Shown here: positions 1-64,000 of the stretch, one piece after another
Layout of the letters: the number at the start of each line of letters is the position of its first letter
Position numbering within the stretch: position 1 is the first letter of the stretch
Assembly: GCF_038002965.1 (NCBI RefSeq)
Contig: NZ_JBBOOE010000002.1
Coordinates: 186,001 to 250,000, forward strand
Reading direction: 5' to 3'
From: Robertmurraya sp. FSL R5-0851
GTDB taxonomy: Bacteria; Bacillota; Bacilli; Bacillales; Cytobacillaceae
Length of the DNA: 64,000 nt
Notes under the pieces: generated by a model
Databases searched by the model: none
What the model saw: only the letters and a program-made list of their open reading frames with translations
What the model was told of the DNA's origin: nothing
Position numbers and translations under genes: made by a program

Positions 1-131
1 GGTCAGGGAGATAGTCATACAACCCATACCACTGAAATTAGCACAGATCAAGAAAATAATATCCAGTCCATTGGTAATGAAGAAGGAGTAGATGATAGTC
101 AAAGTTCCGAAGAAAATACAAAGCAAGAAGA
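1..131 (+). pseudogene. 5' part of an IS-split acidic membrane-anchored protein (cut by window edge)
   Basis: The window opens inside a reading frame that runs into the left end of an IS110-type element and would terminate inside it at about 168. The visible residues are Ser/Thr/Glu/Gln-rich (for example GDSHTTHTTE) with no recognisable domain. The same composition resumes beyond the element at 1913, so the two pieces are read as one gene split by the insertion. The start codon lies outside the window. The function is unknown. Its place directly before a membrane polyferredoxin suggests they were one transcription unit. Confidence 0.6.
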
Positions 132-255
132 AGGAGCATTCCTGTTAGAAGGATTATCGGGGACTTGAACAAAAAAGAGCCCTCTTGGTATGATACGGGG
201 TGTCAAATCGTATGCCGAGATGACCCCTAACTTAGTTAACCAAGGAGGACTCCAT

Positions 256-1533
256 ATGGATTTTAAACAAAATCATAAAATAAATCAAGTCACCGAAAAA
301 ACACTTGTAGTCGGAATCGACATTGCCAAGAGGATTCATTACGCTTGCTTTGTGGATGATCGCGGACGGGTGCTCCGAAAGTCATTCTCTGTTTCTCAGT
401 CTCGAGATGGGTTTGAACTTTTCTATCAATGTATTCTAACTGAAATGAAAGAACACGAGAAAACGGAAGTCATCGTAGGGATTGAACCTACTGGCCATTA
501 TTGGCTCAATTTAGCCTATTTTCTAGAGGAACGGGGCATCCCCCTAGTTATGGCCAATCCTATGCATGTCAAACGGTCAAAAGAGTTAGATGACAATCTG
601 CCAACCAAACATGACCGCAAAGATGCGCTGGTAATCGCTCGACTCATAAAAGATGGGCGCTTCAGTTATCCACGTATCTTGAAAGACAAGGAAGCTGAAC
701 TCCGTGTGGGAGCAACGTTTAGGAGTAAATTGACAGAGGAACTTGGAGCTGTCAAAAATATGATGATTCGCTGGTTAGATCGCTATTTTCCTGAGTTTAC
801 CCAGGTGTTTCCATCATTCGGAAAAATGGCTATGGCTGTACTTGAATGTACCCCATTTCCAAGTGATCTTCATCAGAAACAACCCGATGAAGTTTTAACT
901 CTTTATCGTCAGGTTGAGGGACTCAAATCCCCCCAGAGACCGAAAGCAATGCGTCTCATTGAAGTCGCTGCTAACTCCATAGGAGTAACAGAGGGACGTG
1001 AGATGGCCCGTATTGAAATCGCCACACTCGTTCGCCGTTATCACCAGTTGGAACAAGATATTGAAAGCATTACACAGCACTTGGTTGAACTTGTACAAAC
1101 ATCCGTAGAGTACGAATGGCTCTCATCAGTTCAAGCACTTGGAGATGTTACAATTGTCGATTTATTAGCTGAAATCGGTAGTTTTTCACACTATGTAGAT
1201 TCACGCCAAATCATGAAACTTGCGGGACTAACATTACGTGAAAATTCCTCTGGGCAACACAAAGGACAGAAGCGCATTTCCAAAAGAGGCAGAAGAAGGC
1301 TACGCGCCCTCCTTTTCCGGGTGATGATGCCGATGATTCGCCATAATGAAGCTTTTAGAAAACTACATGAGTATTACACAAACCGTAAGGAAAATCCGTT
1401 ACGCAAGAAGCAATCCATCGTGGTACTATGCGGAAAACTATTAAAAGTGTTACATGGAATCTGTACAAAGCACAAAGCGTTTGACGCACAGCGAATGATG
1501 AAGGATATTCCTAGTCTCGCAGAGGCTATGTAA
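256..1533 (+). CDS. IS110-family DEDD transposase (copy 1)
   Basis: This is the recombinase of the IS110 element and is expected to act with an element-encoded guide RNA. The start at 256 is chosen because AAGGAGG lies just upstream; an in-frame ATG at 190 has no such site. The 425-residue protein has an N-terminal RuvC-like DEDD domain, with VVGIDIAK (Asp22), GIEPTGHYW and DDNLPTKHDRKDA. The C-terminal Tnp domain contains ENSSGQHKGQKR, including the serine thought to attack DNA in this family. Length and motif order are normal, so the copy looks intact. It is about 97 percent identical by eye to the protein at 34126. Confidence 0.93.
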   Translation: MDFKQNHKINQVTEKTLVVGIDIAKRIHYACFVDDRGRVLRKSFSVSQSRDGFELFYQCILTEMKEHEKTEVIVGIEPTGHYWLNLAYFLEERGIPLVMANPMHVKRSKELDDNLPTKHDRKDALVIARLIKDGRFSYPRILKDKEAELRVGATFRSKLTEELGAVKNMMIRWLDRYFPEFTQVFPSFGKMAMAVLECTPFPSDLHQKQPDEVLTLYRQVEGLKSPQRPKAMRLIEVAANSIGVTEGREMARIEIATLVRRYHQLEQDIESITQHLVELVQTSVEYEWLSSVQALGDVTIVDLLAEIGSFSHYVDSRQIMKLAGLTLRENSSGQHKGQKRISKRGRRRLRALLFRVMMPMIRHNEAFRKLHEYYTNRKENPLRKKQSIVVLCGKLLKVLHGICTKHKAFDAQRMMKDIPSLAEAM

Positions 1534-1870
1534 AGTTCTACATCCCCTTAAAAGACCTAGACAATAGGATGACACGGAGAAGCTGGCAATATTTTTTCCA
1601 TTCGACCTTGAGTCCCTAAAGGAGCTTCGCTAGCCTCTGCCTTATGACTAGACCGAACGAAGGAATGTAGGCACATTGATGCCCAGAGACATGGGAGGGT
1701 ACGTCATCATAAGTTACGCAGAGATCCATTGTGCATCAAATAATTCCCTAACACTACTTACCACTATTACCCAGTAGTGACCGCGTAGCGTACCCATGTA
1801 TTGGAATAGATTCACATAATATAAAAATATTGTTAGGGAACGTGTCGAAAAATATTTTTTTGACACCCCA
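1534..1870 (+). ncRNA. Candidate bridge (seek) RNA region of IS110 copy 1
   Basis: This non-coding 3' end of the element is conserved with copy 2 (35404-35740). A core pattern, GGGAGGGT then CATAAG then GATCCA/GATATCCA then GTGC, also recurs in the diverged copy 3 near 49207-49260. It contains a perfect 10-bp inverted pair, TTCCCTAACA at 1744-1753 and TGTTAGGGAA at 1831-1840. In IS1111-type elements the targeting RNA is encoded downstream of the transposase, which fits this position. Exact RNA ends and guide loops cannot be fixed from sequence alone. Confidence 0.5.
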
Positions 1871-1912
1871 GCAACGGGTTAAACTGTTGCTAAATCAACA
1901 TTTATAGAGGGA

Positions 1913-2161
1913 GGAATTGAAACAGAGGAAAGTCATAGTACAGAAAACAGTGAACATGGAGCCGAAAATGAAAGTAGTCCCAACTCAGAAGAAAGCGAGC
2001 ATGGTGAAGAGGGTGGGCACGGCACTGAAGAGATAACTGAAAGTGCTCCAAACTATCGCGTATTAACCGTTTTTGGATTAATAAATCTTGCATTCATCCT
2101 TATTGGTGTATGGAATAAATTGATAAAAGGAAGAGGGAACAAACATGTCTATGCCAAATAA
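1913..2161 (+). pseudogene. 3' part of the IS-split acidic membrane-anchored protein
   Basis: This open frame begins at the right end of the IS110 element and ends at 2161. It encodes a Glu/Ser/His-rich stretch (HGEEGGHGTEE), then one hydrophobic segment (LTVFGLINLAFILIGVW), then a short basic tail. That layout is an extracellular acidic region with a C-terminal membrane anchor. It has no start codon of its own and matches the composition of the 1-131 piece. Its stop overlaps the next gene's start at 2145 by 17 bases, implying coupled translation before the insertion. Function unknown; acidic/His-rich surface regions can bind metal ions, but that is inference. Confidence 0.6.
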
Positions 2162-3503
2162 ATCTGCACCCAAAACTCCATTCAATTTATTATCTATACC
2201 AATTATTAAGAAGTTTATCAAAAGTAAATGGTATCCTGGTATTTTTCAGTGGATGGTTTTAATAGTATTTTCGGTTATTGTATTTGAATTAGTTGCAGGA
2301 ACAGTTAGTCCCCACGGAAATTTTGGTACAACAATGACATGGGTTCTATGGTGGCCATTAATACCTATCTTGTTTATTGCCACGGGAAGGTTCTGGTGTG
2401 CAATATGTCCATTCGGTAAAGTTAGTGATATTGTAAGAAAGCTTGTCGGTAGCGAACGTCCTATGCCTAAATTTTTAAGGAAATATGGTATATGGTTAAT
2501 TGATTTATTTTTTATTGCGATAACGTACAGCGATCATGTGTGGGGGATAGTTGAATCTCCTCGAGGATCAGGATACCTTCTCCTTTTATTGGTAACTATG
2601 GTTGTGGCTACTTCAGTATTCTATGAGAGACGAACATTTTGTAAAACACTTTGTTTTCTTGGAGGGTTAGCTGGTAACTATTCAAGATCAGGTGCTCTAG
2701 AGTTACGAGGGACACCAGATATTTGTAAAACATGTAAAACCCAATCATGTTTTAAGGGGAGTGATAAAGCAGAAGGGTGTCCGATGTTCCAGTTTCCTCG
2801 TACCATGGACTCTAGTGCCGAATGTAATATCTGTGGAAATTGTGTGAAAAATTGTCCGAATGATTCTATAAGATTATCTTTAAGAGTTCCTACAAAAGAG
2901 TTGTGGGGCCTTAAGAATCCAAAGCTTGAGCATGCATCATTAGCTGCAGTTATAATGGGTATTGTCTTTGTACAAAACATAACAATGTTAGAAATTTGGG
3001 AAGATATCTTATCAATCATTAGTTCTTTTACCGGAACATCTAATTACCAAGTGAATTTTACAATCGCATTCATTTTCTCAATGGCGTTACCTATCCTATT
3101 ATTATTAGGAGCAGCTAAATTAGCAACCGTATTGGGAATGCCTAACTCCGTAAAGAAAAACTTCACTCTTTTTGGATACGCATTTATTCCTTTAGATTTA
3201 GCTGGACATTTAGGTCATAACTTGTTTCATATTATCACAGAGGGGAAAGCCATCTGGTTTAATTCATTGAGTTTATTTGGTAGTAAAGTTACTACAGGTG
3301 ATCTGAGCTTAGCATCTACATCTACTGTGCAACTTTTACAATACTTAATTATAGGTATAGGTTTCATTGGATCTACTTACACTGCTTATAAGATGGGGAA
3401 AAAGGCAACATTTAAATCCATGCTCCCATATTATGCTCTAATGCTAATTTTGGGAATTATCAATATCTATTTATTCTCACTACCAATGAGCCATAGAGTA
3501 TAG
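2145..3503 (+). CDS. NapH/NosR-like membrane polyferredoxin
   Basis: This 452-residue integral membrane iron-sulfur protein probably passes electrons between the quinone pool or membrane and an extracytoplasmic or metal-centre partner. Hydrophobic segments occupy most of the chain. Two membrane-proximal CxxxC-type motifs (CAICPFG near residue 86 and CKTLCFLGG near 170) precede a ferredoxin-like region. That region has CKTCKTQSC and CNICGNCVKNCPND, the latter a classic 4Fe-4S signature. This order resembles NapH, the C-terminal half of NosR and related maturation proteins. The start at 2145 has GAGGGAA upstream and overlaps the previous broken gene. The precise partner is unknown; a role with a copper respiratory enzyme is an inference from the neighbourhood. 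Confidence 0.8.
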   Translation: MSMPNKSAPKTPFNLLSIPIIKKFIKSKWYPGIFQWMVLIVFSVIVFELVAGTVSPHGNFGTTMTWVLWWPLIPILFIATGRFWCAICPFGKVSDIVRKLVGSERPMPKFLRKYGIWLIDLFFIAITYSDHVWGIVESPRGSGYLLLLLVTMVVATSVFYERRTFCKTLCFLGGLAGNYSRSGALELRGTPDICKTCKTQSCFKGSDKAEGCPMFQFPRTMDSSAECNICGNCVKNCPNDSIRLSLRVPTKELWGLKNPKLEHASLAAVIMGIVFVQNITMLEIWEDILSIISSFTGTSNYQVNFTIAFIFSMALPILLLLGAAKLATVLGMPNSVKKNFTLFGYAFIPLDLAGHLGHNLFHIITEGKAIWFNSLSLFGSKVTTGDLSLASTSTVQLLQYLIIGIGFIGSTYTAYKMGKKATFKSMLPYYALMLILGIINIYLFSLPMSHRV

Positions 3504-3562
3504 GTAGAAAAAGTAAGATAACAATTAATTAAAACACTATTAATTAAAACTGATTTGATTTG

Positions 3563-3592
3563 ACGTTCGGGATTATCCCCCGAACGTTTTTC
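3563..3592 (+). terminator. Rho-independent terminator after polyferredoxin gene
   Basis: The stem ACGTTCGGGG/CCCCGAACGT is followed by a T run. It closes the operon that ends at 3503. Confidence 0.85.
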
Positions 3593-4054
3593 TATGTATT
3601 AAAGTTTTTCAATTATTAATAATAAAAAGAAATGACAAAAGAAGTTTAGATGACGAAATTAATAATAGTAAGCTGCTATTATTGTATAGACATTGATAAA
3701 GCGAATTAAAGTGAGAGTTTACATTGCCCAATTATTGTGCTGACACATAATTTATTTGTTTGATACTATATAAAAAGAAACGGTTAAATAATAATAAAAA
3801 GAAACTCCTAACGAAAAAAATTTTTAGAGGATTAATGGGATATTTTCGAAAGTGAAATTGATAGATATTTCTATATTATTTCAGAGAATAATGGTAACCT
3901 TTATCTGATTAGTTTCATCTGATTGATGTAATTCTTTTGTAATTGTTAATTACCAAATAGTTAATATTTGTTTATACTTTTGCCTAGCAAGAATAACTTG
4001 TGAGCAATATCAAAATATCAAAAGCAAAATCCAAATAATAGGAGTGTTAATAAG
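3593..4054. other. Intergenic region with a weak Fnr-like site
   Basis: This AT-rich stretch has no supported gene. TGTGA-N6-TCAAA at 3999-4014 matches the Bacillus Fnr/CRP consensus TGTGA-N6-TCACA except for one base, and TAATAG at 4036-4041 lies at the spacing expected of a -10. The implied transcript would start only about 7 bases before the ATG at 4055 and would leave out the ribosome binding site, so an activating role is doubtful. Confidence 0.3.
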
Positions 4055-4291
4055 ATGAGTAAACCAACAAACTCTGGAAATCAGCCACCAAGCACACCAC
4101 GTTGGGTGAAAATATCAGGTATTATCATCGTAGCATTGATAGTACTGTTCATTATTCTTAAACTCACCGGCATCGGTGGTAACCACGGACCAGGTCGCCA
4201 CTTCTCAACTGCTCAAGCCGTTAGGGGTGATCAGATCATAAATATGAAACAAGACTTGATTGAGGGACCGATACATGAACATGTCATCTAG
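4055..4291 (+). CDS. Small single-pass membrane protein, unknown function
   Basis: A 78-residue protein with a polar Pro/Ser/Asn-rich N-terminus, one membrane segment (ISGIIIVALIVLFIILKL, residues about 21-39) and a C-terminal tail containing Gly and His (GGNHGPGRHF). The start at 4055 has TAGGAGTG upstream at good spacing. It overlaps the following DUF2269-type gene by 17 bases, so the two are probably translated together and may form a complex. I do not recognise the family. The His-containing tail next to the membrane could bind a metal, but nothing shows this directly. An Fnr-like sequence lies upstream. Confidence 0.7.
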   Translation: MSKPTNSGNQPPSTPRWVKISGIIIVALIVLFIILKLTGIGGNHGPGRHFSTAQAVRGDQIINMKQDLIEGPIHEHVI

Positions 4292-4799
4292 ATTGCGTAA
4301 GTTCACACTCACTGCGCATATCACTGTTTCAGTCGGATGGTTAGGTGCCGTTTTAGCCTATCTTTCTCTTGCGGTTGTTATTAAAACAAGTGAGGATATT
4401 TCGTTGGTACGCGCTGCTTATCTTGCTTTGGAACCAATTACAAGTTATGTTCTAGTCCCGTTAGCGATTGCATCTCTAATTACTGGGATTGTTATCTCAC
4501 TCGGAACCTCATGGGGATTATTTCGGCACTACTGGGTAATTTTTAAATTAATATTAACTGTTTTTTCTATCATTATTTTACTAGCATTTACACAATCACT
4601 CACCCGGATGGTAAGTATAGCTGCAGATTCAACGACCTCGATAAATGAACTGCGCGAAATGGGAGCAGGTATTAGCCACGCTGTTGGTGCTCTAGTAATT
4701 CTATTAATAATTATGATTCTTTCGGTTTACAAGCCAAAGGGTATGACTCGATACGGTTGGCAAAAACAACAGAAAAGTCGAAAGGGTTCTAGTCAGTGA
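4275..4799 (+). CDS. DUF2269-like integral membrane protein
   Basis: A 174-residue protein with four predicted membrane helices. It begins HITVSVGWLGAVLAYLSLAV and includes a central LVPLAIASLITGIVISLGTSWGLFRHYWV, a pattern typical of DUF2269-type predicted membrane proteins. Conserved His residues (in AHITVSVGW and in ISHAVGALV) could bind haem or metal; that is inference. The start at 4275 is preferred over an in-frame TTG at 4260 because GAGGGA lies 7 bases before it. It overlaps the upstream small membrane protein gene by 17 bases, indicating translational coupling. A strong hairpin terminator follows at 4896. The biochemical role is not known. Confidence 0.75.
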   Translation: MNMSSRLRKFTLTAHITVSVGWLGAVLAYLSLAVVIKTSEDISLVRAAYLALEPITSYVLVPLAIASLITGIVISLGTSWGLFRHYWVIFKLILTVFSIIILLAFTQSLTRMVSIAADSTTSINELREMGAGISHAVGALVILLIIMILSVYKPKGMTRYGWQKQQKSRKGSSQ

Positions 4800-4895
4800 C
4801 GGGGACTAGTATAGACAAGTCGGTATAAATTCAATGAATATAACTAGGGAAGATAACTTTTTTATTAAATAACATTTTATTTAATGAAAGAATAA

Positions 4896-4946
4896 AAGGA
4901 TGGTTAGCATTTGAGTTAGTCTTCAAATGTTAACCATCCTTTTTTC
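4896..4946. terminator. Strong, probably bidirectional terminator
   Basis: The stem pairs AAGGATGGTTAGCATTTGA with TCAAATGTTAACCATCCTT. It has T runs in both directions and sits between the plus-strand DUF2269 gene and the minus-strand nuclease gene that converges on it. Confidence 0.9.
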
Positions 4947-4999
4947 TTCTCAGATTTATTATAATATGGATCAACCTTGCTATTAGGCTAACAAACTAT

Positions 5000-6241
5000 C
5001 TAAAGCGTCTTGCAAATCTTTGACAACGTATTAACGTCCGAACCAAATTTGCACATGGCTTCACAATTACTTCTTAAATCCGAAAATAATATGTAAGAAA
5101 GTGAACATGTATGATCATTGTGAAAGGAGGGGCGAAGCAACTGTGCTTTGATTTCTTTTTCTCTTTTATCAGGGGCTACTAAGAAAAAATTACAGTCATT
5201 ATGTAATAAAGACTTTGAAAGATCATTTAATCTTAAGATGCCGGAATAGATCGATGTACTTTTCTCCACTTCAAACGCAGAGATAATATCTCCTTCTTTA
5301 TTCAGCCAAAGTACGTCAATCAATCGAATCGTATCCTTTACACTGGATGGAACATGAGGAAGCTTAAGACCCGTTAATGAAAATTCCCCAAGCGCTGAAT
5401 TATCCCAGGTCCTTTTATGGTCATTTTGAGCAATCCAAACATTATACCCAAAGGCTTTTCCTAACGTTGCTAGATGATATTGCATCTCTGTATGGGTATT
5501 CTCTTCAAGTAATTCATTTTGAATAGAGTTGTGTCTTTTTCTTTTATCCTTCTCAATCTTTTCTAAAGCAATTTCATAATTTTCGCTAGTAATAATTCGG
5601 CCGTTTCCAATTTCATATAAAAGGCCACCAGCTGCGCCTAAATCTTTTGATAAAAGCTTGCTATGTTCTTGGTTAAAATCGAGAATTAAATCTCTCATTT
5701 TTAAATATTCACCCCAAGAACCAAGTTTTAAGCGTTGATTAAATAACAAATTTGCACCTTTAATAATAGCAGTATTAAAAGGAGGGAAAATGGTAGGGTG
5801 AATAAAATAAAGTATGTTAGCAACTGCTGGTCCAAGACCTTTAATTTTTTGGGAGTCTAAAAGAAAGATTTGCTCTAGAAGTTGTTTTTCATTACTTGTC
5901 TGAAGACACATCTTTAAAAAACGAGCGAAAGCTTTCTTATTTGCCTCATTTTCATAGATATCGGGAATTCTTAGCTTTGGTTTCCAATAAAAAGCATGAG
6001 CAGCTCCTTCAAAAATTTCCTTTTGTTCCGAAATGGCGGTAACAACGGTTTCAAGAGATGACTCTTTAAAATCATTTCCGAACTCATTTGTCTCAATCTC
6101 ACGAATTACCATTTTTAAACCGCTGCGAATAGTTCTAAAAGCTTTTAAGCGTTCAGTGTTATTCATAAACCAGTTATTAAAAACCGATTCTTCGTCCTCA
6201 CGATATTCCTTTAGCACGTTCTCCATTGATTTTCCCATCAT
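5000..6241 (-). CDS. Orphan PD-(D/E)XK-like nuclease with HhH-like segment
   Basis: A 413-residue protein with no neighbouring methyltransferase. The start at 6241 follows GGAGGTAG; an in-frame ATG at 6268 has no such site. The middle contains KIKGLGPAVANILYFIHP, which resembles a helix-hairpin-helix/glycosylase-type DNA-binding element. The C-terminal third contains IDVLWLNKEGDIISAFEVEK, with the Asp...Glu-x-Glu-Lys arrangement of PD-(D/E)XK nucleases, followed by STSIYSGILRL. The likely role is a restriction- or defence-type endonuclease, or a DNA repair enzyme. Family assignment rests on motif reading only. The gene stands alone between two convergent or divergent units and next to an IS4 element, as expected of accessory cargo. 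Confidence 0.6.
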   Translation of the reverse strand: MMGKSMENVLKEYREDEESVFNNWFMNNTERLKAFRTIRSGLKMVIREIETNEFGNDFKESSLETVVTAISEQKEIFEGAAHAFYWKPKLRIPDIYENEANKKAFARFLKMCLQTSNEKQLLEQIFLLDSQKIKGLGPAVANILYFIHPTIFPPFNTAIIKGANLLFNQRLKLGSWGEYLKMRDLILDFNQEHSKLLSKDLGAAGGLLYEIGNGRIITSENYEIALEKIEKDKRKRHNSIQNELLEENTHTEMQYHLATLGKAFGYNVWIAQNDHKRTWDNSALGEFSLTGLKLPHVPSSVKDTIRLIDVLWLNKEGDIISAFEVEKSTSIYSGILRLNDLSKSLLHNDCNFFLVAPDKREKEIKAQLLRPSFHNDHTCSLSYILFSDLRSNCEAMCKFGSDVNTLSKICKTL

Positions 6242-6341
6242 TACTCTACCTCCACAAAGAATGAACACTTTATTTTAAAGGATAATTTTGCAGAAACTAT
6301 CGATTTTCAATAAATTGTTAGATTCCCTTTTAAAAAAATCG

Positions 6342-6363
6342 AAATGTGATGTGAATCACATTT
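6342..6363 (+). promoter_or_regulatory. Perfect Fnr/CRP-type operator (TGTGA-N6-TCACA)
   Basis: AAATGTGAT/ATCACATTT form a 9-bp-arm palindrome centred at 6352.5. In the pre-insertion sequence TAATAT (6382-6387) starts 29.5 bases from the centre, exactly the class II activator spacing (site at -41.5, -10 at -12). The IS4 element at 6388 now separates this site from the downstream lipoprotein gene at 7830. Confidence 0.75.
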
Positions 6364-6387
6364 CAAAAAAATAATTCTAATTAATAT

Positions 6388-7791
6388 CACTAGTGTTGTA
6401 TAAATAATGTCATAATTTTCAGTTTAATCATCTTTCTTGATTAGAGCCAAAAAGGTAAATACCCTATTAAAGGTGGCTCCATCCATTTGGATTTTATTTA
6501 CAATTAGACCTGTGCGACAACGACAATTTGTTTATTTAAGGGATGGCTTTTCCTTCAATCTTTCGAAGCCAGATATTCGCTGGTTTCCACAATGCAGCCC
6601 TTAAATAACGGCTAATTTGTAAGGTTTTTCGCTTACTTTTTGTTTCGATTTGTACGAGAACATGTAGGCAAAAAACAATCAGTGCGATAAACACTTGATT
6701 TTGAACTGCCCATTCGCTTTGACCGTAGAATTTTTTGATGCTGAGATGTTGTTTAATCCACTTAAAAAATAGCTCAATTGCCCAGCGAGATTTGTACATC
6801 TCCGAAATTTCTTCGGCACTCAAATCAAAACGATTCGTAATAAGCTGGAGTTCATTTCCTTTTGAATCCATCACTTTTAGAAGGCGAAAGTAATTTTCAG
6901 CACGGTTTTGAGTCGTACCAATCAATACCATTTGGTCTGACAAAACAGTCGCTTTCTCTGGTAGGTTAAAATCGAAAACTTCCCGTATGACTGCATTTTT
7001 ACGTAGTCTGGAAAGAAAAAAGTAGCCATCATCAGTCATGCGATCAAAGCGCTCGTAGTCTAGATAGCCACGATCAAACACATACATGCATTCCTTGTCA
7101 TCCACCATGATTTCAAGCTGACCACGGTCATGTTCTTTTGCAGTTGTCATAACGGCTTTTTCAGGATAGGAAGTACCTTTTTCCATAAACACAAGACGGA
7201 GATGCAACTTTACTCCCGCCTTTGTTTTGCGAAATTTTGCCCATTTATGATTGGTTAAATTGAGTGGCAGCGTGCTTGAATCAATAATTTTTAACGGCAT
7301 CACAAGTTTCGTATAGTACGTTTTGGTATGAATTTGTGATACTAAATCAAGGAAAAGCCTTTGGAATATATCTGGATTCATCCCATTCAATCGGCGTGAC
7401 AGCTGAGAAATACTGATAGAATCAAGGTCGATTCCTTTTTGAAGCTGGTCATCGAATAGACTATCGCTTAGTGCATGCAGACTTTCGATTTCTTGTAGTT
7501 GCGCAAAAAGTAGTAATTTAAGGAATGACTCAGTCGTTAGTTTTTTCGTATAGTAATCTAATTTCATCGTTTTCACCTGTTCTTCAAATAATTGAAGGTT
7601 TATTGGTGAAAACCATTGTCCAAATGAATTTTTTCGTGTAATCTTGTCCATGCGTATGTCCTTTTATAGTGGATTTGGACGGGTTACCACCTGACTTATC
7701 CATTATAAAGGACTTTTTCTTTGCACAAAATAATAAAATTGAACATTTTAAGTATTTCCAATAGTCAAATTAAATTAACGCAACACTAGTG
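6388..7791 (-). mobile_element. IS4-family element (IS4Bsu1-like), copy A
   Basis: Both ends carry CACTAGTGTTG (inverted at the right end), and the 1404-bp element is flanked by a perfect 9-bp direct repeat AATTAATAT (6379-6387 and 7792-7800). One intact transposase gene is on the minus strand. The flanking repeat shows a simple transposition event. The target overlaps the -10 hexamer of the promoter of the beta-propeller lipoprotein gene, so the insertion separates the Fnr box from that gene. Confidence 0.95.
6536..7651 (-). CDS. IS4-family DDE transposase (copy A)
   Basis: The 371-residue transposase begins MDKITRKNSFGQWF and closely resembles Bacillus IS4Bsu1-type proteins. DDE-type features include KIIDSSTLPL (first Asp), MYVFDRGYLDYERFD (second Asp, YREK-like region upstream of it) and KSRWAIELFFKWIKQHL, carrying the catalytic Glu with the spacing typical of IS4. 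The frame is full-length and uninterrupted, so the copy may be active. Two relatives lie at 43663 and 45019; all three start at the equivalent methionine after an AAAAGGAC-like ribosome binding site. Confidence 0.95.
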   Translation of the reverse strand: MDKITRKNSFGQWFSPINLQLFEEQVKTMKLDYYTKKLTTESFLKLLLFAQLQEIESLHALSDSLFDDQLQKGIDLDSISISQLSRRLNGMNPDIFQRLFLDLVSQIHTKTYYTKLVMPLKIIDSSTLPLNLTNHKWAKFRKTKAGVKLHLRLVFMEKGTSYPEKAVMTTAKEHDRGQLEIMVDDKECMYVFDRGYLDYERFDRMTDDGYFFLSRLRKNAVIREVFDFNLPEKATVLSDQMVLIGTTQNRAENYFRLLKVMDSKGNELQLITNRFDLSAEEISEMYKSRWAIELFFKWIKQHLSIKKFYGQSEWAVQNQVFIALIVFCLHVLVQIETKSKRKTLQISRYLRAALWKPANIWLRKIEGKAIP

Positions 7792-7829
7792 AATTAATAT
7801 AAGACTATCATAACTTAAGGAGGCCATAA

Positions 7830-8921
7830 ATGATGAAGAGAAGTTTACTTAGTATCCCATTTTTACTTATCATTTTTGCTATATTTCTAACTGGTTGTAC
7901 TTCCAATACCACAACCATTGGAAATAAGGGTAATACGACAACAGATATTGAGGAAAATACTAAACAACCAAAAGGAATAAAGGAAAGTAATAAAGAGGAA
8001 AAGTTCTACTTTACTGCTAATGAAGGGGGATCCATAAACAAGATTAGAGTTGCTGATAATGAAGTGGTTTCAACCATTGAAGTAGATGGAGCTGTCCACA
8101 ACATTCAAACATCTCCAAATGGCGAACTATTTGCAGTAACTGTGGTTCCAACCGCAGAAGGCGGCCATGGGGATATGGAAATGCCAGGATTGGTTCTTTT
8201 CTATAATTCTCAAACAGACGAAATACAAAACAAGGTAGAAGTAGGTAATCATCCAGCTCACGTTGTTTTTACAGATGACGGAAGATATGGATTAGTAACA
8301 AATAATGAGGATAATACCGTTTCGGTGATCGACTTAAGTACCTATACTGTTATAAATACAATTTCAACCGGTGAAGGACCTCATGGATTTAGAACATCTA
8401 AAGATAATAAATATGCTTATGTAGCAAATATGGGTGAAGACACGGTAAGTGTAATAAATATTGAAAAAATGAAGGAAGAGAAAAGAATTACAGTAGGAGC
8501 AACTCCAGTTACTACTGATATTACTTCTGACGGAAAAACGTTAGTTGCAACACTTAATGGAGAAAACAAGCTAGCAATCATCGATGTGGAATCAGAAAGT
8601 ATTTCAAAAGTAGATGTTGGCATTGGACCAGCTCAAGTCTACATTGACGCTAAAGACCAATTTGCCTATGTTGCTAATCAAGGTACACCAGAAAAACCTT
8701 CTAATACTCTTAGTGTCATTGATATAAAAGAAAAGAAAGTAATAACAACCATTGAAACAGGCAAAGGGTCTCACGGTGTTGTTGTAAGTCCCAATAATCA
8801 ATTTGCCTATGTAACAAACATGTATGAGAATTCAGTCAGTATCATCGATCTTGAAACCTATACAGTAACTGGGACAATTCAAGTGGGAGAGACTCCTAAT
8901 GGAATAAGTATCATGGATTAG
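7830..8921 (+). CDS. YVTN/YncE-like beta-propeller lipoprotein
   Basis: A 363-residue exported protein. A signal peptide ends in the lipobox LTGC (Cys at about residue 23), followed by a polar linker. After that come seven or so repeats of the YVTN type, such as YGLVTNNEDNTVSVIDLSTY, YAYVANMGEDTVSVINI and FAYVTNMYENSVSIIDLETY. These repeats build a beta-propeller like YncE or the cytochrome d1-type propellers. Residues HGDMEMPG in an early loop are His/Met-rich. AAGGAGG precedes the start. Its former promoter carried a perfect Fnr box and was split by the IS4 insertion, leaving only the -10 copy. Likely anaerobically controlled surface binding protein; ligand unknown. Confidence 0.85.
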   Translation: MMKRSLLSIPFLLIIFAIFLTGCTSNTTTIGNKGNTTTDIEENTKQPKGIKESNKEEKFYFTANEGGSINKIRVADNEVVSTIEVDGAVHNIQTSPNGELFAVTVVPTAEGGHGDMEMPGLVLFYNSQTDEIQNKVEVGNHPAHVVFTDDGRYGLVTNNEDNTVSVIDLSTYTVINTISTGEGPHGFRTSKDNKYAYVANMGEDTVSVINIEKMKEEKRITVGATPVTTDITSDGKTLVATLNGENKLAIIDVESESISKVDVGIGPAQVYIDAKDQFAYVANQGTPEKPSNTLSVIDIKEKKVITTIETGKGSHGVVVSPNNQFAYVTNMYENSVSIIDLETYTVTGTIQVGETPNGISIMD

Positions 8922-8934
8922 TGAAAATTACAGT

Positions 8935-8975
8935 TAAGTCGTACTCAAAATAGAGTACGGCTTAAACTTTTTTAT
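8935..8975 (+). terminator. Terminator after the propeller lipoprotein gene
   Basis: The inverted repeat TAAGTCGTACTC/GAGTACGGCTTA is followed by a T-rich tail. Confidence 0.85.
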
Positions 8976-8981
8976 TAGAAA

Positions 8982-9022
8982 CATAGAAACTTCATAATTT
9001 CTTCATTTATAACACTTATTAT
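8982..9022 (+). promoter_or_regulatory. 11-bp-periodic CATA element and promoter of the two-component operon
   Basis: CATA occurs at 8982 and 8993 and CATT at 9004, all 11 bases apart. The core CATAATTTCTTCAT matches the shared element CATANTTTCTNCAT. TATTAT at 9017 starts 24 bases after the core, as a -10 would. Direct repeats with an 11-bp period are the usual target of OmpR/PhoB-type regulators, so the operon may control itself. Confidence 0.55.
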
Positions 9023-9131
9023 TTAATTATGAAAACGGAAGATATAATATAAGTGAGGACTGATGTAATTAGAGAAAATCAAATATACGAGTACGTACTA
9101 TTTTTTGTGCGAATTAAAGGAGTAAGAAAAA

Positions 9132-10526
9132 TTGAGTTCAAAGCTAAACAGTATTTCATTCAAACTCGGGCTATTATTTAGCGGTGTATTTATTACATTA
9201 TTACTTCTTCTCGGGCTCATATTATATGGCGTATTTACAAATATGTTTGTAGATTATATAAAACAGGATTTGTTAGCCAAAGGACAAAATCATGCCCGTA
9301 TCTTGGCAGAAGATTTTAATCAATCTGCAATAAATCACGTAGTCGAAATGGAAAAAGGTGTAATGACAGATGTACTTGTAACAGACAACAAACAACAATT
9401 TGTCGCTTTTTCAAAAAAACCAGATGAAGAGATGGTTGACCATCTTATTACTAAAAGCCTTAGTAATGGAACCATTTTAGAGGAAGATTGGAAACAGCAT
9501 AGTTATCTTATCTCGGTAACCCCTATTGGAGATCATTTAGGATACGTGTATATGTACTATCCAGCATCGATTCTTAGAGAAATTGTTTTTGTTATGAATC
9601 TTCTACTTATTGTAGCTACCATTGGAATTTTGCTACTAGCATTTGGTTTAATAGGCATCTTATCTAGAAGATTAACACGTCCACTTTTGTATATGAAAGA
9701 AGCAACTTCAAAAATGGCCATGGGAATGTATAAGCAGAATATACCGGTAAAAGGAAAAGATGAAGTAGCACAACTAGGGTTTTCGATTCAAAATTTAGGT
9801 GATCAGCTACAGTATTTTGAAGAAAGTAGAAGTGATTTTTTAGCTGCCGTTTCCCATGAGCTTAGAACCCCACTTACTTATTTAAAAGGATATAGTGATA
9901 TCTTAAATAAAGATATTATTAAAGACCGTGAAGAACAAAAAGAGTATCTAACTATCATTAATAAAGAAGCCCATAGATTATCTATATTAATAAATGATTT
10001 GTTTGAAATGAGCAAACTTCAAACAGGGCAGTTTGTGTTAAAAAAAGAGTTAACTAACATAAATCAAGTAATCAAAAAAGCAACAAAAAATCTAAACCCT
10101 GTTGCAAATGAGAAAGGGATTGGATTGATTTTAAGCTTGAATGAAGAAATACCCGATATATCTATCGATCCCCAAAGGATGGAGCAAGTAATTTATAACT
10201 TAATTGAAAATGCCATTAAATATACTTCTCAAGGTACTATCACGATTAAATCTACTTTATTAGGAGATTTTATTGTTCTTCAAATTTCAGATACGGGAAT
10301 TGGAATCCCTTCAAAGGACTTACCTAAAATATGGGAACGGTTTTATCGAGTTGACCAATCGCGAACAAGGAAAACTGGGGGATCTGGATTAGGACTTTAT
10401 GTTGTTAAGCAGATCATTGATGCCCACAATGGGAGTATACAGGTTAAAAGTAAAGAAAACGAAGGCTCCGTATTTACCATTTATTTAGAAAAGGAAGAGA
10501 ACGATGAAAAAGATACTAATAGTTGA
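9132..10526 (+). CDS. Membrane sensor histidine kinase (PhoR/YclK-like)
   Basis: A 464-residue sensor kinase read from a TTG start with AAAGGAG upstream. It has two membrane helices (about 12-35 and 150-175) around a roughly 115-residue extracellular sensor domain of unknown ligand. Next come HAMP, a HisKA domain with SHELRTPL (phospho-His242), and a HATPase domain with NLIENAIKYT, DTGIGI and GGSGLGL. It phosphorylates the regulator whose gene overlaps its 3' end by 23 bases. A copper-rich neighbourhood and a Met/His-containing small membrane protein in the same operon suggest metal sensing. The sensor domain has few Cys/His residues, so an envelope-stress signal is equally possible. Confidence 0.93.
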   Translation: MSSKLNSISFKLGLLFSGVFITLLLLLGLILYGVFTNMFVDYIKQDLLAKGQNHARILAEDFNQSAINHVVEMEKGVMTDVLVTDNKQQFVAFSKKPDEEMVDHLITKSLSNGTILEEDWKQHSYLISVTPIGDHLGYVYMYYPASILREIVFVMNLLLIVATIGILLLAFGLIGILSRRLTRPLLYMKEATSKMAMGMYKQNIPVKGKDEVAQLGFSIQNLGDQLQYFEESRSDFLAAVSHELRTPLTYLKGYSDILNKDIIKDREEQKEYLTIINKEAHRLSILINDLFEMSKLQTGQFVLKKELTNINQVIKKATKNLNPVANEKGIGLILSLNEEIPDISIDPQRMEQVIYNLIENAIKYTSQGTITIKSTLLGDFIVLQISDTGIGIPSKDLPKIWERFYRVDQSRTRKTGGSGLGLYVVKQIIDAHNGSIQVKSKENEGSVFTIYLEKEENDEKDTNS

Positions 10527-11178
10527 TGACGAAAAAACCATGAGACAACTGCTTCGTATTTACTTGCAGCAGGAGAACTATGATATTTATGAAGCTGAGA
10601 ATGGTCAAGAAGCCTTTGAAAAGGTAAAAAGAAATGATTTTGACTTAATGATTCTTGATGTAATGATGCCTGTAATGGATGGGTGGAAAACACTAGAGGT
10701 AATAAGAGAAATCTCTGACATACCTATTTTAATGTTAACAGCAAAAGGAACAGTCCAGGACAAAGTAACCGGGTTCTCTTCAGGAGCTGATGATTACTTG
10801 GTCAAACCATTTGATGAAGCGGAATTAGTTGTAAGAGTAGGGGCCCTTCTTAGAAGGACTAATCTTAATCAATCAAACGATGAAATTATTAAATACAATG
10901 GCATTATCATTAATTTAACTTCTAGAGAGATTTTTCATGAAGGAATAAAACTGAATCTTACACAAACAGAATTTGATTTGTTACAAGTTCTTGTTGAACA
11001 TCGAGGAAATGTTTTATCTAGAGAGCAACTTGTAGAGAAGATTTGGGGCTTAGAATTTTCCGGAGAAGATCGTACGGTGGATTCCCATATTAAAAATTTA
11101 CGTGAAAAGCTTAGTTCCCTCGGTTTTGAAAAGTCCATTATAAAAACGGTCTGGGGAATTGGCTACAAAGTGGAGTAG
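10504..11178 (+). CDS. OmpR/PhoB-family response regulator
   Basis: A 224-residue regulator paired with the kinase upstream; the genes overlap by 23 bases. The receiver domain has Asp8/Asp9, the phospho-acceptor Asp52 in MILDVMMP and Lys in DDYLVKPFD. The C-terminal winged helix has LTQTEFDLL and EDRTVDSHIKNLREKL, which contacts DNA. Proteins of this type bind direct repeats of about 11-bp period, and such a repeat (CATANTTTCTNCAT) precedes its own operon and other genes here. It is therefore the first candidate for the regulator of that set. Two related but orphan regulators at 22759 and 28203 are alternatives. Confidence 0.95.
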   Translation: MKKILIVDDEKTMRQLLRIYLQQENYDIYEAENGQEAFEKVKRNDFDLMILDVMMPVMDGWKTLEVIREISDIPILMLTAKGTVQDKVTGFSSGADDYLVKPFDEAELVVRVGALLRRTNLNQSNDEIIKYNGIIINLTSREIFHEGIKLNLTQTEFDLLQVLVEHRGNVLSREQLVEKIWGLEFSGEDRTVDSHIKNLREKLSSLGFEKSIIKTVWGIGYKVE

Positions 11179-11192
11179 GGTGATAAAAGAAT

Positions 11193-11444
11193 ATGAAAAA
11201 AAAATGGCCGGTAATTATCTTAAGTATATTTATTGTATTAGGTTTTTCTTTTCTTTTCTTTGTGTTAAAGATGGTTTGGTTTCCTCCTGAATCAATGGGT
11301 ATGATGATGAGTAAAGAGATGATGTTTCATCATGTGAAGTATTGGTTTAATCAGACTTTTTGGGTATGTTTAATCATGATTGGAATTGGTTTATTAATTT
11401 GGATTTTCATTAGTAAGAAGGAAAAAGGGAACGAAAAACAATAA
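11193..11444 (+). CDS. Small two-helix membrane protein with Met/His loop
   Basis: An 83-residue protein with two membrane helices (about 7-28 and 54-75). The short loop between them is notably rich in Met and His (PPESMGMMMSKEMMFHHVKY). It lies 14 bases after the response regulator gene and is almost certainly cotranscribed. Extracellular Met/His loops are common in copper(I)-binding proteins, so it may be an accessory metal-binding or sensor-modulating protein for the kinase. This is inference; I do not recognise the family. Confidence 0.7.
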   Translation: MKKKWPVIILSIFIVLGFSFLFFVLKMVWFPPESMGMMMSKEMMFHHVKYWFNQTFWVCLIMIGIGLLIWIFISKKEKGNEKQ

Positions 11445-11680
11445 CTATCACTTTAAACTACTGTTATATTCTATTCTTGATTATGATTGGGTCAAAAAAA
11501 GGAATGTAAAGGAATTGTTTAACTGAAATTATTTTAATTAATTACATTATTTTTCTAATAATTTTTTCTCTATTTAAATATGAAAAATCCTCAATAATGA
11601 TGGTTCAATGTAAAGTATTGTTTGACATACCCCTTATTATGTATGCTCATTATTATAAAAAAACTGTATTCTTTAGCTGA

Positions 11681-11710
11681 AGCATGTCTCTGTTGAGACA
11701 CGCTTTTTTA
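11681..11710 (+). terminator. Terminator downstream of the two-component operon
   Basis: GCATGTCTC/GAGACACGC stem followed by a T run. The 11445-11680 stretch before it holds no other feature I can see. Confidence 0.8.
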
Positions 11711-11737
11711 TTGAAATTTTTTTCTATCCTACACTTA

Positions 11738-11771
11738 TCTCCATACTTTCTCCATGATTGTTTTTTATAGT
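11738..11771 (+). promoter_or_regulatory. CATA element and -10 hexamer cut off by an insertion sequence
   Basis: TCTCCATAC TT TCTCCATG is a near-perfect direct repeat with an 11-bp period and contains CATACTTTCTCCAT. TATAGT at 11766 starts 24 bases after the core. An IS begins at about 11795, so the natural target was probably the Met-rich gene now at 13762. Confidence 0.55.
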
Positions 11772-11794
11772 TAAAACATAGAAAACAATAACAT

Positions 11795-13677
11795 AGACTC
11801 TCGGAATAACTAAGTCATTTTTATGGGATTTGTAAAAAAATAACTGGAAATTAGCTTCGATTCGATGAAAATTCCTTTTTTTCATTTCCTTTTTCAAAAA
11901 AATGCATACCAAATAAGCCTTGCTTATAAAATTTTTAAAAATGATTAAGCAGACTTTTTAAAAATGACATTTTCGAGATTCAGCTTTTCTTTTTTAACGT
12001 CGTACCAAGCATCAATATGTTGGCACATCATAATGGCATAAGTCCGAATGTACCACATTTTCGTGGAACGATGACGACCTAATTCTAAATGATAATCAAC
12101 CTTTTCACGTTTGTTCGACCGTTCTACAGATGTACGACGCTTATAAGTTAGCTTCCACTTTTCAGACGTTCTCGGAGTCTTAGTAAACAACCGAAGGTTG
12201 TCCTTCCGGAATGTATGAAATGTTCGACCGTATTTAGCTTTAGAACAGGGATTCTCACAAGTAATTTTTGTGCCGCATGCGAGTGGACATCTCCATTTCT
12301 GCCGGTTTTTGGATTTATCAAAACCATTGGGCTTCATTTTTAACCCTGCAGAACAAATTGGTGTCCCTTCGGGAGATATTTGTATATCGCTTTCAGTGCT
12401 GAAATTTTTCTTGGTTCGAACATTCAGATCAATGAAAGGCTCGATATTATAATGATCTAGCAATTCATAAATAGGTTCCGCATCATGAGCAGCATCCAAG
12501 AGAATCTTACCAATTGTGCCCAAGGTAGTGCGTTGCGAAAATTCAATAGAACTGGCAACAAGACTGACAGAATCATGCCGGGAAGCTGGTTGAAGTCTTG
12601 GATACAAGGGTAGGTCGTATCGACTGTCGCTAGTGGATAACATGTAGAGATGGTATCCGTTGAAGTAGCGTTCCCGTGAACTGTCCCACCCTGAGTCGAT
12701 GTCAGGTTGGGAATAATGACGAGGATGGTTACAATTCGTTAGTCCTTGGGCACTGCATTCACAAGTACGCTTGCTTCTTGGAAATCTAGCCGTTTCAATC
12801 GGGGTACCGTCTCCGACAACCCCTAGAGCGTCCAAGTCTCCGAGTAAGCCTAGGTTCGCTGATACATGGAGAAATTGAGATTGAAATAATTCAAATAATC
12901 GATCGCTTGGCAGCACTTTTTTCTTAGCATCATAACGAAAAAAACGATCGATTAACTTTCTAACTATACCTGGACTTGATGGGGACGCTTTTTCGCCTTT
13001 CTTGGGTTTCTTCTTTTTCTTTTTTTGGCGTTTCGGTTTGATATTGGGTTTTATATTAGCGTTATCCCTTCCCCATAAACGGTGGAAAAAATCGTAGAAA
13101 GTCCCTATACCAGGAACTTTCCCCGGTTCAAAGCCACTCATGATGGCATAGAAAGGCACTCGATACAATTCATCAACCCATTCAGTAATACTGAGAGTTG
13201 GTTTAGCCAAAAGAAGCAAAAGGTAAGAGCGCATCATAGAAGACGGATCACGAGGCTCCGGACCTTTATTCGAATAAGAGCTCCGAAGCCACGAGGTAAT
13301 CTGAGAAAGGTCAGTGATCCATAACTTGTAAATAATGGGCCAATCATTATTTACAATAGTAAGGACGTTACCAGAGTAATGCTTTCTTAATTGTTCTAAA
13401 ACGAAGTTTTGGTAATCTTCATGACTAACGACAGTTGGCTTCACCTCAACACCCCAATTCACGGTTTATAAGGAAATAAATCCCTTCGCCGGCGATTATT
13501 GTGGTGTTTTCAAAAAGTCAAGTATTTTCGACAAAAAAATCAACAAAATTTCACTGAGGAATTTCCAATTCTTCTTATAAAACGTGAAACATCCCCCTAC
13601 TAAAAGTAGGAGGAATCAAATAAAAATGGTACAAGAAAATCCTTGTACCATCTAACTCGGCGAATGCCGAGAGTCTA
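11795..13677 (-). mobile_element. DDE insertion sequence, IS1182/ISNCY-like
   Basis: The element is bounded by the inverted repeat TAGACTCTCGG (11794-11805 region and, inverted, 13667-13677). It contains one minus-strand transposase gene plus short non-coding ends. The right end carries additional hairpins (ACTCGGC/GCCGAG and TGGTACAAG/CTTGTACCA). I cannot see a convincing target duplication, so the exact limits are approximate. It separates a CATA-type promoter (11738-11771) from the Met-rich protein gene at 13762. Confidence 0.75.
11945..13462 (-). CDS. DDE transposase, IS1182/ISNCY-like
   Basis: A 505-residue transposase. The N-terminal region (SMMRSYLLLLLAKPTLSITE) resembles the DUF772-type DNA-binding part of IS1182/IS5-like enzymes. 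A Lys-rich linker (about 145-160) follows. The core has VVGDGTPIETARFPR (first Asp), LLDAAHDAEPIYELL (second Asp) and a C-terminal SVERSNKREKVDYHLE carrying the Glu. Two Cys/His clusters (CECSAQGLTNCNHPRH; CPLACGTKITCENPC) look like zinc-binding insertions. The frame is complete. Placement within a named IS family is uncertain and rests on motif order alone. Confidence 0.85.
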   Translation of the reverse strand: MNWGVEVKPTVVSHEDYQNFVLEQLRKHYSGNVLTIVNNDWPIIYKLWITDLSQITSWLRSSYSNKGPEPRDPSSMMRSYLLLLLAKPTLSITEWVDELYRVPFYAIMSGFEPGKVPGIGTFYDFFHRLWGRDNANIKPNIKPKRQKKKKKKPKKGEKASPSSPGIVRKLIDRFFRYDAKKKVLPSDRLFELFQSQFLHVSANLGLLGDLDALGVVGDGTPIETARFPRSKRTCECSAQGLTNCNHPRHYSQPDIDSGWDSSRERYFNGYHLYMLSTSDSRYDLPLYPRLQPASRHDSVSLVASSIEFSQRTTLGTIGKILLDAAHDAEPIYELLDHYNIEPFIDLNVRTKKNFSTESDIQISPEGTPICSAGLKMKPNGFDKSKNRQKWRCPLACGTKITCENPCSKAKYGRTFHTFRKDNLRLFTKTPRTSEKWKLTYKRRTSVERSNKREKVDYHLELGRHRSTKMWYIRTYAIMMCQHIDAWYDVKKEKLNLENVIFKKSA

Positions 13678-13761
13678 TTAACTAGTAAGGAGGAGCTATC
13701 GATTTAAAATTTTGGTCCATCTTTAATAATTACTAAATCTAATTAAAAAGGAGAAAAGATC

Positions 13762-14133
13762 ATGAAAAAGACTCTAATTACAGTAACCTTAGCAGCTGCA
13801 TTAATTGTCGGAGGTGGCACTGGCCTGTATTACGCCTCAGCAAAAGAGAATGTAGGAACTCAGGATAATTCCGTTAAGAATTCTGGAAAAATGAATACTG
13901 AAAACATGAATAGTATGATGAATGGCGACATGCAAGAAATGATGGATGGCAACATGCAAGAGATGATGAATGGCGATATGCAAGAGATGATGAATGACAA
14001 AAATATGAATTTCGGACAGATGAAAGATCATATGAAAGAAATGCATCCCGAATTAGAAGAGCAACAATTAGAGGAGATGTATAAGGATATGCATGGTACA
14101 GGTGGATCAGAAAATAGTAATAATTTTCAATAA
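13762..14133 (+). CDS. Exported Met-rich repeat protein, probable copper binder
   Basis: A 123-residue secreted protein with an N-terminal signal peptide or anchor (LAAALIVGGGTGLYYASA). Tandem Met-rich repeats follow (GDMQEMMDGN, GDMQEMMNGD and similar, about residues 52-80). The C-terminus has the sequence FGQMKDHMKEMHPELEEQQL ending in MHGTGG, a short helical motif that I associate with copper-island proteins. Clustered methionines bind Cu(I) in the envelope, so a copper-sequestering role is likely. AAAGGAG precedes the start. A CATA-type promoter that probably served it now lies beyond the IS inserted upstream. The next gene follows after 37 bases. Confidence 0.75.
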   Translation: MKKTLITVTLAAALIVGGGTGLYYASAKENVGTQDNSVKNSGKMNTENMNSMMNGDMQEMMDGNMQEMMNGDMQEMMNDKNMNFGQMKDHMKEMHPELEEQQLEEMYKDMHGTGGSENSNNFQ

Positions 14134-14170
14134 TATTTATTTTTAAATTTTTTTAGAGAGGTGTAACTGT

Positions 14171-14371
14171 ATGGAATGGCTTTCCTATTTACTCATATTA
14201 CTTTGTCCATTAATGATGATTTTTTGTATGAAAGGACATGGTAATCATAAGAAGCACGATACTCATTTTAATTCCGATATTTCAAGTAAGCTAACAAATT
14301 TAGAGAAAGAAAATGAGGAATTGAAAAGAGAAATTGACTTACTTTCTTCATTAGTAAAAAAAGAGTCCTAA
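14171..14371 (+). CDS. Small DUF2933-like membrane protein
   Basis: A 66-residue protein with one N-terminal membrane helix (LSYLLILLCPLMMIFCMKGH) carrying the Cys, Met and His pattern seen in DUF2933-type proteins of copper islands. A charged coiled-coil tail follows (LTNLEKENEELKREIDLLSS). GAGAGGTGT precedes the start. It follows the Met-rich protein closely and is likely in the same operon. The CPLMM/CMKGH motif in the membrane suggests Cu(I) handling; the coiled coil suggests self-association. Function is inferred. Confidence 0.7.
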   Translation: MEWLSYLLILLCPLMMIFCMKGHGNHKKHDTHFNSDISSKLTNLEKENEELKREIDLLSSLVKKES

Positions 14372-14470
14372 GATAATTTAAAACATCTGTTAACACTAAT
14401 TCACGGTTTCTATAATCTACCCACCTTCATAATATAAATACAATATCGGTTACTGGGGAGGGAAGTATTT

Positions 14471-14968
14471 TTGTTAAACAGAAGAGAATTTATTAGTAAA
14501 TCGCTGAAAGGAACTACGGGTTTAATTGTAATCTCTATTGTACCTATTGGATTAAGCGCATGTAGTAATAAAGAATTATCTTTGGATACAGACTCTATGG
14601 TTAACCTAGGTCCCCTAACTGAACTTAATAAAGGGATATTTCCCAAAAAGGTGCCTTATAAAGTAAATATAAAAGATGCCTGGACCGAACAAAAAATGGA
14701 GGGATTTGTTTATATAAACAAGACTTTTGAAGATAATAACTTACTTATTTTGTCTCCTATTTGTACCCATCTGGGTTGTGTTGTAGGTGATGCTGATGAG
14801 AAATTGCAAAAAGAGGGCATTCGTTATTATTGTCCTTGTCATGGTGGTCAGTACGATGAATACGGAGTAAATGTAGGTGGGCCACCACCAAGACCCTTAG
14901 AAATGTTTAGTCCATATGTGGAGAATGGAAATGTGTATATATCTATATTAAATCCAACTGTAAGGTAA
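14471..14968 (+). CDS. Rieske-type [2Fe-2S] protein
   Basis: A 165-residue Rieske protein, read from a TTG start after GGGGAGGGAAG. The N-terminus has a twin-arginine-like signal (NRREFISKSLKGTTG) followed by a hydrophobic segment ending near Cys (IGLSAC), so it may be membrane-anchored or a lipoprotein. The cluster-binding motifs CTHLGC and CPCHGGQ are both complete, followed by the proline loop GGPPPRPLE. Such proteins carry electrons in cytochrome bc/b6f complexes, but no cytochrome b gene is nearby. It is therefore an orphan electron carrier, perhaps serving a copper oxidase or a partner outside the window. Confidence 0.9.
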   Translation: MLNRREFISKSLKGTTGLIVISIVPIGLSACSNKELSLDTDSMVNLGPLTELNKGIFPKKVPYKVNIKDAWTEQKMEGFVYINKTFEDNNLLILSPICTHLGCVVGDADEKLQKEGIRYYCPCHGGQYDEYGVNVGGPPPRPLEMFSPYVENGNVYISILNPTVR

Positions 14969-14996
14969 ACAAATAAAGAAGCGAGTTGAGACTACA

Positions 14997-15113
14997 GTGA
15001 GTTGTTGTAAAGGAAAGTCTAATAATAGAAAAAAAATTTCCCCCTTCAAATTCTTTGCCATTTGGGTTTTAGTAGTAGGTGCAATCGGATTATATAGTAT
15101 ATTCCTTAATTAA
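14997..15113 (+). CDS. Tiny Cys-containing membrane peptide (38 residues)
   Basis: A short frame from a GTG start encodes SCCKGKSNNRKK, then one membrane helix (FKFFAIWVLVVGAIGLYSIF). The adjacent Cys pair at the N-terminus and the position between the Rieske gene and lgt fit the small metal-linked membrane peptides of this island. AAGAAGCGAG upstream is a weak ribosome binding site. The coding case rests on the clear basic-plus-helix layout; function unknown. Confidence 0.45.
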   Translation: MSCCKGKSNNRKKISPFKFFAIWVLVVGAIGLYSIFLN

Positions 15114-15233
15114 TTTTGTACTAAAAAGAAAAAAATAAGATTCTATAAAAAGCAATGTATTGGTTATCGGAATTTTTTCGATGACCATTTTATTTGGCGA
15201 AAGCAATAACAAATTCTTAAATTTTGATGTTTG

Positions 15234-15263
15234 CATACTTTCTCCATATTCTTTTTGTATCAT
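15234..15263 (+). promoter_or_regulatory. CATA element and promoter of lgt
   Basis: CATACTTTCTCCATA is a full match to the shared 11-bp-period element. TATCAT at 15258 starts 24 bases after it and serves as a plausible -10. The lgt start codon is 56 bases downstream of the element. Confidence 0.6.
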
Positions 15264-15303
15264 AAATAAAGTAAATATAAAACTAACTTAGGGAGAGAAA
15301 TTT

Positions 15304-16116
15304 ATGGATAGTATCCAACCGTTAAGTAGAGTAGCTTTAGATTTGGGTCCAATAACTATCTATTGGTATGGTATTATTATTGGATTTGGCATATTTTTAG
15401 GGTGGTTTCTTGCGACGAAAGAAGCTGAAAAATCAGGACTCAATAAGGATATATTTTCAGATTTATTACTATGGGCAATTCCAATAGCCATTATAAGTGC
15501 AAGAATATATTACGTGTTATTTAAATGGGATTACTATGTAGAGAATCCAAGTGAAATCATGGCGATTTGGCAGGGCGGAATTGCTATTCATGGGGCTTTA
15601 ATTGGAGGAATAATAACCGCTGTTATATTCGCAAAGAAAAAGAATGTTTCATTTTGGAAACTTGCTGATATTGCAGCACCAAGTATTATTCTCGGGCAAG
15701 CAATTGGTCGATGGGGAAATTTTATGAATCAAGAAGCTCACGGAACAGCAGTTACAAGAAGCTTTTTAGAAAATCTAAATCTCCCAGACTTCATTATTAA
15801 TCAGATGTATATTGGAGGTTCATATTACCACCCCACGTTTTTGTATGAGTCCTTATGGAGTTTATTAGGTTTCTCATTATTGATCATACTAAGGAAGTTC
15901 CCACTTTATCGTGGTGAATTATTCTTTTCTTACATTATTTGGTACTCTATTGGAAGGTTTTTCATCGAGGGATTACGGACTGATAGTCTAATGTTGACTG
16001 ATTCATTACGAATTGCACAAGTATTGTCATTACTCCTAATTGGTATTGCAGTATTTATTATAGGAATTAGACGTTGGAAAGGCTTTTCAAATAACAAATC
16101 CGCTAAATCTATATAA
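15304..16116 (+). CDS. lgt: Prolipoprotein diacylglyceryl transferase (extra Lgt)
   Basis: A 270-residue membrane enzyme that transfers diacylglycerol from phosphatidylglycerol to the lipobox Cys of prolipoproteins. Seven hydrophobic segments are visible. Conserved Lgt features include [29 protein letters not shown] and the signature [13 protein letters not shown], plus [10 protein letters not shown]. The length is normal. AGGGAGAG precedes the start. A housekeeping lgt is expected elsewhere, so this is a paralog. It sits between copper-type genes and is preceded by a CATA-type promoter. It may support lipidation of the local lipoproteins or replace a metal-sensitive enzyme; that is inference. 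Confidence 0.95.
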
Positions 16117-16151
16117 AAAAAAGGAAATTAATTGTAAACATTAGGAATCTG

Positions 16152-16166
16152 CATATTTTTTGCAAA
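16152..16166 (+). promoter_or_regulatory. Weak CATA-type element before the DUF1541 lipoprotein gene
   Basis: CATATTTTTTGCAAA keeps the 11-bp period and T-rich centre but deviates in the second half. It lies 51 bases before the ATG at 16217. Confidence 0.3.
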
Positions 16167-16216
16167 TTTATTGTATATACTATGCTCGTAGTTTAAATAA
16201 GGGAGGATTTTATATT

Positions 16217-16846
16217 ATGCTGAAAAGTAAAAAAATATTGCTAGCGCTAGTTTCTCTACTTACAGTAATCACCTTAGCTGCGTGTGCTGGTAATGAGGAG
16301 AGTGATTCCAACCAGGATGAGGGTATGGAAAACATGGATCACTCAAATATGGATATGGGTTCAGAAACTGAAGAAAACGATGATTCTGGATCGGAAGAAA
16401 GCATGGACATGGATCATTCTGGTACAGGAGAAGTGCCTGAAGGGTTAAAGGTATCAGAAAATCCAACATATAAAGTCGGAAGTAAAGCAATCATCAAAGA
16501 TGCTCATATGGAAGGTATGGAAGGTGCTGAAGCAACTATTGTCGGTGCTTATGATACGGTTGCATATGCCATTTCATATACCCCAACAAATGGTGGAGAA
16601 CCAGCAGAAAACCATAAGTGGGTTATTCACGAAGAAATTCCTGATGCTGGTGAACAGCCTCTAGAAACGGGCGCTGAAGTAACAATTAATGCAGAACATA
16701 TGGATGGCATGGATGGAGCTAAGGCTGTAATTGACTCAGCAGAAGAGACAACCGTCTATATGATCGATTTTACACCTACTACTGGTGGTGAAAGAGTAAC
16801 CAATCACCAATGGGTTACTGAAAGCGAACTTTCACCAGTTGAATAA
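16217..16846 (+). CDS. DUF1541 (YdhK-like) lipoprotein
   Basis: A 209-residue surface lipoprotein. The start at 16217 follows GGGAGG; an upstream in-frame ATG has no such site. The signal peptide ends in the lipobox LAAC. An acidic Met/His/Asp linker follows (NMDHSNMDMGSE, MDMDHSG). Two DUF1541 repeats come next, each with KAIIKDAHMEGMEGAEATIV-like and NHKWVIHEEI/NHQWVTESEL motifs. DUF1541 proteins accompany copper and heavy-metal genes in Bacilli. The repeated HMEGM/HMDGM strings and the linker could bind Cu(I) outside the membrane. A strong terminator follows. Confidence 0.9.
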   Translation: MLKSKKILLALVSLLTVITLAACAGNEESDSNQDEGMENMDHSNMDMGSETEENDDSGSEESMDMDHSGTGEVPEGLKVSENPTYKVGSKAIIKDAHMEGMEGAEATIVGAYDTVAYAISYTPTNGGEPAENHKWVIHEEIPDAGEQPLETGAEVTINAEHMDGMDGAKAVIDSAEETTVYMIDFTPTTGGERVTNHQWVTESELSPVE

Positions 16847-16860
16847 TGTCTAATATGAAG

Positions 16861-16905
16861 AAGAGGAGTTGTTTTCTTATAGAAAACAGCTCCTCTTTTT
16901 ATTTT
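16861..16905 (+). terminator. Terminator after the DUF1541 gene
   Basis: The stem GAGGAGTTGTTTTCT pairs with AGAAAACAGCTCCTC, followed by a T run. Confidence 0.92.
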
Positions 16906-16949
16906 AAAACATCATAAAAACCCCATATTTTTGTCACAGAACATTCACT

Positions 16950-16978
16950 TTACATACCATACTAGGGTATCATATAAT
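16950..16978 (+). promoter_or_regulatory. copZ promoter with CsoR-like operator
   Basis: -35 TTACAT (16950) and -10 TATAAT (16973) are separated by 17 bases. The spacer is the inverted repeat ATACC-N7-GGTAT (16954-16970), resembling the CsoR operators of Bacillus copZA. A repressor bound there would block the promoter until copper binds. A weak CATA-type element (CATATTTTTGTCACA) lies just upstream at 16924-16938. Confidence 0.65.
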
Positions 16979-17032
16979 ATAAGTAAGTTAAGAATATAAT
17001 TCAAACTAAAACCATAAAGGAGACGAGATCTA

Positions 17033-17239
17033 ATGGAAAAGGTAACACTTAAAGTTCAGGGGATGTCTTGTGGTCATTGTGTAAATTCGATTGAAGGTAG
17101 TGTAAATGAACTAGAAGGTGTCTCTTTGGTCAAAGTTCACCTTAAGGAAGGAACCGTTGAGATAGAATATAGTTCAAATGATATAAATCTTGAAACGATA
17201 AAAAGGACCATTGATGAACAGGGTTATGATGTAATCTAA
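17033..17239 (+). CDS. copZ: Copper chaperone CopZ
   Basis: A 68-residue single heavy-metal-associated (HMA) domain. The Cu(I)-binding motif GMSCGHC sits near residues 10-16, followed by VNSIEGSVNELEGV and the usual beta-alpha-beta pattern. It carries Cu(I) in the cytoplasm to the CopA ATPase encoded downstream. AAGGAGACG precedes the start. Its own promoter contains a CsoR-like operator, and a terminator separates it from copA. No csoR gene is in this window, so a regulator elsewhere is implied. Confidence 0.95.
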   Translation: MEKVTLKVQGMSCGHCVNSIEGSVNELEGVSLVKVHLKEGTVEIEYSSNDINLETIKRTIDEQGYDVI

Positions 17240-17253
17240 GAATGGAGAAGGAG

Positions 17254-17286
17254 GTCGTGCTAATGTAAGCACGTTCTCTTTTTTAA
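17254..17286 (+). terminator. Terminator or attenuator between copZ and copA
   Basis: CGTGC/GCACG stem with a short loop, followed by TTCTCTTTTTTT. Confidence 0.75.
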
Positions 17287-17291
17287 AAATA

Positions 17292-17311
17292 TATACCCCA
17301 CACAGGTATGG
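17292..17311 (+). promoter_or_regulatory. CsoR-like operator before the copA unit
   Basis: TATACCCCACACAGGTATGG contains the TACCCC...GGTATGG halves typical of Bacillus CsoR sites. It lies 14 bases before the start of the 50-residue frame and about 275 bases before copA, so the copA unit appears to have its own copper-responsive control. Confidence 0.55.
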
Positions 17312-17324
17312 AAGGTGAAGAAAC

Positions 17325-17477
17325 ATGTCAAAGGAAAAAGATAACAGTAATATTCCCACTATTGATGAATTAATAACAAGTCTTAATCAGAAAAGAATTT
17401 ATGCTAAAAAGACATTGTCAAGACAGGAGATACTGAAGCGTTTGACTTCCCAGTCTTTAACGAAAATTTATATCTAG
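17325..17477 (+). CDS. Small basic protein between copZ and copA, unknown
   Basis: A 50-residue frame beginning MSKEKDNSNIPTIDEL and ending in LTKIYI, with GAAGGTGAAG upstream as ribosome binding site. It is hydrophilic and helical, with no Cys or His and no membrane segment. It sits directly after a CsoR-like operator and before copA, so it would be the first gene of the copA transcript. I do not recognise it. It could be a leader protein or a remnant of a regulator. Confidence 0.45.
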   Translation: MSKEKDNSNIPTIDELITSLNQKRIYAKKTLSRQEILKRLTSQSLTKIYI

Positions 17478-17585
17478 ATTGATGTTAGAAGAATGATGTT
17501 ATCAGTTTAAACAAAATTGTACCGTCATTTAAAATTTACTAAAAATAAGAACATTGTGTGTAAATTAGTTAGGAGGAAAGAGGAC

Positions 17586-20018
17586 ATGACAGAAATAGCA
17601 AAATTAAAAAATCAACCTCATAATGTCGCCATGGAAAATGTCTTGTTAAATATCACTGGTATGACATGTGCAGCTTGTGCTAACCGGATTGAGAAGAACA
17701 TAAATAAAATACCTGGGGTCCAAAAAGCTAGTGTAAACCTTGCAACAGAGAAAGCATCTGTATCATATGAACCTTCAGAGGTGTCAATTGATGACATTAT
17801 ATCTAGAGTCAAAAAGATTGGTTATGGAGTTCAAGAGGAAAAAGTAAAGTTTAACATCCTAGGAATGACATGTGCTGCCTGTGCAACTAGGATTGAAAAA
17901 GGTTTAAGTAAAATCGAAGGAGTAACACAAGCAGCCGTAAACCTTGCAACGGAGAAAGCAACAGTTGAGTATATTCCTGGAAAGACCAATGTTGATCAGC
18001 TAATTACAGCTGTTAAAAAAGCAGGATATGATGCTAAGGTAATCGGAGAGGTTGATGAAGACTATGAAAAAAGTATACGGGAAGCTTCCTATAAAAAACA
18101 AAAAATAAAATTTATGGTTGGGGCTTTTCTTTCGCTATTTTTCTTAGCGCAAATGATTTCCGACTTTACAATGGAGTATGGAAGTGGTGGATTCTTTCAT
18201 ATGAATCCCTGGATTCAGTTTTTACTTGCCACTCCAGTACAATTCTATGTAGGTGGCCACTATTACCGTGATGCATTTAACGCCGTAAGGGGCGGAAGTT
18301 CTAATATGGCTGTATTAGTCGTTCTTGGTACATCAGCAGCCTATTTTTATAGTTTAATTGTTACGATTATGGGAACGAGTCAATTTTTATATTTTGAAGC
18401 TGCAGTAATTGTCATGACACTGATTGTTCTTGGTAAGCTACTTGAAACGCGTGCTAAAGGGCAAACTTCGGAAGCGATAAAGAAATTGATGGGACTTCAG
18501 GCTAAGACCGCATGTGTAATTAGAGACAATGAAGAAATTGATATTCCTATTGAGGATGTTCAACTGGGTGATGTGATATTTGTTCGTGCAGGGGAAAAAG
18601 TTCCTGTTGATGGTGAAATTATAGAGGGGACGACTACAATAGATGAATCTATGCTAACGGGTGAGAGCATGCCAGTTAGTAAAAAATACGGAGATACTGT
18701 GATTGGTGCTACAGTTAACAAACATGGTTCGTTTAAATTTAGAGCCACTAAAGTTGGCAAAGACACAGCGTTATCCCAAATCATTAAGCTTGTTGAAGAG
18801 GCACAAGGGTCGAAAGCACCGATCCAACAACTCGCAGATAAAATCTCTGGAGTTTTTGTACCGATAGTAATTTTAATCGCTATAGCAACGTTTATAATTA
18901 CCTATTTCTTAGTAGGATTTACCCCAGCACTGGTTAGTACTATCGCCGTACTTGTCATAGCCTGTCCGTGTGCTTTAGGATTAGCAACACCGACAGCAGT
19001 AATGGTTGGTACCGGGAAAGGCGCTGAAAATGGTCTCTTAATTAAAGGAGCAGAGCATCTCCAAAATTCTCAGCGTCTAACCACGATTGTCTTAGATAAG
19101 ACAGGAACCATTACTAAAGGAGAACCAGATGTTACTGATATTGTAACCTATGGTATTTACTCTGAAGAAGAAATACTACAACTAGCTGCTTCCGCAGAAA
19201 AAGGTTCAGAACATCCACTTGGTGAAGCCATTGTTAATAGAGCCAAGGAAAAAGGCTACCAATTGATAGATGGAACAAACTTCAACGCCATTCCGGGGCA
19301 TGGAATTCAAGTTGAAATTAAGGAAAAAAATATTTTGATTGGAAATAAAAAGTTAATGGCTAAAAATAAAATTAATATTGAAAATGCCCTTGGTAGAATG
19401 GAGAATCTAGAAGGCGAAGGAAAAACAGCTATGCTAATTGCAATAGAAGGAAGGCTTGAAGCAATCATTGCTGTTGCAGATACAGTTAAAGAGAGCTCAG
19501 CAGAAGCAATAAAACGGATGAAAGAACTTGGAATTGAAGTTATTATGATAACAGGGGACAATCGTCTCACTGCAGAAGCGATCGCAAGACAAGTAGGAGT
19601 CGATCGAGTTCTTGCAGAGGTGCTTCCAGAAGATAAATCGGCTGAGGTAGAAAAGCTTAAACAAGAAGGAAAGATCGTTGCAATGGTTGGAGATGGAATT
19701 AATGATGCTCCTGCCCTTGCTGCAGCTGATGTAGGTATTGCCATAGGAACTGGAACAGATGTAGCCATTGAAGCTGCCGATATCACTTTAATGCGCGGAG
19801 ATTTATTGGGAATAGTAGATATAATTAGCCTATCAAAGACCACTATGAGAAAGATACGTCAAAACCTTTTCTGGGCATTTGCTTATAACATTGTTTTAAT
19901 ACCGGTAGCTGCGATGGGTCTTCTTAATCCAATCCTAGCTGGTGGAGCAATGGCGTTTAGTTCGGTCTCTGTCGTAGGAAACACCTTGTTTCTTCGTAAT
20001 TGGAAAACTCAACGATAA
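17586..20018 (+). CDS. copA: Cu(I)-exporting P1B-type ATPase CopA
   Basis: An 810-residue copper efflux ATPase. The start at 17586 follows AGGAGGAAAG; an in-frame ATG at 17517 gives an unlikely extension. Two N-terminal HMA domains carry GMTCAACA (Cys28/Cys31 and again near residue 96). The membrane CPC motif lies at 460-462 in [13 protein letters not shown]. The phosphorylation site DKTGT is at Asp504, with SEHPLG and [11 protein letters not shown] further on. C-terminal helices contain [19 protein letters not shown], with the Met/Ser-rich motif of Cu(I) pumps. It expels Cu(I) from the cytoplasm, loaded by CopZ. Length and motifs are complete. Confidence 0.97.
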
Positions 20019-20037
20019 ATATAAAAAACTACTTATT

Positions 20038-20069
20038 AACCTACTGATTTTTCAGTAGGTTATTTTTTG
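20038..20069 (+). terminator. Terminator after copA
   Basis: AACCTACTGA/TCAGTAGGTT stem followed by a T run. Confidence 0.9.
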
Positions 20070-20199
20070 TCCAATTTAATTTTTCTGTTTCAAATAGATT
20101 ATTGCATTGGGGAAAAACTACTAAAATACAGAAATTAATTCTATTTTTTAATAAAAATAATAGATTATACTAAGCACAATTTAAATGACGGAGGTTGTT

Positions 20200-21363
20200 A
20201 TGAAGTATATAAAAGTGATAAAAGTGCCTGGTATATTAAAGCTCCAATCTATATATTTAGGATTTTTTATGATTCTGTTTAGTATCATTTTAATAACAAG
20301 TCTGTTTGATTTAAAATATAAATTTTCCTATAGTTGGCTTTCTAGATCTTTTGAAGATGTTTCGACAGAATTTTTCATAGATGTTATCGCATCTGAAATT
20401 AGTCTATATAGTCCTAATACCGACCAAGCGGATACCCCTTTACCAAAGGTACTACTTTCAACAGTTCTTAATATTTGGCCAGAAGACATTAGAACCTTTC
20501 TCGGGAGAGAGCTACCTGGATTTTTAACCTTTAATACAGAAATCGCTGTTGCTGGTATAGGTACAAATTTAACCACATTGCCAATGGAGTCTCCACCTCC
20601 CTTAGAGATTTTATTAAAAGAAAGAGAGCAATCAGAAACCGAGATTGCGAAATCAAATAGTGAGGAGAATCCCCCAGTTAATACACCATCCTTAAAGACT
20701 GAGAAAGATGCAGTATTCATTTATCATTCTCATAGTTGGGAAGCATTCTTGCCGCTTTTAGAAGGAAATAAGACTGCAAATGAAGCAGTAAGTCTTGCAG
20801 AAACCAAAAATGTTATTGCGGTTGGTAATAAACTTAAGGAAGAACTAGCTGAACGTGGGATAGGTGCGAGTCAAAGTAAAGCTAATGTGACAGAAGAATT
20901 AAAAAAGAAGAACTGGAATTACAATCAATCCTACATTCTCTCGAGAGAACTGGTTCAAGAGGCTATGGCACAAGAGGAATCTATTCAATATTTGATCGAT
21001 ATTCATAGAGACTCTCAAAATAGAGAGCTTACAACAACCAAAATAAACGGAAAAGACTATGCAAGGTTATTTTTTATTGTAGGTAAGGAAAATAAAAACT
21101 ACGAACGTAACCTTGCTCTAGCCAAAGAACTCAATCAGAAACTTGAAGAAAAATACCCAGGAATTAGTAGAGGTGTCTTTATTAAGACAAAAGATGATGG
21201 GAATGGAGTTTATAATCAAGATCTATCTAGCCAATCTATGCTTCTTGAATTTGGTGGTGTAGAAAATAATAGTATGGAGCTAGATCATTCTATAAAAGCT
21301 TTTGCTGAAGTATTTAGTGAATATTTTTGGAAAGCAGAAGAGGTTAGTGGTAGTGGGAATTAG
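20200..21363 (+). CDS. spoIIP: SpoIIP-like peptidoglycan hydrolase
   Basis: A 387-residue membrane-anchored cell wall hydrolase of the SpoIIP family, which in sporulation acts with SpoIID during engulfment. The start at 20200 is chosen because CGGAGG precedes it. One N-terminal membrane anchor (about 18-42) leads to an extracellular part with the family motifs FIYHSHSWEAFLP, LIDIHRDS and MLLEFGGVENN. The protein is slightly shorter than B. subtilis SpoIIP. It is probably an accessory paralog, since spoIIP is normally a chromosomal gene beside gpr. Its presence beside copA is unexpected. Confidence 0.9.
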   Translation: MKYIKVIKVPGILKLQSIYLGFFMILFSIILITSLFDLKYKFSYSWLSRSFEDVSTEFFIDVIASEISLYSPNTDQADTPLPKVLLSTVLNIWPEDIRTFLGRELPGFLTFNTEIAVAGIGTNLTTLPMESPPPLEILLKEREQSETEIAKSNSEENPPVNTPSLKTEKDAVFIYHSHSWEAFLPLLEGNKTANEAVSLAETKNVIAVGNKLKEELAERGIGASQSKANVTEELKKKNWNYNQSYILSRELVQEAMAQEESIQYLIDIHRDSQNRELTTTKINGKDYARLFFIVGKENKNYERNLALAKELNQKLEEKYPGISRGVFIKTKDDGNGVYNQDLSSQSMLLEFGGVENNSMELDHSIKAFAEVFSEYFWKAEEVSGSGN

Positions 21364-21493
21364 GCATAATATTAGTTTTCAATATTCTCCATTCTTTTTG
21401 AAAAAAGGACAATATTAGTAGTAAGAATTCATAGAAAATGCACACTTTAATTGTATTATTGTCCTTGAAAGTAAGAGGTAGGAGGCAAGGTTT

Positions 21494-22429
21494 ATGTCTA
21501 AAAAGAAAATGCAAAAAAAGAGTAAAAACGGATTAGGGTGGCTACTTTTAGGGATTATGGTGGTTTTTATTGGATTAATTTTCATTCCGAAAAATAAAAC
21601 AGAGAATATTAGCTTCCCTGATCTACATGGTTTAAGTTTTTCTTCAGATGGGTCAAAGTTAGTTGCAGCTGTACATGACGGATTAAGGGAATATAATGAT
21701 GGAAAATGGACTACACCTGATGGTGAGAAAAATGATTATATGGGTTATTCACCTATAAAAAATGGGTTCTATAGTAGTGGACATCCTGGTCCTACATCAA
21801 GTTTAAAAAATCCTCTAGGGATCGTAAAGAGTCAGGATAATGGTAAGACTATAGACGTGGTGGATTTACACGGGGAAGTTGATTTCCATTCTTTAACGGT
21901 AGGCTATGAAACGGAAGACTTATATGTTTATACACCTGAACCAAATTCAAAGATGAAGGAAGCAGGATTTTACTATTCAAAGGATAAAGCTAAATCTTGG
22001 AATGAGATGGCCTTAAACGGACTTACAGGAAATCCTAGAACATTCATAGCACACCCAACACAAAAAGGAGTGGTGGTCATTGGGACAGATAAAGGCCTAT
22101 ATTTATCTAATGATTACGGAGAATCCTTTCAATTACTATCAGATGACATAATAGCAAGTACTGGAACTATCTCTAGTCAAGATGAATTAATTGTTGGTCA
22201 AAATACTGATGAGAAAAAAATAATCAAAATAGGTTTAAATAACAAAGAGGTTAAGAATGTTGATCTTCCTAAAAATATAGATGGTAACATTATGTATATT
22301 ACTAATAACTATAATAACCCCGATGAGATTGCTATTGCTACAGATCAGATCAATGTATATGTTAGCAAAAACAATGGAGCGGATTGGGAAAGTATAGTTA
22401 ATTTAGGTAAGGGTATTAACCAGGAATGA
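21494..22429 (+). CDS. Membrane-anchored BNR/Asp-box propeller protein (F510_1955-like)
   Basis: A 311-residue protein with a basic N-terminus, one membrane anchor (LLLGIMVVFIGLIFIP) and an extracellular part with BNR/Asp-box-like repeats: SFSSDGSKLVAAV, KSQDNGKTIDVV, YYSKDKAKSWNEM, YLSNDYGESFQLL and YVSKNNGADWESI. This is a sialidase-like or Vps10-like propeller, often annotated as a glycosyl hydrolase in Bacillus copper islands. A true glycosidase activity is doubtful because no catalytic set is clear. TAGGAGG precedes the start. A loose CATA-type repeat (CATAGAAAATGCACA, 21430-21444) lies upstream. Confidence 0.75.
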   Translation: MSKKKMQKKSKNGLGWLLLGIMVVFIGLIFIPKNKTENISFPDLHGLSFSSDGSKLVAAVHDGLREYNDGKWTTPDGEKNDYMGYSPIKNGFYSSGHPGPTSSLKNPLGIVKSQDNGKTIDVVDLHGEVDFHSLTVGYETEDLYVYTPEPNSKMKEAGFYYSKDKAKSWNEMALNGLTGNPRTFIAHPTQKGVVVIGTDKGLYLSNDYGESFQLLSDDIIASTGTISSQDELIVGQNTDEKKIIKIGLNNKEVKNVDLPKNIDGNIMYITNNYNNPDEIAIATDQINVYVSKNNGADWESIVNLGKGINQE

Positions 22430-22541
22430 TAAGTAATTCAGTATACTAAATGTATTTTGACTGTTCATGTGCTTGGCTAAATATTCTATATTCAATTGTT
22501 CATATCATATACTAGTTAATCTCAAAACCTTATGCCAGATT

Positions 22542-22577
22542 AGAACATGCACTAAGAATGCATGTTCTATTTTTTTG
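22542..22577 (+). terminator. Terminator after the BNR protein gene
   Basis: AGAACATGC/GCATGTTCT stem followed by a T run. Confidence 0.9.
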
Positions 22578-22643
22578 TTTGTGTATTGGAATTGTGTCTT
22601 TTTTGTAATAAAAATATTGAAAGTATGTATTATATTCAATTGA

Positions 22644-22673
22644 AAAAGCATAGTTCCGTTACGAAACTATGCC
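22644..22673 (-). terminator. Terminator of the first orphan regulator gene
   Basis: On the minus strand GCATAGTTTC/GGAACTATGC is followed by TTTTT. It lies 86 bases beyond the end of the regulator gene at 22759. Confidence 0.75.
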
Positions 22674-22758
22674 ACCTATTCACATTAAATGTGTCCATTT
22701 CTTCAATAAACCTAGATAATCCGATGGTTCAGAATTTTTTAAACGCATTAAGTTTTAT

Positions 22759-23430
22759 TTAGTCAGACCACTTATAACCAACTCCCCAAACAGTGCTTAA
22801 ATGATCGTCCACAGGGAAACTAGATGTTCTTAATTTATCTCTTATATTTCTTACATGGGAGTCTATCGTTCTGTCATCTGTATTTACTCCATGACCCCAA
22901 ATAGTGGTAATCAGATGATCACGTGTAAAAACTTTATTACGATTTGTTAGAAACAAACTCAAAATAGAAAGTTCTTTTGGGGTTAATGATATAAGATTTT
23001 TATTATGCCGCAACTCATATGACTCTGGATTTAATTCTAATCCTTTAAATACGATTTTATTAGAAGTATTATTGTTCCTTCTAAGTACAGCATTTATCCT
23101 CGCTAATAATTCCTCTTCGTCAAACGGCTTAGATATATAGTCATCTGCACCTATACTCAAACCTTTAACAACATCTGCTTTATCTGTCCGTGCAGTTATC
23201 ATAATAATAGGTACTTCTACAATCTTCTTTATCTCTACACAAGTCTCCCATCCATCCATCTCAGGCATCATAATGTCTAATAAAACAAGGTCAACTTTAT
23301 TCTGTGATAGGTACTTAAGTGCTTCCTTTGGCTGGTTCATTTTTATACATTTGTAACCAACTGGCGTTAGGTATAAGCTAATCAAATCCAACATCCGTGG
23401 CTCATCATCAACTATTAATATCGTCTTCAT
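22759..23430 (-). CDS. Orphan OmpR-family response regulator 1
   Basis: A 223-residue regulator with a receiver domain (Asp8/Asp9, phospho-Asp52 in VLLDIMMPEMDG, Lys in DDYISKPFDEE). The winged-helix domain ends DDRTIDSHVRNIRDKLRT and VWGVGYKW. No kinase gene is adjacent. It is clearly a paralog of the regulator at 28203 (shared start, PEMDGWE, YKCIKM and a Cys28). A minus-strand CATA-type repeat lies 53-67 bases upstream of its start. It may be phosphorylated by the kinase at 9132 or by one outside the window. Confidence 0.93.
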   Translation of the reverse strand: MKTILIVDDEPRMLDLISLYLTPVGYKCIKMNQPKEALKYLSQNKVDLVLLDIMMPEMDGWETCVEIKKIVEVPIIMITARTDKADVVKGLSIGADDYISKPFDEEELLARINAVLRRNNNTSNKIVFKGLELNPESYELRHNKNLISLTPKELSILSLFLTNRNKVFTRDHLITTIWGHGVNTDDRTIDSHVRNIRDKLRTSSFPVDDHLSTVWGVGYKWSD

Positions 23431-23482
23431 ATATTAGATACTCCTTTGAATAATTTAGGTTGTTTAAATTTTACCTAAAAAA

Positions 23483-23497
23483 TATGAAAAAAATATG
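23483..23497 (-). promoter_or_regulatory. CATA-type element before orphan regulator 1
   Basis: On the minus strand this reads CATATTTTTTTCATA, with the two CATA halves exactly 11 bases apart and a T-rich centre. It deviates from TTTCT in the middle. Confidence 0.4.
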
Positions 23498-23709
23498 GAG
23501 AAAAAAACTTTGTTGCTCCCCCTAAAAAATAAATGTGAAGTAATTAAATGCATAAAATCTGCAATTTATCTTGGTATAGTTTATATAGAACATTTCTACA
23601 TCTGATTAATTAATACTCAATAAACGATATCCATATCTTATTTAAATACAATATGGTTGATAGGAAGAAAAAATTGAATGGCAGTATCTCAAGGGGTGGA
23701 GAGGAAGAA

Positions 23710-23883
23710 ATGAAATTGTTGGGGGTCATCAGCCTAGTTATTGTTCTCATATTAGTTGTAAAATTCATCAAACTGATGAATAAAGGAAAGGATTATGGTC
23801 ATATCTCATATAGCCAATCCAACAAAATTGTAGATATTCAAAGATACAAAAAAATGAGAGAAAATGATCATAATTTATTGTAA
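23710..23883 (+). CDS. Small single-pass membrane protein (57 residues)
   Basis: The start at 23710 has GGTGGAGAGGA upstream; an earlier in-frame ATG at 23653 has none. One membrane helix (LLGVISLVIVLILVVKFIKL) is followed by a basic, Tyr-containing tail (YGHISYSQSNKIVDIQRYKK). Family unknown. It may form a unit with the 36-residue membrane peptide at 24018. CATAAAATCTGCAAT at 23551, a loose CATA-type repeat, lies upstream. Confidence 0.55.
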   Translation: MKLLGVISLVIVLILVVKFIKLMNKGKDYGHISYSQSNKIVDIQRYKKMRENDHNLL

Positions 23884-24017
23884 GGACTCAACAATACTGC
23901 TTATAGTAGGTAAACATTTTGGAAGAGTATAAAACATTCAAATTAGGCAAATTGATTATTTATAGATTAACTATTTTATATACATTGATAAAAAAATAAA
24001 AATGAGAGGTTTGCATT

Positions 24018-24128
24018 ATGAACTGGATGGATTTTTTTAATTTTACACTATACCTTGGGAGTTATTCCTTATTGCTATTGATGATCCTGGCAAGCGTATA
24101 TAAAATCCTTGAATACATGGACAAATAG
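24018..24128 (+). CDS. Tiny membrane peptide (36 residues)
   Basis: An ATG preceded by GAGAGG opens a frame encoding an aromatic N-terminus (MNWMDFFNFTLYLGSY), one hydrophobic helix (SLLLLMILASVYKILEY) and a short charged end. The amphipathic layout and ribosome binding site support translation. Family unknown; comparable in style to the other tiny membrane peptides of this island. Confidence 0.5.
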   Translation: MNWMDFFNFTLYLGSYSLLLLMILASVYKILEYMDK

Positions 24129-24635
24129 GATTAAAAATATAGAGGTAAATTGAATAACTCATAAAGCCTTTTCAAAAAAATATGAAGTACAATTGGGTTC
24201 CTTTATACTCTTATTTATACAATATATTTACAATTAAAATTACCCTTTCAATAGCTAACCTATACTATAAAATCCAGCTATCAAAGTTACTTTATGAATT
24301 TAATATCATCCTTCCTGTTATCCTCCTTATTACTACAATTACCTTTTCTTAAACCTTTGGGTCTTCGCAGTTTCACATTGTTTAATGATTATCTAAACTT
24401 TTTTAGTTGTCCCCTTCCACGATCAAATCTCTTAAAACTCGACACCCCTTATTTATTTTGATCCAATTATTTACCAAACAGGGAAGATGAATTTTATCTG
24501 AAATCTCCATAATATCTACACAATTATATGTTATTTTAAATTTCATCTATTTTGTATAACTTTATTTTTTATCTTAAGAACAACTTTTTATATTGAGATG
24601 GAACATATTACTTGCTGAAAGCGGGAGAAATTAAT
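24129..24635. other. Gene-free AT-rich stretch
   Basis: No convincing gene or terminator is visible. A 35-codon minus-strand frame (24403-24510) lacks a ribosome binding site. CATAATATCTACACA at 24508-24522 is a loose CATA-type repeat 114 bases before the motB-like gene. Confidence 0.4.
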
Positions 24636-25391
24636 ATGAGTAAAAAACGTAAGAAGGGCAAATATGATGATCACGTGGATGAGTCCTGGCTAATTCCTTA
24701 TGCAGATTTATTAACCTTGTTACTTGCTTTGTTTATTGTTTTATTTTCAATGAGTTCAATTGATGCAAAAAAATTCAATGCAATGTCCCAAGCATTTAAC
24801 GAGGTATTAACAGGTGGAACGGGTGTAATGGAATATCCAGAACCTGATAATAACAACTCAGTGTCAAAGGATACTACCCAAGAGCAGCAGAAACAAAAGA
24901 ATGAGAATAATAACCTATCCACGGATGTAGAACAAAATGAATTGGAAAAGATTCAAAATAAAGTAACAACCTACATTAATGAAAGGAACCTACAAAAGAG
25001 TTTAGAAACGCAGATAACAGATGAGGGTCTGTTAATTACCATTAATAATAATATGTTATTCGATTCTGGAGCGGCTGAGATTCGATTAGAAAATATTGAA
25101 ATTGCAAAAGATATTTCTGAGTTACTTATCATGGATACACCAAGGGAGATTGTTATTAGTGGCCATACAGATAACGTACCAATTCAATATGCAGACTTTG
25201 ATTCAAACTGGGAACTTAGTGTTAAGAGAGCAGTGAATTTCATGAAAATCTTACTTAATAATAAAGGGCTAGATCCTCGTTTATTTAGTGTAAAAGGTTT
25301 TGGAGAATTTAAGCCTATAGCAACAAATGATACTGAGGAAGGAAAAGCTAGAAATAGAAGGGTTGAAATACTTGTGCTTCCTCGGGATTAG
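24636..25391 (+). CDS. motB: MotB-like flagellar stator or OmpA-type protein
   Basis: A 251-residue protein with a basic cytoplasmic N-terminus. The MotB plug/helix signature is ESWLIPYADLLTLLLALFIV, with the proton- or sodium-carrying Asp in PYADLL. A variable linker follows, then a C-terminal OmpA-type peptidoglycan-binding domain (LFDSGAAEIR, ISGHTDNVPI, NWELSVKRAVNFM, NRRVEILV). MotB normally anchors stators with MotA, but no motA is adjacent, so this is an orphan copy. Start chosen at 24636 after GGGAGAAA. It could pair with a chromosomal MotA/MotP or serve as a wall anchor. Confidence 0.88.
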   Translation: MSKKRKKGKYDDHVDESWLIPYADLLTLLLALFIVLFSMSSIDAKKFNAMSQAFNEVLTGGTGVMEYPEPDNNNSVSKDTTQEQQKQKNENNNLSTDVEQNELEKIQNKVTTYINERNLQKSLETQITDEGLLITINNNMLFDSGAAEIRLENIEIAKDISELLIMDTPREIVISGHTDNVPIQYADFDSNWELSVKRAVNFMKILLNNKGLDPRLFSVKGFGEFKPIATNDTEEGKARNRRVEILVLPRD

Positions 25392-25456
25392 TACCGTCCG
25401 TTTCCCTTACAACTTTATTAAAAATGATTAATTATAGAAAGAAGGTGTAATGACGA

Positions 25457-26956
25457 ATGATACTCCAGGATGTGATTAAAGGAATACAAGTCAAAAATAA
25501 TCCGAATATTTCGGATAAGGATATCTTCATAACAGGTATAGCAGATAATTCTAAAGAAGTAAAAAGTGGATATATTTTTGTTGCAGTGAGTGGTTATAGC
25601 TCTGATGGTCATGACTATATAGAACATGCTGTCAGTTTTGGAGCTTCCATTGTTATTGGAGAAAAAGAGATAGACAATTTAGAAATTCCTTATCTACAAG
25701 TTGATAACAGTAGAAGGGCATTAGGTATAATTGCTAAGAATTATTACAATGACCCTAGTAGTAAAAAAATAATGATTGGAATTACTGGTACTAATGGAAA
25801 GACAACCACAAGTTTTATGTTGCAACAAATTTTAGAGAAAAATGGGATAACCTGTTCTGTTATAGGAACGATATACAATATTATAAATGGTAAAAAATTG
25901 GTTTCTGAAAATACAACTCCCGGTTCGATAAAACTTAATTCGTTATTACATTCTAGCAAAGATCAGGTTGTAATAATGGAGGTGTCTTCCCATGGATTAG
26001 CTCAATATAGGTTAGAGGGAATCAAATTTGATTATTGTATATTCACCAATCTTTATCACGAGCATTTAGATTTCCACGGGTCAATGGACGAATATTTTCT
26101 GGCAAAATCATTGCTTTTTGAAAAATTAAAACCATGTGGTTTTGCCATTATTAACGGTGATAATCATTGGGGAATGAAGCTTTATAAGATACTACAAGAG
26201 AGGGAAATTACAACTTATTTGGTAGGAACTTCTAACTCTAACGATTTGATCATTACTACTTATGAAAGTGCAAAAAATCCTTTTATTTTGTTAACAGAAG
26301 AAGATCAGTCGGTAGAAATTAAATTGCCTATACCAGGGCTCTATAATTTATATAATGCTGCATTAGCTTACTCTACTGCTAGATTCATGTCTATACAAAA
26401 GGAGAGTATATTATCTGCTTTAAACTCTTTCCCAGGAGTACCTGGGAGATTTGAAATTTATAGACATGACTTGGGTCCAACCTTTGTTGTGGATTATGCT
26501 CATACTGCAGATGCCTTTGAGTTTATTCTACAAACTGTCAAAAAGTGCGGTGCCAAAAGAATCATTCATATCTTTGGGTTTCGTGGTGGGCGTGACTTAA
26601 CAAAGAGAGCTGAAATGGTAGAGGTGTCGTCAAAAATCAGCGATTATTACATTTTGACTATAGATGATCTAAACAACGAAAAGGTCAATGAGATGTTCCA
26701 TATGATGGAGAATCTTACAAGTAAAAACTCTCCTGAAAAAGGCTTAATTATTCTAGATAGAACCCTCGCCATTCAGACTGCTCAACAAATGGGAAAAACA
26801 GGCGACTGGATCGTAATTACAGGTAAGGGACCTGAACAATATAAACAACCATTTGTTTTACCAACAAATACTGACAAAGAAACAGTTCTGTATGTTCAAG
26901 GGCAGTTTGAAAAAGAACTTCGGCGGAACTTAAGCTTCAATCAACAACAGGTATAA
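25457..26956 (+). CDS. murE: MurE-like UDP-MurNAc-tripeptide ligase paralog without DNPR motif
   Basis: A 499-residue Mur ligase with all three domains. The N-terminal MurE-type UDP-binding domain has NSKEVKSGYIFVAVSG, the ATP loop is GITGTNGKTTTS, and EVSSHGLAQYRLEG, PGVPGRFE, VDYAHTADAF and ITGKGPEQYK follow. MurE adds the third residue (meso-DAP or Lys) to UDP-MurNAc-dipeptide. The DAP-recognition motif DNPR expected after LT.D is replaced by TIDDLNNEKV, so substrate choice may differ. A housekeeping murE is expected elsewhere. AAGAAGGTG lies upstream. It is 65 bases after the motB-like gene, likely cotranscribed. Confidence 0.88.
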   Translation: MILQDVIKGIQVKNNPNISDKDIFITGIADNSKEVKSGYIFVAVSGYSSDGHDYIEHAVSFGASIVIGEKEIDNLEIPYLQVDNSRRALGIIAKNYYNDPSSKKIMIGITGTNGKTTTSFMLQQILEKNGITCSVIGTIYNIINGKKLVSENTTPGSIKLNSLLHSSKDQVVIMEVSSHGLAQYRLEGIKFDYCIFTNLYHEHLDFHGSMDEYFLAKSLLFEKLKPCGFAIINGDNHWGMKLYKILQEREITTYLVGTSNSNDLIITTYESAKNPFILLTEEDQSVEIKLPIPGLYNLYNAALAYSTARFMSIQKESILSALNSFPGVPGRFEIYRHDLGPTFVVDYAHTADAFEFILQTVKKCGAKRIIHIFGFRGGRDLTKRAEMVEVSSKISDYYILTIDDLNNEKVNEMFHMMENLTSKNSPEKGLIILDRTLAIQTAQQMGKTGDWIVITGKGPEQYKQPFVLPTNTDKETVLYVQGQFEKELRRNLSFNQQQV

Positions 26957-26998
26957 CGCAATTCTAAAAAATCTATTTTAATTCCTGGTCTCTCCCTT

Positions 26999-27028
26999 CA
27001 TATTTTCTGCATATTTCAATGATAATGT
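26999..27028 (+). promoter_or_regulatory. CATA element before the zinc-binding lipoprotein gene
   Basis: CATATTTTCTGCATA is a full match to the 11-bp-period element. GATAAT (27021) or TAATGT (27023) lies 22-24 bases from its start and could act as -10. A Zur-like box follows at 27061. Confidence 0.55.
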
Positions 27029-27060
27029 TGACTTATTTTATTTATGATATAGTATATTAA

Positions 27061-27075
27061 TCGTAATGATTACTA
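27061..27075 (+). promoter_or_regulatory. Zur-type operator
   Basis: TCGTAATGATTACTA is nearly identical to the core Zur box TCGTAATNATTACGA of Bacillus. It is preceded by AA and followed by TTTA, as in longer Zur boxes. It lies 28 bases before the start of the zinc-binding lipoprotein gene, where repressor binding would block transcription when zinc is plentiful. Confidence 0.8.
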
Positions 27076-27103
27076 TTTACGAAAAATATGAGGAGGACCA
27101 AGA

Positions 27104-28066
27104 ATGAAAAAATTAGTATCTTTACTCTTTTTTATTATTCTTTTATTGGTTGGATGTAGTGAATCGACTTCTAAAGACGATAATAAAGAAACAAATAACC
27201 AAGAAATACTTAAAATATATACAACCATTTATCCGCTTTTAGACTTTTCTGAAAAAATCGGCGGAGAGTTTGTGGAAGTTGAAAACATTGTCCCGACAGG
27301 TGCAGACGCCCATTCTTTTGAACCAACAAATAAAACAATGATAAAAATAGCTGAAGGTGACATGTTTATTTATTTAGGAACTGGGATAGAAGGATTTACA
27401 GATGCTGTAATCAACGCAATGAAGAATGAAGATACGAAAATTATTAACTCCTCCGAAGGAGTCCGTCTAATAAGTTCATCTGAATCTTTAAATGAAACTG
27501 AAAGTGAAGAAGAGGAAGAGGAACATGCAGATGAAAATGAAGGTGACAATGTTCCCCATGTATGGCTTGATCCACAGAGGTCAATTCAACTAGCAGAGAA
27601 TATTAAAAATGCCTTAGTTGAGATGAAACCAGAACAAAAAGAGTATTTTGAAGAGAATTTTAATCTACTGAAGAAAGATCTAGAACAACTTGATTTATCT
27701 TTCAAATCGATGGTTGAACAGTCTCCTAATAAGACATTTATTGTTTCTCATTCTGCTTATGGATATTGGCAAGATGCTTACGGATTAGAACAAGTTGGTA
27801 TCAGTGGTCTTTCACCAAGCAATGAACCATCACAAAAAAGTTTAGAGGGAATTATTAAAGTTGCTGAAAATCGAGATATAAAGTATGTTTTATTCGAACA
27901 AAATGTAGAAAATCGAGTTGCAGAGGTAATAAAACGAGAAATCGGTGCGGATACATTAACGCTTCACAATTTAGAATCACTGACTGAAGAAGATGTCAAA
28001 AATAACGAAGATTATATTTCAGTTATGGAAAAGAATATTGAAACGATTAGACAGGTATTGAAATAA
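27104..28066 (+). CDS. znuA: Zinc ABC transporter substrate-binding lipoprotein (ZnuA/AdcA-like)
   Basis: A 320-residue lipoprotein with signal peptide and lipobox LVGC. It has the cluster A-I solute-binding fold, with metal ligands suggested by ADAHSFEPT (His), an acidic/His loop (SEEEEEEHADENEGD) typical of zinc proteins, PHVWLDPQ (His) and SHSAYGYW (His). It captures Zn(II) outside the membrane for an ABC importer. GAGGAGG precedes the start and a Zur box overlaps the promoter. No permease or ATPase gene is adjacent, so it must share the chromosomal ZnuBC-type transporter. The extra CATA-type element suggests added control. Confidence 0.93.
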   Translation: MKKLVSLLFFIILLLVGCSESTSKDDNKETNNQEILKIYTTIYPLLDFSEKIGGEFVEVENIVPTGADAHSFEPTNKTMIKIAEGDMFIYLGTGIEGFTDAVINAMKNEDTKIINSSEGVRLISSSESLNETESEEEEEEHADENEGDNVPHVWLDPQRSIQLAENIKNALVEMKPEQKEYFEENFNLLKKDLEQLDLSFKSMVEQSPNKTFIVSHSAYGYWQDAYGLEQVGISGLSPSNEPSQKSLEGIIKVAENRDIKYVLFEQNVENRVAEVIKREIGADTLTLHNLESLTEEDVKNNEDYISVMEKNIETIRQVLK

Positions 28067-28137
28067 ACTTCTTAGTATATTATTACTAATAACCAATTAA
28101 ATCTAATTTAGCTCATGTAACTTGAATTAAACATAGA

Positions 28138-28172
28138 AAAAAGACCAGTTGAATAATGTACTGGTCTTTTTT
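28138..28172 (+). terminator. Terminator after znuA-like gene
   Basis: AAAGACCAGT/ACTGGTCTTT stem followed by a T run. Confidence 0.9.
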
Positions 28173-28202
28173 CTTTCTTTTTTACTTAAGAAAAATGATT
28201 CA

Positions 28203-28883
28203 TCAATTTTCCTTTCCGGCCCATTTATATCCGACTCCCCATATGGTAAGTAAATGATTCTCAATTGGAAAGCCTGCTTTCCTTAATTTTTCTCGTAAGT
28301 TCCTTACATGCGAGTCTATTGTTCTGTCTTCTGTTAATACTTCAAAACCCCAAATAGTATTGATTAAATGCTCACGGCTAAATACTTTTTCTTGATTAGT
28401 TAACAACAAACTTAGAATTCCAAACTCTTTTGGTGTAAGTGAGATTTCTGTATCATAATATTGAAGTACATATGAGTCACGATCTAAAATCAGGCCTTTA
28501 AATGAGATTTTACCATTTTCACTCGTTTGTCTGCGTAATATAGCTTCAATTCTAGCAGTCAATTCATCCTCATCAAAAGGTTTAGAAATATAGTCATCAG
28601 CTCCAGACTTTAAACCCTTTACAATATCCGATTTTTCACTCATCGCAGTTAGCATGATTATAGGGATACTCCAATACTTTCGAATTTCTTTACAAGCCTC
28701 CCAACCATCCATCTCAGGCATCATAATATCCAATAAAATTAAGTCCACCGGATTAGACTCCAAATACTGGATTGCAGCTTTTGCAGATGTCATTTTGATA
28801 CACTTATATCCTTCAGGTGTCAAATATAAAGATAATAAGTCTAACATCATCAATTCATCATCAACTAATAAAATGGTTTTCAT
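28203..28883 (-). CDS. Orphan OmpR-family response regulator 2
   Basis: A 226-residue paralog of the regulator at 22759. The receiver has Asp8/Asp9, phospho-Asp52 in ILLDIMMPEMDGWE and Lys in DDYISKPFDED. The winged helix has SLTPKEFGIL and EDRTIDSHVRNLREKL, ending VGYKWAGKEN. No kinase is adjacent. AAGGAGC precedes the start on the minus strand. The near-identical recognition helix (DRTIDSHVRN) in both orphan regulators suggests they bind the same or similar sites. No good CATA-type repeat is visible directly upstream. Confidence 0.93.
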   Translation of the reverse strand: MKTILLVDDELMMLDLLSLYLTPEGYKCIKMTSAKAAIQYLESNPVDLILLDIMMPEMDGWEACKEIRKYWSIPIIMLTAMSEKSDIVKGLKSGADDYISKPFDEDELTARIEAILRRQTSENGKISFKGLILDRDSYVLQYYDTEISLTPKEFGILSLLLTNQEKVFSREHLINTIWGFEVLTEDRTIDSHVRNLREKLRKAGFPIENHLLTIWGVGYKWAGKEN

Positions 28884-29473
28884 TTCCCTTTGCTCCTTTG
28901 AAATATGTGAGAATTATTAACTTATTAACCTTATTTAAATTCCTTTCAAAAGAGTATACACTTTAAATTTGATAAATTTGTGCAGATTATACATAAACAT
29001 AGATATTCTCATATTAGAAATTCACTTAGCTAACCATGTTACTTAATCTCTAATTACATAACATACAAAAGATAACTAGTAAAATAATCCAGTTAAAATT
29101 ATTAATTCATCTGCACACTTTCTTCAAAATATTATGGCATACTTATTTTATGTCTTATGCATTTTAAGACAAGAAAAAGAACCTAAACCATAATGATGAA
29201 AGTAAGAGTAGGGGAAAAAGGAAAAATTGTATTGGCATTGGGGTATTATTCATATATTTATATTCTTACTTATACTAGTAATAAGTAAACATCAAATAAC
29301 CTAATAATAAAAAATCCCCCTAAAAAAATTTAGAAGTAGATAACGAATATTTGTGAGTGGAGAATTTGTATAGGTATAGATCAAAGGTTAATATTTTTTT
29401 CGTGTAATGAATATCATTTTTTATATTATTCGAACTATAAATTAACCCATCGGATCAAGGAGGATATTATTAT
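28884..29473. other. Intergenic stretch with possible tiny membrane peptide
   Basis: No full gene is present. CACACTTTCTTCAAA (29114-29128) is a partial CATA-type repeat. Near 29230-29310 a TTG-started frame would encode a 25-residue hydrophobic peptide beginning LYWHWGIIHIFIFLLIL, but its ribosome binding site is weak, so it is not called as a gene. AAGGAGG at 29458 belongs to the ltaS-like gene. Confidence 0.35.
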
Positions 29474-31444
29474 ATGTTTCAAAGAAAACTAGAGTTATTT
29501 TCATTTAAAATATTGAAGCTATATTTTATAGCAGTAGTCTTATTATGGTTAAAAACTTATTTTGTCTATCTCAGAGAATTTAACTTAGGTGTAAGCAATG
29601 GAATGCAGCAATTTCTGCTGTTGTTAAATCCAATTAGTTCAGCAGTTATATTTTTAGGTATCTCTTTGTTCTTTAAAGGTCGAAAACAGCAATGGATACT
29701 ATTGTCCATTAATGCTTTTTTATCCTTTTTATTATATGCGAACGTAGCTTATTATCGGTTCTTTAGTGATTTCATTACCGTACCAGTATTGTTCCAGACC
29801 CAAAATTTTGGAGATCTCGGAGGAAGTGTAGGGGCACTTCTTCACCCTTATGATATTTTTTACTTTACAGACACTATAATCCTACTATTACTCATAATTA
29901 TGAAGAAGGTTGAACCTATAAAAGCACTTCCAAGACGATCTTTGACTGCAGTGTTTATTACAGGATTTATCATTTTAACATCAAATATAGCACTTGCAGA
30001 ATTGGACCGCCCACAGTTACTAACACGTACTTTTGATAGAAACTACTTAGTAAAATATCTAGGGGCTTATAATTTTACCATATATGATATTATTCAAAAT
30101 TCCCGGTCCTCTGCACAAAGAGTATTGGCAGACAGTAACGATATAACAACAGTAGAGAATTACACCAATGCTAATTATACAAGCCCAAAGCCTGAATATT
30201 TTGGGTCTGCTAAGGGTATGAATGTGATTTATATTTCTATGGAGTCATTCCAAAACTTCCTAATTGACTATAAATTAAATGGTGAAGAGGTAACACCGTT
30301 CCTAAATTCTTTGACAAGAGATCCAAATACGATATATTTTAAAAACTTTTTCCATCAAACGGCCCAGGGGAAAACATCTGATGCAGAATTTTTAATGGAA
30401 AATTCTTTATATCCTATTCCCCAAGGATCCGTATTTACAACTAAAGCACAAAATACGTACCAAGGTTTACCAGCTATCCTTAAAGACAAAGGATACTATT
30501 CTGCAGTATTTCATGGGAATTATAAGACGTTTTGGAATAGAGAAGCAATGTACAAGTCTTTAGGATACGATATGTTCTATGATGCAACGTATTATAATAT
30601 GGTAGAGGAGAATGTGTTAAATTACGGGTTAGAAGATAAACCATTTTTAAAAGAAACCATTCCATATTTAACAAGTTTGCCACAGCCATTTTATACTAAA
30701 CTAATTACCTTATCTAACCATTTTCCATATCCATTAGATGAAGAGGATCAATCGATTGAACCAGCTAACACAGGTGACAAAACAGTTGATAGATATTTTC
30801 AAACAGCACGTTATCTTGACGAGGCATTAAAACAATTTTTTGAAGATCTAAATACATCAGGCTTAAGTAAGAATACAATGGTTGTCATGTATGGGGACCA
30901 TTATGGAAATTCGGAGAATCGCAAGAATGCTATGTCAAAAGTTATTGGCAAAGAGGTAACTGATTTTGAACAAGCTCAATTACAAAGGGTTCCTCTATTC
31001 ATTTATGCACCAGGTTTAAAAGGGTTTATGAGTGACACTTATGGTGGTCAGATTGATGTCCGGCCAACGGTCCTACACCTTTTAGGAATTGATACTAAAC
31101 ATCAAGTATCATTTGGGGATGATTTACTCTCCAAAGAAAGAGATGGAATTGTTAGCTTTAGAAACGGAGACTTTATCACAGAAGAAGTAACATCTATTAA
31201 AGGGAAAATTTATGATAACCTTACTGGACTAGAAGTACAAGATAAAACCATATATCAGAAATATAGTGAGATTGTAAAAGGTGAATTGGAAATGTCCGAT
31301 AAAGTTGTATATGGAGACTTACTTCGTTTTCACGAACTAGACTCCATTAAAAAGACGGACCCTTCTACACTAGATTACTCAAAGGCTATCCATTTAAATG
31401 AAGAATCCTTGCAAGATGAGGAAAAAGATGAGGAAGAAGAATAG
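29474..31444 (+). CDS. ltaS: LtaS-family lipoteichoic acid synthase (extra copy)
   Basis: A 656-residue polytopic enzyme that polymerises glycerol-phosphate from phosphatidylglycerol onto lipoteichoic acid. Five N-terminal membrane helices (about 12-180) are followed by an extracellular sulfatase-fold domain with VIYISMESFQN, the nucleophile Thr301 in QGKTSDAEF, VFHGNYKTFWNRE and VMYGDHYG. These bind Mn(II) in the family. The C-terminal tail is acidic. AAGGAGG precedes the start. Bacilli often have several LtaS paralogs; this one lies among metal and envelope genes, suggesting stress-specific teichoic acid synthesis. Confidence 0.95.
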   Translation: MFQRKLELFSFKILKLYFIAVVLLWLKTYFVYLREFNLGVSNGMQQFLLLLNPISSAVIFLGISLFFKGRKQQWILLSINAFLSFLLYANVAYYRFFSDFITVPVLFQTQNFGDLGGSVGALLHPYDIFYFTDTIILLLLIIMKKVEPIKALPRRSLTAVFITGFIILTSNIALAELDRPQLLTRTFDRNYLVKYLGAYNFTIYDIIQNSRSSAQRVLADSNDITTVENYTNANYTSPKPEYFGSAKGMNVIYISMESFQNFLIDYKLNGEEVTPFLNSLTRDPNTIYFKNFFHQTAQGKTSDAEFLMENSLYPIPQGSVFTTKAQNTYQGLPAILKDKGYYSAVFHGNYKTFWNREAMYKSLGYDMFYDATYYNMVEENVLNYGLEDKPFLKETIPYLTSLPQPFYTKLITLSNHFPYPLDEEDQSIEPANTGDKTVDRYFQTARYLDEALKQFFEDLNTSGLSKNTMVVMYGDHYGNSENRKNAMSKVIGKEVTDFEQAQLQRVPLFIYAPGLKGFMSDTYGGQIDVRPTVLHLLGIDTKHQVSFGDDLLSKERDGIVSFRNGDFITEEVTSIKGKIYDNLTGLEVQDKTIYQKYSEIVKGELEMSDKVVYGDLLRFHELDSIKKTDPSTLDYSKAIHLNEESLQDEEKDEEEE

Positions 31445-31483
31445 GAAATTAAGGTTTCAATTAGTATCCTAGCAGAAAAACTA

Positions 31484-31523
31484 CTACCCCGCTTTTAAAC
31501 TATTGATTTAGAAGCGGGGTATA
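31484..31523 (+). terminator. Terminator after ltaS-like gene
   Basis: TACCCCGCTTTTAAA pairs with TTTAGAAGCGGGGTA. The following T run is short. Confidence 0.7.
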
Positions 31524-31567
31524 GTTTTAAAATTTATTTATTTTTTGGTAAATATCAAGAAAGTAGG

Positions 31568-32164
31568 ATGACAGAATTGTATTTATTTAATCATTTATTA
31601 GGAAAAAAATGGTTTATCTGGGCTTTGTTTATTATTAATATATTGGGAACAGTTTATGGTTATATTTGGTACAAGTATCAACTAGTTGAAACCCCAGCTA
31701 AATTTATCATTTTTGTCCCTGACAGCCCAACTGCTAGTTTGTTCTTTGTATTTGTATTGGGAGCATTCCTTCTTAAAAGGAATTGGCCACTCTTTGAAGC
31801 GTTAGCCATAGTTACCCTGTTTAAGTATGGGGTATGGGCTGTTGTCATGAATATACTTACATTAAAAGTAACAGGCAACCTTCACTGGACAGGATATATG
31901 TTGATCGTTTCTCATGCTGCAATGGCCATACAAGGACTATTGTATGCGCCTTTTTATCGATTTAAATTATGGCACTTAGCTATTGCAGCTGTTTGGACGC
32001 TTCATAATGATGTGATAGACTATGTTTTCTCTATGATGCCATGGTATGGAGTATTAGGAAATTACATGCCTCAAATAGGTTATTTTACGTTTTGGTTAAG
32101 CGTTATATCAATTGCCATTGCTTATTTAGCTGGAAGGATTCAAAAGAAAGAATTATCACTATAG
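31568..32164 (+). CDS. DUF1405 membrane protein (YpjA-like)
   Basis: A 198-residue membrane protein with about six hydrophobic segments. Features such as VYGYIWYKYQL, FVPDSPTASLFFVFVLGAFLL, WTGYMLIVSHAAMAIQGLLY and LHNDVIDYVFSMMPWYG agree with DUF1405/YpjA proteins of Bacilli. The ribosome binding site AAGTAGG sits very near the ATG, so the start is moderately sure. Function is not established for the family. It sits alone between two terminators, so it is its own transcription unit and another extra copy of a chromosomal-type gene. Confidence 0.8.
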   Translation: MTELYLFNHLLGKKWFIWALFIINILGTVYGYIWYKYQLVETPAKFIIFVPDSPTASLFFVFVLGAFLLKRNWPLFEALAIVTLFKYGVWAVVMNILTLKVTGNLHWTGYMLIVSHAAMAIQGLLYAPFYRFKLWHLAIAAVWTLHNDVIDYVFSMMPWYGVLGNYMPQIGYFTFWLSVISIAIAYLAGRIQKKELSL

Positions 32165-32185
32165 TACCTTATTAATAAGCATAAA

Positions 32186-32220
32186 GGCCAAGATCAAAAT
32201 CTCGATCTTGGCTTTTTATT
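32186..32220 (+). terminator. Terminator after DUF1405 gene
   Basis: GCCAAGATCAA/TCGATCTTGGC stem followed by a T run. The rest of 32221-32475 shows no gene. Confidence 0.88.
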
Positions 32221-32475
32221 TTCATCAGGCATAAAAAACAAGTATTGTTTTCTAGTTAACAAATAAAGGCATAGGTGAAGGAGGCATCCAAATGTCATCC
32301 AATAGACAGATTTGAAAAGAAACTGTAATAAAATTATCAGCGAATTCGACAAAAACAGATGATAAAATTTAAACAAGGGCAATAAAACGACAAGATAACC
32401 GAATAATTAACATATTTCCCTATAATGTTTGAATATTGATTAAATGAAATTTAATAGTTAAAGGTGAGAAAAAAG

Positions 32476-33762
32476 GTGAAAAATACAATATTATCAGTTT
32501 CGGTCCTATCTTTAATAAGTTTGGGCGTGACATTATCTGAATCTCCAATAAAAGCACTTGCTGAGACTACGAAAATAGAAGATTTAAAGGAAGAGAAGGG
32601 TGAAATAGATAGCAAACAAAATTCAGTTGAATCAGAAATAGATGAAACCGAAGAGAAAGTTAACAGTCTAAAGAGTGAACAAGCAAAATTGGATGCTGAA
32701 ATAAAGGAATTAGACTCATCCATTACAAAAGCTGAAGAACAAATGCTTGCAAAACAGAAGGAGATAAGTGAAACCGAAACTCAAATTGCAGCATTGAAAG
32801 AGGAAATAAAGGTACTTGAAGAGAGAATAGCAAAGCGTAACGAACTTCTCAAAAATCGTGCCCGTTCTTTTCAAGAGAACGGTAGTATGATTAGCTATAT
32901 TGATGTGCTAACAGGAGCTAGGGATTTCAGCGAGTTTATCGATCGAGTAGAACTAGTTGCAACTTTAATGGAAGCTGACAGAGATATCCTACGTGAACAT
33001 AAAGCAGATAAAGATCAGTTGGAAACCTCAAAAAGGGACTTAGAAAAAAAAGCAGAAAGCCTCCAAGTGATGCTTAAAGAAATAGAAACATTGAAGCAAA
33101 ACTTAAATACTCAAAAAGAGGAAAAAGATAAGTTAATGGCTTCCTTACAACTTGAAGAAGAAGAACTTGAAAATTATAAAATGAATCTTGAGGAAGAAGC
33201 ACAGTTATTATCTTCTCAAGAATCCGCTATCCAAAAAGCTATTGAATTAGAGAAAAAGAATCAAGCAGCAAAACAAGCTCAAAATGCTGTAAGTAGCGGT
33301 GGTGGTACTTCTGCTTCAGCACCTGCTACTTCCGCACCTTCAGTTTCAGCTCCTCCTGTTTCAAATGGATCTTTTACGAGACCAACCAGCGGAGTTTTGA
33401 CTTCAGGATTTGGTTCAAGATGGGGAGCTAATCATTTTGGTGTGGATATTGCACAAAAAGGCACAGTACCGGTTGTATCAGCAGCGGACGGAGTTGTAAT
33501 GAATTCGTACTACTCATCGAGCTATGGTAATGTTGTTTTTATCTCCCATTCTATTGAAGGACAAGTATACACCACCGTATATGCTCATATGAGTAGTAGA
33601 TTAGTAAGTACAGGTCAAACTGTCTCGAAGGGTCAACAAATCGGTTACCAAGGAAATACAGGCCAGTCTTTTGGACAACACTTACATTTCGAGCTCCATA
33701 AAGGATCCTGGAATGCAGGAAAAACAAATGCTATAAACCCTATTGGTATTGTTCCTCTATAA
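32476..33762 (+). CDS. PcsB/EnvC-like coiled-coil M23 peptidase
   Basis: A 428-residue secreted murein hydrolase or activator. It is read from the second GTG (32476) with AAAGGTGAG upstream; the GTG at 32464 overlaps that site. A signal peptide (about 1-28) is followed by a long coiled coil (about 30-270; many Glu/Lys heptads), a Ser/Ala/Pro-rich linker (SSGGGTSASAPATSAPS) and a C-terminal M23/LytM domain. That domain has zinc motifs HFGVDIA (His-x3-Asp) and HLHFELH (His-x-His), so the peptidase is probably catalytic. Related proteins act with FtsEX in division; no ftsEX is here. Confidence 0.92.
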   Translation: MKNTILSVSVLSLISLGVTLSESPIKALAETTKIEDLKEEKGEIDSKQNSVESEIDETEEKVNSLKSEQAKLDAEIKELDSSITKAEEQMLAKQKEISETETQIAALKEEIKVLEERIAKRNELLKNRARSFQENGSMISYIDVLTGARDFSEFIDRVELVATLMEADRDILREHKADKDQLETSKRDLEKKAESLQVMLKEIETLKQNLNTQKEEKDKLMASLQLEEEELENYKMNLEEEAQLLSSQESAIQKAIELEKKNQAAKQAQNAVSSGGGTSASAPATSAPSVSAPPVSNGSFTRPTSGVLTSGFGSRWGANHFGVDIAQKGTVPVVSAADGVVMNSYYSSSYGNVVFISHSIEGQVYTTVYAHMSSRLVSTGQTVSKGQQIGYQGNTGQSFGQHLHFELHKGSWNAGKTNAINPIGIVPL

Positions 33763-33804
33763 AATATTTTTGCCAACAATATCTACAGGATCCATAGGGA
33801 AAAG

Positions 33805-33840
33805 AACAGCTTAGTGATATTTCGCTAAGCTGTTGTCTTT
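33805..33840 (+). terminator. Terminator after M23 gene
   Basis: AACAGCTTAG/CTAAGCTGTT stem followed by GTCTTT. Confidence 0.85.
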
Positions 33841-34125
33841 ATCGCTTTTTGTAAGGGACGGTCTTCTTACAAACAATATAAGAAACTTATCCAATCTATT
33901 AAGTTAGTAGATTAGTATATTTATCTAAAATATATTGATTACCATATGTTTTTAGTGAATTACATTGTTACATTTGATCATTTACAAACAGACGCACATA
34001 TAGGAGCATTCCTGTTAGAAGGATTTTCGGGGACTTGAACAAAAAAGAGCCCTCTTGGTATGATACGGGGTGTCAAATCGTGTACCGAAATGACCCCTAA
34101 CTTAGTAAACCAAGGAGGACTCCAT

Positions 34126-35403
34126 ATGAATTTTAAACAAAACCAGAAGATAAATCAAGTCACCGAAAAAACACTTGTTGTTGGAATCGACATTGCCAAA
34201 CGTACACATTACGCATGCTTTGTGGATGATCGTGGACGGGTGCTCCGAAAGTCATTCTCTGTTTCTCAATCTCGAGATGGGTTTGAGCTTTTCTATCAAT
34301 GTGTTCTAAGTGAAATGAAAGAACAAGAGAAAACGGAAGTTATCGTCGGGATTGAACCTACTGGCCATTACTGGCTCAATTTAGCCTATTTTCTAGAAGA
34401 ACGAGGCATCCCCCTAGTTATGGCCAACCCTATGCACGTCAAGCGATCAAAAGAGTTAGACGACAATCTACCAACCAAACATGATCGTAAAGATGCGCTA
34501 GTAATCGCTCGTCTTATAAAAGATGGACGCTTCAGTTATCCACGTATATTGAAAGACATGGAAGCCGAACTCCGTGTGGGCGCAACCTTTAGAAGTAAGT
34601 TGACAGAGGAACTTGGAGCTGTCAAAAATATGATGATTCGCTGGTTAGATCGCTATTTTCCTGAGTTTACCCAGGTGTTTCCGTCATTCGGAAAAATGGC
34701 TATGGCTGTACTTGAATGTACCCCATTTCCAAGTGATCTTCATCAGAAACAACCCGATGAAGTTTTAACTCTTTATCGTCAGGTTGAGGGACTCAAATCC
34801 CCCCAGAGACCGAAAGCAATGCGTCTCATTGAAGTCGCTGCTAACTCCATAGGAGTAACAGAGGGACGTGAGATGGCCCGTATTGAAATCGCCACACTCG
34901 TTCGCCGTTACCACCAGTTGGAACAAGATATTGAAAGTATTACACAGCACTTAGTTGAACTTACACAAACATCCGTAGAGTACGAATGGCTCTCAACGGT
35001 TCAAGCACTTGGAGATATCACAATTGTCGATTTATTAGCTGAAATCGGTAGCTTTTCACACTATAGAGATCCACGCCAAATCATTAAACTTGCGGGACTA
35101 ACATTACGTGAAAATTCCTCTGGGCAGCATAAAGGACAAAAACGCATTTCCAAAAGAGGCAGAAGAAGGCTTCGCGCCCTCCTTTTCCGGGTAATGATGC
35201 CGATGATTCGCCATAATGAAGCCTTTAGAAAACTACATGAGTATTACACAAGCCGTAAGGATAATCCGTTACGCAAGAAGCAATCTATCGTGGTACTATG
35301 CGGAAAACTATTAAAAGTGTTACATGGAATATGTACAAAGCACAAAGCGTTTGACGCTCAGCGAATGATGAAGGATATTCCTAGTCTCGCAGAGGCTATG
35401 TAA
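34126..35403 (+). CDS. IS110-family DEDD transposase (copy 2)
   Basis: The 425-residue enzyme is nearly identical to the one at 256. RuvC-like motifs VVGIDIAKRTHYACF, GIEPTGHYW and PTKHDRKDALV are intact, as is the C-terminal serine region ENSSGQHKGQKR. The start follows AAGGAGGACTCCAT. Differences are mostly conservative (for example NQKINQ for NHKINQ). Both copies therefore look able to act and could mobilise each other's ends. Confidence 0.93.
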   Translation: MNFKQNQKINQVTEKTLVVGIDIAKRTHYACFVDDRGRVLRKSFSVSQSRDGFELFYQCVLSEMKEQEKTEVIVGIEPTGHYWLNLAYFLEERGIPLVMANPMHVKRSKELDDNLPTKHDRKDALVIARLIKDGRFSYPRILKDMEAELRVGATFRSKLTEELGAVKNMMIRWLDRYFPEFTQVFPSFGKMAMAVLECTPFPSDLHQKQPDEVLTLYRQVEGLKSPQRPKAMRLIEVAANSIGVTEGREMARIEIATLVRRYHQLEQDIESITQHLVELTQTSVEYEWLSTVQALGDITIVDLLAEIGSFSHYRDPRQIIKLAGLTLRENSSGQHKGQKRISKRGRRRLRALLFRVMMPMIRHNEAFRKLHEYYTSRKDNPLRKKQSIVVLCGKLLKVLHGICTKHKAFDAQRMMKDIPSLAEAM

Positions 35404-35740
35404 AGTTCTACATCCCCTTAACAGACCTAGACAACAGGATGACACGGAGAAGCTGGCAATATTTTTTCCATTCGACCTTGAGTCCCTATAGGAGCTTCGC
35501 TAGCCTCTGCCTTATGACTAGACCGAACGAAGGAATGTAGGCACATTGATGCCCAGAGACATGGGAGGGTACGTCATCATAAGCTACGCAGAGATCCATT
35601 GTGCATCACATAATTCTCCAACACTACTTACCACTATTATCCAGTAGTGACCGCGTAGCGTACCCATGTGTTGGGATAGATTAACATAATATAAAAATAT
35701 TGTTAGGGAACGTGTCGAAAAATATTTTTTTGACACCCCA
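35404..35740 (+). ncRNA. Candidate bridge (seek) RNA region of IS110 copy 2
   Basis: The 3' non-coding region is conserved with copy 1, including GACACGGAGAAGCTGGC, GACCGAACGAAGGAATG and GGGAGGGTACGTCATCATAA. Substitutions against copy 1 cluster at a few places (for example 35420-35440 and 35608-35650), where guide or stem positions would be expected to vary. The 10-bp pair seen in copy 1 is weakened here (TTCTCCAACA against TGTTAGGGAA). Confidence 0.45.
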
Positions 35741-35789
35741 CCAACGGGGTAAACCGTTGATAGATCAACATTTATAGAGGGAGGTAATT

Positions 35790-36385
35790 ATGAAGAATCT
35801 AACAAAACTATTAATTGTCACAACTCTTACATTATCCCTATTTGGATTCAGTTCTCAATCTAATGCATCGACTATAACCACCTTGTTAAGAGAGGGGAAA
35901 CACTATGGAGAATAGCTAATATGTATGGTATATCTGTGGCTGAACTAAAAAATATAAACAATAAGTCTAATGATTCCATAAAAGCTGGAGAAAAATTACT
36001 AATTCCAAATAAAACCGTTTCTATTGAAGATAAACAACTTATGGATCGTCTTGTATCTGCTGAAGCTAAAGGAGAACCATACGCAGGAAAAGTTACTGTA
36101 GCAACCGTTATTCTTAACAGAGTGGATAGCAAAAGCTTCCCAAATACAATAAAAGAGGTTATATATCAAAGGGTAAATGGAAATTATGCTTTTACTCCAG
36201 TTAAGAATGGAACCATTAAACAACCGGCCGATAAATTATCTATTAAAGCTGTAGAAGAAGCTATAGCAAATAGAGCACAAGGAAAAGGATCATTATATTT
36301 TTATAATCCAAAAACGGCTACGAGCAAATGGATCCTTTCTCGTGAAGTCACTGTAACTATTGGTAATCATCGTTTTGCAAAATAG
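35790..36385 (+). pseudogene. Frameshifted LysM plus SleB/CwlJ-type cell wall hydrolase
   Basis: The frame starts at 35790 with a signal peptide (LLIVTTLTLSLFGFSSQSNA) and runs into a stop at 35915. From about 35878 the next frame continues as a LysM domain (LVKRGETLWRIANMYGIS to GEKLLIPN) and a hydrolase domain of the SleB/CwlJ type (LVSAEAKGEPYAGKVTVATV, NRVDSKSFPNTIKEVIYQ, YFYNPKTATSKW). A single small indel between 35865 and 35885 breaks the gene. Without it, this would be a spore cortex-lytic or wall hydrolase of about 195 residues. The ribosome binding site lies on the end of the IS110 element. Translation from the internal ATG at 35921 lacks a good site. Confidence 0.8.
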
Positions 36386-36409
36386 TTATCATAGTGTGTT
36401 AGCTACATA

Positions 36410-36448
36410 AAAAAGTCTTCTGAAGTCAACTTCGGAAGACCTTTTTTT
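36410..36448. terminator. Bidirectional terminator between convergent genes
   Basis: GTCTTCTGAAG/CTTCGGAAGAC stem with A-rich and T-rich flanks, between the hydrolase pseudogene and the convergent minus-strand gene. Confidence 0.88.
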
Positions 36449-36489
36449 ATCTTACGAATAAGGTTTTGTTACCTATAATATAGGGCTAA

Positions 36490-37899
36490 TTAGTTTACGT
36501 TTCTTAACTTGGTATTCTCATCTAAGATTATTTCACCCTCGCCAATTTGGAATAACTTTTGTTGCTTGATTTTATTCTTGTCAAACTTACTCTTACTAGC
36601 AACAAATGTCAGATTTTGAATACCTTTTTTATCTTCAAAAGAATATACGGATACATATGGGTAGACCGACTTTAATGTAGAATTCATCGACTTGATGAGT
36701 TCGTCTCCCTTTGTTTTTCCAATAGCATTCACAAGTAGGAGCCCATTTTCATCTAGTTTATCGCTTGTTAAAGTAAAAAATTCTTTTGAAATTAAGTGAA
36801 ATGGAATTTGCTCTGTATTATTGTAAGCATCTAACACCATAACATCAAATTTATTTAGTTGCTTACTTAAAATTCTTCTACCATCACCGATTTCTACGCT
36901 GTCTCCTTCATAACCAAAGTATTCTCTACTTACCTCTAATACCTGCTTATCTATTTCTGCAACCTTTACCTTTTTTCCATTCTTCTCAAACTTTTGTGTC
37001 AGCGTGCCTATACCATGACCAATCATAAAGACGTTTTGGCTATCTGGTCTGAATGTCTCTGATATTTCCCATATACTTTTTGAATAGTCCAAGCTAAGTC
37101 GGTCAGGGTAATTTATCTCCATCAATCCTTGAATTGTGTCATCATCTCCGAAGTTCATGTATCGGAAAGGTCCCTTTTTCCCATCAAAGTATTCAGTCTG
37201 ATAGACAACAATTTCATGATATAAACTAGTGTCCTGGTATAATATTTCACCAACCGGCTCATTTTTAGAGTCCAAAAAAAGCAGGAGTATAAAGAGAGCT
37301 GGTATTACAACTAATATAATTTCCAAGCGTGTTTTTGTCTCATAAAAAAATAATGAACTTATAAATACCATTAAAGCTAATATACCAATTACAGTATTAA
37401 TATTTCCAACGGGAATTAACCAGAATGTAGTCACAATAGTTCCTAATACACTACCTACTGCAGAGAATGTATGGAGATTTCCAATAACTCTTCCAGTAGT
37501 ATTATCACTGAGCCCAACCTTCATTAGGACAGTAACAATGATGCTGAAGATTAAATTAGGGAAAAGATATAAAACCGTTACCCCCAACGTTGTACCTACC
37601 TCATTGGGTAAAGGACTAAGGTAGGGAAATGTTATATCCTTAATGGTAGGTATAAGAGTTACTAACAGTATTCCTATTAAATTAAGGCTAAGTAATATTG
37701 TTTTATTAGAATTTCTGTCTGCTACAAATCCACCTATTGTATACCCCACTGAAGATCCTATTAAAAAGATTGAAATTACAATTCCCCAAGTATAAACTGT
37801 ATTACCAAATGTAGGTGCAACAAATCTTGAAGCGGTCATTTCTAGTCCCATAATAACAAAACTGAATACGAATAAATTAAAATATACTTTTTTTTGCAT
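36490..37899 (-). CDS. Fused membrane/spermidine-synthase-like protein
   Basis: A 469-residue protein; the start at 37899 is preferred because GGAG lies 7 bases before it. The N-terminal half has about seven hydrophobic helices in a transporter-like arrangement (WGIVISIFLIGSSVGYTIGG, NLHTFSAVGSVLGTIVT). The C-terminal half is a spermidine-synthase-type Rossmann domain (VFMIGHGIGTLTQKFEK, VKVAEIDKQVLEVSREYF, GDGRRILSK, FDVMVLDAYNN). This fused architecture is widespread, but its substrate is not settled. A minus-strand CATA-type repeat lies 160 bases upstream. It probably uses SAM or decarboxylated SAM at the membrane; polyamine production is unproven. Confidence 0.82.
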   Translation of the reverse strand: MQKKVYFNLFVFSFVIMGLEMTASRFVAPTFGNTVYTWGIVISIFLIGSSVGYTIGGFVADRNSNKTILLSLNLIGILLVTLIPTIKDITFPYLSPLPNEVGTTLGVTVLYLFPNLIFSIIVTVLMKVGLSDNTTGRVIGNLHTFSAVGSVLGTIVTTFWLIPVGNINTVIGILALMVFISSLFFYETKTRLEIILVVIPALFILLLFLDSKNEPVGEILYQDTSLYHEIVVYQTEYFDGKKGPFRYMNFGDDDTIQGLMEINYPDRLSLDYSKSIWEISETFRPDSQNVFMIGHGIGTLTQKFEKNGKKVKVAEIDKQVLEVSREYFGYEGDSVEIGDGRRILSKQLNKFDVMVLDAYNNTEQIPFHLISKEFFTLTSDKLDENGLLLVNAIGKTKGDELIKSMNSTLKSVYPYVSVYSFEDKKGIQNLTFVASKSKFDKNKIKQQKLFQIGEGEIILDENTKLRNVN

Positions 37900-38059
37900 T
37901 ATTAACTCCATTCTTTTTTGATTTCTATAGTAGTTGTTAGTAAGGATCTCTAATCTGGAACCTGTAAAGAACAGATTGTTTAAGAAGTCACTATACAGTA
38001 TTGAAAACTTCTAAATCTTATTCTTTTTTATATAAATAAATTATAAAATACCACTAAAA

Positions 38060-38074
38060 TGTGAAGAAGTTATG
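38060..38074 (-). promoter_or_regulatory. CATA-type element before the spermidine-synthase-like gene
   Basis: On the minus strand it reads CATAACTTCTTCACA, keeping the 11-bp period and CTTCT centre. It lies 160 bases before the start codon. Otherwise 37912-38204 holds no visible gene. Confidence 0.4.
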
Positions 38075-38204
38075 CAGATTTTCTTATGTTTAAAAATTTT
38101 GACCTTAATATATACTTTGGCTATTTATATATCTATATAGTAACAACTATAGATAACCAGTAAATATGTAGCAATGTGTTTAGGTTTAATCTCCAAAAAT
38201 GAGG

Positions 38205-38231
38205 AAAGCCGCCAAGAAATGGCAGCTTTTT
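38205..38231. terminator. Hairpin after the 127-residue protein gene
   Basis: AAAGCCGCC/GGCAGCTTT stem between two minus-strand genes. T runs are short on either side. Confidence 0.6.
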
Positions 38232-38248
38232 AGTAAAATCTATATTAA

Positions 38249-38632
38249 TTATAAAAATGTAACAAGTCCCCAACCACTAGCCAGAAATAATGTTATAAAT
38301 GCTAATGAAAAACCAATCAGTTTCTTGTTTTCTCCTTTTTGGTTTTGTAAATATTCTTTATAGGTGATTTCTCCTTGGGCAAATTTCAATCCATTTTCAC
38401 AAGGTTCAATGCTGTAAAGCTTACCAACTTGATCCTGAAGGATAACATTTTTAATAAGGGGTAATGATCCATCTTGAGTTTGCATTTTATCAAATTCTAA
38501 ATTTCGATTTTTTAATTCTATACTGCTATTACCAACTAAATTTAGACGTACTGGATTATGTTTTGATTGTTGAATTATCTGTTTGGCCAGTCTATGCGAT
38601 TGAAGTTCAATTTGATCATAGGAAAAACACAT
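38249..38632 (-). CDS. Tail-anchored protein of unknown function (127 residues)
   Basis: The start at 38632 follows AAGGAGGTGAT; the frame is open further upstream but without any ribosome binding site. The N-terminal part is hydrophilic (CFSYDQIELQSHRLAKQIIQ) and contains a short region NVILQDQVGKLYSIEPCENG. The C-terminus is one membrane helix (KLIGFSLAFITLFLASGWGL). Two Cys residues are present. I do not recognise the family. It is divergent from the methyltransferase gene with which it shares a 170-base control region. Confidence 0.7.
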   Translation of the reverse strand: MCFSYDQIELQSHRLAKQIIQQSKHNPVRLNLVGNSSIELKNRNLEFDKMQTQDGSLPLIKNVILQDQVGKLYSIEPCENGLKFAQGEITYKEYLQNQKGENKKLIGFSLAFITLFLASGWGLVTFL

Positions 38633-38702
38633 CTTTATCACCTCCTTATTATTATATTGTAGATTCACCATTTTGGGAACGACTATAAATTTTTCCCTTC
38701 TC

Positions 38703-38717
38703 CATACTTTATGCATA
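38703..38717 (+). promoter_or_regulatory. CATA-type element before the methyltransferase gene
   Basis: CATACTTTATGCATA has both CATA halves exactly 11 bases apart. It lies in the divergent promoter region, 86 bases before the plus-strand start at 38804. Confidence 0.4.
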
Positions 38718-38803
38718 ATTTTAAGTTACACTATTTTTAAATAACACTTATTTGATTCAGTATAAGTATCATTACTCTTCAGATGAGGAAGGTGAGTTTA
38801 ACT

Positions 38804-39424
38804 ATGTCAGCAAATATCAATGAAGTAATAATTAAACGATATAATAGAGTGGCAAAAATATATGATTACATGGATAAAATGATTAGAATAGAGTGGAGGC
38901 GGGACCTTTTGGACTTAGCTTCAAAAGAGGTATTAGAAGTTGGGGTAGGGACAGGTATTAACCTTCCACTATATCCAAAAGGAATATCATCATTAACTGG
39001 GGTGGATTTTAGCAGTGAGATGCTAAATATTGCCAAACAAAAGGCAGGGAGTATCAATCAATCTCACCCTACCATGTTTCTCGAGGCTGACATCCAAGAC
39101 CTTCCTTTTGAAGACCATACATTTGATACTGTTGTTTCGACGTGTGTATTTTGTTCTGTCCCCGATCCTATAAAAGGGCTTAAAGAGATTAGAAGGGTAT
39201 GCAAACCAGACGGGCAAATTCTAATGCTTGAACATATGAGGAGTGAGAACAAAATTATTGGTGCAATAATGGATCTATTAAATCCCCTTCCTGTAAAACT
39301 TTGGGGTGCAAACATTAACCGTGACACCATGAATAATATTGAGGCAGCCGGGTTATCAGTTATATCTGAAAAATACCTTATGGGAACAATCATGAGGAAA
39401 CTTGTACTTACACCAAAGAAATAA
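38804..39424 (+). CDS. SAM-dependent class I methyltransferase (UbiE-like)
   Basis: A 206-residue methyltransferase; the start at 38804 follows GGAAGGTGAG. SAM-binding motifs are VLEVGVGTGINLPLY (motif I), LTGVDFSSEML (motif II), DLPFEDHTFDTVVSTCVF (motif IV) and EIRRVCKPDGQILMLEH. The fold matches UbiE/Methyltransf_11 proteins. VSTCVFCSVPDPIKGL, with two Cys, resembles methyltransferases found in metal-resistance and phospholipid N-methylation settings. The substrate cannot be told. It is preceded by a CATA-type repeat and followed by a strong hairpin at 39594. Confidence 0.88.
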   Translation: MSANINEVIIKRYNRVAKIYDYMDKMIRIEWRRDLLDLASKEVLEVGVGTGINLPLYPKGISSLTGVDFSSEMLNIAKQKAGSINQSHPTMFLEADIQDLPFEDHTFDTVVSTCVFCSVPDPIKGLKEIRRVCKPDGQILMLEHMRSENKIIGAIMDLLNPLPVKLWGANINRDTMNNIEAAGLSVISEKYLMGTIMRKLVLTPKK

Positions 39425-39429
39425 GGATT

Positions 39430-39985
39430 TATTATAAAGAGTATTTACTTTTACTCGCATGTCCTATAACTATGGTTTTTGGTTAAAAGGTGTGTTTAGT
39501 GAAGGGGATTTTTATATGTCATATGTATTAATTCTCTCAAATAATAATAAAAAACCGTTAAAGGGAAATGAACCGCTATTCTTTTCATAAAGAACTCACC
39601 TCTTAATTTTCATAAATTAAGAGGTGAGTACAGGTGAGTATTCTTCTAAAACTACTATTCTTTAAAATAAATTTTCATACTCCTCAATTTTTCGTACAAT
39701 AAAGCCTGCTTTATTTCCCATTTGTTCCTGTCCGATTAATTCAAATATCATAATAGAAAAGGCAAGAGTACAGCTATAGAGTTTCTAATTGCAAAGATAC
39801 TGGGAACATGGAACCGGAAGAAACAGATAAGGACATGGACAATAAAGTCCTAAAAAATGATATTAGAATTGGAATTCATTTCTAAGCATATAAACGGCAA
39901 AAAGAATAGGTATGCTTTCTCTACTGCGGAGGTTAAGAAATGGTTGGGTTAGTAATTTATTTACTTGGCTTAAGGATTCTACTTA
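39430..39985. other. Relic region with broken gene fragments
   Basis: No intact gene is visible. A hairpin CTCACCTCTTAAT/ATTAAGAGGTGAG lies at 39595-39628. On the minus strand, a fragment ending IVRKIEEYENLF stops at about 39660. On the plus strand, a frame with KHINGKKNRYAFSTAEVKKW is interrupted by a stop near 39884. These look like leftovers of deleted genes, which I cannot name. Confidence 0.45.
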
Positions 39986-41890
39986 TTACTCCTTGCCCAT
40001 TCTTTCACCAGGAACAACAATGGTATATTCATACTTACGAATGTCTCCATTTGGCTCCTTTGCTTCAACTTTCATCAATAAAGAGCCCGCTCCATGTAGA
40101 ATATTTCCTGTTATTTTAAACGTTCCTTCCTTTATTTTAAATGCATCATATTCTATATCATTTTCTGGAGGCATAGAAATATTTATTTTCACATTCTCCA
40201 TATCGATTTCTTTCTTAAAATCTAGTGTTAACACATTCAGTCCTTCCTTTAAAGGAGATATATCAACTTTTAATTCCTGTTCGTACGAGCTTTTTAGTGG
40301 ATATATCCCCCGTTCCGCCGCACTAGGAGTTGAAACAACTAAAATAGAAGCAAATAGTAGAAGAAATACGCCGTACAAAATTTCGATAATCCCCCGTCTA
40401 TAAAATTTATTTACGAGAGCGGCGGCTAACTTTTGAAGTGTATTTCTCTGTAAAAATCCTATAAATACAATAAGTAGGGTTAATCCAATTTTAATGATTA
40501 CAGCTTTTCCCCATTGACTTTTTATAAAACTTTCGAAGGAAAAAGATGGAACATACTGGATAGTCATGATAAAGCCGGTCAAGATGATAACAAGCAAACT
40601 CCAGAATGCCCATTTTGAGAAACTTGTTCCAACCTTTTTTAGTAGTTCTCCAAATTCATTTCTTTTGGCCATGGTGAGTAAAGCAAATAAACCTCCTAGC
40701 CATATAGAAGCGGCAACCAGATGCAAGATATTTACCATTATAGTTAAAAATCCACCGTATCGGGGATAAGAGGCATGTCCCATTACAAATGGACCCATAA
40801 GTAAAGCAATTCCAAAAGCGAGAAATTCTAGCTTCTTAACCATAAAGCCTAACAAAAGAAGAACGATTTGAACAACCGGAATCCAAATATACTGTAAAGA
40901 GAAAAACTCTAGCAAAGGGAGGTCTGCCATTTCTATTCTTTGCTGACGAATTAAAAAACTAGCTCCCATAGTGGTCATGAAGATTAATCCCAATGAAATT
41001 CGTTTCCATCGTTTATACTCTTTTACTTCCTTTGAAACCAGATGAATAAAAAAATTGGAACCAAACAGGATGGATAATCCTAGAAAGATAAACCAATAGC
41101 CAAACTGTTTTAAGTCCAAATCAGGAAACCAAGATGTTTGTATCATTGTCCCAATGCTGCCATCTTCAATAGATGTAAATTCATTGACTGCAAAATAGAA
41201 GACATCTACAATTTCTAATTGATTGCTTAGTTCCTCTTCACTTGAGCTTGCATACCAGGTGACTTGATATGTTCCGTCTTCAAGTGGTTCATCAAATTCA
41301 ACAATTATGTGAGCTGGATCTTCAGGGTCTTTATAAGGCTCCTTTAGTTTTATTGATTGCTGAGTCCTATCAAAAACACCGATTGCTGTTAATTCTGCAC
41401 TGTGGGTAAACCATAAATCAATCTTATTAGGTTTACCGTTCAATATCTGGCCATCAACCGGAGAATGTTTCACTAATTTTAAAGACTCTGGCTTCTTGGG
41501 CTCTTCTCTTAAAACTTTGAAACTAAACGTTTCTGTTAAGATATCGCCATCTAAAGCAATAACATTAATGTTTGCTGTGTATCTGTCAGCAGGTAAAGTA
41601 TCTGGAACATTCCCGATAATATGGGTTGGATCTTTGGGATCGATATAAGCATTTTCAAACGCTACTCGGTTACCCGAAGACCCCATCAATGTTATTGTGT
41701 TTGAATGTAATACAACAGGGTCAAGAAACCAAACTTCAATGGTTTGAGGACTTTCTTTTAATACCTCTTCACCTTCCGGTAGCGTTTTAACTAGCGATGA
41801 GTGAGCTTGAGCAAAACTTTCTGGAAATATAGAGAATATGAAAATGAATAGGAGACTAACTTTTCCTATTTCCTTAATAAAAAAACTCAC
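39986..41890 (-). CDS. CopC-CopC-CopD fusion copper protein
   Basis: A 634-residue copper uptake or resistance protein read from a GTG start with AAAGGAG upstream. A signal peptide ends at SFAQA, placing His at the mature N-terminus (HSSLVKTLPEGEEV), as in CopC. A first CopC domain (about 30-125) is followed by a second, diverged CopC-like domain (LVKHSPVDGQILNGKPNKID, about 135-235). Next come eight or nine membrane helices of CopD type (GPFVMGHASYP, VNILHLVAASIWLGGLF with His residues), then an extracellular C-terminal domain. Related proteins (YcnJ) take up copper. Convergent with nothing; CtaG lies directly upstream in the same direction. Confidence 0.9.
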   Translation of the reverse strand: MSFFIKEIGKVSLLFIFIFSIFPESFAQAHSSLVKTLPEGEEVLKESPQTIEVWFLDPVVLHSNTITLMGSSGNRVAFENAYIDPKDPTHIIGNVPDTLPADRYTANINVIALDGDILTETFSFKVLREEPKKPESLKLVKHSPVDGQILNGKPNKIDLWFTHSAELTAIGVFDRTQQSIKLKEPYKDPEDPAHIIVEFDEPLEDGTYQVTWYASSSEEELSNQLEIVDVFYFAVNEFTSIEDGSIGTMIQTSWFPDLDLKQFGYWFIFLGLSILFGSNFFIHLVSKEVKEYKRWKRISLGLIFMTTMGASFLIRQQRIEMADLPLLEFFSLQYIWIPVVQIVLLLLGFMVKKLEFLAFGIALLMGPFVMGHASYPRYGGFLTIMVNILHLVAASIWLGGLFALLTMAKRNEFGELLKKVGTSFSKWAFWSLLVIILTGFIMTIQYVPSFSFESFIKSQWGKAVIIKIGLTLLIVFIGFLQRNTLQKLAAALVNKFYRRGIIEILYGVFLLLFASILVVSTPSAAERGIYPLKSSYEQELKVDISPLKEGLNVLTLDFKKEIDMENVKINISMPPENDIEYDAFKIKEGTFKITGNILHGAGSLLMKVEAKEPNGDIRKYEYTIVVPGERMGKE

Positions 41891-41980
41891 TATATAGAAC
41901 TCCTTTCAATAACAAAAAAGAAACAAGAAATAGCATCTATTACTCTTGCTCTTTACGAGTTTAGTACTCCAATAAGAGTA

Positions 41981-42880
41981 TTACTTATAAAAAACTTTAT
42001 CAGGAACGTAATCCTTTAAGCTTTCTATCTTTGCCCACTTAAAAAAGACATAACCAATAATTGAGCCAAACATAATCTCCTGAATAACTTTCATAATTAC
42101 CCCACCTAACTGTTGATCATCTAATGGAGGTAACGCTTCAAAAAGCTGTGGTGCATTAGCATATGTCGTATACATAGGACTATCCGCAAAGATAATTAGA
42201 GCACATGCTGGCGTGAGTAAAACTCCAGCCCCAAATAGATAAGCAATTTTCTTGAGAGCTGATAAAGATTCTAAGCTTTTTGTTGGAGGTACAACTGGTA
42301 GCCACATGAAAAATGCTGTAATGGTCAAAATTATGTGAGTAATATTATGCAGTATAGTATTTGAAACTAATACATCAAATATCACCGGAATATGATAGAA
42401 CGAAAATAAAACATTAAATAATAATAGAGAAATGAGGGGCTTCCTTAGGATTATAAATATCTTATATTTTTTAACAAAGTTGATAATCGGTGTAACCATT
42501 TGTTCTGACAAGCCTAGTAAAACCAAAGGGGGCATAACAATATAAATGAGTGATTGTTCAAGCATGTGAGCACTAAATTGATATTTGTCACCTAAAATAT
42601 GTAGAGGACTTCCTAATGCGAGAAATATAATCATTAATCCGCAAAAGAACGTTACTTTCCCTAAACCATTAACAAAAATTTCTTTGCTTTTTCGTATTTT
42701 AAAAAGATAGATTCTAAGGATTAATAGGATTGAAATAAAAAGTAAGGGGTTCCAAAGTTCAAAAAAAGTATAACTAGAAAGTTCAAGGTGCTGGTCTTCT
42801 ATACCTGAAGCATATACACCTCTCGGAAGATATGAGATGAAAAATACGATTAAAATTATGATTCCTTTCATGAAGGTCAT
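41981..42880 (-). CDS. ctaG: CtaG-type cytochrome c oxidase assembly membrane protein
   Basis: A 299-residue protein with about seven membrane helices. caa3-type CtaG features include FELWNPLLFISILLI, LGSPLHILGDKYQFSAHMLE, FYHIPVIFDVLVSN and a loop TTYANAPQLFEALPPLDDQQ before the last helix. Bacterial CtaG of this type helps deliver copper to the Cu-A/Cu-B centres of cytochrome oxidase. GAGAGG precedes the start. It lies 90 bases before the CopC-CopD gene and is probably cotranscribed, linking copper import to cuproenzyme assembly. No oxidase genes are present, so it may serve chromosomal ones. Confidence 0.9.
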   Translation of the reverse strand: MTFMKGIIILIVFFISYLPRGVYASGIEDQHLELSSYTFFELWNPLLFISILLILRIYLFKIRKSKEIFVNGLGKVTFFCGLMIIFLALGSPLHILGDKYQFSAHMLEQSLIYIVMPPLVLLGLSEQMVTPIINFVKKYKIFIILRKPLISLLLFNVLFSFYHIPVIFDVLVSNTILHNITHIILTITAFFMWLPVVPPTKSLESLSALKKIAYLFGAGVLLTPACALIIFADSPMYTTYANAPQLFEALPPLDDQQLGGVIMKVIQEIMFGSIIGYVFFKWAKIESLKDYVPDKVFYK

Positions 42881-43044
42881 AGGAAAACCTCTCTTCGTTA
42901 AATTTTTTTACAAAGTAATACTATCATATAAATTTGTTGAAAATGTGAAGAAACACATAAGTAAAGGTACATCCTCTAGTGAAACCAATTGTTTCTATAG
43001 TTTAAGTAGTAATTAATTAGTCTTTTGTATTAGTTTTGGCAAAG

Positions 43045-43143
43045 TTAGTCCTCTGTACCTCTATACCCCCATCTTGGCTTACCATGACAGCATCGGCAAC
43101 TTCCTCTTCCTATACAATATTGACACCCACGAATACCAAATAG
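43045..43143 (-). other. Cys-rich minus-strand frame without start codon
   Basis: An open frame encodes LFGIRGCQYCIGRGSCRCCH followed by GKPRWGYRGTED. The five Cys and one His within 15 residues look like a metal-binding peptide. A stop codon directly precedes the frame and no ATG/GTG/TTG lies at its beginning, so it is either a relic or uses a rare start. Not claimed as an expressed gene. Confidence 0.25.
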
Positions 43144-43230
43144 TTATTTAATAAGCAGTTCACATAGAAATAAATTATTTAACATTCAAACATCTAATTG
43201 ACCAAAAGAAAAGTTTTACATATACTAATA

Positions 43231-43250
43231 TACAAATAAACGTTTGAATA
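43231..43250 (+). promoter_or_regulatory. Remnant cad-type operator
   Basis: TACAAATAAACGTTTGAATA has the CAAA...TTTG dyad and overall look of the CadC operator. It lies 13 bases before the truncated cadC-like frame. Confidence 0.5.
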
Positions 43251-43262
43251 AGGGGTGTAGTG

Positions 43263-43476
43263 ATGAAACACGATGATGTTTGTGAAATATCCTGTGTGGA
43301 TGGAGAAAAAGTACAAAAAGTGAAGGAATCAGTCTCCAACCAAAACACTATCGCTGTTGCACAAATATTTAAGGCTCTTGCAGATGACACAAGGATTAAA
43401 ATTGCTTGAGCGAAACCGCGACAAAATCGCAGAAAAATATAACAATTTACAAAGGCAAATAGCTCAAATTAACTAA
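43263..43476 (+). pseudogene. Truncated CadC-like ArsR/SmtB repressor fused to a foreign 3' fragment
   Basis: A frame starting at 43263 after AGGGGTG encodes a CadC-type N-terminus (DVCEISCVDGEKVQKVKE, with the two N-terminal Cys that bind Cd/Pb, and IFKALADDTRIKI). It stops at 43409 after 48 residues. CadC proteins are about 120 residues, so the winged helix is missing. Immediately after, another frame encodes LERNRDKIAEKYNNLQRQIA and a stop at 43476. That looks like the C-terminal helix of a MerR-type or similar protein. The locus is therefore a deletion joint. The cadA partner is absent; an IS4 pair lies 38 bases beyond. Confidence 0.7.
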
Positions 43477-43513
43477 TAAATAGTTGCTTAAATTTAAATA
43501 CTATATTATTCCT

Positions 43514-44871
43514 CACTAGTGTTGCATAAATAGTGTCATAATTTTCAGTTTACTCACCTTCCCTGTTTAGAGGCAAAAAAGTAAATACCCAATCAAAGGT
43601 GGCCCTATCCATTTGGAAATTTATTTACAATTAGACTTTTGCAACGACGACAATTTGCATATTTAAGGGATGGCTTTTCCTTCAATCTTTCGAAGCCAAA
43701 CATTCGCTGGTTTCCACAATGCAGCCCTTAGATAACGGCTAATCTGTAAGGTTTTTCGCTTGCTTCTGGTCTCGATTTGTACGAGAACATGTAGGCAAAA
43801 AACAATTAGTGCGATAAATACTTGATTTTGAATCGCCCATTCGCTTTGACCGTAGAACTTTTTGATGCTGAGATGTTGTTTGATCCATTTAAAAAACAGC
43901 TCAATGGCCCACCGTGATTTATACATTTCTGAAATTTCTTCGGCGCTTAAATCAAAACGATTTGTAATTAAATGAAGTTCATTTCCTTTTGAGTCAATCA
44001 CTTTTAGAAGCCGAAAGTAATTTTCAGCACGGTTTTGAGTCGTACCTATCAACACCATTTGGTCTGATAAAACAGCTGTATCCTTGGGTAGCTTAAAATC
44101 GTATACGTTCCGTATGACTGCATTTTTGCGTAGCCGTGAAAGAAAGAAGTAGCTATCATCAGTCATGCGATCAAAGCGCTCGTAGTCTAGATAACCACGG
44201 TCAAACACATACATGCATTCCTTGTCATCCACCATGATTTCAAGCTGACCACGGTCATGTTCTTTTGCCGTTGTCATAACGGCCTTTTCAGGATAGGATA
44301 TACCCTTTTCCATAAACACAAGGCGCAAATGTAACTTTACACCTGCTTTTGTTTTGCGGAATTTAGCCCATTTATGATTGGTCAAATTAAGTGGCAATGT
44401 GCTTGAATCAATGATTTTTAACGGCATCACGAGTTTCGTGTAATGCGTTTTGGCATGAATTTGTGACACTAAATCAAGGAAAAGCCTTTGAAATAGATCA
44501 GGGTTTATGCCGTTTAACCGCCGTGACAACTGAGAAATACTAATAGAATCAAGGTCTATCCCTTTTTGAAGCTGGTCATCGAAAAGACAATCACCCAGCG
44601 CATGCAGACTTTCAATTTCTTGTAGCTGCGCAAAAAGTAGTAATTTTAGAAATGACTCTGTCGTTAATTTTTTCGTATAGTAATCTAATTTCATCGTTTT
44701 CACGTTTTCTTCAAATAATTGAAGATTTATAGGTGAAAACCATTGTCCAAATGAAGTTTTTCGTGTAATCTGGTCCATGTGATGGTCCTTTTTTAGTGGA
44801 TTTGGACGGGTTACCACCTGACTAATCCATTATAAAGGACTTTTTCTTTGCACAAAATAATAATATTGAAC
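43514..44871 (-). mobile_element. IS4-family element copy B, right end missing
   Basis: The left end CACTAGTGTTGCATAAAT is intact and preceded by the target sequence ATTATTCCT (43505-43513). The element runs to TTGAAC at 44871, where about 45 bases and the right inverted repeat expected from copy A are missing. It then joins directly to the left end of copy C. The matching ATTATTCCT lies after copy C at 46275-46283. Confidence 0.88.
43663..44778 (-). CDS. IS4-family DDE transposase (copy B)
   Basis: The 371-residue transposase begins MDQITRKTSFGQWF at the position equivalent to copy A; the open frame extends upstream to 44817 without a better start. Catalytic regions KIIDSSTLPL, YVFDRGYLDYERF and KSRWAIELFFKW are complete. 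It differs from copies A and C at scattered positions, so it is an independent lineage and not a fresh duplicate. Since its own right terminus is gone, it could move only by using the right end of copy C. Confidence 0.94.
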   Translation of the reverse strand: MDQITRKTSFGQWFSPINLQLFEENVKTMKLDYYTKKLTTESFLKLLLFAQLQEIESLHALGDCLFDDQLQKGIDLDSISISQLSRRLNGINPDLFQRLFLDLVSQIHAKTHYTKLVMPLKIIDSSTLPLNLTNHKWAKFRKTKAGVKLHLRLVFMEKGISYPEKAVMTTAKEHDRGQLEIMVDDKECMYVFDRGYLDYERFDRMTDDSYFFLSRLRKNAVIRNVYDFKLPKDTAVLSDQMVLIGTTQNRAENYFRLLKVIDSKGNELHLITNRFDLSAEEISEMYKSRWAIELFFKWIKQHLSIKKFYGQSEWAIQNQVFIALIVFCLHVLVQIETRSKRKTLQISRYLRAALWKPANVWLRKIEGKAIP

Positions 44872-46274
44872 CACTAGTGTTGCATAAATAATTTCGTAAT
44901 TTTCAGTTTAATTATATTCTCTATTTAGAGCCAAAAAAGTAAATACCCAACAAAGGTGGCTCCATCCATTTGGAAATTTATTTACAATTAGACCTGTGTG
45001 ACGACGACAACTTTCTTATCAAGGAATGGCTTTTCCTTCAATTTTTCGGAGCCAAATATGGGCTGGTTTCCAAAGGGCAGCCCGTAGATAACGGCTAATT
45101 TTTAAGGTTTTTCGCTTACTATTTGTCTCAAGTTGAACAAGAACATGTAGGCAAAAAACGATAAGTGCGATAAACACTTGATTTTGAATGGCCCATTCGC
45201 TTTGTCCGTAGAACTTTTTGATGCTAAGGTGCTGTTTGATCCATTTAAAAAACAACTCAATGGCCCACCTTGATTTATACATCTCTGAAATTTCTTCAGC
45301 GTTCAAATCAAAGCGATTGGTGATTAAATGGAGTTCATTTCCTTTGGAATCAAGCACTTTTAGAAGGCGAAAGTAATTTTCAGCACGGTTTTGGGTTGTA
45401 CCAATCAGGACCATTTGATCTGATAAAACAGCGGAATCCTCGGGTAGTTTAAAATCATAAACCTCCCGTATAACGGCGTTTTTTCTTAGCCTTGATAGAA
45501 AAAAGTAACCGCCATCTGTCATGCGATCAAAGCGCTCGTAGTCTAGATAGCCACGGTCAAACACATACATGCATTCCTTGTCATCGACCATGATTTCAAG
45601 TTGACCACGATCATGTTCGTTTGCCGTTGTTATGACTGCTTTTTCTGGATAGGACGCACCTTTTTCCATAAACACAAGGCGTAGATGCAACTTCACACCG
45701 GCTTTTGTCTTACGGAACTTTGCCCATTTATGATTGGTCAAATTAAGTGGCAATGTGCTTGAATCAATGATTTTTAACGGCATGACCAGTTTCGTATAGT
45801 GTGTCTTGGCATGAATTTGTACGACCAAATCAAGGAAAAGCCTTTGAAATAGATCTGGGTTCATGCCATTTAATCGCCGTGACAGCTGAGAAATACTGAT
45901 CGAATCAAGGTCAATCCCTTTTTGAAGTTGGTCATCGAATAGACAATCACCTAGCGCATGCAGGCTTTCGATTTCTTCTAGCTGGGCAAAAAGTAGTAAT
46001 TTTAGGAAAGACTCTGTCGTTAATTTTTTCGTATAGTAATCTAATTTCATCGTTTTCACCTGTTCTTCAAATAATTGAATATTAATTGGTGAAAACCATT
46101 GTCCAAATGAAGTTTTTCGTGTAATCTTGTCCATGAGATGTGTCCTTTTTAGTGGATTTGGACGGGTTACCACCTGACTTATCCATTATAAAGGACTTTT
46201 TCTTTGCACAATATAATAAAGTTGAACATTTTGAGTATTTTTAATAGTGAAATTAAATTAATGCAACACTAGTG
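44872..46274 (-). mobile_element. IS4-family element copy C
   Basis: Both ends carry CACTAGTGTTGCAT in inverted form (44872 and 46267-46274). The length is 1403 bases, close to copy A. The right flank is ATTATTCCT, the partner of the repeat left of copy B. The left end abuts copy B with no intervening target sequence. Confidence 0.92.
45019..46134 (-). CDS. IS4-family DDE transposase (copy C)
   Basis: The 371-residue transposase starts MDKITRKTSFGQWF at 46134. DDE regions are intact (KIIDSSTLPL, YVFDRGYLDYERF, KSRWAIELFFKW). Compared with copies A and B it has several private changes (AQLEEIESLH, VVQIHAKTH, TTANEHDRG), showing separate descent. It may supply transposase for both B and C. Confidence 0.94.
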   Translation of the reverse strand: MDKITRKTSFGQWFSPINIQLFEEQVKTMKLDYYTKKLTTESFLKLLLFAQLEEIESLHALGDCLFDDQLQKGIDLDSISISQLSRRLNGMNPDLFQRLFLDLVVQIHAKTHYTKLVMPLKIIDSSTLPLNLTNHKWAKFRKTKAGVKLHLRLVFMEKGASYPEKAVITTANEHDRGQLEIMVDDKECMYVFDRGYLDYERFDRMTDGGYFFLSRLRKNAVIREVYDFKLPEDSAVLSDQMVLIGTTQNRAENYFRLLKVLDSKGNELHLITNRFDLNAEEISEMYKSRWAIELFFKWIKQHLSIKKFYGQSEWAIQNQVFIALIVFCLHVLVQLETNSKRKTLKISRYLRAALWKPAHIWLRKIEGKAIP

Positions 46275-46283
46275 ATTATTCCT

Positions 46284-46697
46284 AATAGCTAAAATCTATA
46301 ATACATATTAGAAGTTATGAATTTGTTTACTAGAAGTAATTAAAATATGCTTTATATTATTTGTAATATTGATGTGGCAGATAATCTTTAAGTCATTGAT
46401 AACATCACATCTACAACATTTTGATCATTATTGAACTCACTACTCCTCTAGAAAAAGGGGACCATAGTGGGTTTTCTATATTTTGAAATAACCCTAAATC
46501 TATAATAAGAATAAGAATTAAACTACAATAGATTTTAGTCTAATCCGCGAATACTCACTAATTAGCCTAAATTATACATTATATGACACCTTCCGCTATT
46601 TTATTCTCATATTCCTTGAAAATTGTTTGAATTTAGTATAAAGTTTATATATACATCACACAATAAACCTGTTTAACATGGTATTAGAGGTGATTGT
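46284..46697. other. Gene-free AT-rich stretch
   Basis: I see no gene, terminator or clear operator between the IS4 pair and the Doc module, apart from the ribosome binding site region of the antitoxin gene. Confidence 0.5.
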
Positions 46698-46724
46698 ATG
46701 TGCAATAAGGAGGAAGACAACGAA

Positions 46725-46862
46725 ATGGCTATAGATTTAACATATACTGAAAAGGAGCTGAAAGAAATGCAAAAAAACGCACGAAAAAAGAAAATTTTAG
46801 CTCTTGTAAATAAAGCATGTGATCGTAACGATGAAGCTCTTAGAAAGTTGAGTAAGAATTGA
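46725..46862 (+). CDS. Small antitoxin of the Doc module
   Basis: A 45-residue protein (MAIDLTYTEKELKEMQKN to LRKLSKN) with AAGGAGG upstream. It is highly charged and helical, and immediately precedes doc. Its stop codon overlaps the TTG start of doc (TTGA), so translation is coupled. Size, charge and position fit an antitoxin that neutralises the Fic-fold toxin by binding, as Phd does for Doc. It is shorter than Phd and shows no clear DNA-binding domain, so autoregulation is uncertain. Confidence 0.7.
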   Translation: MAIDLTYTEKELKEMQKNARKKKILALVNKACDRNDEALRKLSKN

Positions 46863-47272
46863 ACTTTGAATATTTAACATATGAAGATTTATTAGCAATA
46901 CATGATCTTGCACTAGAACGATACGGTGGTTTGGCAGGTTATGAAAAGGGTTGTGTAGAAGCAAAGGCTGCAATGCCACAAGAAGGGTTCGGCGATTTCG
47001 AATATTATCCTAGATTGTTTCTAAAAGCTGCAGTTTATATGTATTTCATTACTATTAATCATTGTTTTAAAGATGGAAACAAAAGAACTGGTTATTTAGC
47101 AGCTAGTACTTTTTTGAATTTGAATGGTTATAAAATTACCGTTTCAAATGAAGAGTTATTTAATAGATGTATAGAGATTGCTGACAAAAACTCTAGACCT
47201 TTACTAGAAGATGTTGAAATTTGGTTGGAAAAACATTCTGAGATTTATTATTACCAAGATGACCTTGATTAA
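46859..47272 (+). CDS. doc: Doc-family toxin (Fic fold)
   Basis: A 137-residue death-on-curing type protein read from a TTG that overlaps the antitoxin stop. The Fic-type motif HCFKDGNKRTG (His68) matches the Doc consensus. MNFEYLTYEDLLAIHDLALE, YGGLAGYEKGCVEAKAAMPQ and LNGYKITVSNEE are typical of the family. Doc proteins phosphorylate elongation factor Tu and stop translation. With the small upstream gene it forms a toxin-antitoxin module that stabilises plasmids or islands. Downstream hairpin GATTACTTAT/ATAAGTAATC terminates it. Confidence 0.92.
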   Translation: MNFEYLTYEDLLAIHDLALERYGGLAGYEKGCVEAKAAMPQEGFGDFEYYPRLFLKAAVYMYFITINHCFKDGNKRTGYLAASTFLNLNGYKITVSNEELFNRCIEIADKNSRPLLEDVEIWLEKHSEIYYYQDDLD

Positions 47273-47317
47273 TGATTACTTATTTGTCTATATAGAGAGA
47301 TAAGTAATCATTTTTTA
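47273..47317 (+). terminator. Terminator of the Doc module
   Basis: TGATTACTTAT/ATAAGTAATCA stem followed by ATTTTTTAA. Confidence 0.85.
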
Positions 47318-47448
47318 ATGCAAACTTTATGAATATGACTAAAATAGTTATTTATTAGCCACCACTATGTTTTGAAGAATTTTTTCTTTAAAGGTAACAG
47401 AGGACGTCAAAATGAAGAGTGCTTTTAGATATAAATTAATAATTCAAC

Positions 47449-47476
47449 TATTCGTATAACACCAATTAACACTAAT
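47449..47476 (+). other. dif-like Xer recombination site 1
   Basis: TATTCGTATAA-CACCAA-TTAACACTAAT has an 11-6-11 layout like Xer sites. Its left arm resembles dif arms (Bacillus ACTTCCTAGAA; plasmid pdif ATTTCGTATAA). The block TTCAACWATTCGTATAAC and the spacer CACCAA recur at 59299-59321 in the same orientation. Confidence 0.4.
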
Positions 47477-47493
47477 TACCGATTTAGTCTAAA

Positions 47494-47539
47494 CCGCCTT
47501 AACCTATTGATATCAATGGGTTTTGGGCGTTTTTTTATG
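47494..47539 (+). terminator. Hairpin terminator upstream of IS110 copy 3
   Basis: An imperfect stem CGCCTTAACCTATTGA/TCAATGGGTTTTGGGCG is followed by a T run. It has no obvious gene of its own. Confidence 0.6.
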
Positions 47540-47609
47540 TGCTTAGGTTGTTCGCAAAATTTCTATTAACACTAATCGAACTTACCAAACATCCTTATTC
47601 AAGATATGG

Positions 47610-49300
47610 GGCAGCATTCCTGTAATGAATGAAAATGAGGTTTGAACAAAAAAATAACCTCTTGGTAGAATGAGAGAGTCCTAAAGCCGGCTAGCAAAAA
47701 GGACGAACTCAATTAACACCAGGAGGTCTTAAAATGAATTATAACCAAAATGAAAAGATTGCTCAAATCACTTCTCAAACTCTTATTATAGGTGTTGATA
47801 TTGCCAAGTACAAGCATGTCGCACGTGCACAGGACTATAGAGGAATGGAGTTTGGTTCCCCGTGTTATTTTGATAATACCAAGCCAGGATTTGAACTGTT
47901 TCTCAATTGGATCAATCAATTAAAGCTAGAACAACAGATGCAAAAAGTGATAGTAGGAATGGAACCTACTGGCCACTATTGGCTAAACCTAGCACATATA
48001 CAAAAAGAGAATGATATAAAGTTTGTCGCTGTGAACCCGATACATGTTAAGAGGAGTAAGGAACTTGACGATAATTCACCGACTAAAAACGATGTGAAAG
48101 ACGCTAAGTCATCGCTCAGTTGGTCAAGGACGGGAGATATGCTGAACCAACGATTCCACAAGGTGTTTATGCAGAACTCCGCGTGGCGAAAAAAATACGT
48201 GATCTCCTAACTGATGACCTTCAAACGGTGCAAGGCCAGATTCACAACTGGCTAGATCGGTATTTTCCTGAGTTTTTAACCGTCTTTAAGAGTTGGGAAG
48301 GGAAAGCAGCCTTACAGTTTTTAAGGCTAGGAGCCTTACCACATGAACTGACTGATTTCACTAATCAGTTCTTATTGGAACATTTACGAAAGGCAGTTAG
48401 TCGGAGTGTGGGACTAAACAAAATACTAGAGTTAAAACAAGCAGCAAAAGAGTCCATCGGACTTCGCCAAGGTGCTGGTATGGCTAAATTAGAACTAGCA
48501 ACTCTGCTTGATAAGTATGACTAGATACAAAAGAAGTTCGTAGAACTAGATGATAAGATAGATAACCTAATTGAACATATTCCTGGTGTTCAACAAATGT
48601 TAGCTATTAAGGGAGTAGGCAGAGATACGGTTGCCGGCTTCTTTGCGGAAGTAGGAAATCTTCAAGATTATTCTCACCCTAGACAAATCATAAAGCTAGC
48701 TGGACTGAGCTTGAAGGAGAACACCTCTGGCAAACATAAAGGACAAACAAAAATCACCAAACGAGGTAGGAAGAAGCTAAGGGCTCTCCTTTTCAGGGTT
48801 TGTATGATTATGGTTGCGAAGAATTCGGCTTTTAAAGCGTTGCATGCCTATTACACGCAGCGTCCGGATAATCCTCTAAAGAAAATGCAGTCTTTGATAG
48901 CCTTGTGCAATAAGTTAATACGTATATTATTTGCCATTGGTAAAAAACAATTTGAGTTTAGTGAAGAGCGAATGTTAAAGGATATCCCTCATATGAGAGT
49001 AAACGTAGAAGTTGAAAAAACAGCTTAAATCAGTAGGACCAGTATAGTAGAAAAGAGTTTTAGGTGTTAGAAGTCTCGTACATTTGAAGCACGGATTAGT
49101 CAGCAAAGCAATAAAACTTCGGGCAAGGACCCTGTGGGGCAGCATGACTGACATCCACCTCATGGAAAGGTTGGACGAAGGAATTTGAGAGCGAAGACTC
49201 TGTGAGGCATGGGAGGGTTGACCTCCATAAGATATGTGGATATCCACCAGTGCGATCATATTTTTACTCATCCACCATTTTTTTGTAAGTGCGTGGCTGA
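47610..49300 (+). mobile_element. IS110-family element copy 3, diverged and inactive
   Basis: The left end GGCAGCATTCCTGTAATGAA resembles GGAGCATTCCTGTTAGAAG of copies 1 and 2, including TTGAACAAAAAA and CCTCTTGGTA. The 3' non-coding region keeps CGAAGGAAT, GGCATGGGAGGGT, CATAAG and GATATCCA in the order of the other copies. Limits are approximate because no second copy exists for comparison. The transposase gene is broken twice. Confidence 0.7.
47734..49028 (+). pseudogene. Broken IS110-family transposase (copy 3)
   Basis: The gene starts at 47734 after AGGAGG and reads GVDIAKYKHVARAQ, GMEPTGHYWLNLAHI and NSPTKNDVKDAK. A one-base loss near 48108 (GCTAAGTCATCGC where GCTAAGGTCATCGC is expected) then shifts the frame. 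It continues in another frame with LVKDGRYAEPTIPQG to LLDKYD and meets a TAG at 48522 where CAG (Gln) is expected. The remainder (QQMLAIKGVGRDTV to ENTSGKHKGQTKITKRGRKK) is open to 49028. All family regions exist, so this is a decayed but otherwise full-length gene. Confidence 0.88.
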
Positions 49301-49561
49301 TGAGCTATCAGTCTTTTTACTCCAAAGCTCCAAATTTATCCTTACGAGATAAATCCAACCATAGTATCGAGCTTAAACTCTAAAATTACAATTTATAAAA
49401 TACTGAGAATACTGGAGAAAACGTGAGTTTTCACTTTGTTTATTGAGGGAGGTTTATGGAATAGGAACTATTCTTATTAGTAAAATCGTTGGTAATTGCA
49501 TTAGGTATAAATAGAGAAGGATTTCTTCGGGAATGATATACACAAACAAATTGAAAGGTCG
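49301..49561. other. Short gene-free stretch
   Basis: Between the broken IS110 element and the membrane protein gene I see no gene or clear control element. Confidence 0.4.
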
Positions 49562-50041
49562 ATGTTATTGAAGAAAAAGCAAATGTTTTCTCTAACTATG
49601 ATAGTCATTCCTTGGCTTTCTGTTTTGTTTATGGACAAGAAATCATTCTTAAGGTATTTACCTGTTGCAAGTTTTGTTAATCTATTTATAAGTGTCTTTA
49701 GTGTCATCAGCAATAAGAAAAGATGGTGGAAAAATAAAAACCCATTCTCCCCAGGGAATGTAGATTTCTCATACATATTAGGGCCATACTTTGTAGCAAC
49801 ATTATGGATATTTAAATTTACTTATGGTAATTTCCCGAAATATTTGATTGTTAATGTAATGCTAAATATCTTTAATGCTTTTCCTATGGCTACTGTGTGG
49901 GAAAAGGTGGGTGCATTTAAATTTAAAAAAATCACTCATACTAGCTGGTACTTTATTTGTATATTGCTATCAATTATTATCTACGGATATCAATATGTCA
50001 TCGAAAAAACGATTGTAAATGAGAGTAGACTAAAATTATAG
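49562..50041 (+). CDS. Integral membrane protein, unknown function (159 residues)
   Basis: The protein has about four hydrophobic segments (MFSLTMIVIPWLSVLFM, YLPVASFVNLFISVFSVI, YILGPYFVATLWIFKF, WYFICILLSIIIYGYQYVI) with basic loops (NKKRWWKNKNPFSPG). Such proteins are common in Bacillus genomes, but no function is established. AAAGGTC before the ATG is a modest ribosome binding site. It stands alone, separated from ktrAB by about 440 bases holding the riboswitch. Nothing ties it to the copper genes. Confidence 0.65.
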   Translation: MLLKKKQMFSLTMIVIPWLSVLFMDKKSFLRYLPVASFVNLFISVFSVISNKKRWWKNKNPFSPGNVDFSYILGPYFVATLWIFKFTYGNFPKYLIVNVMLNIFNAFPMATVWEKVGAFKFKKITHTSWYFICILLSIIIYGYQYVIEKTIVNESRLKL

Positions 50042-50294
50042 TTATAAAATATATCGCTTACGCTAGCTACTGTTAAAAGGGTGTTGATCCAGAGGTGGAT
50101 TAATGCCTATTTCTGTTGAATTTCTTTGTTGTATAAAAGAAGCAGTTTTACTCAAGAGGAATAGCAAAAAAATAAAGACATAAAACAAAGTTACGCTTTG
50201 TAGATATTTTCTTCTAGATTCAACATTTAAACCACTTATTGACAACGAGAAAAAGTGGATATATATTTGTCTAAGAAAAAATTAAATGAAATGC

Positions 50295-50456
50295 CTAATC
50301 TAAATTGAGCGGGGGAACCAATCTTTTGGGGTGAATCTACGTTTAGTAGAAGGAGACTCTCAACTCCTAATCCGTCAGCTAACCTCGTAGGCGAATTGAG
50401 GGTGGAATGTATTTAATGATACGGGCCATTCTATTTTTTAGAATGGTCTTTTTTAT
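50295..50456 (+). promoter_or_regulatory. c-di-AMP (ydaO/kimA-type) riboswitch with terminator
   Basis: The leader contains the conserved blocks GAGCGGGGGAACCA, TTTTGGGGTGAATC and CGTCAGCTAACCTCGTAGGC of the ydaO class. A terminator stem GCCATTCTA/TAGAATGGTC with a T run (50424-50456) follows as the expression platform. High c-di-AMP favours termination, lowering potassium importer expression. The downstream genes ktrAB are classic targets of this riboswitch. Confidence 0.92.
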
Positions 50457-50478
50457 TTTCTGGAAAGGACGGAGACAA

Positions 50479-51132
50479 ATGAAGCAAATAGCCGTACTAG
50501 GATTGGGTAGATTTGGAGGGAGTTTAGTTAAAGAATTTAATGAATTAGGAATTGATACAATGGCAGTAGACAAAAGCATAGACAAAGTAAATGAATTTGC
50601 TTCTTATGCCACTCATGCTATCCAAGCAAATACTCTTGATGAACCTACTCTGAAGCATTTAGGTATTAGAAATTTTGATTTAGTGGTTGTCTCATTCGGA
50701 GACGATATTGAAGCAAGTATCTTAACTACCCTCCATTTAAAAGAGCTGGGAGTTAAGCAAGTGTGGGCAAAGGCTCAAAATGACTATCATCATAAAGTTT
50801 TAGATAAAATTGGTGCGGATCGAATTATTCACCCAGAAAGGGACATGGCCAAACGGGTAGCCCATTATATCGCATCCGAAAAAATTATTGATTATATTGA
50901 ACTTTCTAAGGACCATAGTATCGTTGAAATAGTAGCATCCGATAAATTACATAATCAAACTTTACTTGAACTCGATGTTAGAGCAAAATATGGGTGCAGT
51001 GTGGTTGCTGTTCAGCGCGGGGAGGACGTAATTGTTGCACCAGTAGCGGAAGAGGTATTACAAAAAGGAGATGTTTTGATTGTGATAGGACATAATTCCG
51101 ATTTAAACCGTTTTGAAGAAAAAGGTGTGTAA
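50479..51132 (+). CDS. ktrA: KtrA potassium uptake regulatory subunit (RCK)
   Basis: A 217-residue cytoplasmic ring-forming subunit. The start at 50479 follows GGACGGAGA; an in-frame ATG at 50407 lies inside the terminator. The RCK-N Rossmann domain has VLGLGRFGGSLVKEFNELG and binds ATP/ADP. VVSFGDDIEASILTTLHLKE follows, then an RCK-C domain (IVEIVASDKLHNQTLLELDV) that binds c-di-AMP in related proteins. It gates the KtrB channel whose gene begins one base after its stop. Controlled by the c-di-AMP riboswitch upstream. Confidence 0.95.
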   Translation: MKQIAVLGLGRFGGSLVKEFNELGIDTMAVDKSIDKVNEFASYATHAIQANTLDEPTLKHLGIRNFDLVVVSFGDDIEASILTTLHLKELGVKQVWAKAQNDYHHKVLDKIGADRIIHPERDMAKRVAHYIASEKIIDYIELSKDHSIVEIVASDKLHNQTLLELDVRAKYGCSVVAVQRGEDVIVAPVAEEVLQKGDVLIVIGHNSDLNRFEEKGV

Positions 51133-51133
51133 C

Positions 51134-52453
51134 ATGAAAAATAAATTTATAAACGTAAATCCGTCGCAATTATTGGTTTTGGTTTTTGCTATTTCTATAC
51201 TATTGGGTACAATTCTTCTTAAACTTCCTTTTGCAACGACAACTACTGTTAGTTGGCTGGATGCACTTTTTACAGCTACATCAGCCATGACAGTTACAGG
51301 CCTTGTAGTTGTTGATACAGAAACAGCCTATACTCTTTTTGGTGAGATCGTCATTGCTTCTTTAATTCAGTTAGGGGGATTAGGGATCATGTCCTTTGCT
51401 GTCCTTATCTACTTGGTTCTTGGAAGGAAGATTGGTTTTAAAGAAAGAGTTCTCGTCCAACAGGCTTTAAATCAAACTTCTCTAGGAGGGATTGTTCAAT
51501 TAGTAAGAAATCTATTCATCTTTTCATTAGGTATCGAGCTAATAGCCATGATTTTACTATCTCTGCGTTGGGTTCCTGAAATGGGGTTTGCTAAAGGAAT
51601 CTATTATAGCTTTTTTCATTCTATTTCAGCCTTTAATAATGCTGGATTTGCCTTATGGTCTGACGGTTTAAGCCGTTATGTTGGAGATCCAGTTGTTAAT
51701 ATTGTTATAACTTTACTCTTTATCATAGGGGGAATTGGCTTTACCGTTTTAGCCGACCTAAAGAATAAACGAACGTTTCAAAAGCTTAGCCTACATTCGA
51801 AAATTATGATCATTGGTACGTTTGTTATAAACCTATTAGCCATGTTCTTTATATTCTTCTTGGAATATGGAAACCCCAATTCATTAGGGTCCTTATCTGT
51901 AGTGGAAAAATGGTGGGCATCGTATTTTCAAGCTGTTACGCCTAGGACAGCAGGATTTAACACTTTAGATATTGGGAGTTTAACCGACCCCACTATTCAT
52001 CTAATGATTCTCTTAATGTTTGTAGGTGCTGGAAGTGCTTCTACAGGTGGGGGAATTAAACTAACCACATTCTTAATTATTGTGTTGACGGTTGTTACTT
52101 ATTTAAAAGGAAAAAAAGAAATCGTTGTTGCTAGAAGATCTATAAGCGATACCATCATTTTTCGGTCACTTGCTATTACTATGATTGCTCTAACATTAGT
52201 ATTTTTAGCTGTCTTTGTATTAACCATTACGGAGGATTCAACTTTCTTACCAATTTTGTTTGAGGTTGTTTCTGCTTTTGGTACCGTAGGCTTATCTATG
52301 GGGATTACTGCTTCCCTTTCAATTATTGGTAAGATAGTTATTATCATAGTCATGTTCACTGGTAAATTAGGGCCATTAACACTCGCATTTTCTCTTGCAC
52401 GGCAGGAAAAATCTAAAATACGTTATCCTCAAGAGGATGTTTTAACAGGATAA
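51134..52453 (+). CDS. ktrB: KtrB potassium/sodium transporter subunit
   Basis: A 439-residue membrane subunit of the Trk/Ktr/HKT family with four M1-P-M2 repeats. Selectivity-filter regions TSAMTVTGLVVV, HSISAFNNAGFALW, AVTPRTAGFNTLD and SAFGTVGLSMGIT each contain the expected Gly, and the intramembrane gate loop VGAGSASTGGGIKLTT is present. It imports K+ driven by Na+ or the membrane potential, gated by KtrA. Start at 51134 after AAAAGGTGTG. The KtrA stop is directly upstream, so the genes are translationally linked. Length is normal. Confidence 0.95.
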   Translation: MKNKFINVNPSQLLVLVFAISILLGTILLKLPFATTTTVSWLDALFTATSAMTVTGLVVVDTETAYTLFGEIVIASLIQLGGLGIMSFAVLIYLVLGRKIGFKERVLVQQALNQTSLGGIVQLVRNLFIFSLGIELIAMILLSLRWVPEMGFAKGIYYSFFHSISAFNNAGFALWSDGLSRYVGDPVVNIVITLLFIIGGIGFTVLADLKNKRTFQKLSLHSKIMIIGTFVINLLAMFFIFFLEYGNPNSLGSLSVVEKWWASYFQAVTPRTAGFNTLDIGSLTDPTIHLMILLMFVGAGSASTGGGIKLTTFLIIVLTVVTYLKGKKEIVVARRSISDTIIFRSLAITMIALTLVFLAVFVLTITEDSTFLPILFEVVSAFGTVGLSMGITASLSIIGKIVIIIVMFTGKLGPLTLAFSLARQEKSKIRYPQEDVLTG

Positions 52454-52470
52454 GTATGTATGATTCATTT

Positions 52471-52550
52471 GGCCACCTTTAAGGTGGCTTTATTAAAGAT
52501 ATTTCAAGTTTGTGATAGGGGGCATTAATTTAGAAAGATTAATGCTTTTT
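52471..52550 (+). terminator. Two terminator-like hairpins after ktrAB
   Basis: GCCACCTTTAAGGTGGC at 52472-52488, and GCATTAAT/ATTAATGC followed by TTTTT at 52522-52550. Confidence 0.75.
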
Positions 52551-53416
52551 CTTATGGAATCTTTTATTGCAGTTAAGGGCAGCATCCTTTAATGAGATAA
52601 TGAGAATGAAATTTAAAGCTATGATTGTGAACCCATACACTTAAATAATAGGGGGCTTTTATTGTGCGAAATGTTTCTGGCTCAAATTGAGATTGGCTAC
52701 AATACTCAGGTAAAGGTCAGACAGTTCCTGTCGGAACTGAAGGGTTATATCGAAGAATCAAATGATGGGGTAACGCCCTGAAGGGTTCTCTCTTAGTCGA
52801 ATAGCATTTGAGTTAGTAAGAATGATAGTGTTATAAGCTCGGCGAAAAGGCGTGAGAAATTACCGTAGCAGTTTTGGCTGCCGAAAGCCTCCTCGATGGA
52901 GTGGTGTAATTCATGGTGCTTGAGTTGATTGAATATGGTGAGAATGCAAATAAACCTATAATAAAAGGTTAAGCTGACGAACTTCTGAATGTACGGGTCT
53001 ACACGCCCAATACATAGAAATGTGTATATCACTTAATGTGAGGTTAACAGTGGATGAGTAAGACTAACAAATATAAAAGTCCATGATATGTTACAGGCAT
53101 ATGAACGGTTAACAGGCTTACAGGAAGCACCTAAGTTCATTCTATAATAGATATAATTCAACATTGTAAGCTGATATCGTGGAGAGCTTACTCTCTAAGA
53201 AGCGTTGATAAGGAAAGCAGTAATGAAAATAGTTACTGTATAACTTGTCTTTGTATCAGTGAAAGTGGTGGCACAGTACCAAGGAAAGGTCTAATCAACC
53301 TGGAGGGATAGCCACTAGACTAAAAAGAATCATTCAACCATGTAACACAGTTCTTTATCGGTTAATAAGGTTCTTGTGAGACTAAGAGAGGTTCAACTCC
53401 CAAGGGAGTCACCAAC

Positions 53417-54091
53417 TTGTTGAAACGGAAGAAACTGAGACACAATGAATATTACGATATGCAACATTGCTTCGATAATTTATATTCTCAAAGTGTCGAT
53501 GGTCAAAATTTCTATGACTTAATGAAACTGATCAGATCCGATGAAAATATACGTCTTGCTTATCGAAACATTAAAAGAAACACAGGGAGTAAAACAGCAG
53601 GGACAAATAAATTAACCATTGATGACATTAAGCATTTGTCGGTAGAAGGAGTAATTGAACACGTTCAAAATTCGCTTCAATCATACAAACCAGAATGTGT
53701 ACGACGAGTTTTTATTCCTAAAGCAAATGGAAAAGTAAGACCACTAGGAATACCGACAATCTGGGACAGAATTATCCAACAATGTATCTTACAAGTCTTA
53801 GAACCCATCTGTGAAGCAAAATTTCATAAACATAGTTACGGCTTTAGACCAAATAGAAGTACCCACCATGCAAAAGCGAGATTAGAATCGCTTATCAATA
53901 TGGCGGGTCTTTATCATTGTGTAGATGTGGACATAAAAGGATTTTTTGATAACGTCAACCATAGTAAGTTACTCAAACAAATATGGTCTATGGGCATTAA
54001 AGATAAATCCTTACTCTCTATTATTTCAAAGCTATTGAAAGCAGAGATTGAAGGAGAGGGTTTGCCAACCAAAGGAACCCCGCAAGGTGGA
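53417..54091 (+). pseudogene. Group II intron reverse transcriptase, N-terminal part
   Basis: The frame encodes an LtrA-type reverse transcriptase up to GTPQGG. Motifs present are NIKRNTGSKTAGTNKLTIDD, RRVFIPKANGKVRPLGIPTI, FRPNRSTHHAKARL and VDVDIKGFFDNVNHSKLL, which contains the first catalytic Asp region. It is cut inside the GTPQGGILSP block after the second Gly at the left end of the RIT element, and stops in inserted sequence. The matching C-terminal part resumes at 57563. The TTG at 53417 follows GGGAG at a workable spacing. Confidence 0.92.
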
Positions 54092-54199
54092 TTATGCTAA
54101 GCTTTGCATAATCCACCTTATGCAAAGTAAAATATTATGCAAAGTAAACTTTCTAAACCCATAAATAATAAGGGGTTATATCCCATTTACTTTGCATAA
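54084..54199. repeat. Left end of the RIT element with repeated TTATGCAAAGTAAA motifs
   Basis: TTATGCAAAGTAAA occurs at 54118-54131 and 54135-54148 and inverted at 54186-54199. AAGGTGGATTATGC (54084-54097) and its exact complement GCATAATCCACCTT (54106-54119) form a 14-bp palindrome that includes 8 bases of the interrupted gene (AAGGTGGA). So target sequence has been copied in inverted orientation inside the element end. Confidence 0.8.
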
Positions 54200-54207
54200 T
54201 TTCTGGC

Positions 54208-55233
54208 CTACTTTAATTCGGAAAGCCAAGTAAGCAATGCCTGATCCTTATTCCAGTCGGGAAGAGTGCTATCAATCAAATCAGGGTAAACATTTTCAAT
54301 TGCCTTTCTTTTCGTCTCAGTATCTATTCTGGCGTAAATTTCTGTCGTCTTTATATCTACATGTCCAAGAAAATCACGTATGTATATGAGATTTACTCCT
54401 GCTTGTAGTAAATGCATTGCCTTCGAGTGACGAAACATATGGGGTTTCACTTTCGAAGGAACTAGGGTTGATGTTCTCCTAGCTAATTCAACATATTTTG
54501 TTATTATATAGGCAATCCCTTCCTTAGTAAGCTTGTTTTGCTGATTATTTGTAAAGAGAGGATATTCATTTTTCCATGGTTTATCCAGATTATTTTCGAT
54601 AATATAGCGTTCCAATAATGATACGGAATTTTTCAAAAGAGGAACTCGCCTTGTCTTATTTCCTTTTCCTGTTAATACAATCACTGCCGGATTTTCTAAG
54701 ATTACATCCCTTACTTTTATATCAATTAGTTCCTGCACCCTTGCGCCAGTATCATACAGAACACTCATCAATGTAAGGTCACGTCGACCCTTAATGCAGC
54801 CCCTTTCGGGCTGTTCTAGAAGTAGTTTCATAGCCTCTGGTGACAGATGCTCCACCACAGTTTTCTCTGCCTTTTTGGAGGGGATTGCGATTACTTTTTG
54901 AAAATGGAAAAGACCGGAAGGTTCTTCGGCCTGAACATAACGAAAAAAGGAATGAATCGCTGAAAGCCTCTGATTTCTAGTAGAGATGCTACATTTTCTA
55001 ACCTTTTCTAGCCAGCCCAGAAAGCCAATAAGCGTTTCACTTGAAAGAATATCTAAAGTAATCCTTTCTGCTCGAATGTTTTTCTTTTCTTGGCAATACT
55101 TTATCAAAAGTTTAAATGTATCACGATATGATTGAATGGTATTCCTACTGACATTTTTCTGTGACGGAAGGTACACCGAAAGAAATTCCGTAAGGTGCTT
55201 CGCAAAATCAGTTGGTTTCATCGTTATCACCAT
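54208..55233 (-). CDS. Tyrosine recombinase, third gene of the RIT trio
   Basis: A 341-residue recombinase. A core-binding SAM-like N-terminal domain (about 10-110) is followed by the catalytic domain with DTGARVQELIDI (first Arg), a beta-hairpin Lys region (LTGKGNKTRRVPLL), MFRHSKAMHLLQAGVNLIYI (His-x-x-Arg) and FLGHVDIKTTEIYARI (His and nucleophile Tyr). All active-site residues are present. Its start region overlaps the end of the second recombinase gene by 26 bases, so the three genes are translated in series. Probably acts with the other two in excision or insertion. Confidence 0.92.
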   Translation of the reverse strand: MVITMKPTDFAKHLTEFLSVYLPSQKNVSRNTIQSYRDTFKLLIKYCQEKKNIRAERITLDILSSETLIGFLGWLEKVRKCSISTRNQRLSAIHSFFRYVQAEEPSGLFHFQKVIAIPSKKAEKTVVEHLSPEAMKLLLEQPERGCIKGRRDLTLMSVLYDTGARVQELIDIKVRDVILENPAVIVLTGKGNKTRRVPLLKNSVSLLERYIIENNLDKPWKNEYPLFTNNQQNKLTKEGIAYIITKYVELARRTSTLVPSKVKPHMFRHSKAMHLLQAGVNLIYIRDFLGHVDIKTTEIYARIDTETKRKAIENVYPDLIDSTLPDWNKDQALLTWLSELK

Positions 55234-56194
55234 CTAATTGAGGAATCATTCCCGGATACCGCGTTTCAAGCCTTAATGTAATAGATGGAAACACATCCGC
55301 AGTCAAGCGCAGATAATAAGCAGTTTCTTTAAAGGAATCGTGACCCAAATACGTTTTAAGTACTGGAAGATATACCGTTAAATCCTTTTCTTCATCAACC
55401 CATTTTTTCAGACAATGAACTGAATAAGAGTGGCGAAAGTCGTGGATACGAGGACCATTTCCTCTTCCACCATGTGAAATTCCAGCACTCCATAAAAACC
55501 TACGGAAATTTTTATAGACATTTCCGGTCGTCATCGGTCTGTTATCAAGCGCAGGAAAGTAATAATCTTCGGCACTTGGATAAGGATGTACCATTTTCGA
55601 ATAAATCCGACAACGTTCCGTAAGGGACACCGACATTGGTACCAACCTGCTGTTATCTTTTTTAGATTGATTTATAGTCAGAATACCATTTTCAAGGTCA
55701 ACGTCAGCTACTTTGAGAAGCCTTGCCTCGGATACCCTTAAACCGCACATATAAATCATACGAAAGAACACGGGCATAATCAGATGTCTGTGTGGACATT
55801 CGGAACAGTACTTGCATTTTTCCGTTTCAGCAAAAAACCTTTCTAGTTCATCAAAAGAATAAATATACGGTACATATTGTTCCTCCGTAGGAAAGTATCC
55901 CTTGGGGATGATATATGCTTTAACTCCAATGGAATCCAGATATTTCCCAAACTGGCGGATGACTGATGCGCGTGAACATAAATTTGCTTGTGCCTCGTAA
56001 GTTTTTTTACTACACCAGTCTAATACGATTTCTTTAGTAAGTTCAGTGGCTTGGGGATACTTTTCCATTGTAAAACTGTCAAATCGATTTAAATCACGTG
56101 AATCCCTATCATATTTATATCCAATAGCCTTTTTCAGTCCCACATGAGCTTGGATATGACTTTTAAAAGGGCCTTTATATATGATTTCACTCAT
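55208..56194 (-). CDS. Tyrosine recombinase, second gene of the RIT trio
   Basis: A 328-residue recombinase with AAGGAGGG upstream of the ATG at 56194. The catalytic domain shows YMCGLRVSEARLLKV (Arg), NQSKKDNSRLVPM (Lys), HDFRHSYSVHCLKKW (His-x-x-Arg) and YLGHDSFKETAYYLRL (His and Tyr). Between the last two is an inserted stretch (VDEEKDLTVYLPVLKT). A CSECPHRHL cluster suggests a small zinc-like site in the mid-region. It overlaps both neighbours by a few bases. Diverged strongly from the other two, as in other trios. Confidence 0.9.
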   Translation of the reverse strand: MSEIIYKGPFKSHIQAHVGLKKAIGYKYDRDSRDLNRFDSFTMEKYPQATELTKEIVLDWCSKKTYEAQANLCSRASVIRQFGKYLDSIGVKAYIIPKGYFPTEEQYVPYIYSFDELERFFAETEKCKYCSECPHRHLIMPVFFRMIYMCGLRVSEARLLKVADVDLENGILTINQSKKDNSRLVPMSVSLTERCRIYSKMVHPYPSAEDYYFPALDNRPMTTGNVYKNFRRFLWSAGISHGGRGNGPRIHDFRHSYSVHCLKKWVDEEKDLTVYLPVLKTYLGHDSFKETAYYLRLTADVFPSITLRLETRYPGMIPQLDGDNDETN

Positions 56195-57422
56195 CACTCA
56201 ATCCCTCCTTAAAATCAAGGGAACATTCTTTCAACCTTTTGATGTCAACCTTTAAGTAAACTGCTGTTGAGTTTGTATCTACATGACCAAGGATATCTGA
56301 AATGGTGGAAAGTGGTGTATCTTTTTCGAGAAGTATACTGGCCATGGTATGCCTAAGGGAATGCATTCCTCTTCTTTTTTTTAATGTAGGAATGTGTGCT
56401 AATTCCATGTACCTTTTAATTAACTGATTTAAATGATCTCCTTCAGAAAAGGGCCCAAATGGTGCCATGTGCTTTACAAATACATAGGGGCTGTTTATTT
56501 TAGGACGACCGTACTTAAGATACTCAATAACTGCCCATCCCACCTCCGGTGTTAATGGAAGAGTTAAAGGCTGCCTAGTTTTTGATTGAGTAAATACAAG
56601 CCTTTTCTCAGCCCAGAGAAAGTGCTCCATTTTCAAATTTTTAATATCTGTACACCTTAAGCCGAGGCAACATGCTATTAATATAATTGCATAATCTCTT
56701 TTGCCCTTTGGACTCCCTCTATCAATGGCAGAGATTAACCTTTTCAATTCATCTTCTGTCCATACAGATGGAATACGGGTCTGTTTTCTTGCCTGAATCA
56801 TAGGCGTTTTTGAAGCAAAATCAATCTTTATTTCTTCTGTAACTAGGAGAAAGCGGAAAAAGGCACGCAAGGAACAGATATTTTGTTCTACTGTTTTGTA
56901 TGTATATCCCGCCAAGGTTTTAATGTAATCGTTAATCAATGTAAGATTGATTTCTTTACAATCTTTAACTTTCTGCGAAGAAAGATAATCCATGAATCTA
57001 GCAGATTGTTTTACATAATGGTCTATTGTGGCTTTGGAATAATCTTTATTTACACAGTATTGCTTAAAACGGTTACTAATTTCGATAAAGTAAAAATCCG
57101 TAAGGATTTCCTTATGCTTATAGTAGCGACGTAAAATAGTTGAGTGTAGTTGAAAATCACCAATCATTCGAATAATTCGAAGTTCTTGAGTCTCTGACTG
57201 TGTAAGAGATTTATCAAAATCTTTTTCGAGGATATGAAAGTATTTTTCAACAAACTTAATTCCCAACCCTTCCGAATAGTATGTTTCACCTTGTTCATGT
57301 GCAAATTGGAGCAGTTTCTGCCATCTACTTCGGTAAAACCTCATAGATCCCTCGGTATAGCCAAGCCGAATCATTTCTTGTTCTAGGTCCTGAATTAATG
57401 CATCCAACGGTTTCTTTTGCAT
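56187..57422 (-). CDS. Tyrosine recombinase, first gene of the RIT trio
   Basis: A 411-residue recombinase, the longest of the trio; the start at 57422 follows GGGAGGAAA. The extended N-terminal region (about 1-210) contains two core-binding-like helical parts. The catalytic domain has CCLGLRCTDIKNLKM (Arg), VFTQSKTRQPLTLPL (Lys), HSLRHTMASILLEKDT (His-x-x-Arg) and ILGHVDTNSTAVYLKV (His and Tyr). The gene starts close to the right end of the element and its stop overlaps the second gene's start. Transcription of the trio runs toward the left end. Confidence 0.9.
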   Translation of the reverse strand: MQKKPLDALIQDLEQEMIRLGYTEGSMRFYRSRWQKLLQFAHEQGETYYSEGLGIKFVEKYFHILEKDFDKSLTQSETQELRIIRMIGDFQLHSTILRRYYKHKEILTDFYFIEISNRFKQYCVNKDYSKATIDHYVKQSARFMDYLSSQKVKDCKEINLTLINDYIKTLAGYTYKTVEQNICSLRAFFRFLLVTEEIKIDFASKTPMIQARKQTRIPSVWTEDELKRLISAIDRGSPKGKRDYAIILIACCLGLRCTDIKNLKMEHFLWAEKRLVFTQSKTRQPLTLPLTPEVGWAVIEYLKYGRPKINSPYVFVKHMAPFGPFSEGDHLNQLIKRYMELAHIPTLKKRRGMHSLRHTMASILLEKDTPLSTISDILGHVDTNSTAVYLKVDIKRLKECSLDFKEGLSDE

Positions 57423-57480
57423 ATGTATTTCCTCCCAAAATGATAATTTGAGCATCAAGCTCATAATTCATTTTCGGTTA

Positions 57481-57562
57481 TTATGCAAAGTAAATAGACT
57501 AGAATCGTTGAATTAATAACTTTTTTATTGGTTACTTTGCATAATCACTTTCTTTGCATAAG
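57481..57562. repeat. Right end of the RIT element
   Basis: TTATGCAAAGTAAA at 57481-57494 and inverted partial copies GTTACTTTGCATAA (57531-57544) and TTCTTTGCATAA (57550-57561) mirror the left end. Confidence 0.75.
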
Positions 57563-58705
57563 GGGGAATACTTTCACCACTCTTATCAAATATTGTTCTA
57601 AATGAACTGGATTGGTGGGTCAGTAATCAATGGGAAACGTTTAAGAGTAACCATGAATATAAACAGAATGGAAGTAGAGTTAAGCAACTCAAGAAGTCAA
57701 ACCTAAAGGAATGTTACATTGTCAGGTACGCTGATGATTTTAAGGTACTCTGTCACTCGCTCGCAAGCGATAAAAATGAATTATGCGATTACGGATTTTC
57801 TAAAAAACAGATTACATCTAGAGACAAGTGATGAAAAATCGAAGGTTATCAATTTAAAGAAGAATTCTTCCGAATTCCTTGGGTTCTCATTTCGAGCGAT
57901 ACAAAAAGGGAAAACTAGGTTTGGATTTGTAGCACAATCCAATATGACGAAGAAAGCTAAGTCCAATGCCCTCATTAAAATTAAAGATTCTATAAAAACA
58001 ATACAGAAAAAACCGTGTGCCGAAACAGTTTGGCACTACAATACAGTAGTAATGGGAATTCAAAACTATTACGCACCAGCAACTAACATTTCTAATAATT
58101 TAAGTGAGTTGTCCTCCCACCTAAACAAGACTTTATATAATCGACTAAAGCATTTCAGAACAAAAGCTAAGTTTGATGAAATGACTACCACGCTCCAAAA
58201 ACGCTATAAAGGATATTCACCACAATTCTTTAAAATTCAAAACATGGTGTTTGTCCCTATCTATGCCCAACGGCATAAAACGAATCTTTGCTTCTCGCAA
58301 GATATAAGTAATTATACTGCCGAAGGTAGAAAGAAAATACACAACAATTTAAAAGCGATTAACAAGAGCGTTTTAAGTCATGTCATGAAAATCTTTATTC
58401 CAAATCGAACGATTGAATATAACGATAACCGCATTAGCAAGTTCATTGCTCAATATGGAAAATGTGCAGTTACAGGAGCAGAACTTGGTAAGAGTGATTG
58501 GCATTGTCATCATAAGATTCCTTACCATATCTCAAAGGATGACCGTTATTCAAACTTGATAGTTCTACATGAAACTCTTCACAGGCTCGTACATCTGAAA
58601 GATATTAATAAAATTAATTCTATTCTTGATGATTTACAACTGAACAGCAAACTAAAGGGAAAAGTAAATGAACTCAGAAGCTTATGTAAAAACTATACGA
58701 TTTGA
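57563..58705 (+). pseudogene. Group II intron reverse transcriptase, C-terminal part (frameshifted)
   Basis: Directly after the RIT element the frame resumes with ILSPLLSNIVLNELDWWV and the catalytic YADD in ECYIVRYADDFKVLC. Near 57750 about four extra bases (CACTCGCTCGCAAG where CGCTCGCAAG is expected) shift the frame. The rest continues as SQAIKMNYAITDFLKNRLHL and EKSKVINLKK, a maturase domain X, and a C-terminal HNH endonuclease (CAVTGAELGKSDWHCHHKI, LVHL). So the protein is inactivated both by the RIT insertion and independently by this indel. Confidence 0.88.
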
Positions 58706-58763
58706 TTGGAATTAAACTAATTTCACTTGAGTACATAGAATTGAATGAATTGGATTAGTTGGA

Positions 58764-58797
58764 ACGCCGTATGCGGTGAAAGTCGCACGTACGGTGT
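58764..58797 (+). ncRNA. Group II intron domain V
   Basis: The hairpin ACGCCGTATGCGGTGAAAGT then CGCACGTACGGTGT resembles the conserved catalytic domain V, with the GUGAAA-type loop and paired CCGTA/TACGG. Confidence 0.85.
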
Positions 58798-58840
58798 GAA
58801 CAGGGGGAAAAGGGAGCGATAATCTCAAACCCTTACCTAT

Positions 58841-59687
58841 CTGTATTAATAACATGTTTCAAAAGGAACTTCAATGTTGCTGCAAGTGAGTAATAATCTT
58901 AGAAGGGTTAAAACTCTTTTTATATCAAAAAGGTTTACTTTTGAGAGTACTAATACAGACTTTTAGAGATATCGCGTAAGCTGGTAACGGTAAAGGGGAC
59001 CTATAAGAAGTAACACCAGTTAGAAAAAATGACGAGTGACATCATAATACTAAAACCAAAAAGCCTTTCAGTATTATTGTGTCATTTTATATTAAGTATC
59101 TTTGTGTCATTTTATTAATTCATGTCGCAATCTTTAATAAAATGGATTCCAGGTGCAAATAATTAAAGTAGATGCTCTAAATTAATCTAAAGACACTGAA
59201 AAAAACATCAGTTCAGTATGTTTGTGTCACTCTTGTAAGTATTTTTGTGTCGCTCGAGTCAGAACAAAGGGAACAGTATAGTAATAGAAAAGGTACTTCA
59301 ACAATTCGTATAACACCAATTTTGTGAATTATTTAAAAAGGTGTTATAGACTCCGTATTTTGTCCTATTGTATATAGAATAGAAAAATATGTTCAATTCT
59401 GCATTAAGGGTTTGCGGAACAATGTTAAAAAACATAGTGGTTATCTAGACACATATAGGCGAGACGAAAACAAATAGTTTCCTTCAGATGGTATCTTTAG
59501 TGGAGAAAGTGTAGAGCATTCTATGCTGTTGTAGCAGCGAAAAAGGCTTCGCTTACCCCAAAAATGGTTGAATTTAATATTACTATTCATGATTATTAAC
59601 AAAAAAGTATAGATAATTTAAGAAAAGAAATTTTTAGATAATTTAATTGATTATCTTGGATACACAAAAACAATGCTATTTCATTTC
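58841..59687. other. Gene-free stretch with TGTGTC repeats
   Basis: No gene is supported. GTGTC occurs at 59081, 59106, 59224 and 59247, each as TTGTGTCATTTTAT or TTTGTGTC(A/G)CTC, with an inverted GACAC at 59192. Repeats of this look are typical of transposon ends of the Tn7/TniA kind, so this may be a relic end. A dif-like site lies at 59303. Confidence 0.35.
59303..59330 (+). other. dif-like Xer recombination site 2
   Basis: AATTCGTATAA-CACCAA-TTTTGTGAATT has 11-6-11 layout; the two arms are imperfect inverted repeats (AATTCGTATAA against AATTCACAAAA). It matches B. subtilis dif (ACTTCCTAGAA-N6-TTATGTAAACT) at 8 of 11 positions in each arm. It shares its left arm and spacer with the site at 47449, in the same orientation. 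Confidence 0.45.
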
Positions 59688-59725
59688 AAAACCAGAGAGG
59701 AAGTCGTCTCTGGTTTTACTTTTTG
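59688..59725. terminator. Strong hairpin terminator
   Basis: AAAACCAGAGA/TCTCTGGTTTT stem followed by ACTTTTT. No nearby plus-strand gene. Confidence 0.75.
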
Positions 59726-59760
59726 TTTTTATTCATAGTAGTAGGGGGGAAATATAATAA

Positions 59761-59790
59761 GACAGATGACATTTCGGTCACCTGTCTTTT
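59761..59790. terminator. Terminator after the 232-residue protein gene
   Basis: GACAGATGAC/GTCACCTGTC stem just beyond the end of the minus-strand gene at 59800. Confidence 0.75.
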
Positions 59791-59799
59791 ATTGTACTT

Positions 59800-60498
59800 C
59801 TATTCGTTATAAGAATAATGTACAGTGAATATTGGGTCTAAACGATAATCAAAAGAAACAACAGTTTTGTTGGTAGCAGGAATTGGGGTAAAGTATTTCT
59901 GAAGTTCCGCTCCATTTTCATCGATTCCTTTTGTTAAGTTTTGATCAACAATCGCGCTAGTTGGCAACAACACCACTAATTCGACTCTACCTCCACTTGG
60001 GTACAGTTGTAACCCGGAGAAAGGAAGTTGAGTAACAAATTCATAATGATTTGGTTGTCCTGGTACTTCATAAATGTTGTGCTCATAGGTGATTTCATAA
60101 ACGAAATGACCTTCCTTTGAACGTCCTGGAAGTTTCGTCAATTCGGTTTTTTTCATTACAGAAACCAGAATGGCCTTGTTTACATCATCCAAGACCTCTC
60201 TTAGATTTCCTAACACTGCGTGTTCCTGGATATCTTCTGTACTTTCAAGAATGTCAGCTTTTAGTGGAATCATAGGCAGCTGAAACTGTTCCCCTCTTGA
60301 TTCAGCATCCTTTCGTAGAAATTCCAATACATGCGGTGGAACACTAGTCCCAGATGGAATGTACCAAAATTGCCCTTCTGGAATTGCCTCAACAGTTTGA
60401 AGGAGAGTTTGAACTTTAACCCGGTCAGAACGCCCTTCATTGTAACGGGAAAGCCTTTGAATAGTTGCGGTCATTTCCTGCAAAAAAATAATGTTCAT
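59800..60498 (-). CDS. Unknown cytoplasmic protein (232 residues)
   Basis: The start at 60498 follows GGAGGTAAG; the frame continues upstream without another site. The protein is hydrophilic with no membrane segment or signal. It has an N-terminal helical part (FLQEMTATIQRLSRYNEGRS), a Pro-containing middle (WYIPSGTSVPPHVLEFLRKD) and a C-terminal beta-rich half (FVYEITYEHNIYEVPGQPNH, SYNE). I do not recognise the family. It is transcribed divergently from the candidate short RNA and the XRE-ImmA gene, so it may belong to the same accessory module. Confidence 0.65.
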   Translation of the reverse strand: MNIIFLQEMTATIQRLSRYNEGRSDRVKVQTLLQTVEAIPEGQFWYIPSGTSVPPHVLEFLRKDAESRGEQFQLPMIPLKADILESTEDIQEHAVLGNLREVLDDVNKAILVSVMKKTELTKLPGRSKEGHFVYEITYEHNIYEVPGQPNHYEFVTQLPFSGLQLYPSGGRVELVVLLPTSAIVDQNLTKGIDENGAELQKYFTPIPATNKTVVSFDYRLDPIFTVHYSYNE

Positions 60499-60636
60499 TT
60501 TTCTTACCTCCATAGAGTTTGTTATAGATGGAGGTTTTTCCACAAAAGACCTACTACCATTGATTCCCCTTTCTTTACACAATCACATGGATAAGCCTTG
60601 TTCCGTATTTTCCATTCCTTTATAAGACAATTTACA

Positions 60637-60783
60637 TTGCCTTTTTAAAAAAATTTTTATATAATGCTTATATGTTTAATAATGGAACGTAGACATCCCT
60701 TTGACTGATATTGCCGTATCAGTATGATTGGTTGGTCTATGGGAAAAACAACTATCTGATTATTAGTATAGTTGTTTTTTTTT
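60637..60783 (+). ncRNA. Candidate short RNA with its own promoter and terminator
   Basis: -35 TTGCCT (60637) and -10 TATAAT (60660) are spaced 17 bases apart, one of the best promoters in the window. A transcript starting near 60672 would contain a hairpin TGATA-TTGCCG-TATCA inside outer pairing TAGAC/GGTCTA. It ends at a terminator ACAACTAT/ATAGTTGT with a nine-T run (60748-60783). No reading frame of note lies inside. It may be a free-standing regulatory RNA or a leader for the XRE-ImmA gene. Confidence 0.55.
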
Positions 60784-60891
60784 ATGTGGTCAAGCGAAAA
60801 AGAAACTTTTCTTTACATTAAAAGTATAATATAATGAAAATAAGGAAAGAATTTTTAACATAAGATTCAACTAAGAGGAGGTGTGTTTAAG

Positions 60892-62046
60892 ATGGAAGAC
60901 ATAGCGAAGGTGATTGGACAGAACATCGAAAGGTTGAAGCAATCTAAAGGATTAACCAATGAAGACATCGGTAACATAATTGGGGTGACCAGAGTTACAG
61001 TAGCTAAATACCTATCGGGTGATCAGGTCATTGATAGTGCCAGATTATTTAGGTTAGCTAATAAATATAACCTGCCATTAAAATGGTTTTTAGTTTCAGA
61101 TGAAGAATCCATGTCATTTATGTTTAGAGCTGATAATCCTCAGGAAAACTTTGACGATGATTTAGCCCATTATCTAAACAAATTTCTTAATGAATACATC
61201 CGAATCTTGGAATTGGCTGGAGAAAATAACTTAGCTTTTTTGCCTCAAGCATATAAATTACATCTAAAAGAAAATAAACTGACTGATGATGACCATGAAT
61301 TAATAAAAGAAATTGCCGAAAAACAAAGAAAAGCATTTGGAGTGGATGAGGTTATTGATTATGACATCTATTCCATACTTGAAAAAAATAATATTAATGT
61401 GTTGGCATTAAGAATGGACAATAGTAAGATATTTGGATTATCGGCTTATTCAGAGGATAAGGGTGCTTTTATCATCATTAATGATCATCCTGATATCCCT
61501 GAGGAGAGAAAGATATTTAGTGCTGTTCATGAACTAGGGCACCTTATCTTCCACAGAGAGGATTATGACAGGGAGCCGGGAGAATTAGCATATAGTAAAT
61601 CACGTAATAATATAAACGAAAAATTAGTTGATAATTTTTCAAGTTATTTCTTAATTCCAAGAAATCAACTTAGAGGATATAAAAAACTATTCCGTGGATT
61701 CATTTCAAATTTCAGCAATGTTTATGAAGTTAAAAAAGAATTTGGTGTTAGCGCAAAGGCTTTGCTGATGGCCTTAAAAGAAGAAGGATATATAGAACAA
61801 AAGACTTTTGGAGCATTATTTAACAACTTAAAAAGAATGGGGTTTGATTTTAAAGAGCCACAACCTATTGAATATATTGAAAAAAATAAAAAAATGAAAT
61901 CCATTCTTCGTAGATTATACTTAGAAGATAAGGTGACTACAAATAAGGTTGCCGAATTGTTATTATTAAACGACAAGGAGGCACGCCTGCTTGTTAAAGC
62001 ATGGGCTGAAGAAGAGGACTATGGAGATCAATATACAGAAGATTAG
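60892..62046 (+). CDS. XRE regulator fused to ImmA/IrrE-type metallopeptidase
   Basis: A 384-residue protein; ATG at 60892 follows GAGGAGG. The N-terminal HTH-XRE domain (about 5-60; LKQSKGLTNEDIGNIIGVTR) binds DNA. A linker follows, then an ImmA/IrrE-type peptidase domain with zinc motif HELGH (His213, His217) and downstream Glu in EKLVDNFSSYFLIP. The C-terminal part is helical. Such proteins serve as antitoxin-like regulators that are cleaved or cleave partners in response to stress. The next gene overlaps by 26 bases and encodes a PIN-like protein, forming a toxin-antitoxin-like pair. Confidence 0.9.
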   Translation: MEDIAKVIGQNIERLKQSKGLTNEDIGNIIGVTRVTVAKYLSGDQVIDSARLFRLANKYNLPLKWFLVSDEESMSFMFRADNPQENFDDDLAHYLNKFLNEYIRILELAGENNLAFLPQAYKLHLKENKLTDDDHELIKEIAEKQRKAFGVDEVIDYDIYSILEKNNINVLALRMDNSKIFGLSAYSEDKGAFIIINDHPDIPEERKIFSAVHELGHLIFHREDYDREPGELAYSKSRNNINEKLVDNFSSYFLIPRNQLRGYKKLFRGFISNFSNVYEVKKEFGVSAKALLMALKEEGYIEQKTFGALFNNLKRMGFDFKEPQPIEYIEKNKKMKSILRRLYLEDKVTTNKVAELLLLNDKEARLLVKAWAEEEDYGDQYTED

Positions 62047-62566
62047 AAGCCTTTTAGGCAAAGTAGGAGTATTAGATAATAATATCCTAAATGATTTCAC
62101 AGAACTTCAATGTATATCTTTAATTAATAAAGTTTTTGTAAAAGTCTATATTCCCCAAAGTATACTGGATCGTGAAGCAATACTTGAAACCATTCAATCT
62201 AATATGGAGTGGTTGGAGTACCAACCAACCGCCTTAGAACAATTCGAATCCTTTGAGTTCTTATCGAGAATATTGGATGAAAAGCCGGCTCTTTCTGAAT
62301 ATGATGCCGAATGTATTGCTATTGCAAGGGAAAAAATGATTTACTGTACATCAAATGAAAAAAGAGTCATGAGTATTTGTCAAGAATATGAAATCGAATG
62401 TACAGGGACGGTGGGAATACTTTGTTGTGCATTCGAGCACGGACTTATCAGTAAGGGAGAATTCCATCGTTTAGTAAAAAAATTGTTCTCTCCGGAATGC
62501 TCAGCTTATTTAGGGCGTAAAGTAAAGCATGCCTTATTTTCTTACTTTAAAATAAAAGAGTCATAA
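62021..62566 (+). CDS. PIN-like domain protein, probable toxin partner
   Basis: A 181-residue protein whose start at 62021 overlaps the XRE-ImmA gene by 26 bases; GAAGAGG lies upstream. The N-terminus KVGVLDNNILNDFTEL has a PIN-type first Asp, the middle LSEYDAECIAIAREKMIYCT holds acidic residues, and SNEKRVMSICQEYEIECTGT with GILCCAFEHGLIS matches the C-terminal PIN pattern. PIN proteins are ribonucleases and often the toxins of toxin-antitoxin pairs. Assignment rests on motif order; it is not a textbook VapC. A strong terminator follows at 62613. Confidence 0.7.
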   Translation: MEINIQKIRSLLGKVGVLDNNILNDFTELQCISLINKVFVKVYIPQSILDREAILETIQSNMEWLEYQPTALEQFESFEFLSRILDEKPALSEYDAECIAIAREKMIYCTSNEKRVMSICQEYEIECTGTVGILCCAFEHGLISKGEFHRLVKKLFSPECSAYLGRKVKHALFSYFKIKES

Positions 62567-62612
62567 AGAAGGATTTCAGTAGCGAAGAATATAAATGAAG
62601 TAAGTTAGGTAG

Positions 62613-62643
62613 AAAAGGACCATGAAAGTGGTCCGTTTTTTTT
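62613..62643 (+). terminator. Terminator after the PIN gene
   Basis: GGACCA/TGGTCC stem followed by an eight-T run. Confidence 0.88.
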
Positions 62644-62774
62644 CACATATATGCTTTAGTTTATACTTCGACAGAGTTCTCTTTGAATTCAACTATTTGA
62701 TAATACTTACATTACGAATTATCGAAGAAAGATAGATTTTCGAAACCTGATTCCATTGTTTACTTTGATTTGCT

Positions 62775-62861
62775 TTGACAAGAGCATCTAAAGTTTATAC
62801 TATATTTTTAACAGAACCCACCACGCCTCTTAACAATGCGGACCAAGGTGGGTCATTTTTT
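62775..62861 (+). ncRNA. Candidate very short RNA (promoter plus immediate terminator)
   Basis: TTGACA (62775) and TACTAT (62798) are spaced exactly 17 bases. A transcript starting near 62810 would reach a hairpin ACCCACC/GGTGGGT with a large loop (62816-62853) and a T run, giving about 50 bases in all. It runs toward the 3' end of the XerS-like gene on the other strand. There is no frame in it. Confidence 0.45.
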
Positions 62862-62892
62862 ATCCATTTAGATTTATAATTGTATTTTGGAG

Positions 62893-63990
62893 TTATTTTC
62901 TAGTAGATTCAATGTGATCTATGACTTTTTTACTTTCCTCAATAGATAAGTTTGTATACTTGGTAGTTGTTTCAAATGAACTGTGGCCCAGTTGGTCTCT
63001 CAATAAAACTGCTCCACCACCTTTACGAACCCATTCGCTTGCAAAGGAGTGACGAAATTTATGCGGACTTAAAGCTTTTCCAATTTCAAATTCTTCATTT
63101 GAATTAAAGGCCCGGGTGTATTTCTCCACAAGACTCTGAATAGCTCGGACAGATATAGGTTGAGCAGCCCCTTTATATTTAGCCAAAAATACGTAAGGTT
63201 CATTGTTTTGAGGTTTATATCGCTCTTGTCTAACACGTAAGTATTCCTTTAAATCATTCATGGCAGAAGGGAGGACTAATACTGTATCCGCCTTGTTTCC
63301 TTTGCGGACAATATCAATCTGCTCTTTTTGAAAATCAATAGAGTGAAGGGTGAGGCTAGCAATTTCACTTACCCGAACACCGCTGCCTAACATCATACTA
63401 ATAAGAGCAATGTCACGTTCCTTATCTCTTAGAAAGAGAGATTTCTTCTTTGATTCCAGATTCTTCTCATATCCGTTCTTCAAATAATTTAAAAATTCCG
63501 TAATCTCGTCGTCTCCTAATATTACTGAACTTATTTTCCTTGCACGGTTGCTAGCGGTTGCTTTTTCTTTACCTACAACTATTTTCTTAAATACGTTTCT
63601 ATAAAAATAACATTCACCATTTTCATCTTCAGTTTCCGTTGTTAAATAGTTAAATAAAGATTTAAGAGCGCTTATATTCCGATGAACTGACTGCTCTGAA
63701 CGCTTTTTAATTACATTTTCGCGTTCACTGATGTTTTCTTCTTCCAATAATTCCTTATAATATTCCACGTTCTCTTTGCTAAGTATCTCTAAAATAGAGA
63801 GTGGTGTGTCCTTAATGTGATTTACTTGAGTTAAACCTTCCGACTTCAGCCATTCAAAGAACTTTTGAAAGTCGTGAACATAGCCAAGGAGAGTAGAAAC
63901 AGAAAATTTCGCTCGTTTTTTTGCACGGATGTACTCAATAACATATTCCGGCATATCAACCAATTTACTTTCTAAGCGTTTTTCGTGCAT
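62893..63990 (-). CDS. xerS: XerS-like tyrosine recombinase
   Basis: A 365-residue single-recombinase Xer-type protein. The N-terminal core-binding domain (FSVSTLLGYVHDFQKFFEWL) is followed by the catalytic domain with LGSGVRVSEIASLTLHSIDF (Arg), VRKGNKADTVLVLP (Lys), PHKFRHSFASEWVRKGGGAV (His-x-x-Arg) and QLGHSSFETTTKYTNLS (His and Tyr). The length and layout match XerS of lactic and plasmid-bearing Firmicutes, which resolves dimers alone. The likely role is plasmid or island dimer resolution; dif-like sites at 47449 and 59303 are candidate targets. The start lies 10 bases from the window end, so an upstream start cannot be excluded. Confidence 0.88.
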   Translation of the reverse strand: MHEKRLESKLVDMPEYVIEYIRAKKRAKFSVSTLLGYVHDFQKFFEWLKSEGLTQVNHIKDTPLSILEILSKENVEYYKELLEEENISERENVIKKRSEQSVHRNISALKSLFNYLTTETEDENGECYFYRNVFKKIVVGKEKATASNRARKISSVILGDDEITEFLNYLKNGYEKNLESKKKSLFLRDKERDIALISMMLGSGVRVSEIASLTLHSIDFQKEQIDIVRKGNKADTVLVLPSAMNDLKEYLRVRQERYKPQNNEPYVFLAKYKGAAQPISVRAIQSLVEKYTRAFNSNEEFEIGKALSPHKFRHSFASEWVRKGGGAVLLRDQLGHSSFETTTKYTNLSIEESKKVIDHIESTRK

Positions 63991-64000
63991 TAATTTTTCA

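Follow-up and report, generated by a model that had tools for sequence, protein, structure and literature searches.

Copper and envelope genes on a second replicon share a two-repeat promoter element that is probably read by sister two-component regulators

In the 64-kb stretch of DNA analyzed here (the window), copper genes (CopZ-CopA, CtaG-CopCD, and DUF1541) lie together with envelope genes and genes of two-component regulators. A preliminary description proposed that an 11-bp-period promoter element of the kind bound by OmpR-family proteins unites the copper and envelope genes into one regulon, which raises the question of how real this element is, which regulators read it, and to what signal they answer. 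About 15 promoters with the same two-repeat sequence are present on this replicon, a large secondary one in a Bacillus-like bacterium. The comparisons below make it very probable that a copper-type two-component family uses the element as its operator-promoter, with two regulator molecules on the repeats in place of a -35 hexamer; surplus copper would be the signal.

The element and its promoters

The element consists of CTNCATANTTT twice at a period of 11 bp, a 6-base gap, and a TANNNT hexamer; a separate -35 is absent. The exact box CATANTTTCTNCAT occurs four times in the window, always on the plus strand (8993, 11742, 15234, and 26999), compared with a mean of 0.02 and a maximum of 1 in 100 dinucleotide shuffles, so the earlier claim of four exact boxes where fewer than one is expected in 64 kb is real. 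Spacing to the -10 is tighter than the 22-24 bases originally given: a TANNNT, a pattern found at 2.6% of window positions, starts at 24 in 4/4 exact boxes, and box 26999, with TAATGT at this offset, also has GATAAT at offset 22. Among the nine weaker boxes of the preliminary description, of which those on the minus strand span 23484-23497 and 38061-38074, eight have a -10-like hexamer exactly 24 from the box start (seven strict TANNNT, and CATACT for box 29114). The ninth, 16924, has nothing -10-like there and was rejected as a member for this reason.

A promoter matrix of 38 columns, trained on 12 window sites, adds three sites on the minus strand (28982, 42947, and, least certain, 6301). 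This brings the window total to 15 promoters, versus a mean of 0.275 and a maximum of 3 in 200 shuffles, and the best other window position scores 12.9. Leave-one-out scores of the training sites range from 10.5 to 28.7, with 11 of the 12 at 16.5 or more; the weakest, site 21430, falls at 10.5 under the best non-site. Since the training sites come from the window itself, the window counts alone are partly circular; a reversed-matrix control gave few matches, and the full matrix is selective. Looser patterns behave differently: the 14-mer at up to 2 mismatches has 31 matches in the window against 15 expected, an approximately twofold enrichment, and a 15-mer at up to 2 mismatches has 468 matches in the whole genome versus 345 for the reversed control (1.4-fold). 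The 14-mer with 2 mismatches, being weakly enriched, was dropped as evidence.

The element stands (8990..9022, plus strand, -10 TATTAT) before an operon of a type-A sensor kinase (9132..10526, plus) and a type-A OmpR/PhoB-family response regulator (10504..11178, plus); the base before the first CATA, to which we return below, is T. A second plus-strand copy (11739..11771, TATAGT, base C) is separated by an IS, with terminal repeats at 11793-11807 and 13664-13678, from the gene of a Met-rich protein with a signal-peptide-like start (13762..14133, plus). The prolipoprotein diacylglyceryl transferase gene lgt (15304..16116, plus) follows 15231..15263 (plus, TATCAT, base G), and the gene of a DUF1541/YdhK lipoprotein follows 16149..16181 (plus, TATACT, base G). 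The open frame of this DUF1541 (YdhK/CopL-like) protein extends over 16160..16846 on the plus strand, but an in-frame ATG that lies past the promoter, at 16217, is the likelier start. Farther along, 21427..21459 (plus, TATTAT, base T) precedes a gene of the F510_1955 family (21494-22429). A first orphan type-B response regulator (22759..23430, minus) is preceded by 23468..23500 (minus, TAAAAT, base C), and a divergent copy at 23548..23580 (plus, TATAGT, base G) precedes a 76-aa open frame (23653-23883). The motB-like (24612-25391) and murE-like (25457-26956) genes lie behind 24505..24537 (plus, TATTTT, base C), and the gene of a ZnuA-like lipoprotein (27104-28066) behind 26996..27028 (plus, base T).

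A second orphan type-B regulator (28203..28883, minus) has its copy at 28953..28985 (minus, TATACT, base G), a site outside the earlier list. It is followed by 29111..29143 (plus, CATACT, base G) before ltaS (29474-31444) and lhaT (31568-32164), where the box lies 360 bp ahead of the ltaS start codon. An MFS/spermidine-synthase-like gene (36490-37911) is preceded by 38045..38077 (minus, TATTTT, base G) and a methyltransferase gene (38783-39424) by 38700..38732 (plus, TACACT, base C). The genes of CtaG (41981-42880) and a CopC-CopD fusion (39986-41890) follow 42918..42950 (minus, TAGTAT, base T), also outside the earlier list. The least certain member, a weaker box at 6272..6304 (minus, score 19.1), precedes an open frame of 422 aa that matches no family in Pfam or NCBIfam.

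The 5.32-Mb genome holds 10 exact boxes and 4 matches to the reversed-pattern control; the contig that contains the window (C2, 0.555 Mb) has 6 of the 10 boxes. In a profile search that scored 150 of 6995 genome candidates, the 17 best matches all lie on C2; at E ≤ 0.1 and outside the 14 training sites, these 150 include 7 matches elsewhere on C2, while the 4.76-Mb chromosome contributes 4, among them one at the chromosomal type-B system. Across 11 annotated plasmid regions, 46/46 matches fall outside the listed genes, which cover 75% of the sequence in incomplete gene tables, and for 42/46 a gene on the same strand starts no more than 350 bp away. In these regions the motif is therefore not as frequent inside genes as between them.

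The -10 phase holds beyond the window. When a matrix limited to the box was used (score at least 12) and the offset of every TANNNT tallied, the hexamer stands at +24 for 84/134 matches in 28 type-A loci, 18/32 in nine type-B loci, and 15/21 in five plasmid loci, but only 3/48 in 60 other regulator loci. The next highest count in the first set is 15/134, and the other raised offsets are 19 (15), 29 (13), and 30 (12). Two loci that repeat others (L248 = L080 and L254 = L076) were left out before counting, as were identical box strings. At 117 non-window sites, picked by box score and -10, CTNCATANTTT again appears twice as direct repeats about one helical turn (11 bp) apart, and the -35 location holds ATANTT and no -35 hexamer.

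Two sister types of regulator

All three window regulators (10504, 22759, and 28203) possess a Trans_reg_C (winged-helix) domain, and neither type-B gene has an adjoining kinase frame. We searched up to 1.9 kb upstream of regulators, on either strand, for a best match of at least 15. Such a box was found for 10/11 type-A, 9/9 type-B, and 2/60 other regulators; since the eleventh type-A locus holds only 101 bp upstream, the testable regulators of both types have it in 19/19 cases. The other-regulator loci are GC-richer (mean 0.49 vs 0.37-0.38), and the 12 low-GC loci among them give 1 match in 211 kb. Further type-A loci have a box at this score in 12/17 cases, a count that includes two loci (L238 and L239) whose own-promoter box is the same as that of L077. 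The remaining 5/17 show no match of at least 15 before their own operon: the best are 13.2 (L236) and 9.9 (L243), with nothing convincing for L241, L250, and L252. At one locus (L085) the sole strong upstream box faces away from the two-component operon; a weak box (13.0) precedes the chromosomal type-B kinase. The element is thus probably an operator of the OmpR/PhoB type that serves a family of copper-type two-component systems, in line with the remark of the preliminary description that OmpR-family proteins bind such repeats.

The two types differ in the base before the first CATA of their own promoters, which is C or T in 20/20 type-A and G in 17/19 type-B cases. This count took promoters with a box of at least 13 within 350 bp and kinases at least 53% (A) or at least 44% (B) identical to references, cut-offs that place L085, L258, L261, and L262 outside the 19 type-B promoters. 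Own-kinase boxes in the 11 annotated plasmid regions have G in 5/6 cases, and six window boxes carry this type-B base. The kinases have a putative sensor motif in common, NH...H-x3-ME, present when aligned in 10/10 type-A and 18/19 type-B or Lactococcus kinases. A narrower motif expression recovers 8/11, 17/21, and 8/10 in three type-A/B sets and 1/24 kinases in other loci. The motif sits near the kinase N-terminus, in a stretch expected outside the membrane.

Gene content and the probable mode of action

CopA, CopZ, multicopper oxidase, YdhK, or cupredoxin genes occur in 16/20 box-chosen stretches, hand-picked from the box listing, versus 2/60 other-regulator loci; a type-B regulator is present in 8 of these 20. 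The copZ-copA promoter of the window is of another kind (TTTACA/TATAAT, the spacer holding a CsoR-like operator), and these genes stand outside the box regulon here. CsoR operators follow a TACC-N-GGTA type of consensus and lie in the promoter. The window contains TACCN{3,9}GGTA 5 times against 3.65 expected; one copy belongs to the copZ promoter (16955), and all boxed promoters of the window are free of overlap with the pattern. Some copper ATPase genes in relatives do have a box ahead (L249, L251, and L262). The proposal of a single regulon thus stands as to the shared element, which the comparative data support across copper and envelope genes, but two overlapping regulons of sister regulators are probably the better description.

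In our model, two head-to-tail OmpR/PhoB-family regulator molecules would occupy the two 11-bp repeats, at about -39 to -18, replace the missing -35, and keep RNA polymerase at the -10, which begins at offset 24 counted from the first CATA. PhoB works comparably at the pho box. Surplus extracytoplasmic copper, sensed by the kinases, is the likeliest signal because the NH...H-x3-ME motif is common to these kinases and LcoS, the kinase of Lactococcus copper plasmids. The regulon would unite genes of copper binding and handling (YdhK, the Met-rich protein, and CtaG-CopCD) and take in spare envelope genes (lgt, ltaS-lhaT, and motB-murE) plus the regulators themselves.

A single regulator, that of the pair 9132/10504, could serve all boxes, with the orphans 22759 and 28203 as mere targets that use other sites or have no function. 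In the window a kinase adjoins 10504 only, and many boxes lie on islands with type-A systems; the same kind of box upstream of 9/9 type-B loci, the one-base difference between the types' own boxes, and the window boxes with G make this unlikely. Somewhat less likely still is a response to general envelope or cell-wall stress, of a WalR- or CpxR-like kind, in place of copper. It would suit the window targets ltaS, lgt, lhaT, murE, and motB, as well as the MreB, DacA, and PcsB/M23-like genes boxed in relatives, but it accounts poorly for the excess of copper genes in the box-chosen stretches, the shared His-His-Met motif of the kinases, and the Lactococcus relative, a known copper system (PMC5152845). 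The boxed neighborhood is mixed (ZnuA, MFS/spermidine synthase, and methyltransferase), and therefore copper is not the sole possible cue.

The bound regulator might instead repress, covering -39 to -18 and blocking the polymerase until released, since the operator overlaps the -35 place and the spacer. With no -35 hexamer under the box, however, the promoter looks activator-dependent, and CopR of Corynebacterium glutamicum, a copper regulator whose site is likewise a repeat of 11-bp period, is an activator (PMC3140484); we regard repression as improbable. Chance likeness in AT-rich intergenic DNA, where CATA-rich strings are common and the loose 14-mer is only about twofold enriched, has a negligible probability: the shuffles, the scarce reversed-matrix matches, the exact -10 phase, and recurrence at the same regulator genes led us to reject it.

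Activation by copper-type sister regulators thus remains the preferred reading. A more specific version, tentative and rather below even chances, is that two sister copper-sensing lineages, sometimes on the same island, use one promoter grammar with single-base discrimination (pyrimidine for A, G for B) and jointly run a copper-dedicated second envelope-gene set, with orphan regulators and an orphan kinase, on the second replicon. That second set would comprise lipoprotein and lipoteichoic acid synthesis and a wall precursor ligase. The box offers a precise, testable operator sequence for a copper-type two-component family on many Bacillaceae replicons, reaching Lactococcus. It would connect copper defense with spare genes for lipoproteins and teichoic acids, a possible reason why these travel on copper islands, and the one-base difference would be a small, clean case of how paralogous regulators stay separate.

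Comparison with known systems

The pho box of PhoB and other OmpR/PhoB tandem operators consist of two 11-bp direct repeats that replace the -35 at a fixed distance from the -10. The window element likewise has two such repeats in the -35 place and a fixed -10 distance, but its repeat is CTNCATANTTT, and genes and signal differ. Recognition sequences are published for YrkP and YclJ of Bacillus subtilis, likewise members of the OmpR family, and these regulators are reported to control envelope genes (ykcBC). Titles and abstract openings of open-licence papers yielded no description of the box.

CopRS of C. glutamicum is a copper two-component system whose regulator activates from an 11-bp-period direct repeat, TGAAGATTTnnTGAAGATTT, a single site in that genome according to the authors (PMC3140484). 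Both the repeat period and the type of system resemble ours; the window-type consensus differs from TGAAGATTTnnTGAAGATTT. CopRS-lit of Listeria is a copper two-component system that activates a lipoprotein-modifying gene (PMC12345273). Here lgt and lhaT lie behind the box, and no lit is among the annotated genes.

A close parallel is LcoRS of Lactococcus lactis plasmids; on pNZ712, lcoRS regulate lcoABC copper resistance (PMC5152845). In three plasmid stretches the regulator-kinase pair is followed by lgt-DUF2933-CHAP genes, and the same box with a -10 at +24 stands ahead of these. On pNZ712 this is the one box (26.3), before the lgt gene after the lcoRS pair, and the SK11 plasmid has the same pair and box. 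One Lactococcus plasmid stretch has an extra match of 16.1 with no gene behind it, and the search gave no box ahead of lcoR (best score 2.9). The OmpR-family regulator of one such stretch (L171) is 51-56% identical to the window type-B regulators and 48% to type A, and the kinases carry the same NH...H-x3-ME motif. The Lactococcus plasmid stretches have one strong promoter each, whereas the window has at least 14 in addition to those of the regulators.

Box promoters and their -10 phase

Exact copies of a 14-base string had been described on the plus strand at 8993, 11742, 15234 and 26999, and all four are present (shuffle mean 0.02). Each belongs to a box of two head-to-tail CATA-bearing repeats with an 11-bp period, named here by its start in the window. 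The 5.32-Mb genome consists of two contigs; the window is part of C2, a 0.555-Mb contig that is probably a megaplasmid and holds 6 of the 10 exact matches found genome-wide. The preliminary description also placed a -10-like hexamer 22-24 bases from the box; the hexamer stands and its spacing narrows, since TANNNT begins at an offset of exactly 24 bases from the start of the box (+24) in all four exact boxes and in 7 of the 9 weaker ones, with a background frequency of 2.6% of window positions. TANNNT exactly at +24 is the decisive feature of the boxes. With the -10 counted as -12, the repeats span -39 to -18 and leave no -35 hexamer.

A 38-column promoter matrix built from the 12 window sites that combine a box with a -10-like hexamer at +24 (leave-one-out scores 10.5 to 28.7) adds three minus-strand sites, at 28982, 42947 and 6301, the last a doubtful box; the best window position beyond these 15 sites scores 12.9. 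Matches scoring ≥15 number 15, against a mean of 0.275 and a maximum of 3 in 200 dinucleotide-preserving block shuffles, and the reversed matrix gives one match above 15, at 18.2.

The cleanest test of phase is a matrix of the box alone, applied to DNA outside the window. We distinguish two sister types of OmpR/PhoB-family regulator: type A (regulator 10504, its kinase 9132, and kin) and type B (orphan regulators 22759 and 28203 and kin). The 28 type-A loci give 134 matches, 84 of them with TANNNT at +24; the corresponding counts are 18 of 32 for nine type-B loci, 15 of 21 for five plasmid loci and 3 of 48 for 60 loci with other regulators. Of the 134 type-A matches, at most 6 fall at each of offsets 22, 23 and 25-28, and the highest offsets after 24 are 19 (15 matches), 29 (13) and 30 (12). 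The consensus of 117 sites outside the window, picked for both box score and -10, is CTNCATANTTT twice, followed by TANNNT.

Regulators tied to the boxes

A genome-collection search with regulator 10504 as query yielded 80 kept loci, 11 with regulators 63-71% identical to it, the rest dropping to 50% or less; nine of the remaining loci hold relatives of 22759 and 28203, 54-63% identical to these. Using the window-trained matrix (score ≥15 on either strand, no more than 1.9 kb upstream of the regulator), we found a box at 10 of the 11 type-A loci (the eleventh holds just 101 bp upstream), in all nine type-B loci and in 2 of the 60 others; at one locus, L085, the upstream box is oriented away from the operon. 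Match densities at ≥18 are 102, 113 and 1.9 per Mb, respectively, and zero for the reversed matrix. Among 17 further type-A loci from family genomes, 12 have a box in their own promoter and in 5 a clear one was not found. These sequence comparisons make it almost certain that the boxes are a genuine promoter-operator class tied to type-A and type-B regulators, which very likely act there as activators. In kind, the box is an ordinary OmpR/PhoB-type tandem operator.

Where a kinase-regulator operon has a box in its promoter, the base directly before the first CATA is a pyrimidine (C or T) in 20/20 type-A systems and G in 17/19 type-B systems (Fisher p about 3e-9, overstated because related species are not independent; the rule was suggested by a first set of 19 and 12 that largely overlaps this one). 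G is found in 15 of 20 YdhK promoters and in none of 8 Met-rich gene promoters. In the recognition helix, 23 of the 27 listed type-A regulators have K, and the listed type-B ones have R. There is an even chance that the base before CATA decides which regulator acts. The window boxes that look type B on this base are 15234, 16152, 23551, 28982, 29114 and 38074; those that look type A are 8993, 11742, 21430, 23497, 24508, 26999, 38703 and 42947. With this assignment, orphan 22759 would be under type-A control and orphan 28203 under its own kind.

Genes behind the boxes and their distribution

The window's box promoters precede the type-A operon and both orphan regulators; the envelope and lipoprotein genes lgt, motB-murE, ltaS-lhaT and a ZnuA-like lipoprotein; the copper-type genes DUF1541/YdhK, CtaG-CopCD and the Met-rich gene; and an F510_1955 gene, an MFS/spermidine-synthase gene and a methyltransferase. 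An IS at 11793-13678 (DDE transposase 11945-13462, minus strand; 15-base terminal inverted repeats with 93% complementarity) now parts box promoter 11742 from the Met-rich gene at 13762. The proposal that copper and envelope genes share one element holds for the boxed genes and fails for copZ-copA, which lies outside the box regulon: at 16949-17239, copZ (68 aa) and copA have a separate promoter in which TTTACA and TATAAT flank a CsoR-like operator (16955-16969).

In relatives, the families recurring after boxes are kinase-regulator, YdhK, YncE, F510_1955, Lgt and CtaG, together with multicopper oxidase, some copper ATPases, TauE and small proteins before the Met-rich gene. The concern that the motif might be equally frequent inside genes was not borne out: in 11 annotated plasmid regions, all 46 matches fall outside the genes listed in the (incomplete) PLSDB tables, which cover 75%, and 42 have a same-strand gene start within 350 bp. 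On a Sporosarcina psychrophila plasmid (L262), a copper region carries MreB-like, SpoIIP, FtsEX and Lgt genes, with a box before the MreB-like gene.

In a whole-genome search with 14 window boxes as profile, the 17 best matches among the 150 of 6995 candidates scored are all on C2; at E≤0.1, beyond the training sites, there are at least 7 on the rest of C2 and at least 4 on the chromosome, C1. One chromosomal match adjoins a complete type-B kinase-regulator pair (C1:3776820 and C1:3778192). At C1:3776669-3776708 (L166 8678-8699), two overlapping boxes on opposite strands (scores 24.5 and 13.0) separate this operon from a divergent cell-wall-binding-repeat/F510_1955 gene pair. Matches at E≤0.02 occur in 51 of 61 sampled family genomes, this one included, with clusters in several.

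Type-B regulators number three in this genome and type-B kinases two. One of the two kinases (C2:394321-395682; L072 10321-11685) is an orphan on C2 that has a box of its own and no regulator frame adjoining. It shares 61% identity with the chromosomal type-B kinase and is a candidate partner of orphan regulators 22759 and 28203. A second box cluster on C2, at 384-412 kb (L072, L073), includes two F510_1955 genes, a multicopper oxidase, a YtkA-like gene and a chemotaxis receptor. A further type-B regulator, with no kinase listed adjoining, lies on a Cytobacillus plasmid (L257 13935-14660). Orphans of this type may therefore be a recurrent feature of such plasmids.

Copper and comparison with known systems

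We picked 20 stretches (15 genomes; three pairs are neighbours) from the family box listing as top matches and clusters. CopA, CopZ, multicopper oxidase, YdhK or cupredoxin genes occur in 16 of them, compared with 2 of 60 other-regulator loci and none of 4 chromosomal stretches of the same genome; a type-B regulator is present in 8 of the 20. Near the kinase N-terminus, NH...H-x3-ME (N or S before the first H) is found in 10/10 type-A and 18/19 type-B or Lactococcus kinases, and in 1/24 other-locus kinases, for which a narrower expression was used. Copper is likely to be the main signal of the box regulon.

The tandem OmpR/PhoB-type operator is a known kind; for this specific operator, or for how large its regulon is and which genes belong to it, the open-licence literature searched yielded no description. 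According to PMC5152845, the Lactococcus plasmid pNZ712 confers copper resistance, with lcoABC under lcoRS control. Its gene order is a regulator-kinase pair, then lgt, DUF2933, a CHAP protein and multicopper oxidase. Its sole box (26.3) stands 123 bases before the lgt start, counted from the -10, and a matrix scan of the record found no comparable box before the regulator. The SK11 plasmid has regulator and kinase accessions identical to those of pNZ712, and pUC073A has a related set, whose regulator shares 48% identity with type A and 51-56% with type B. In Staphylococcus, a YdhK-like lipoprotein, CopL, serves in copper resistance (PMC5947656), and a lipoprotein-modifying gene of Listeria is induced by a copper two-component system (PMC12345273). 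The Listeria case fits the presence of lgt and lhaT behind boxes here.
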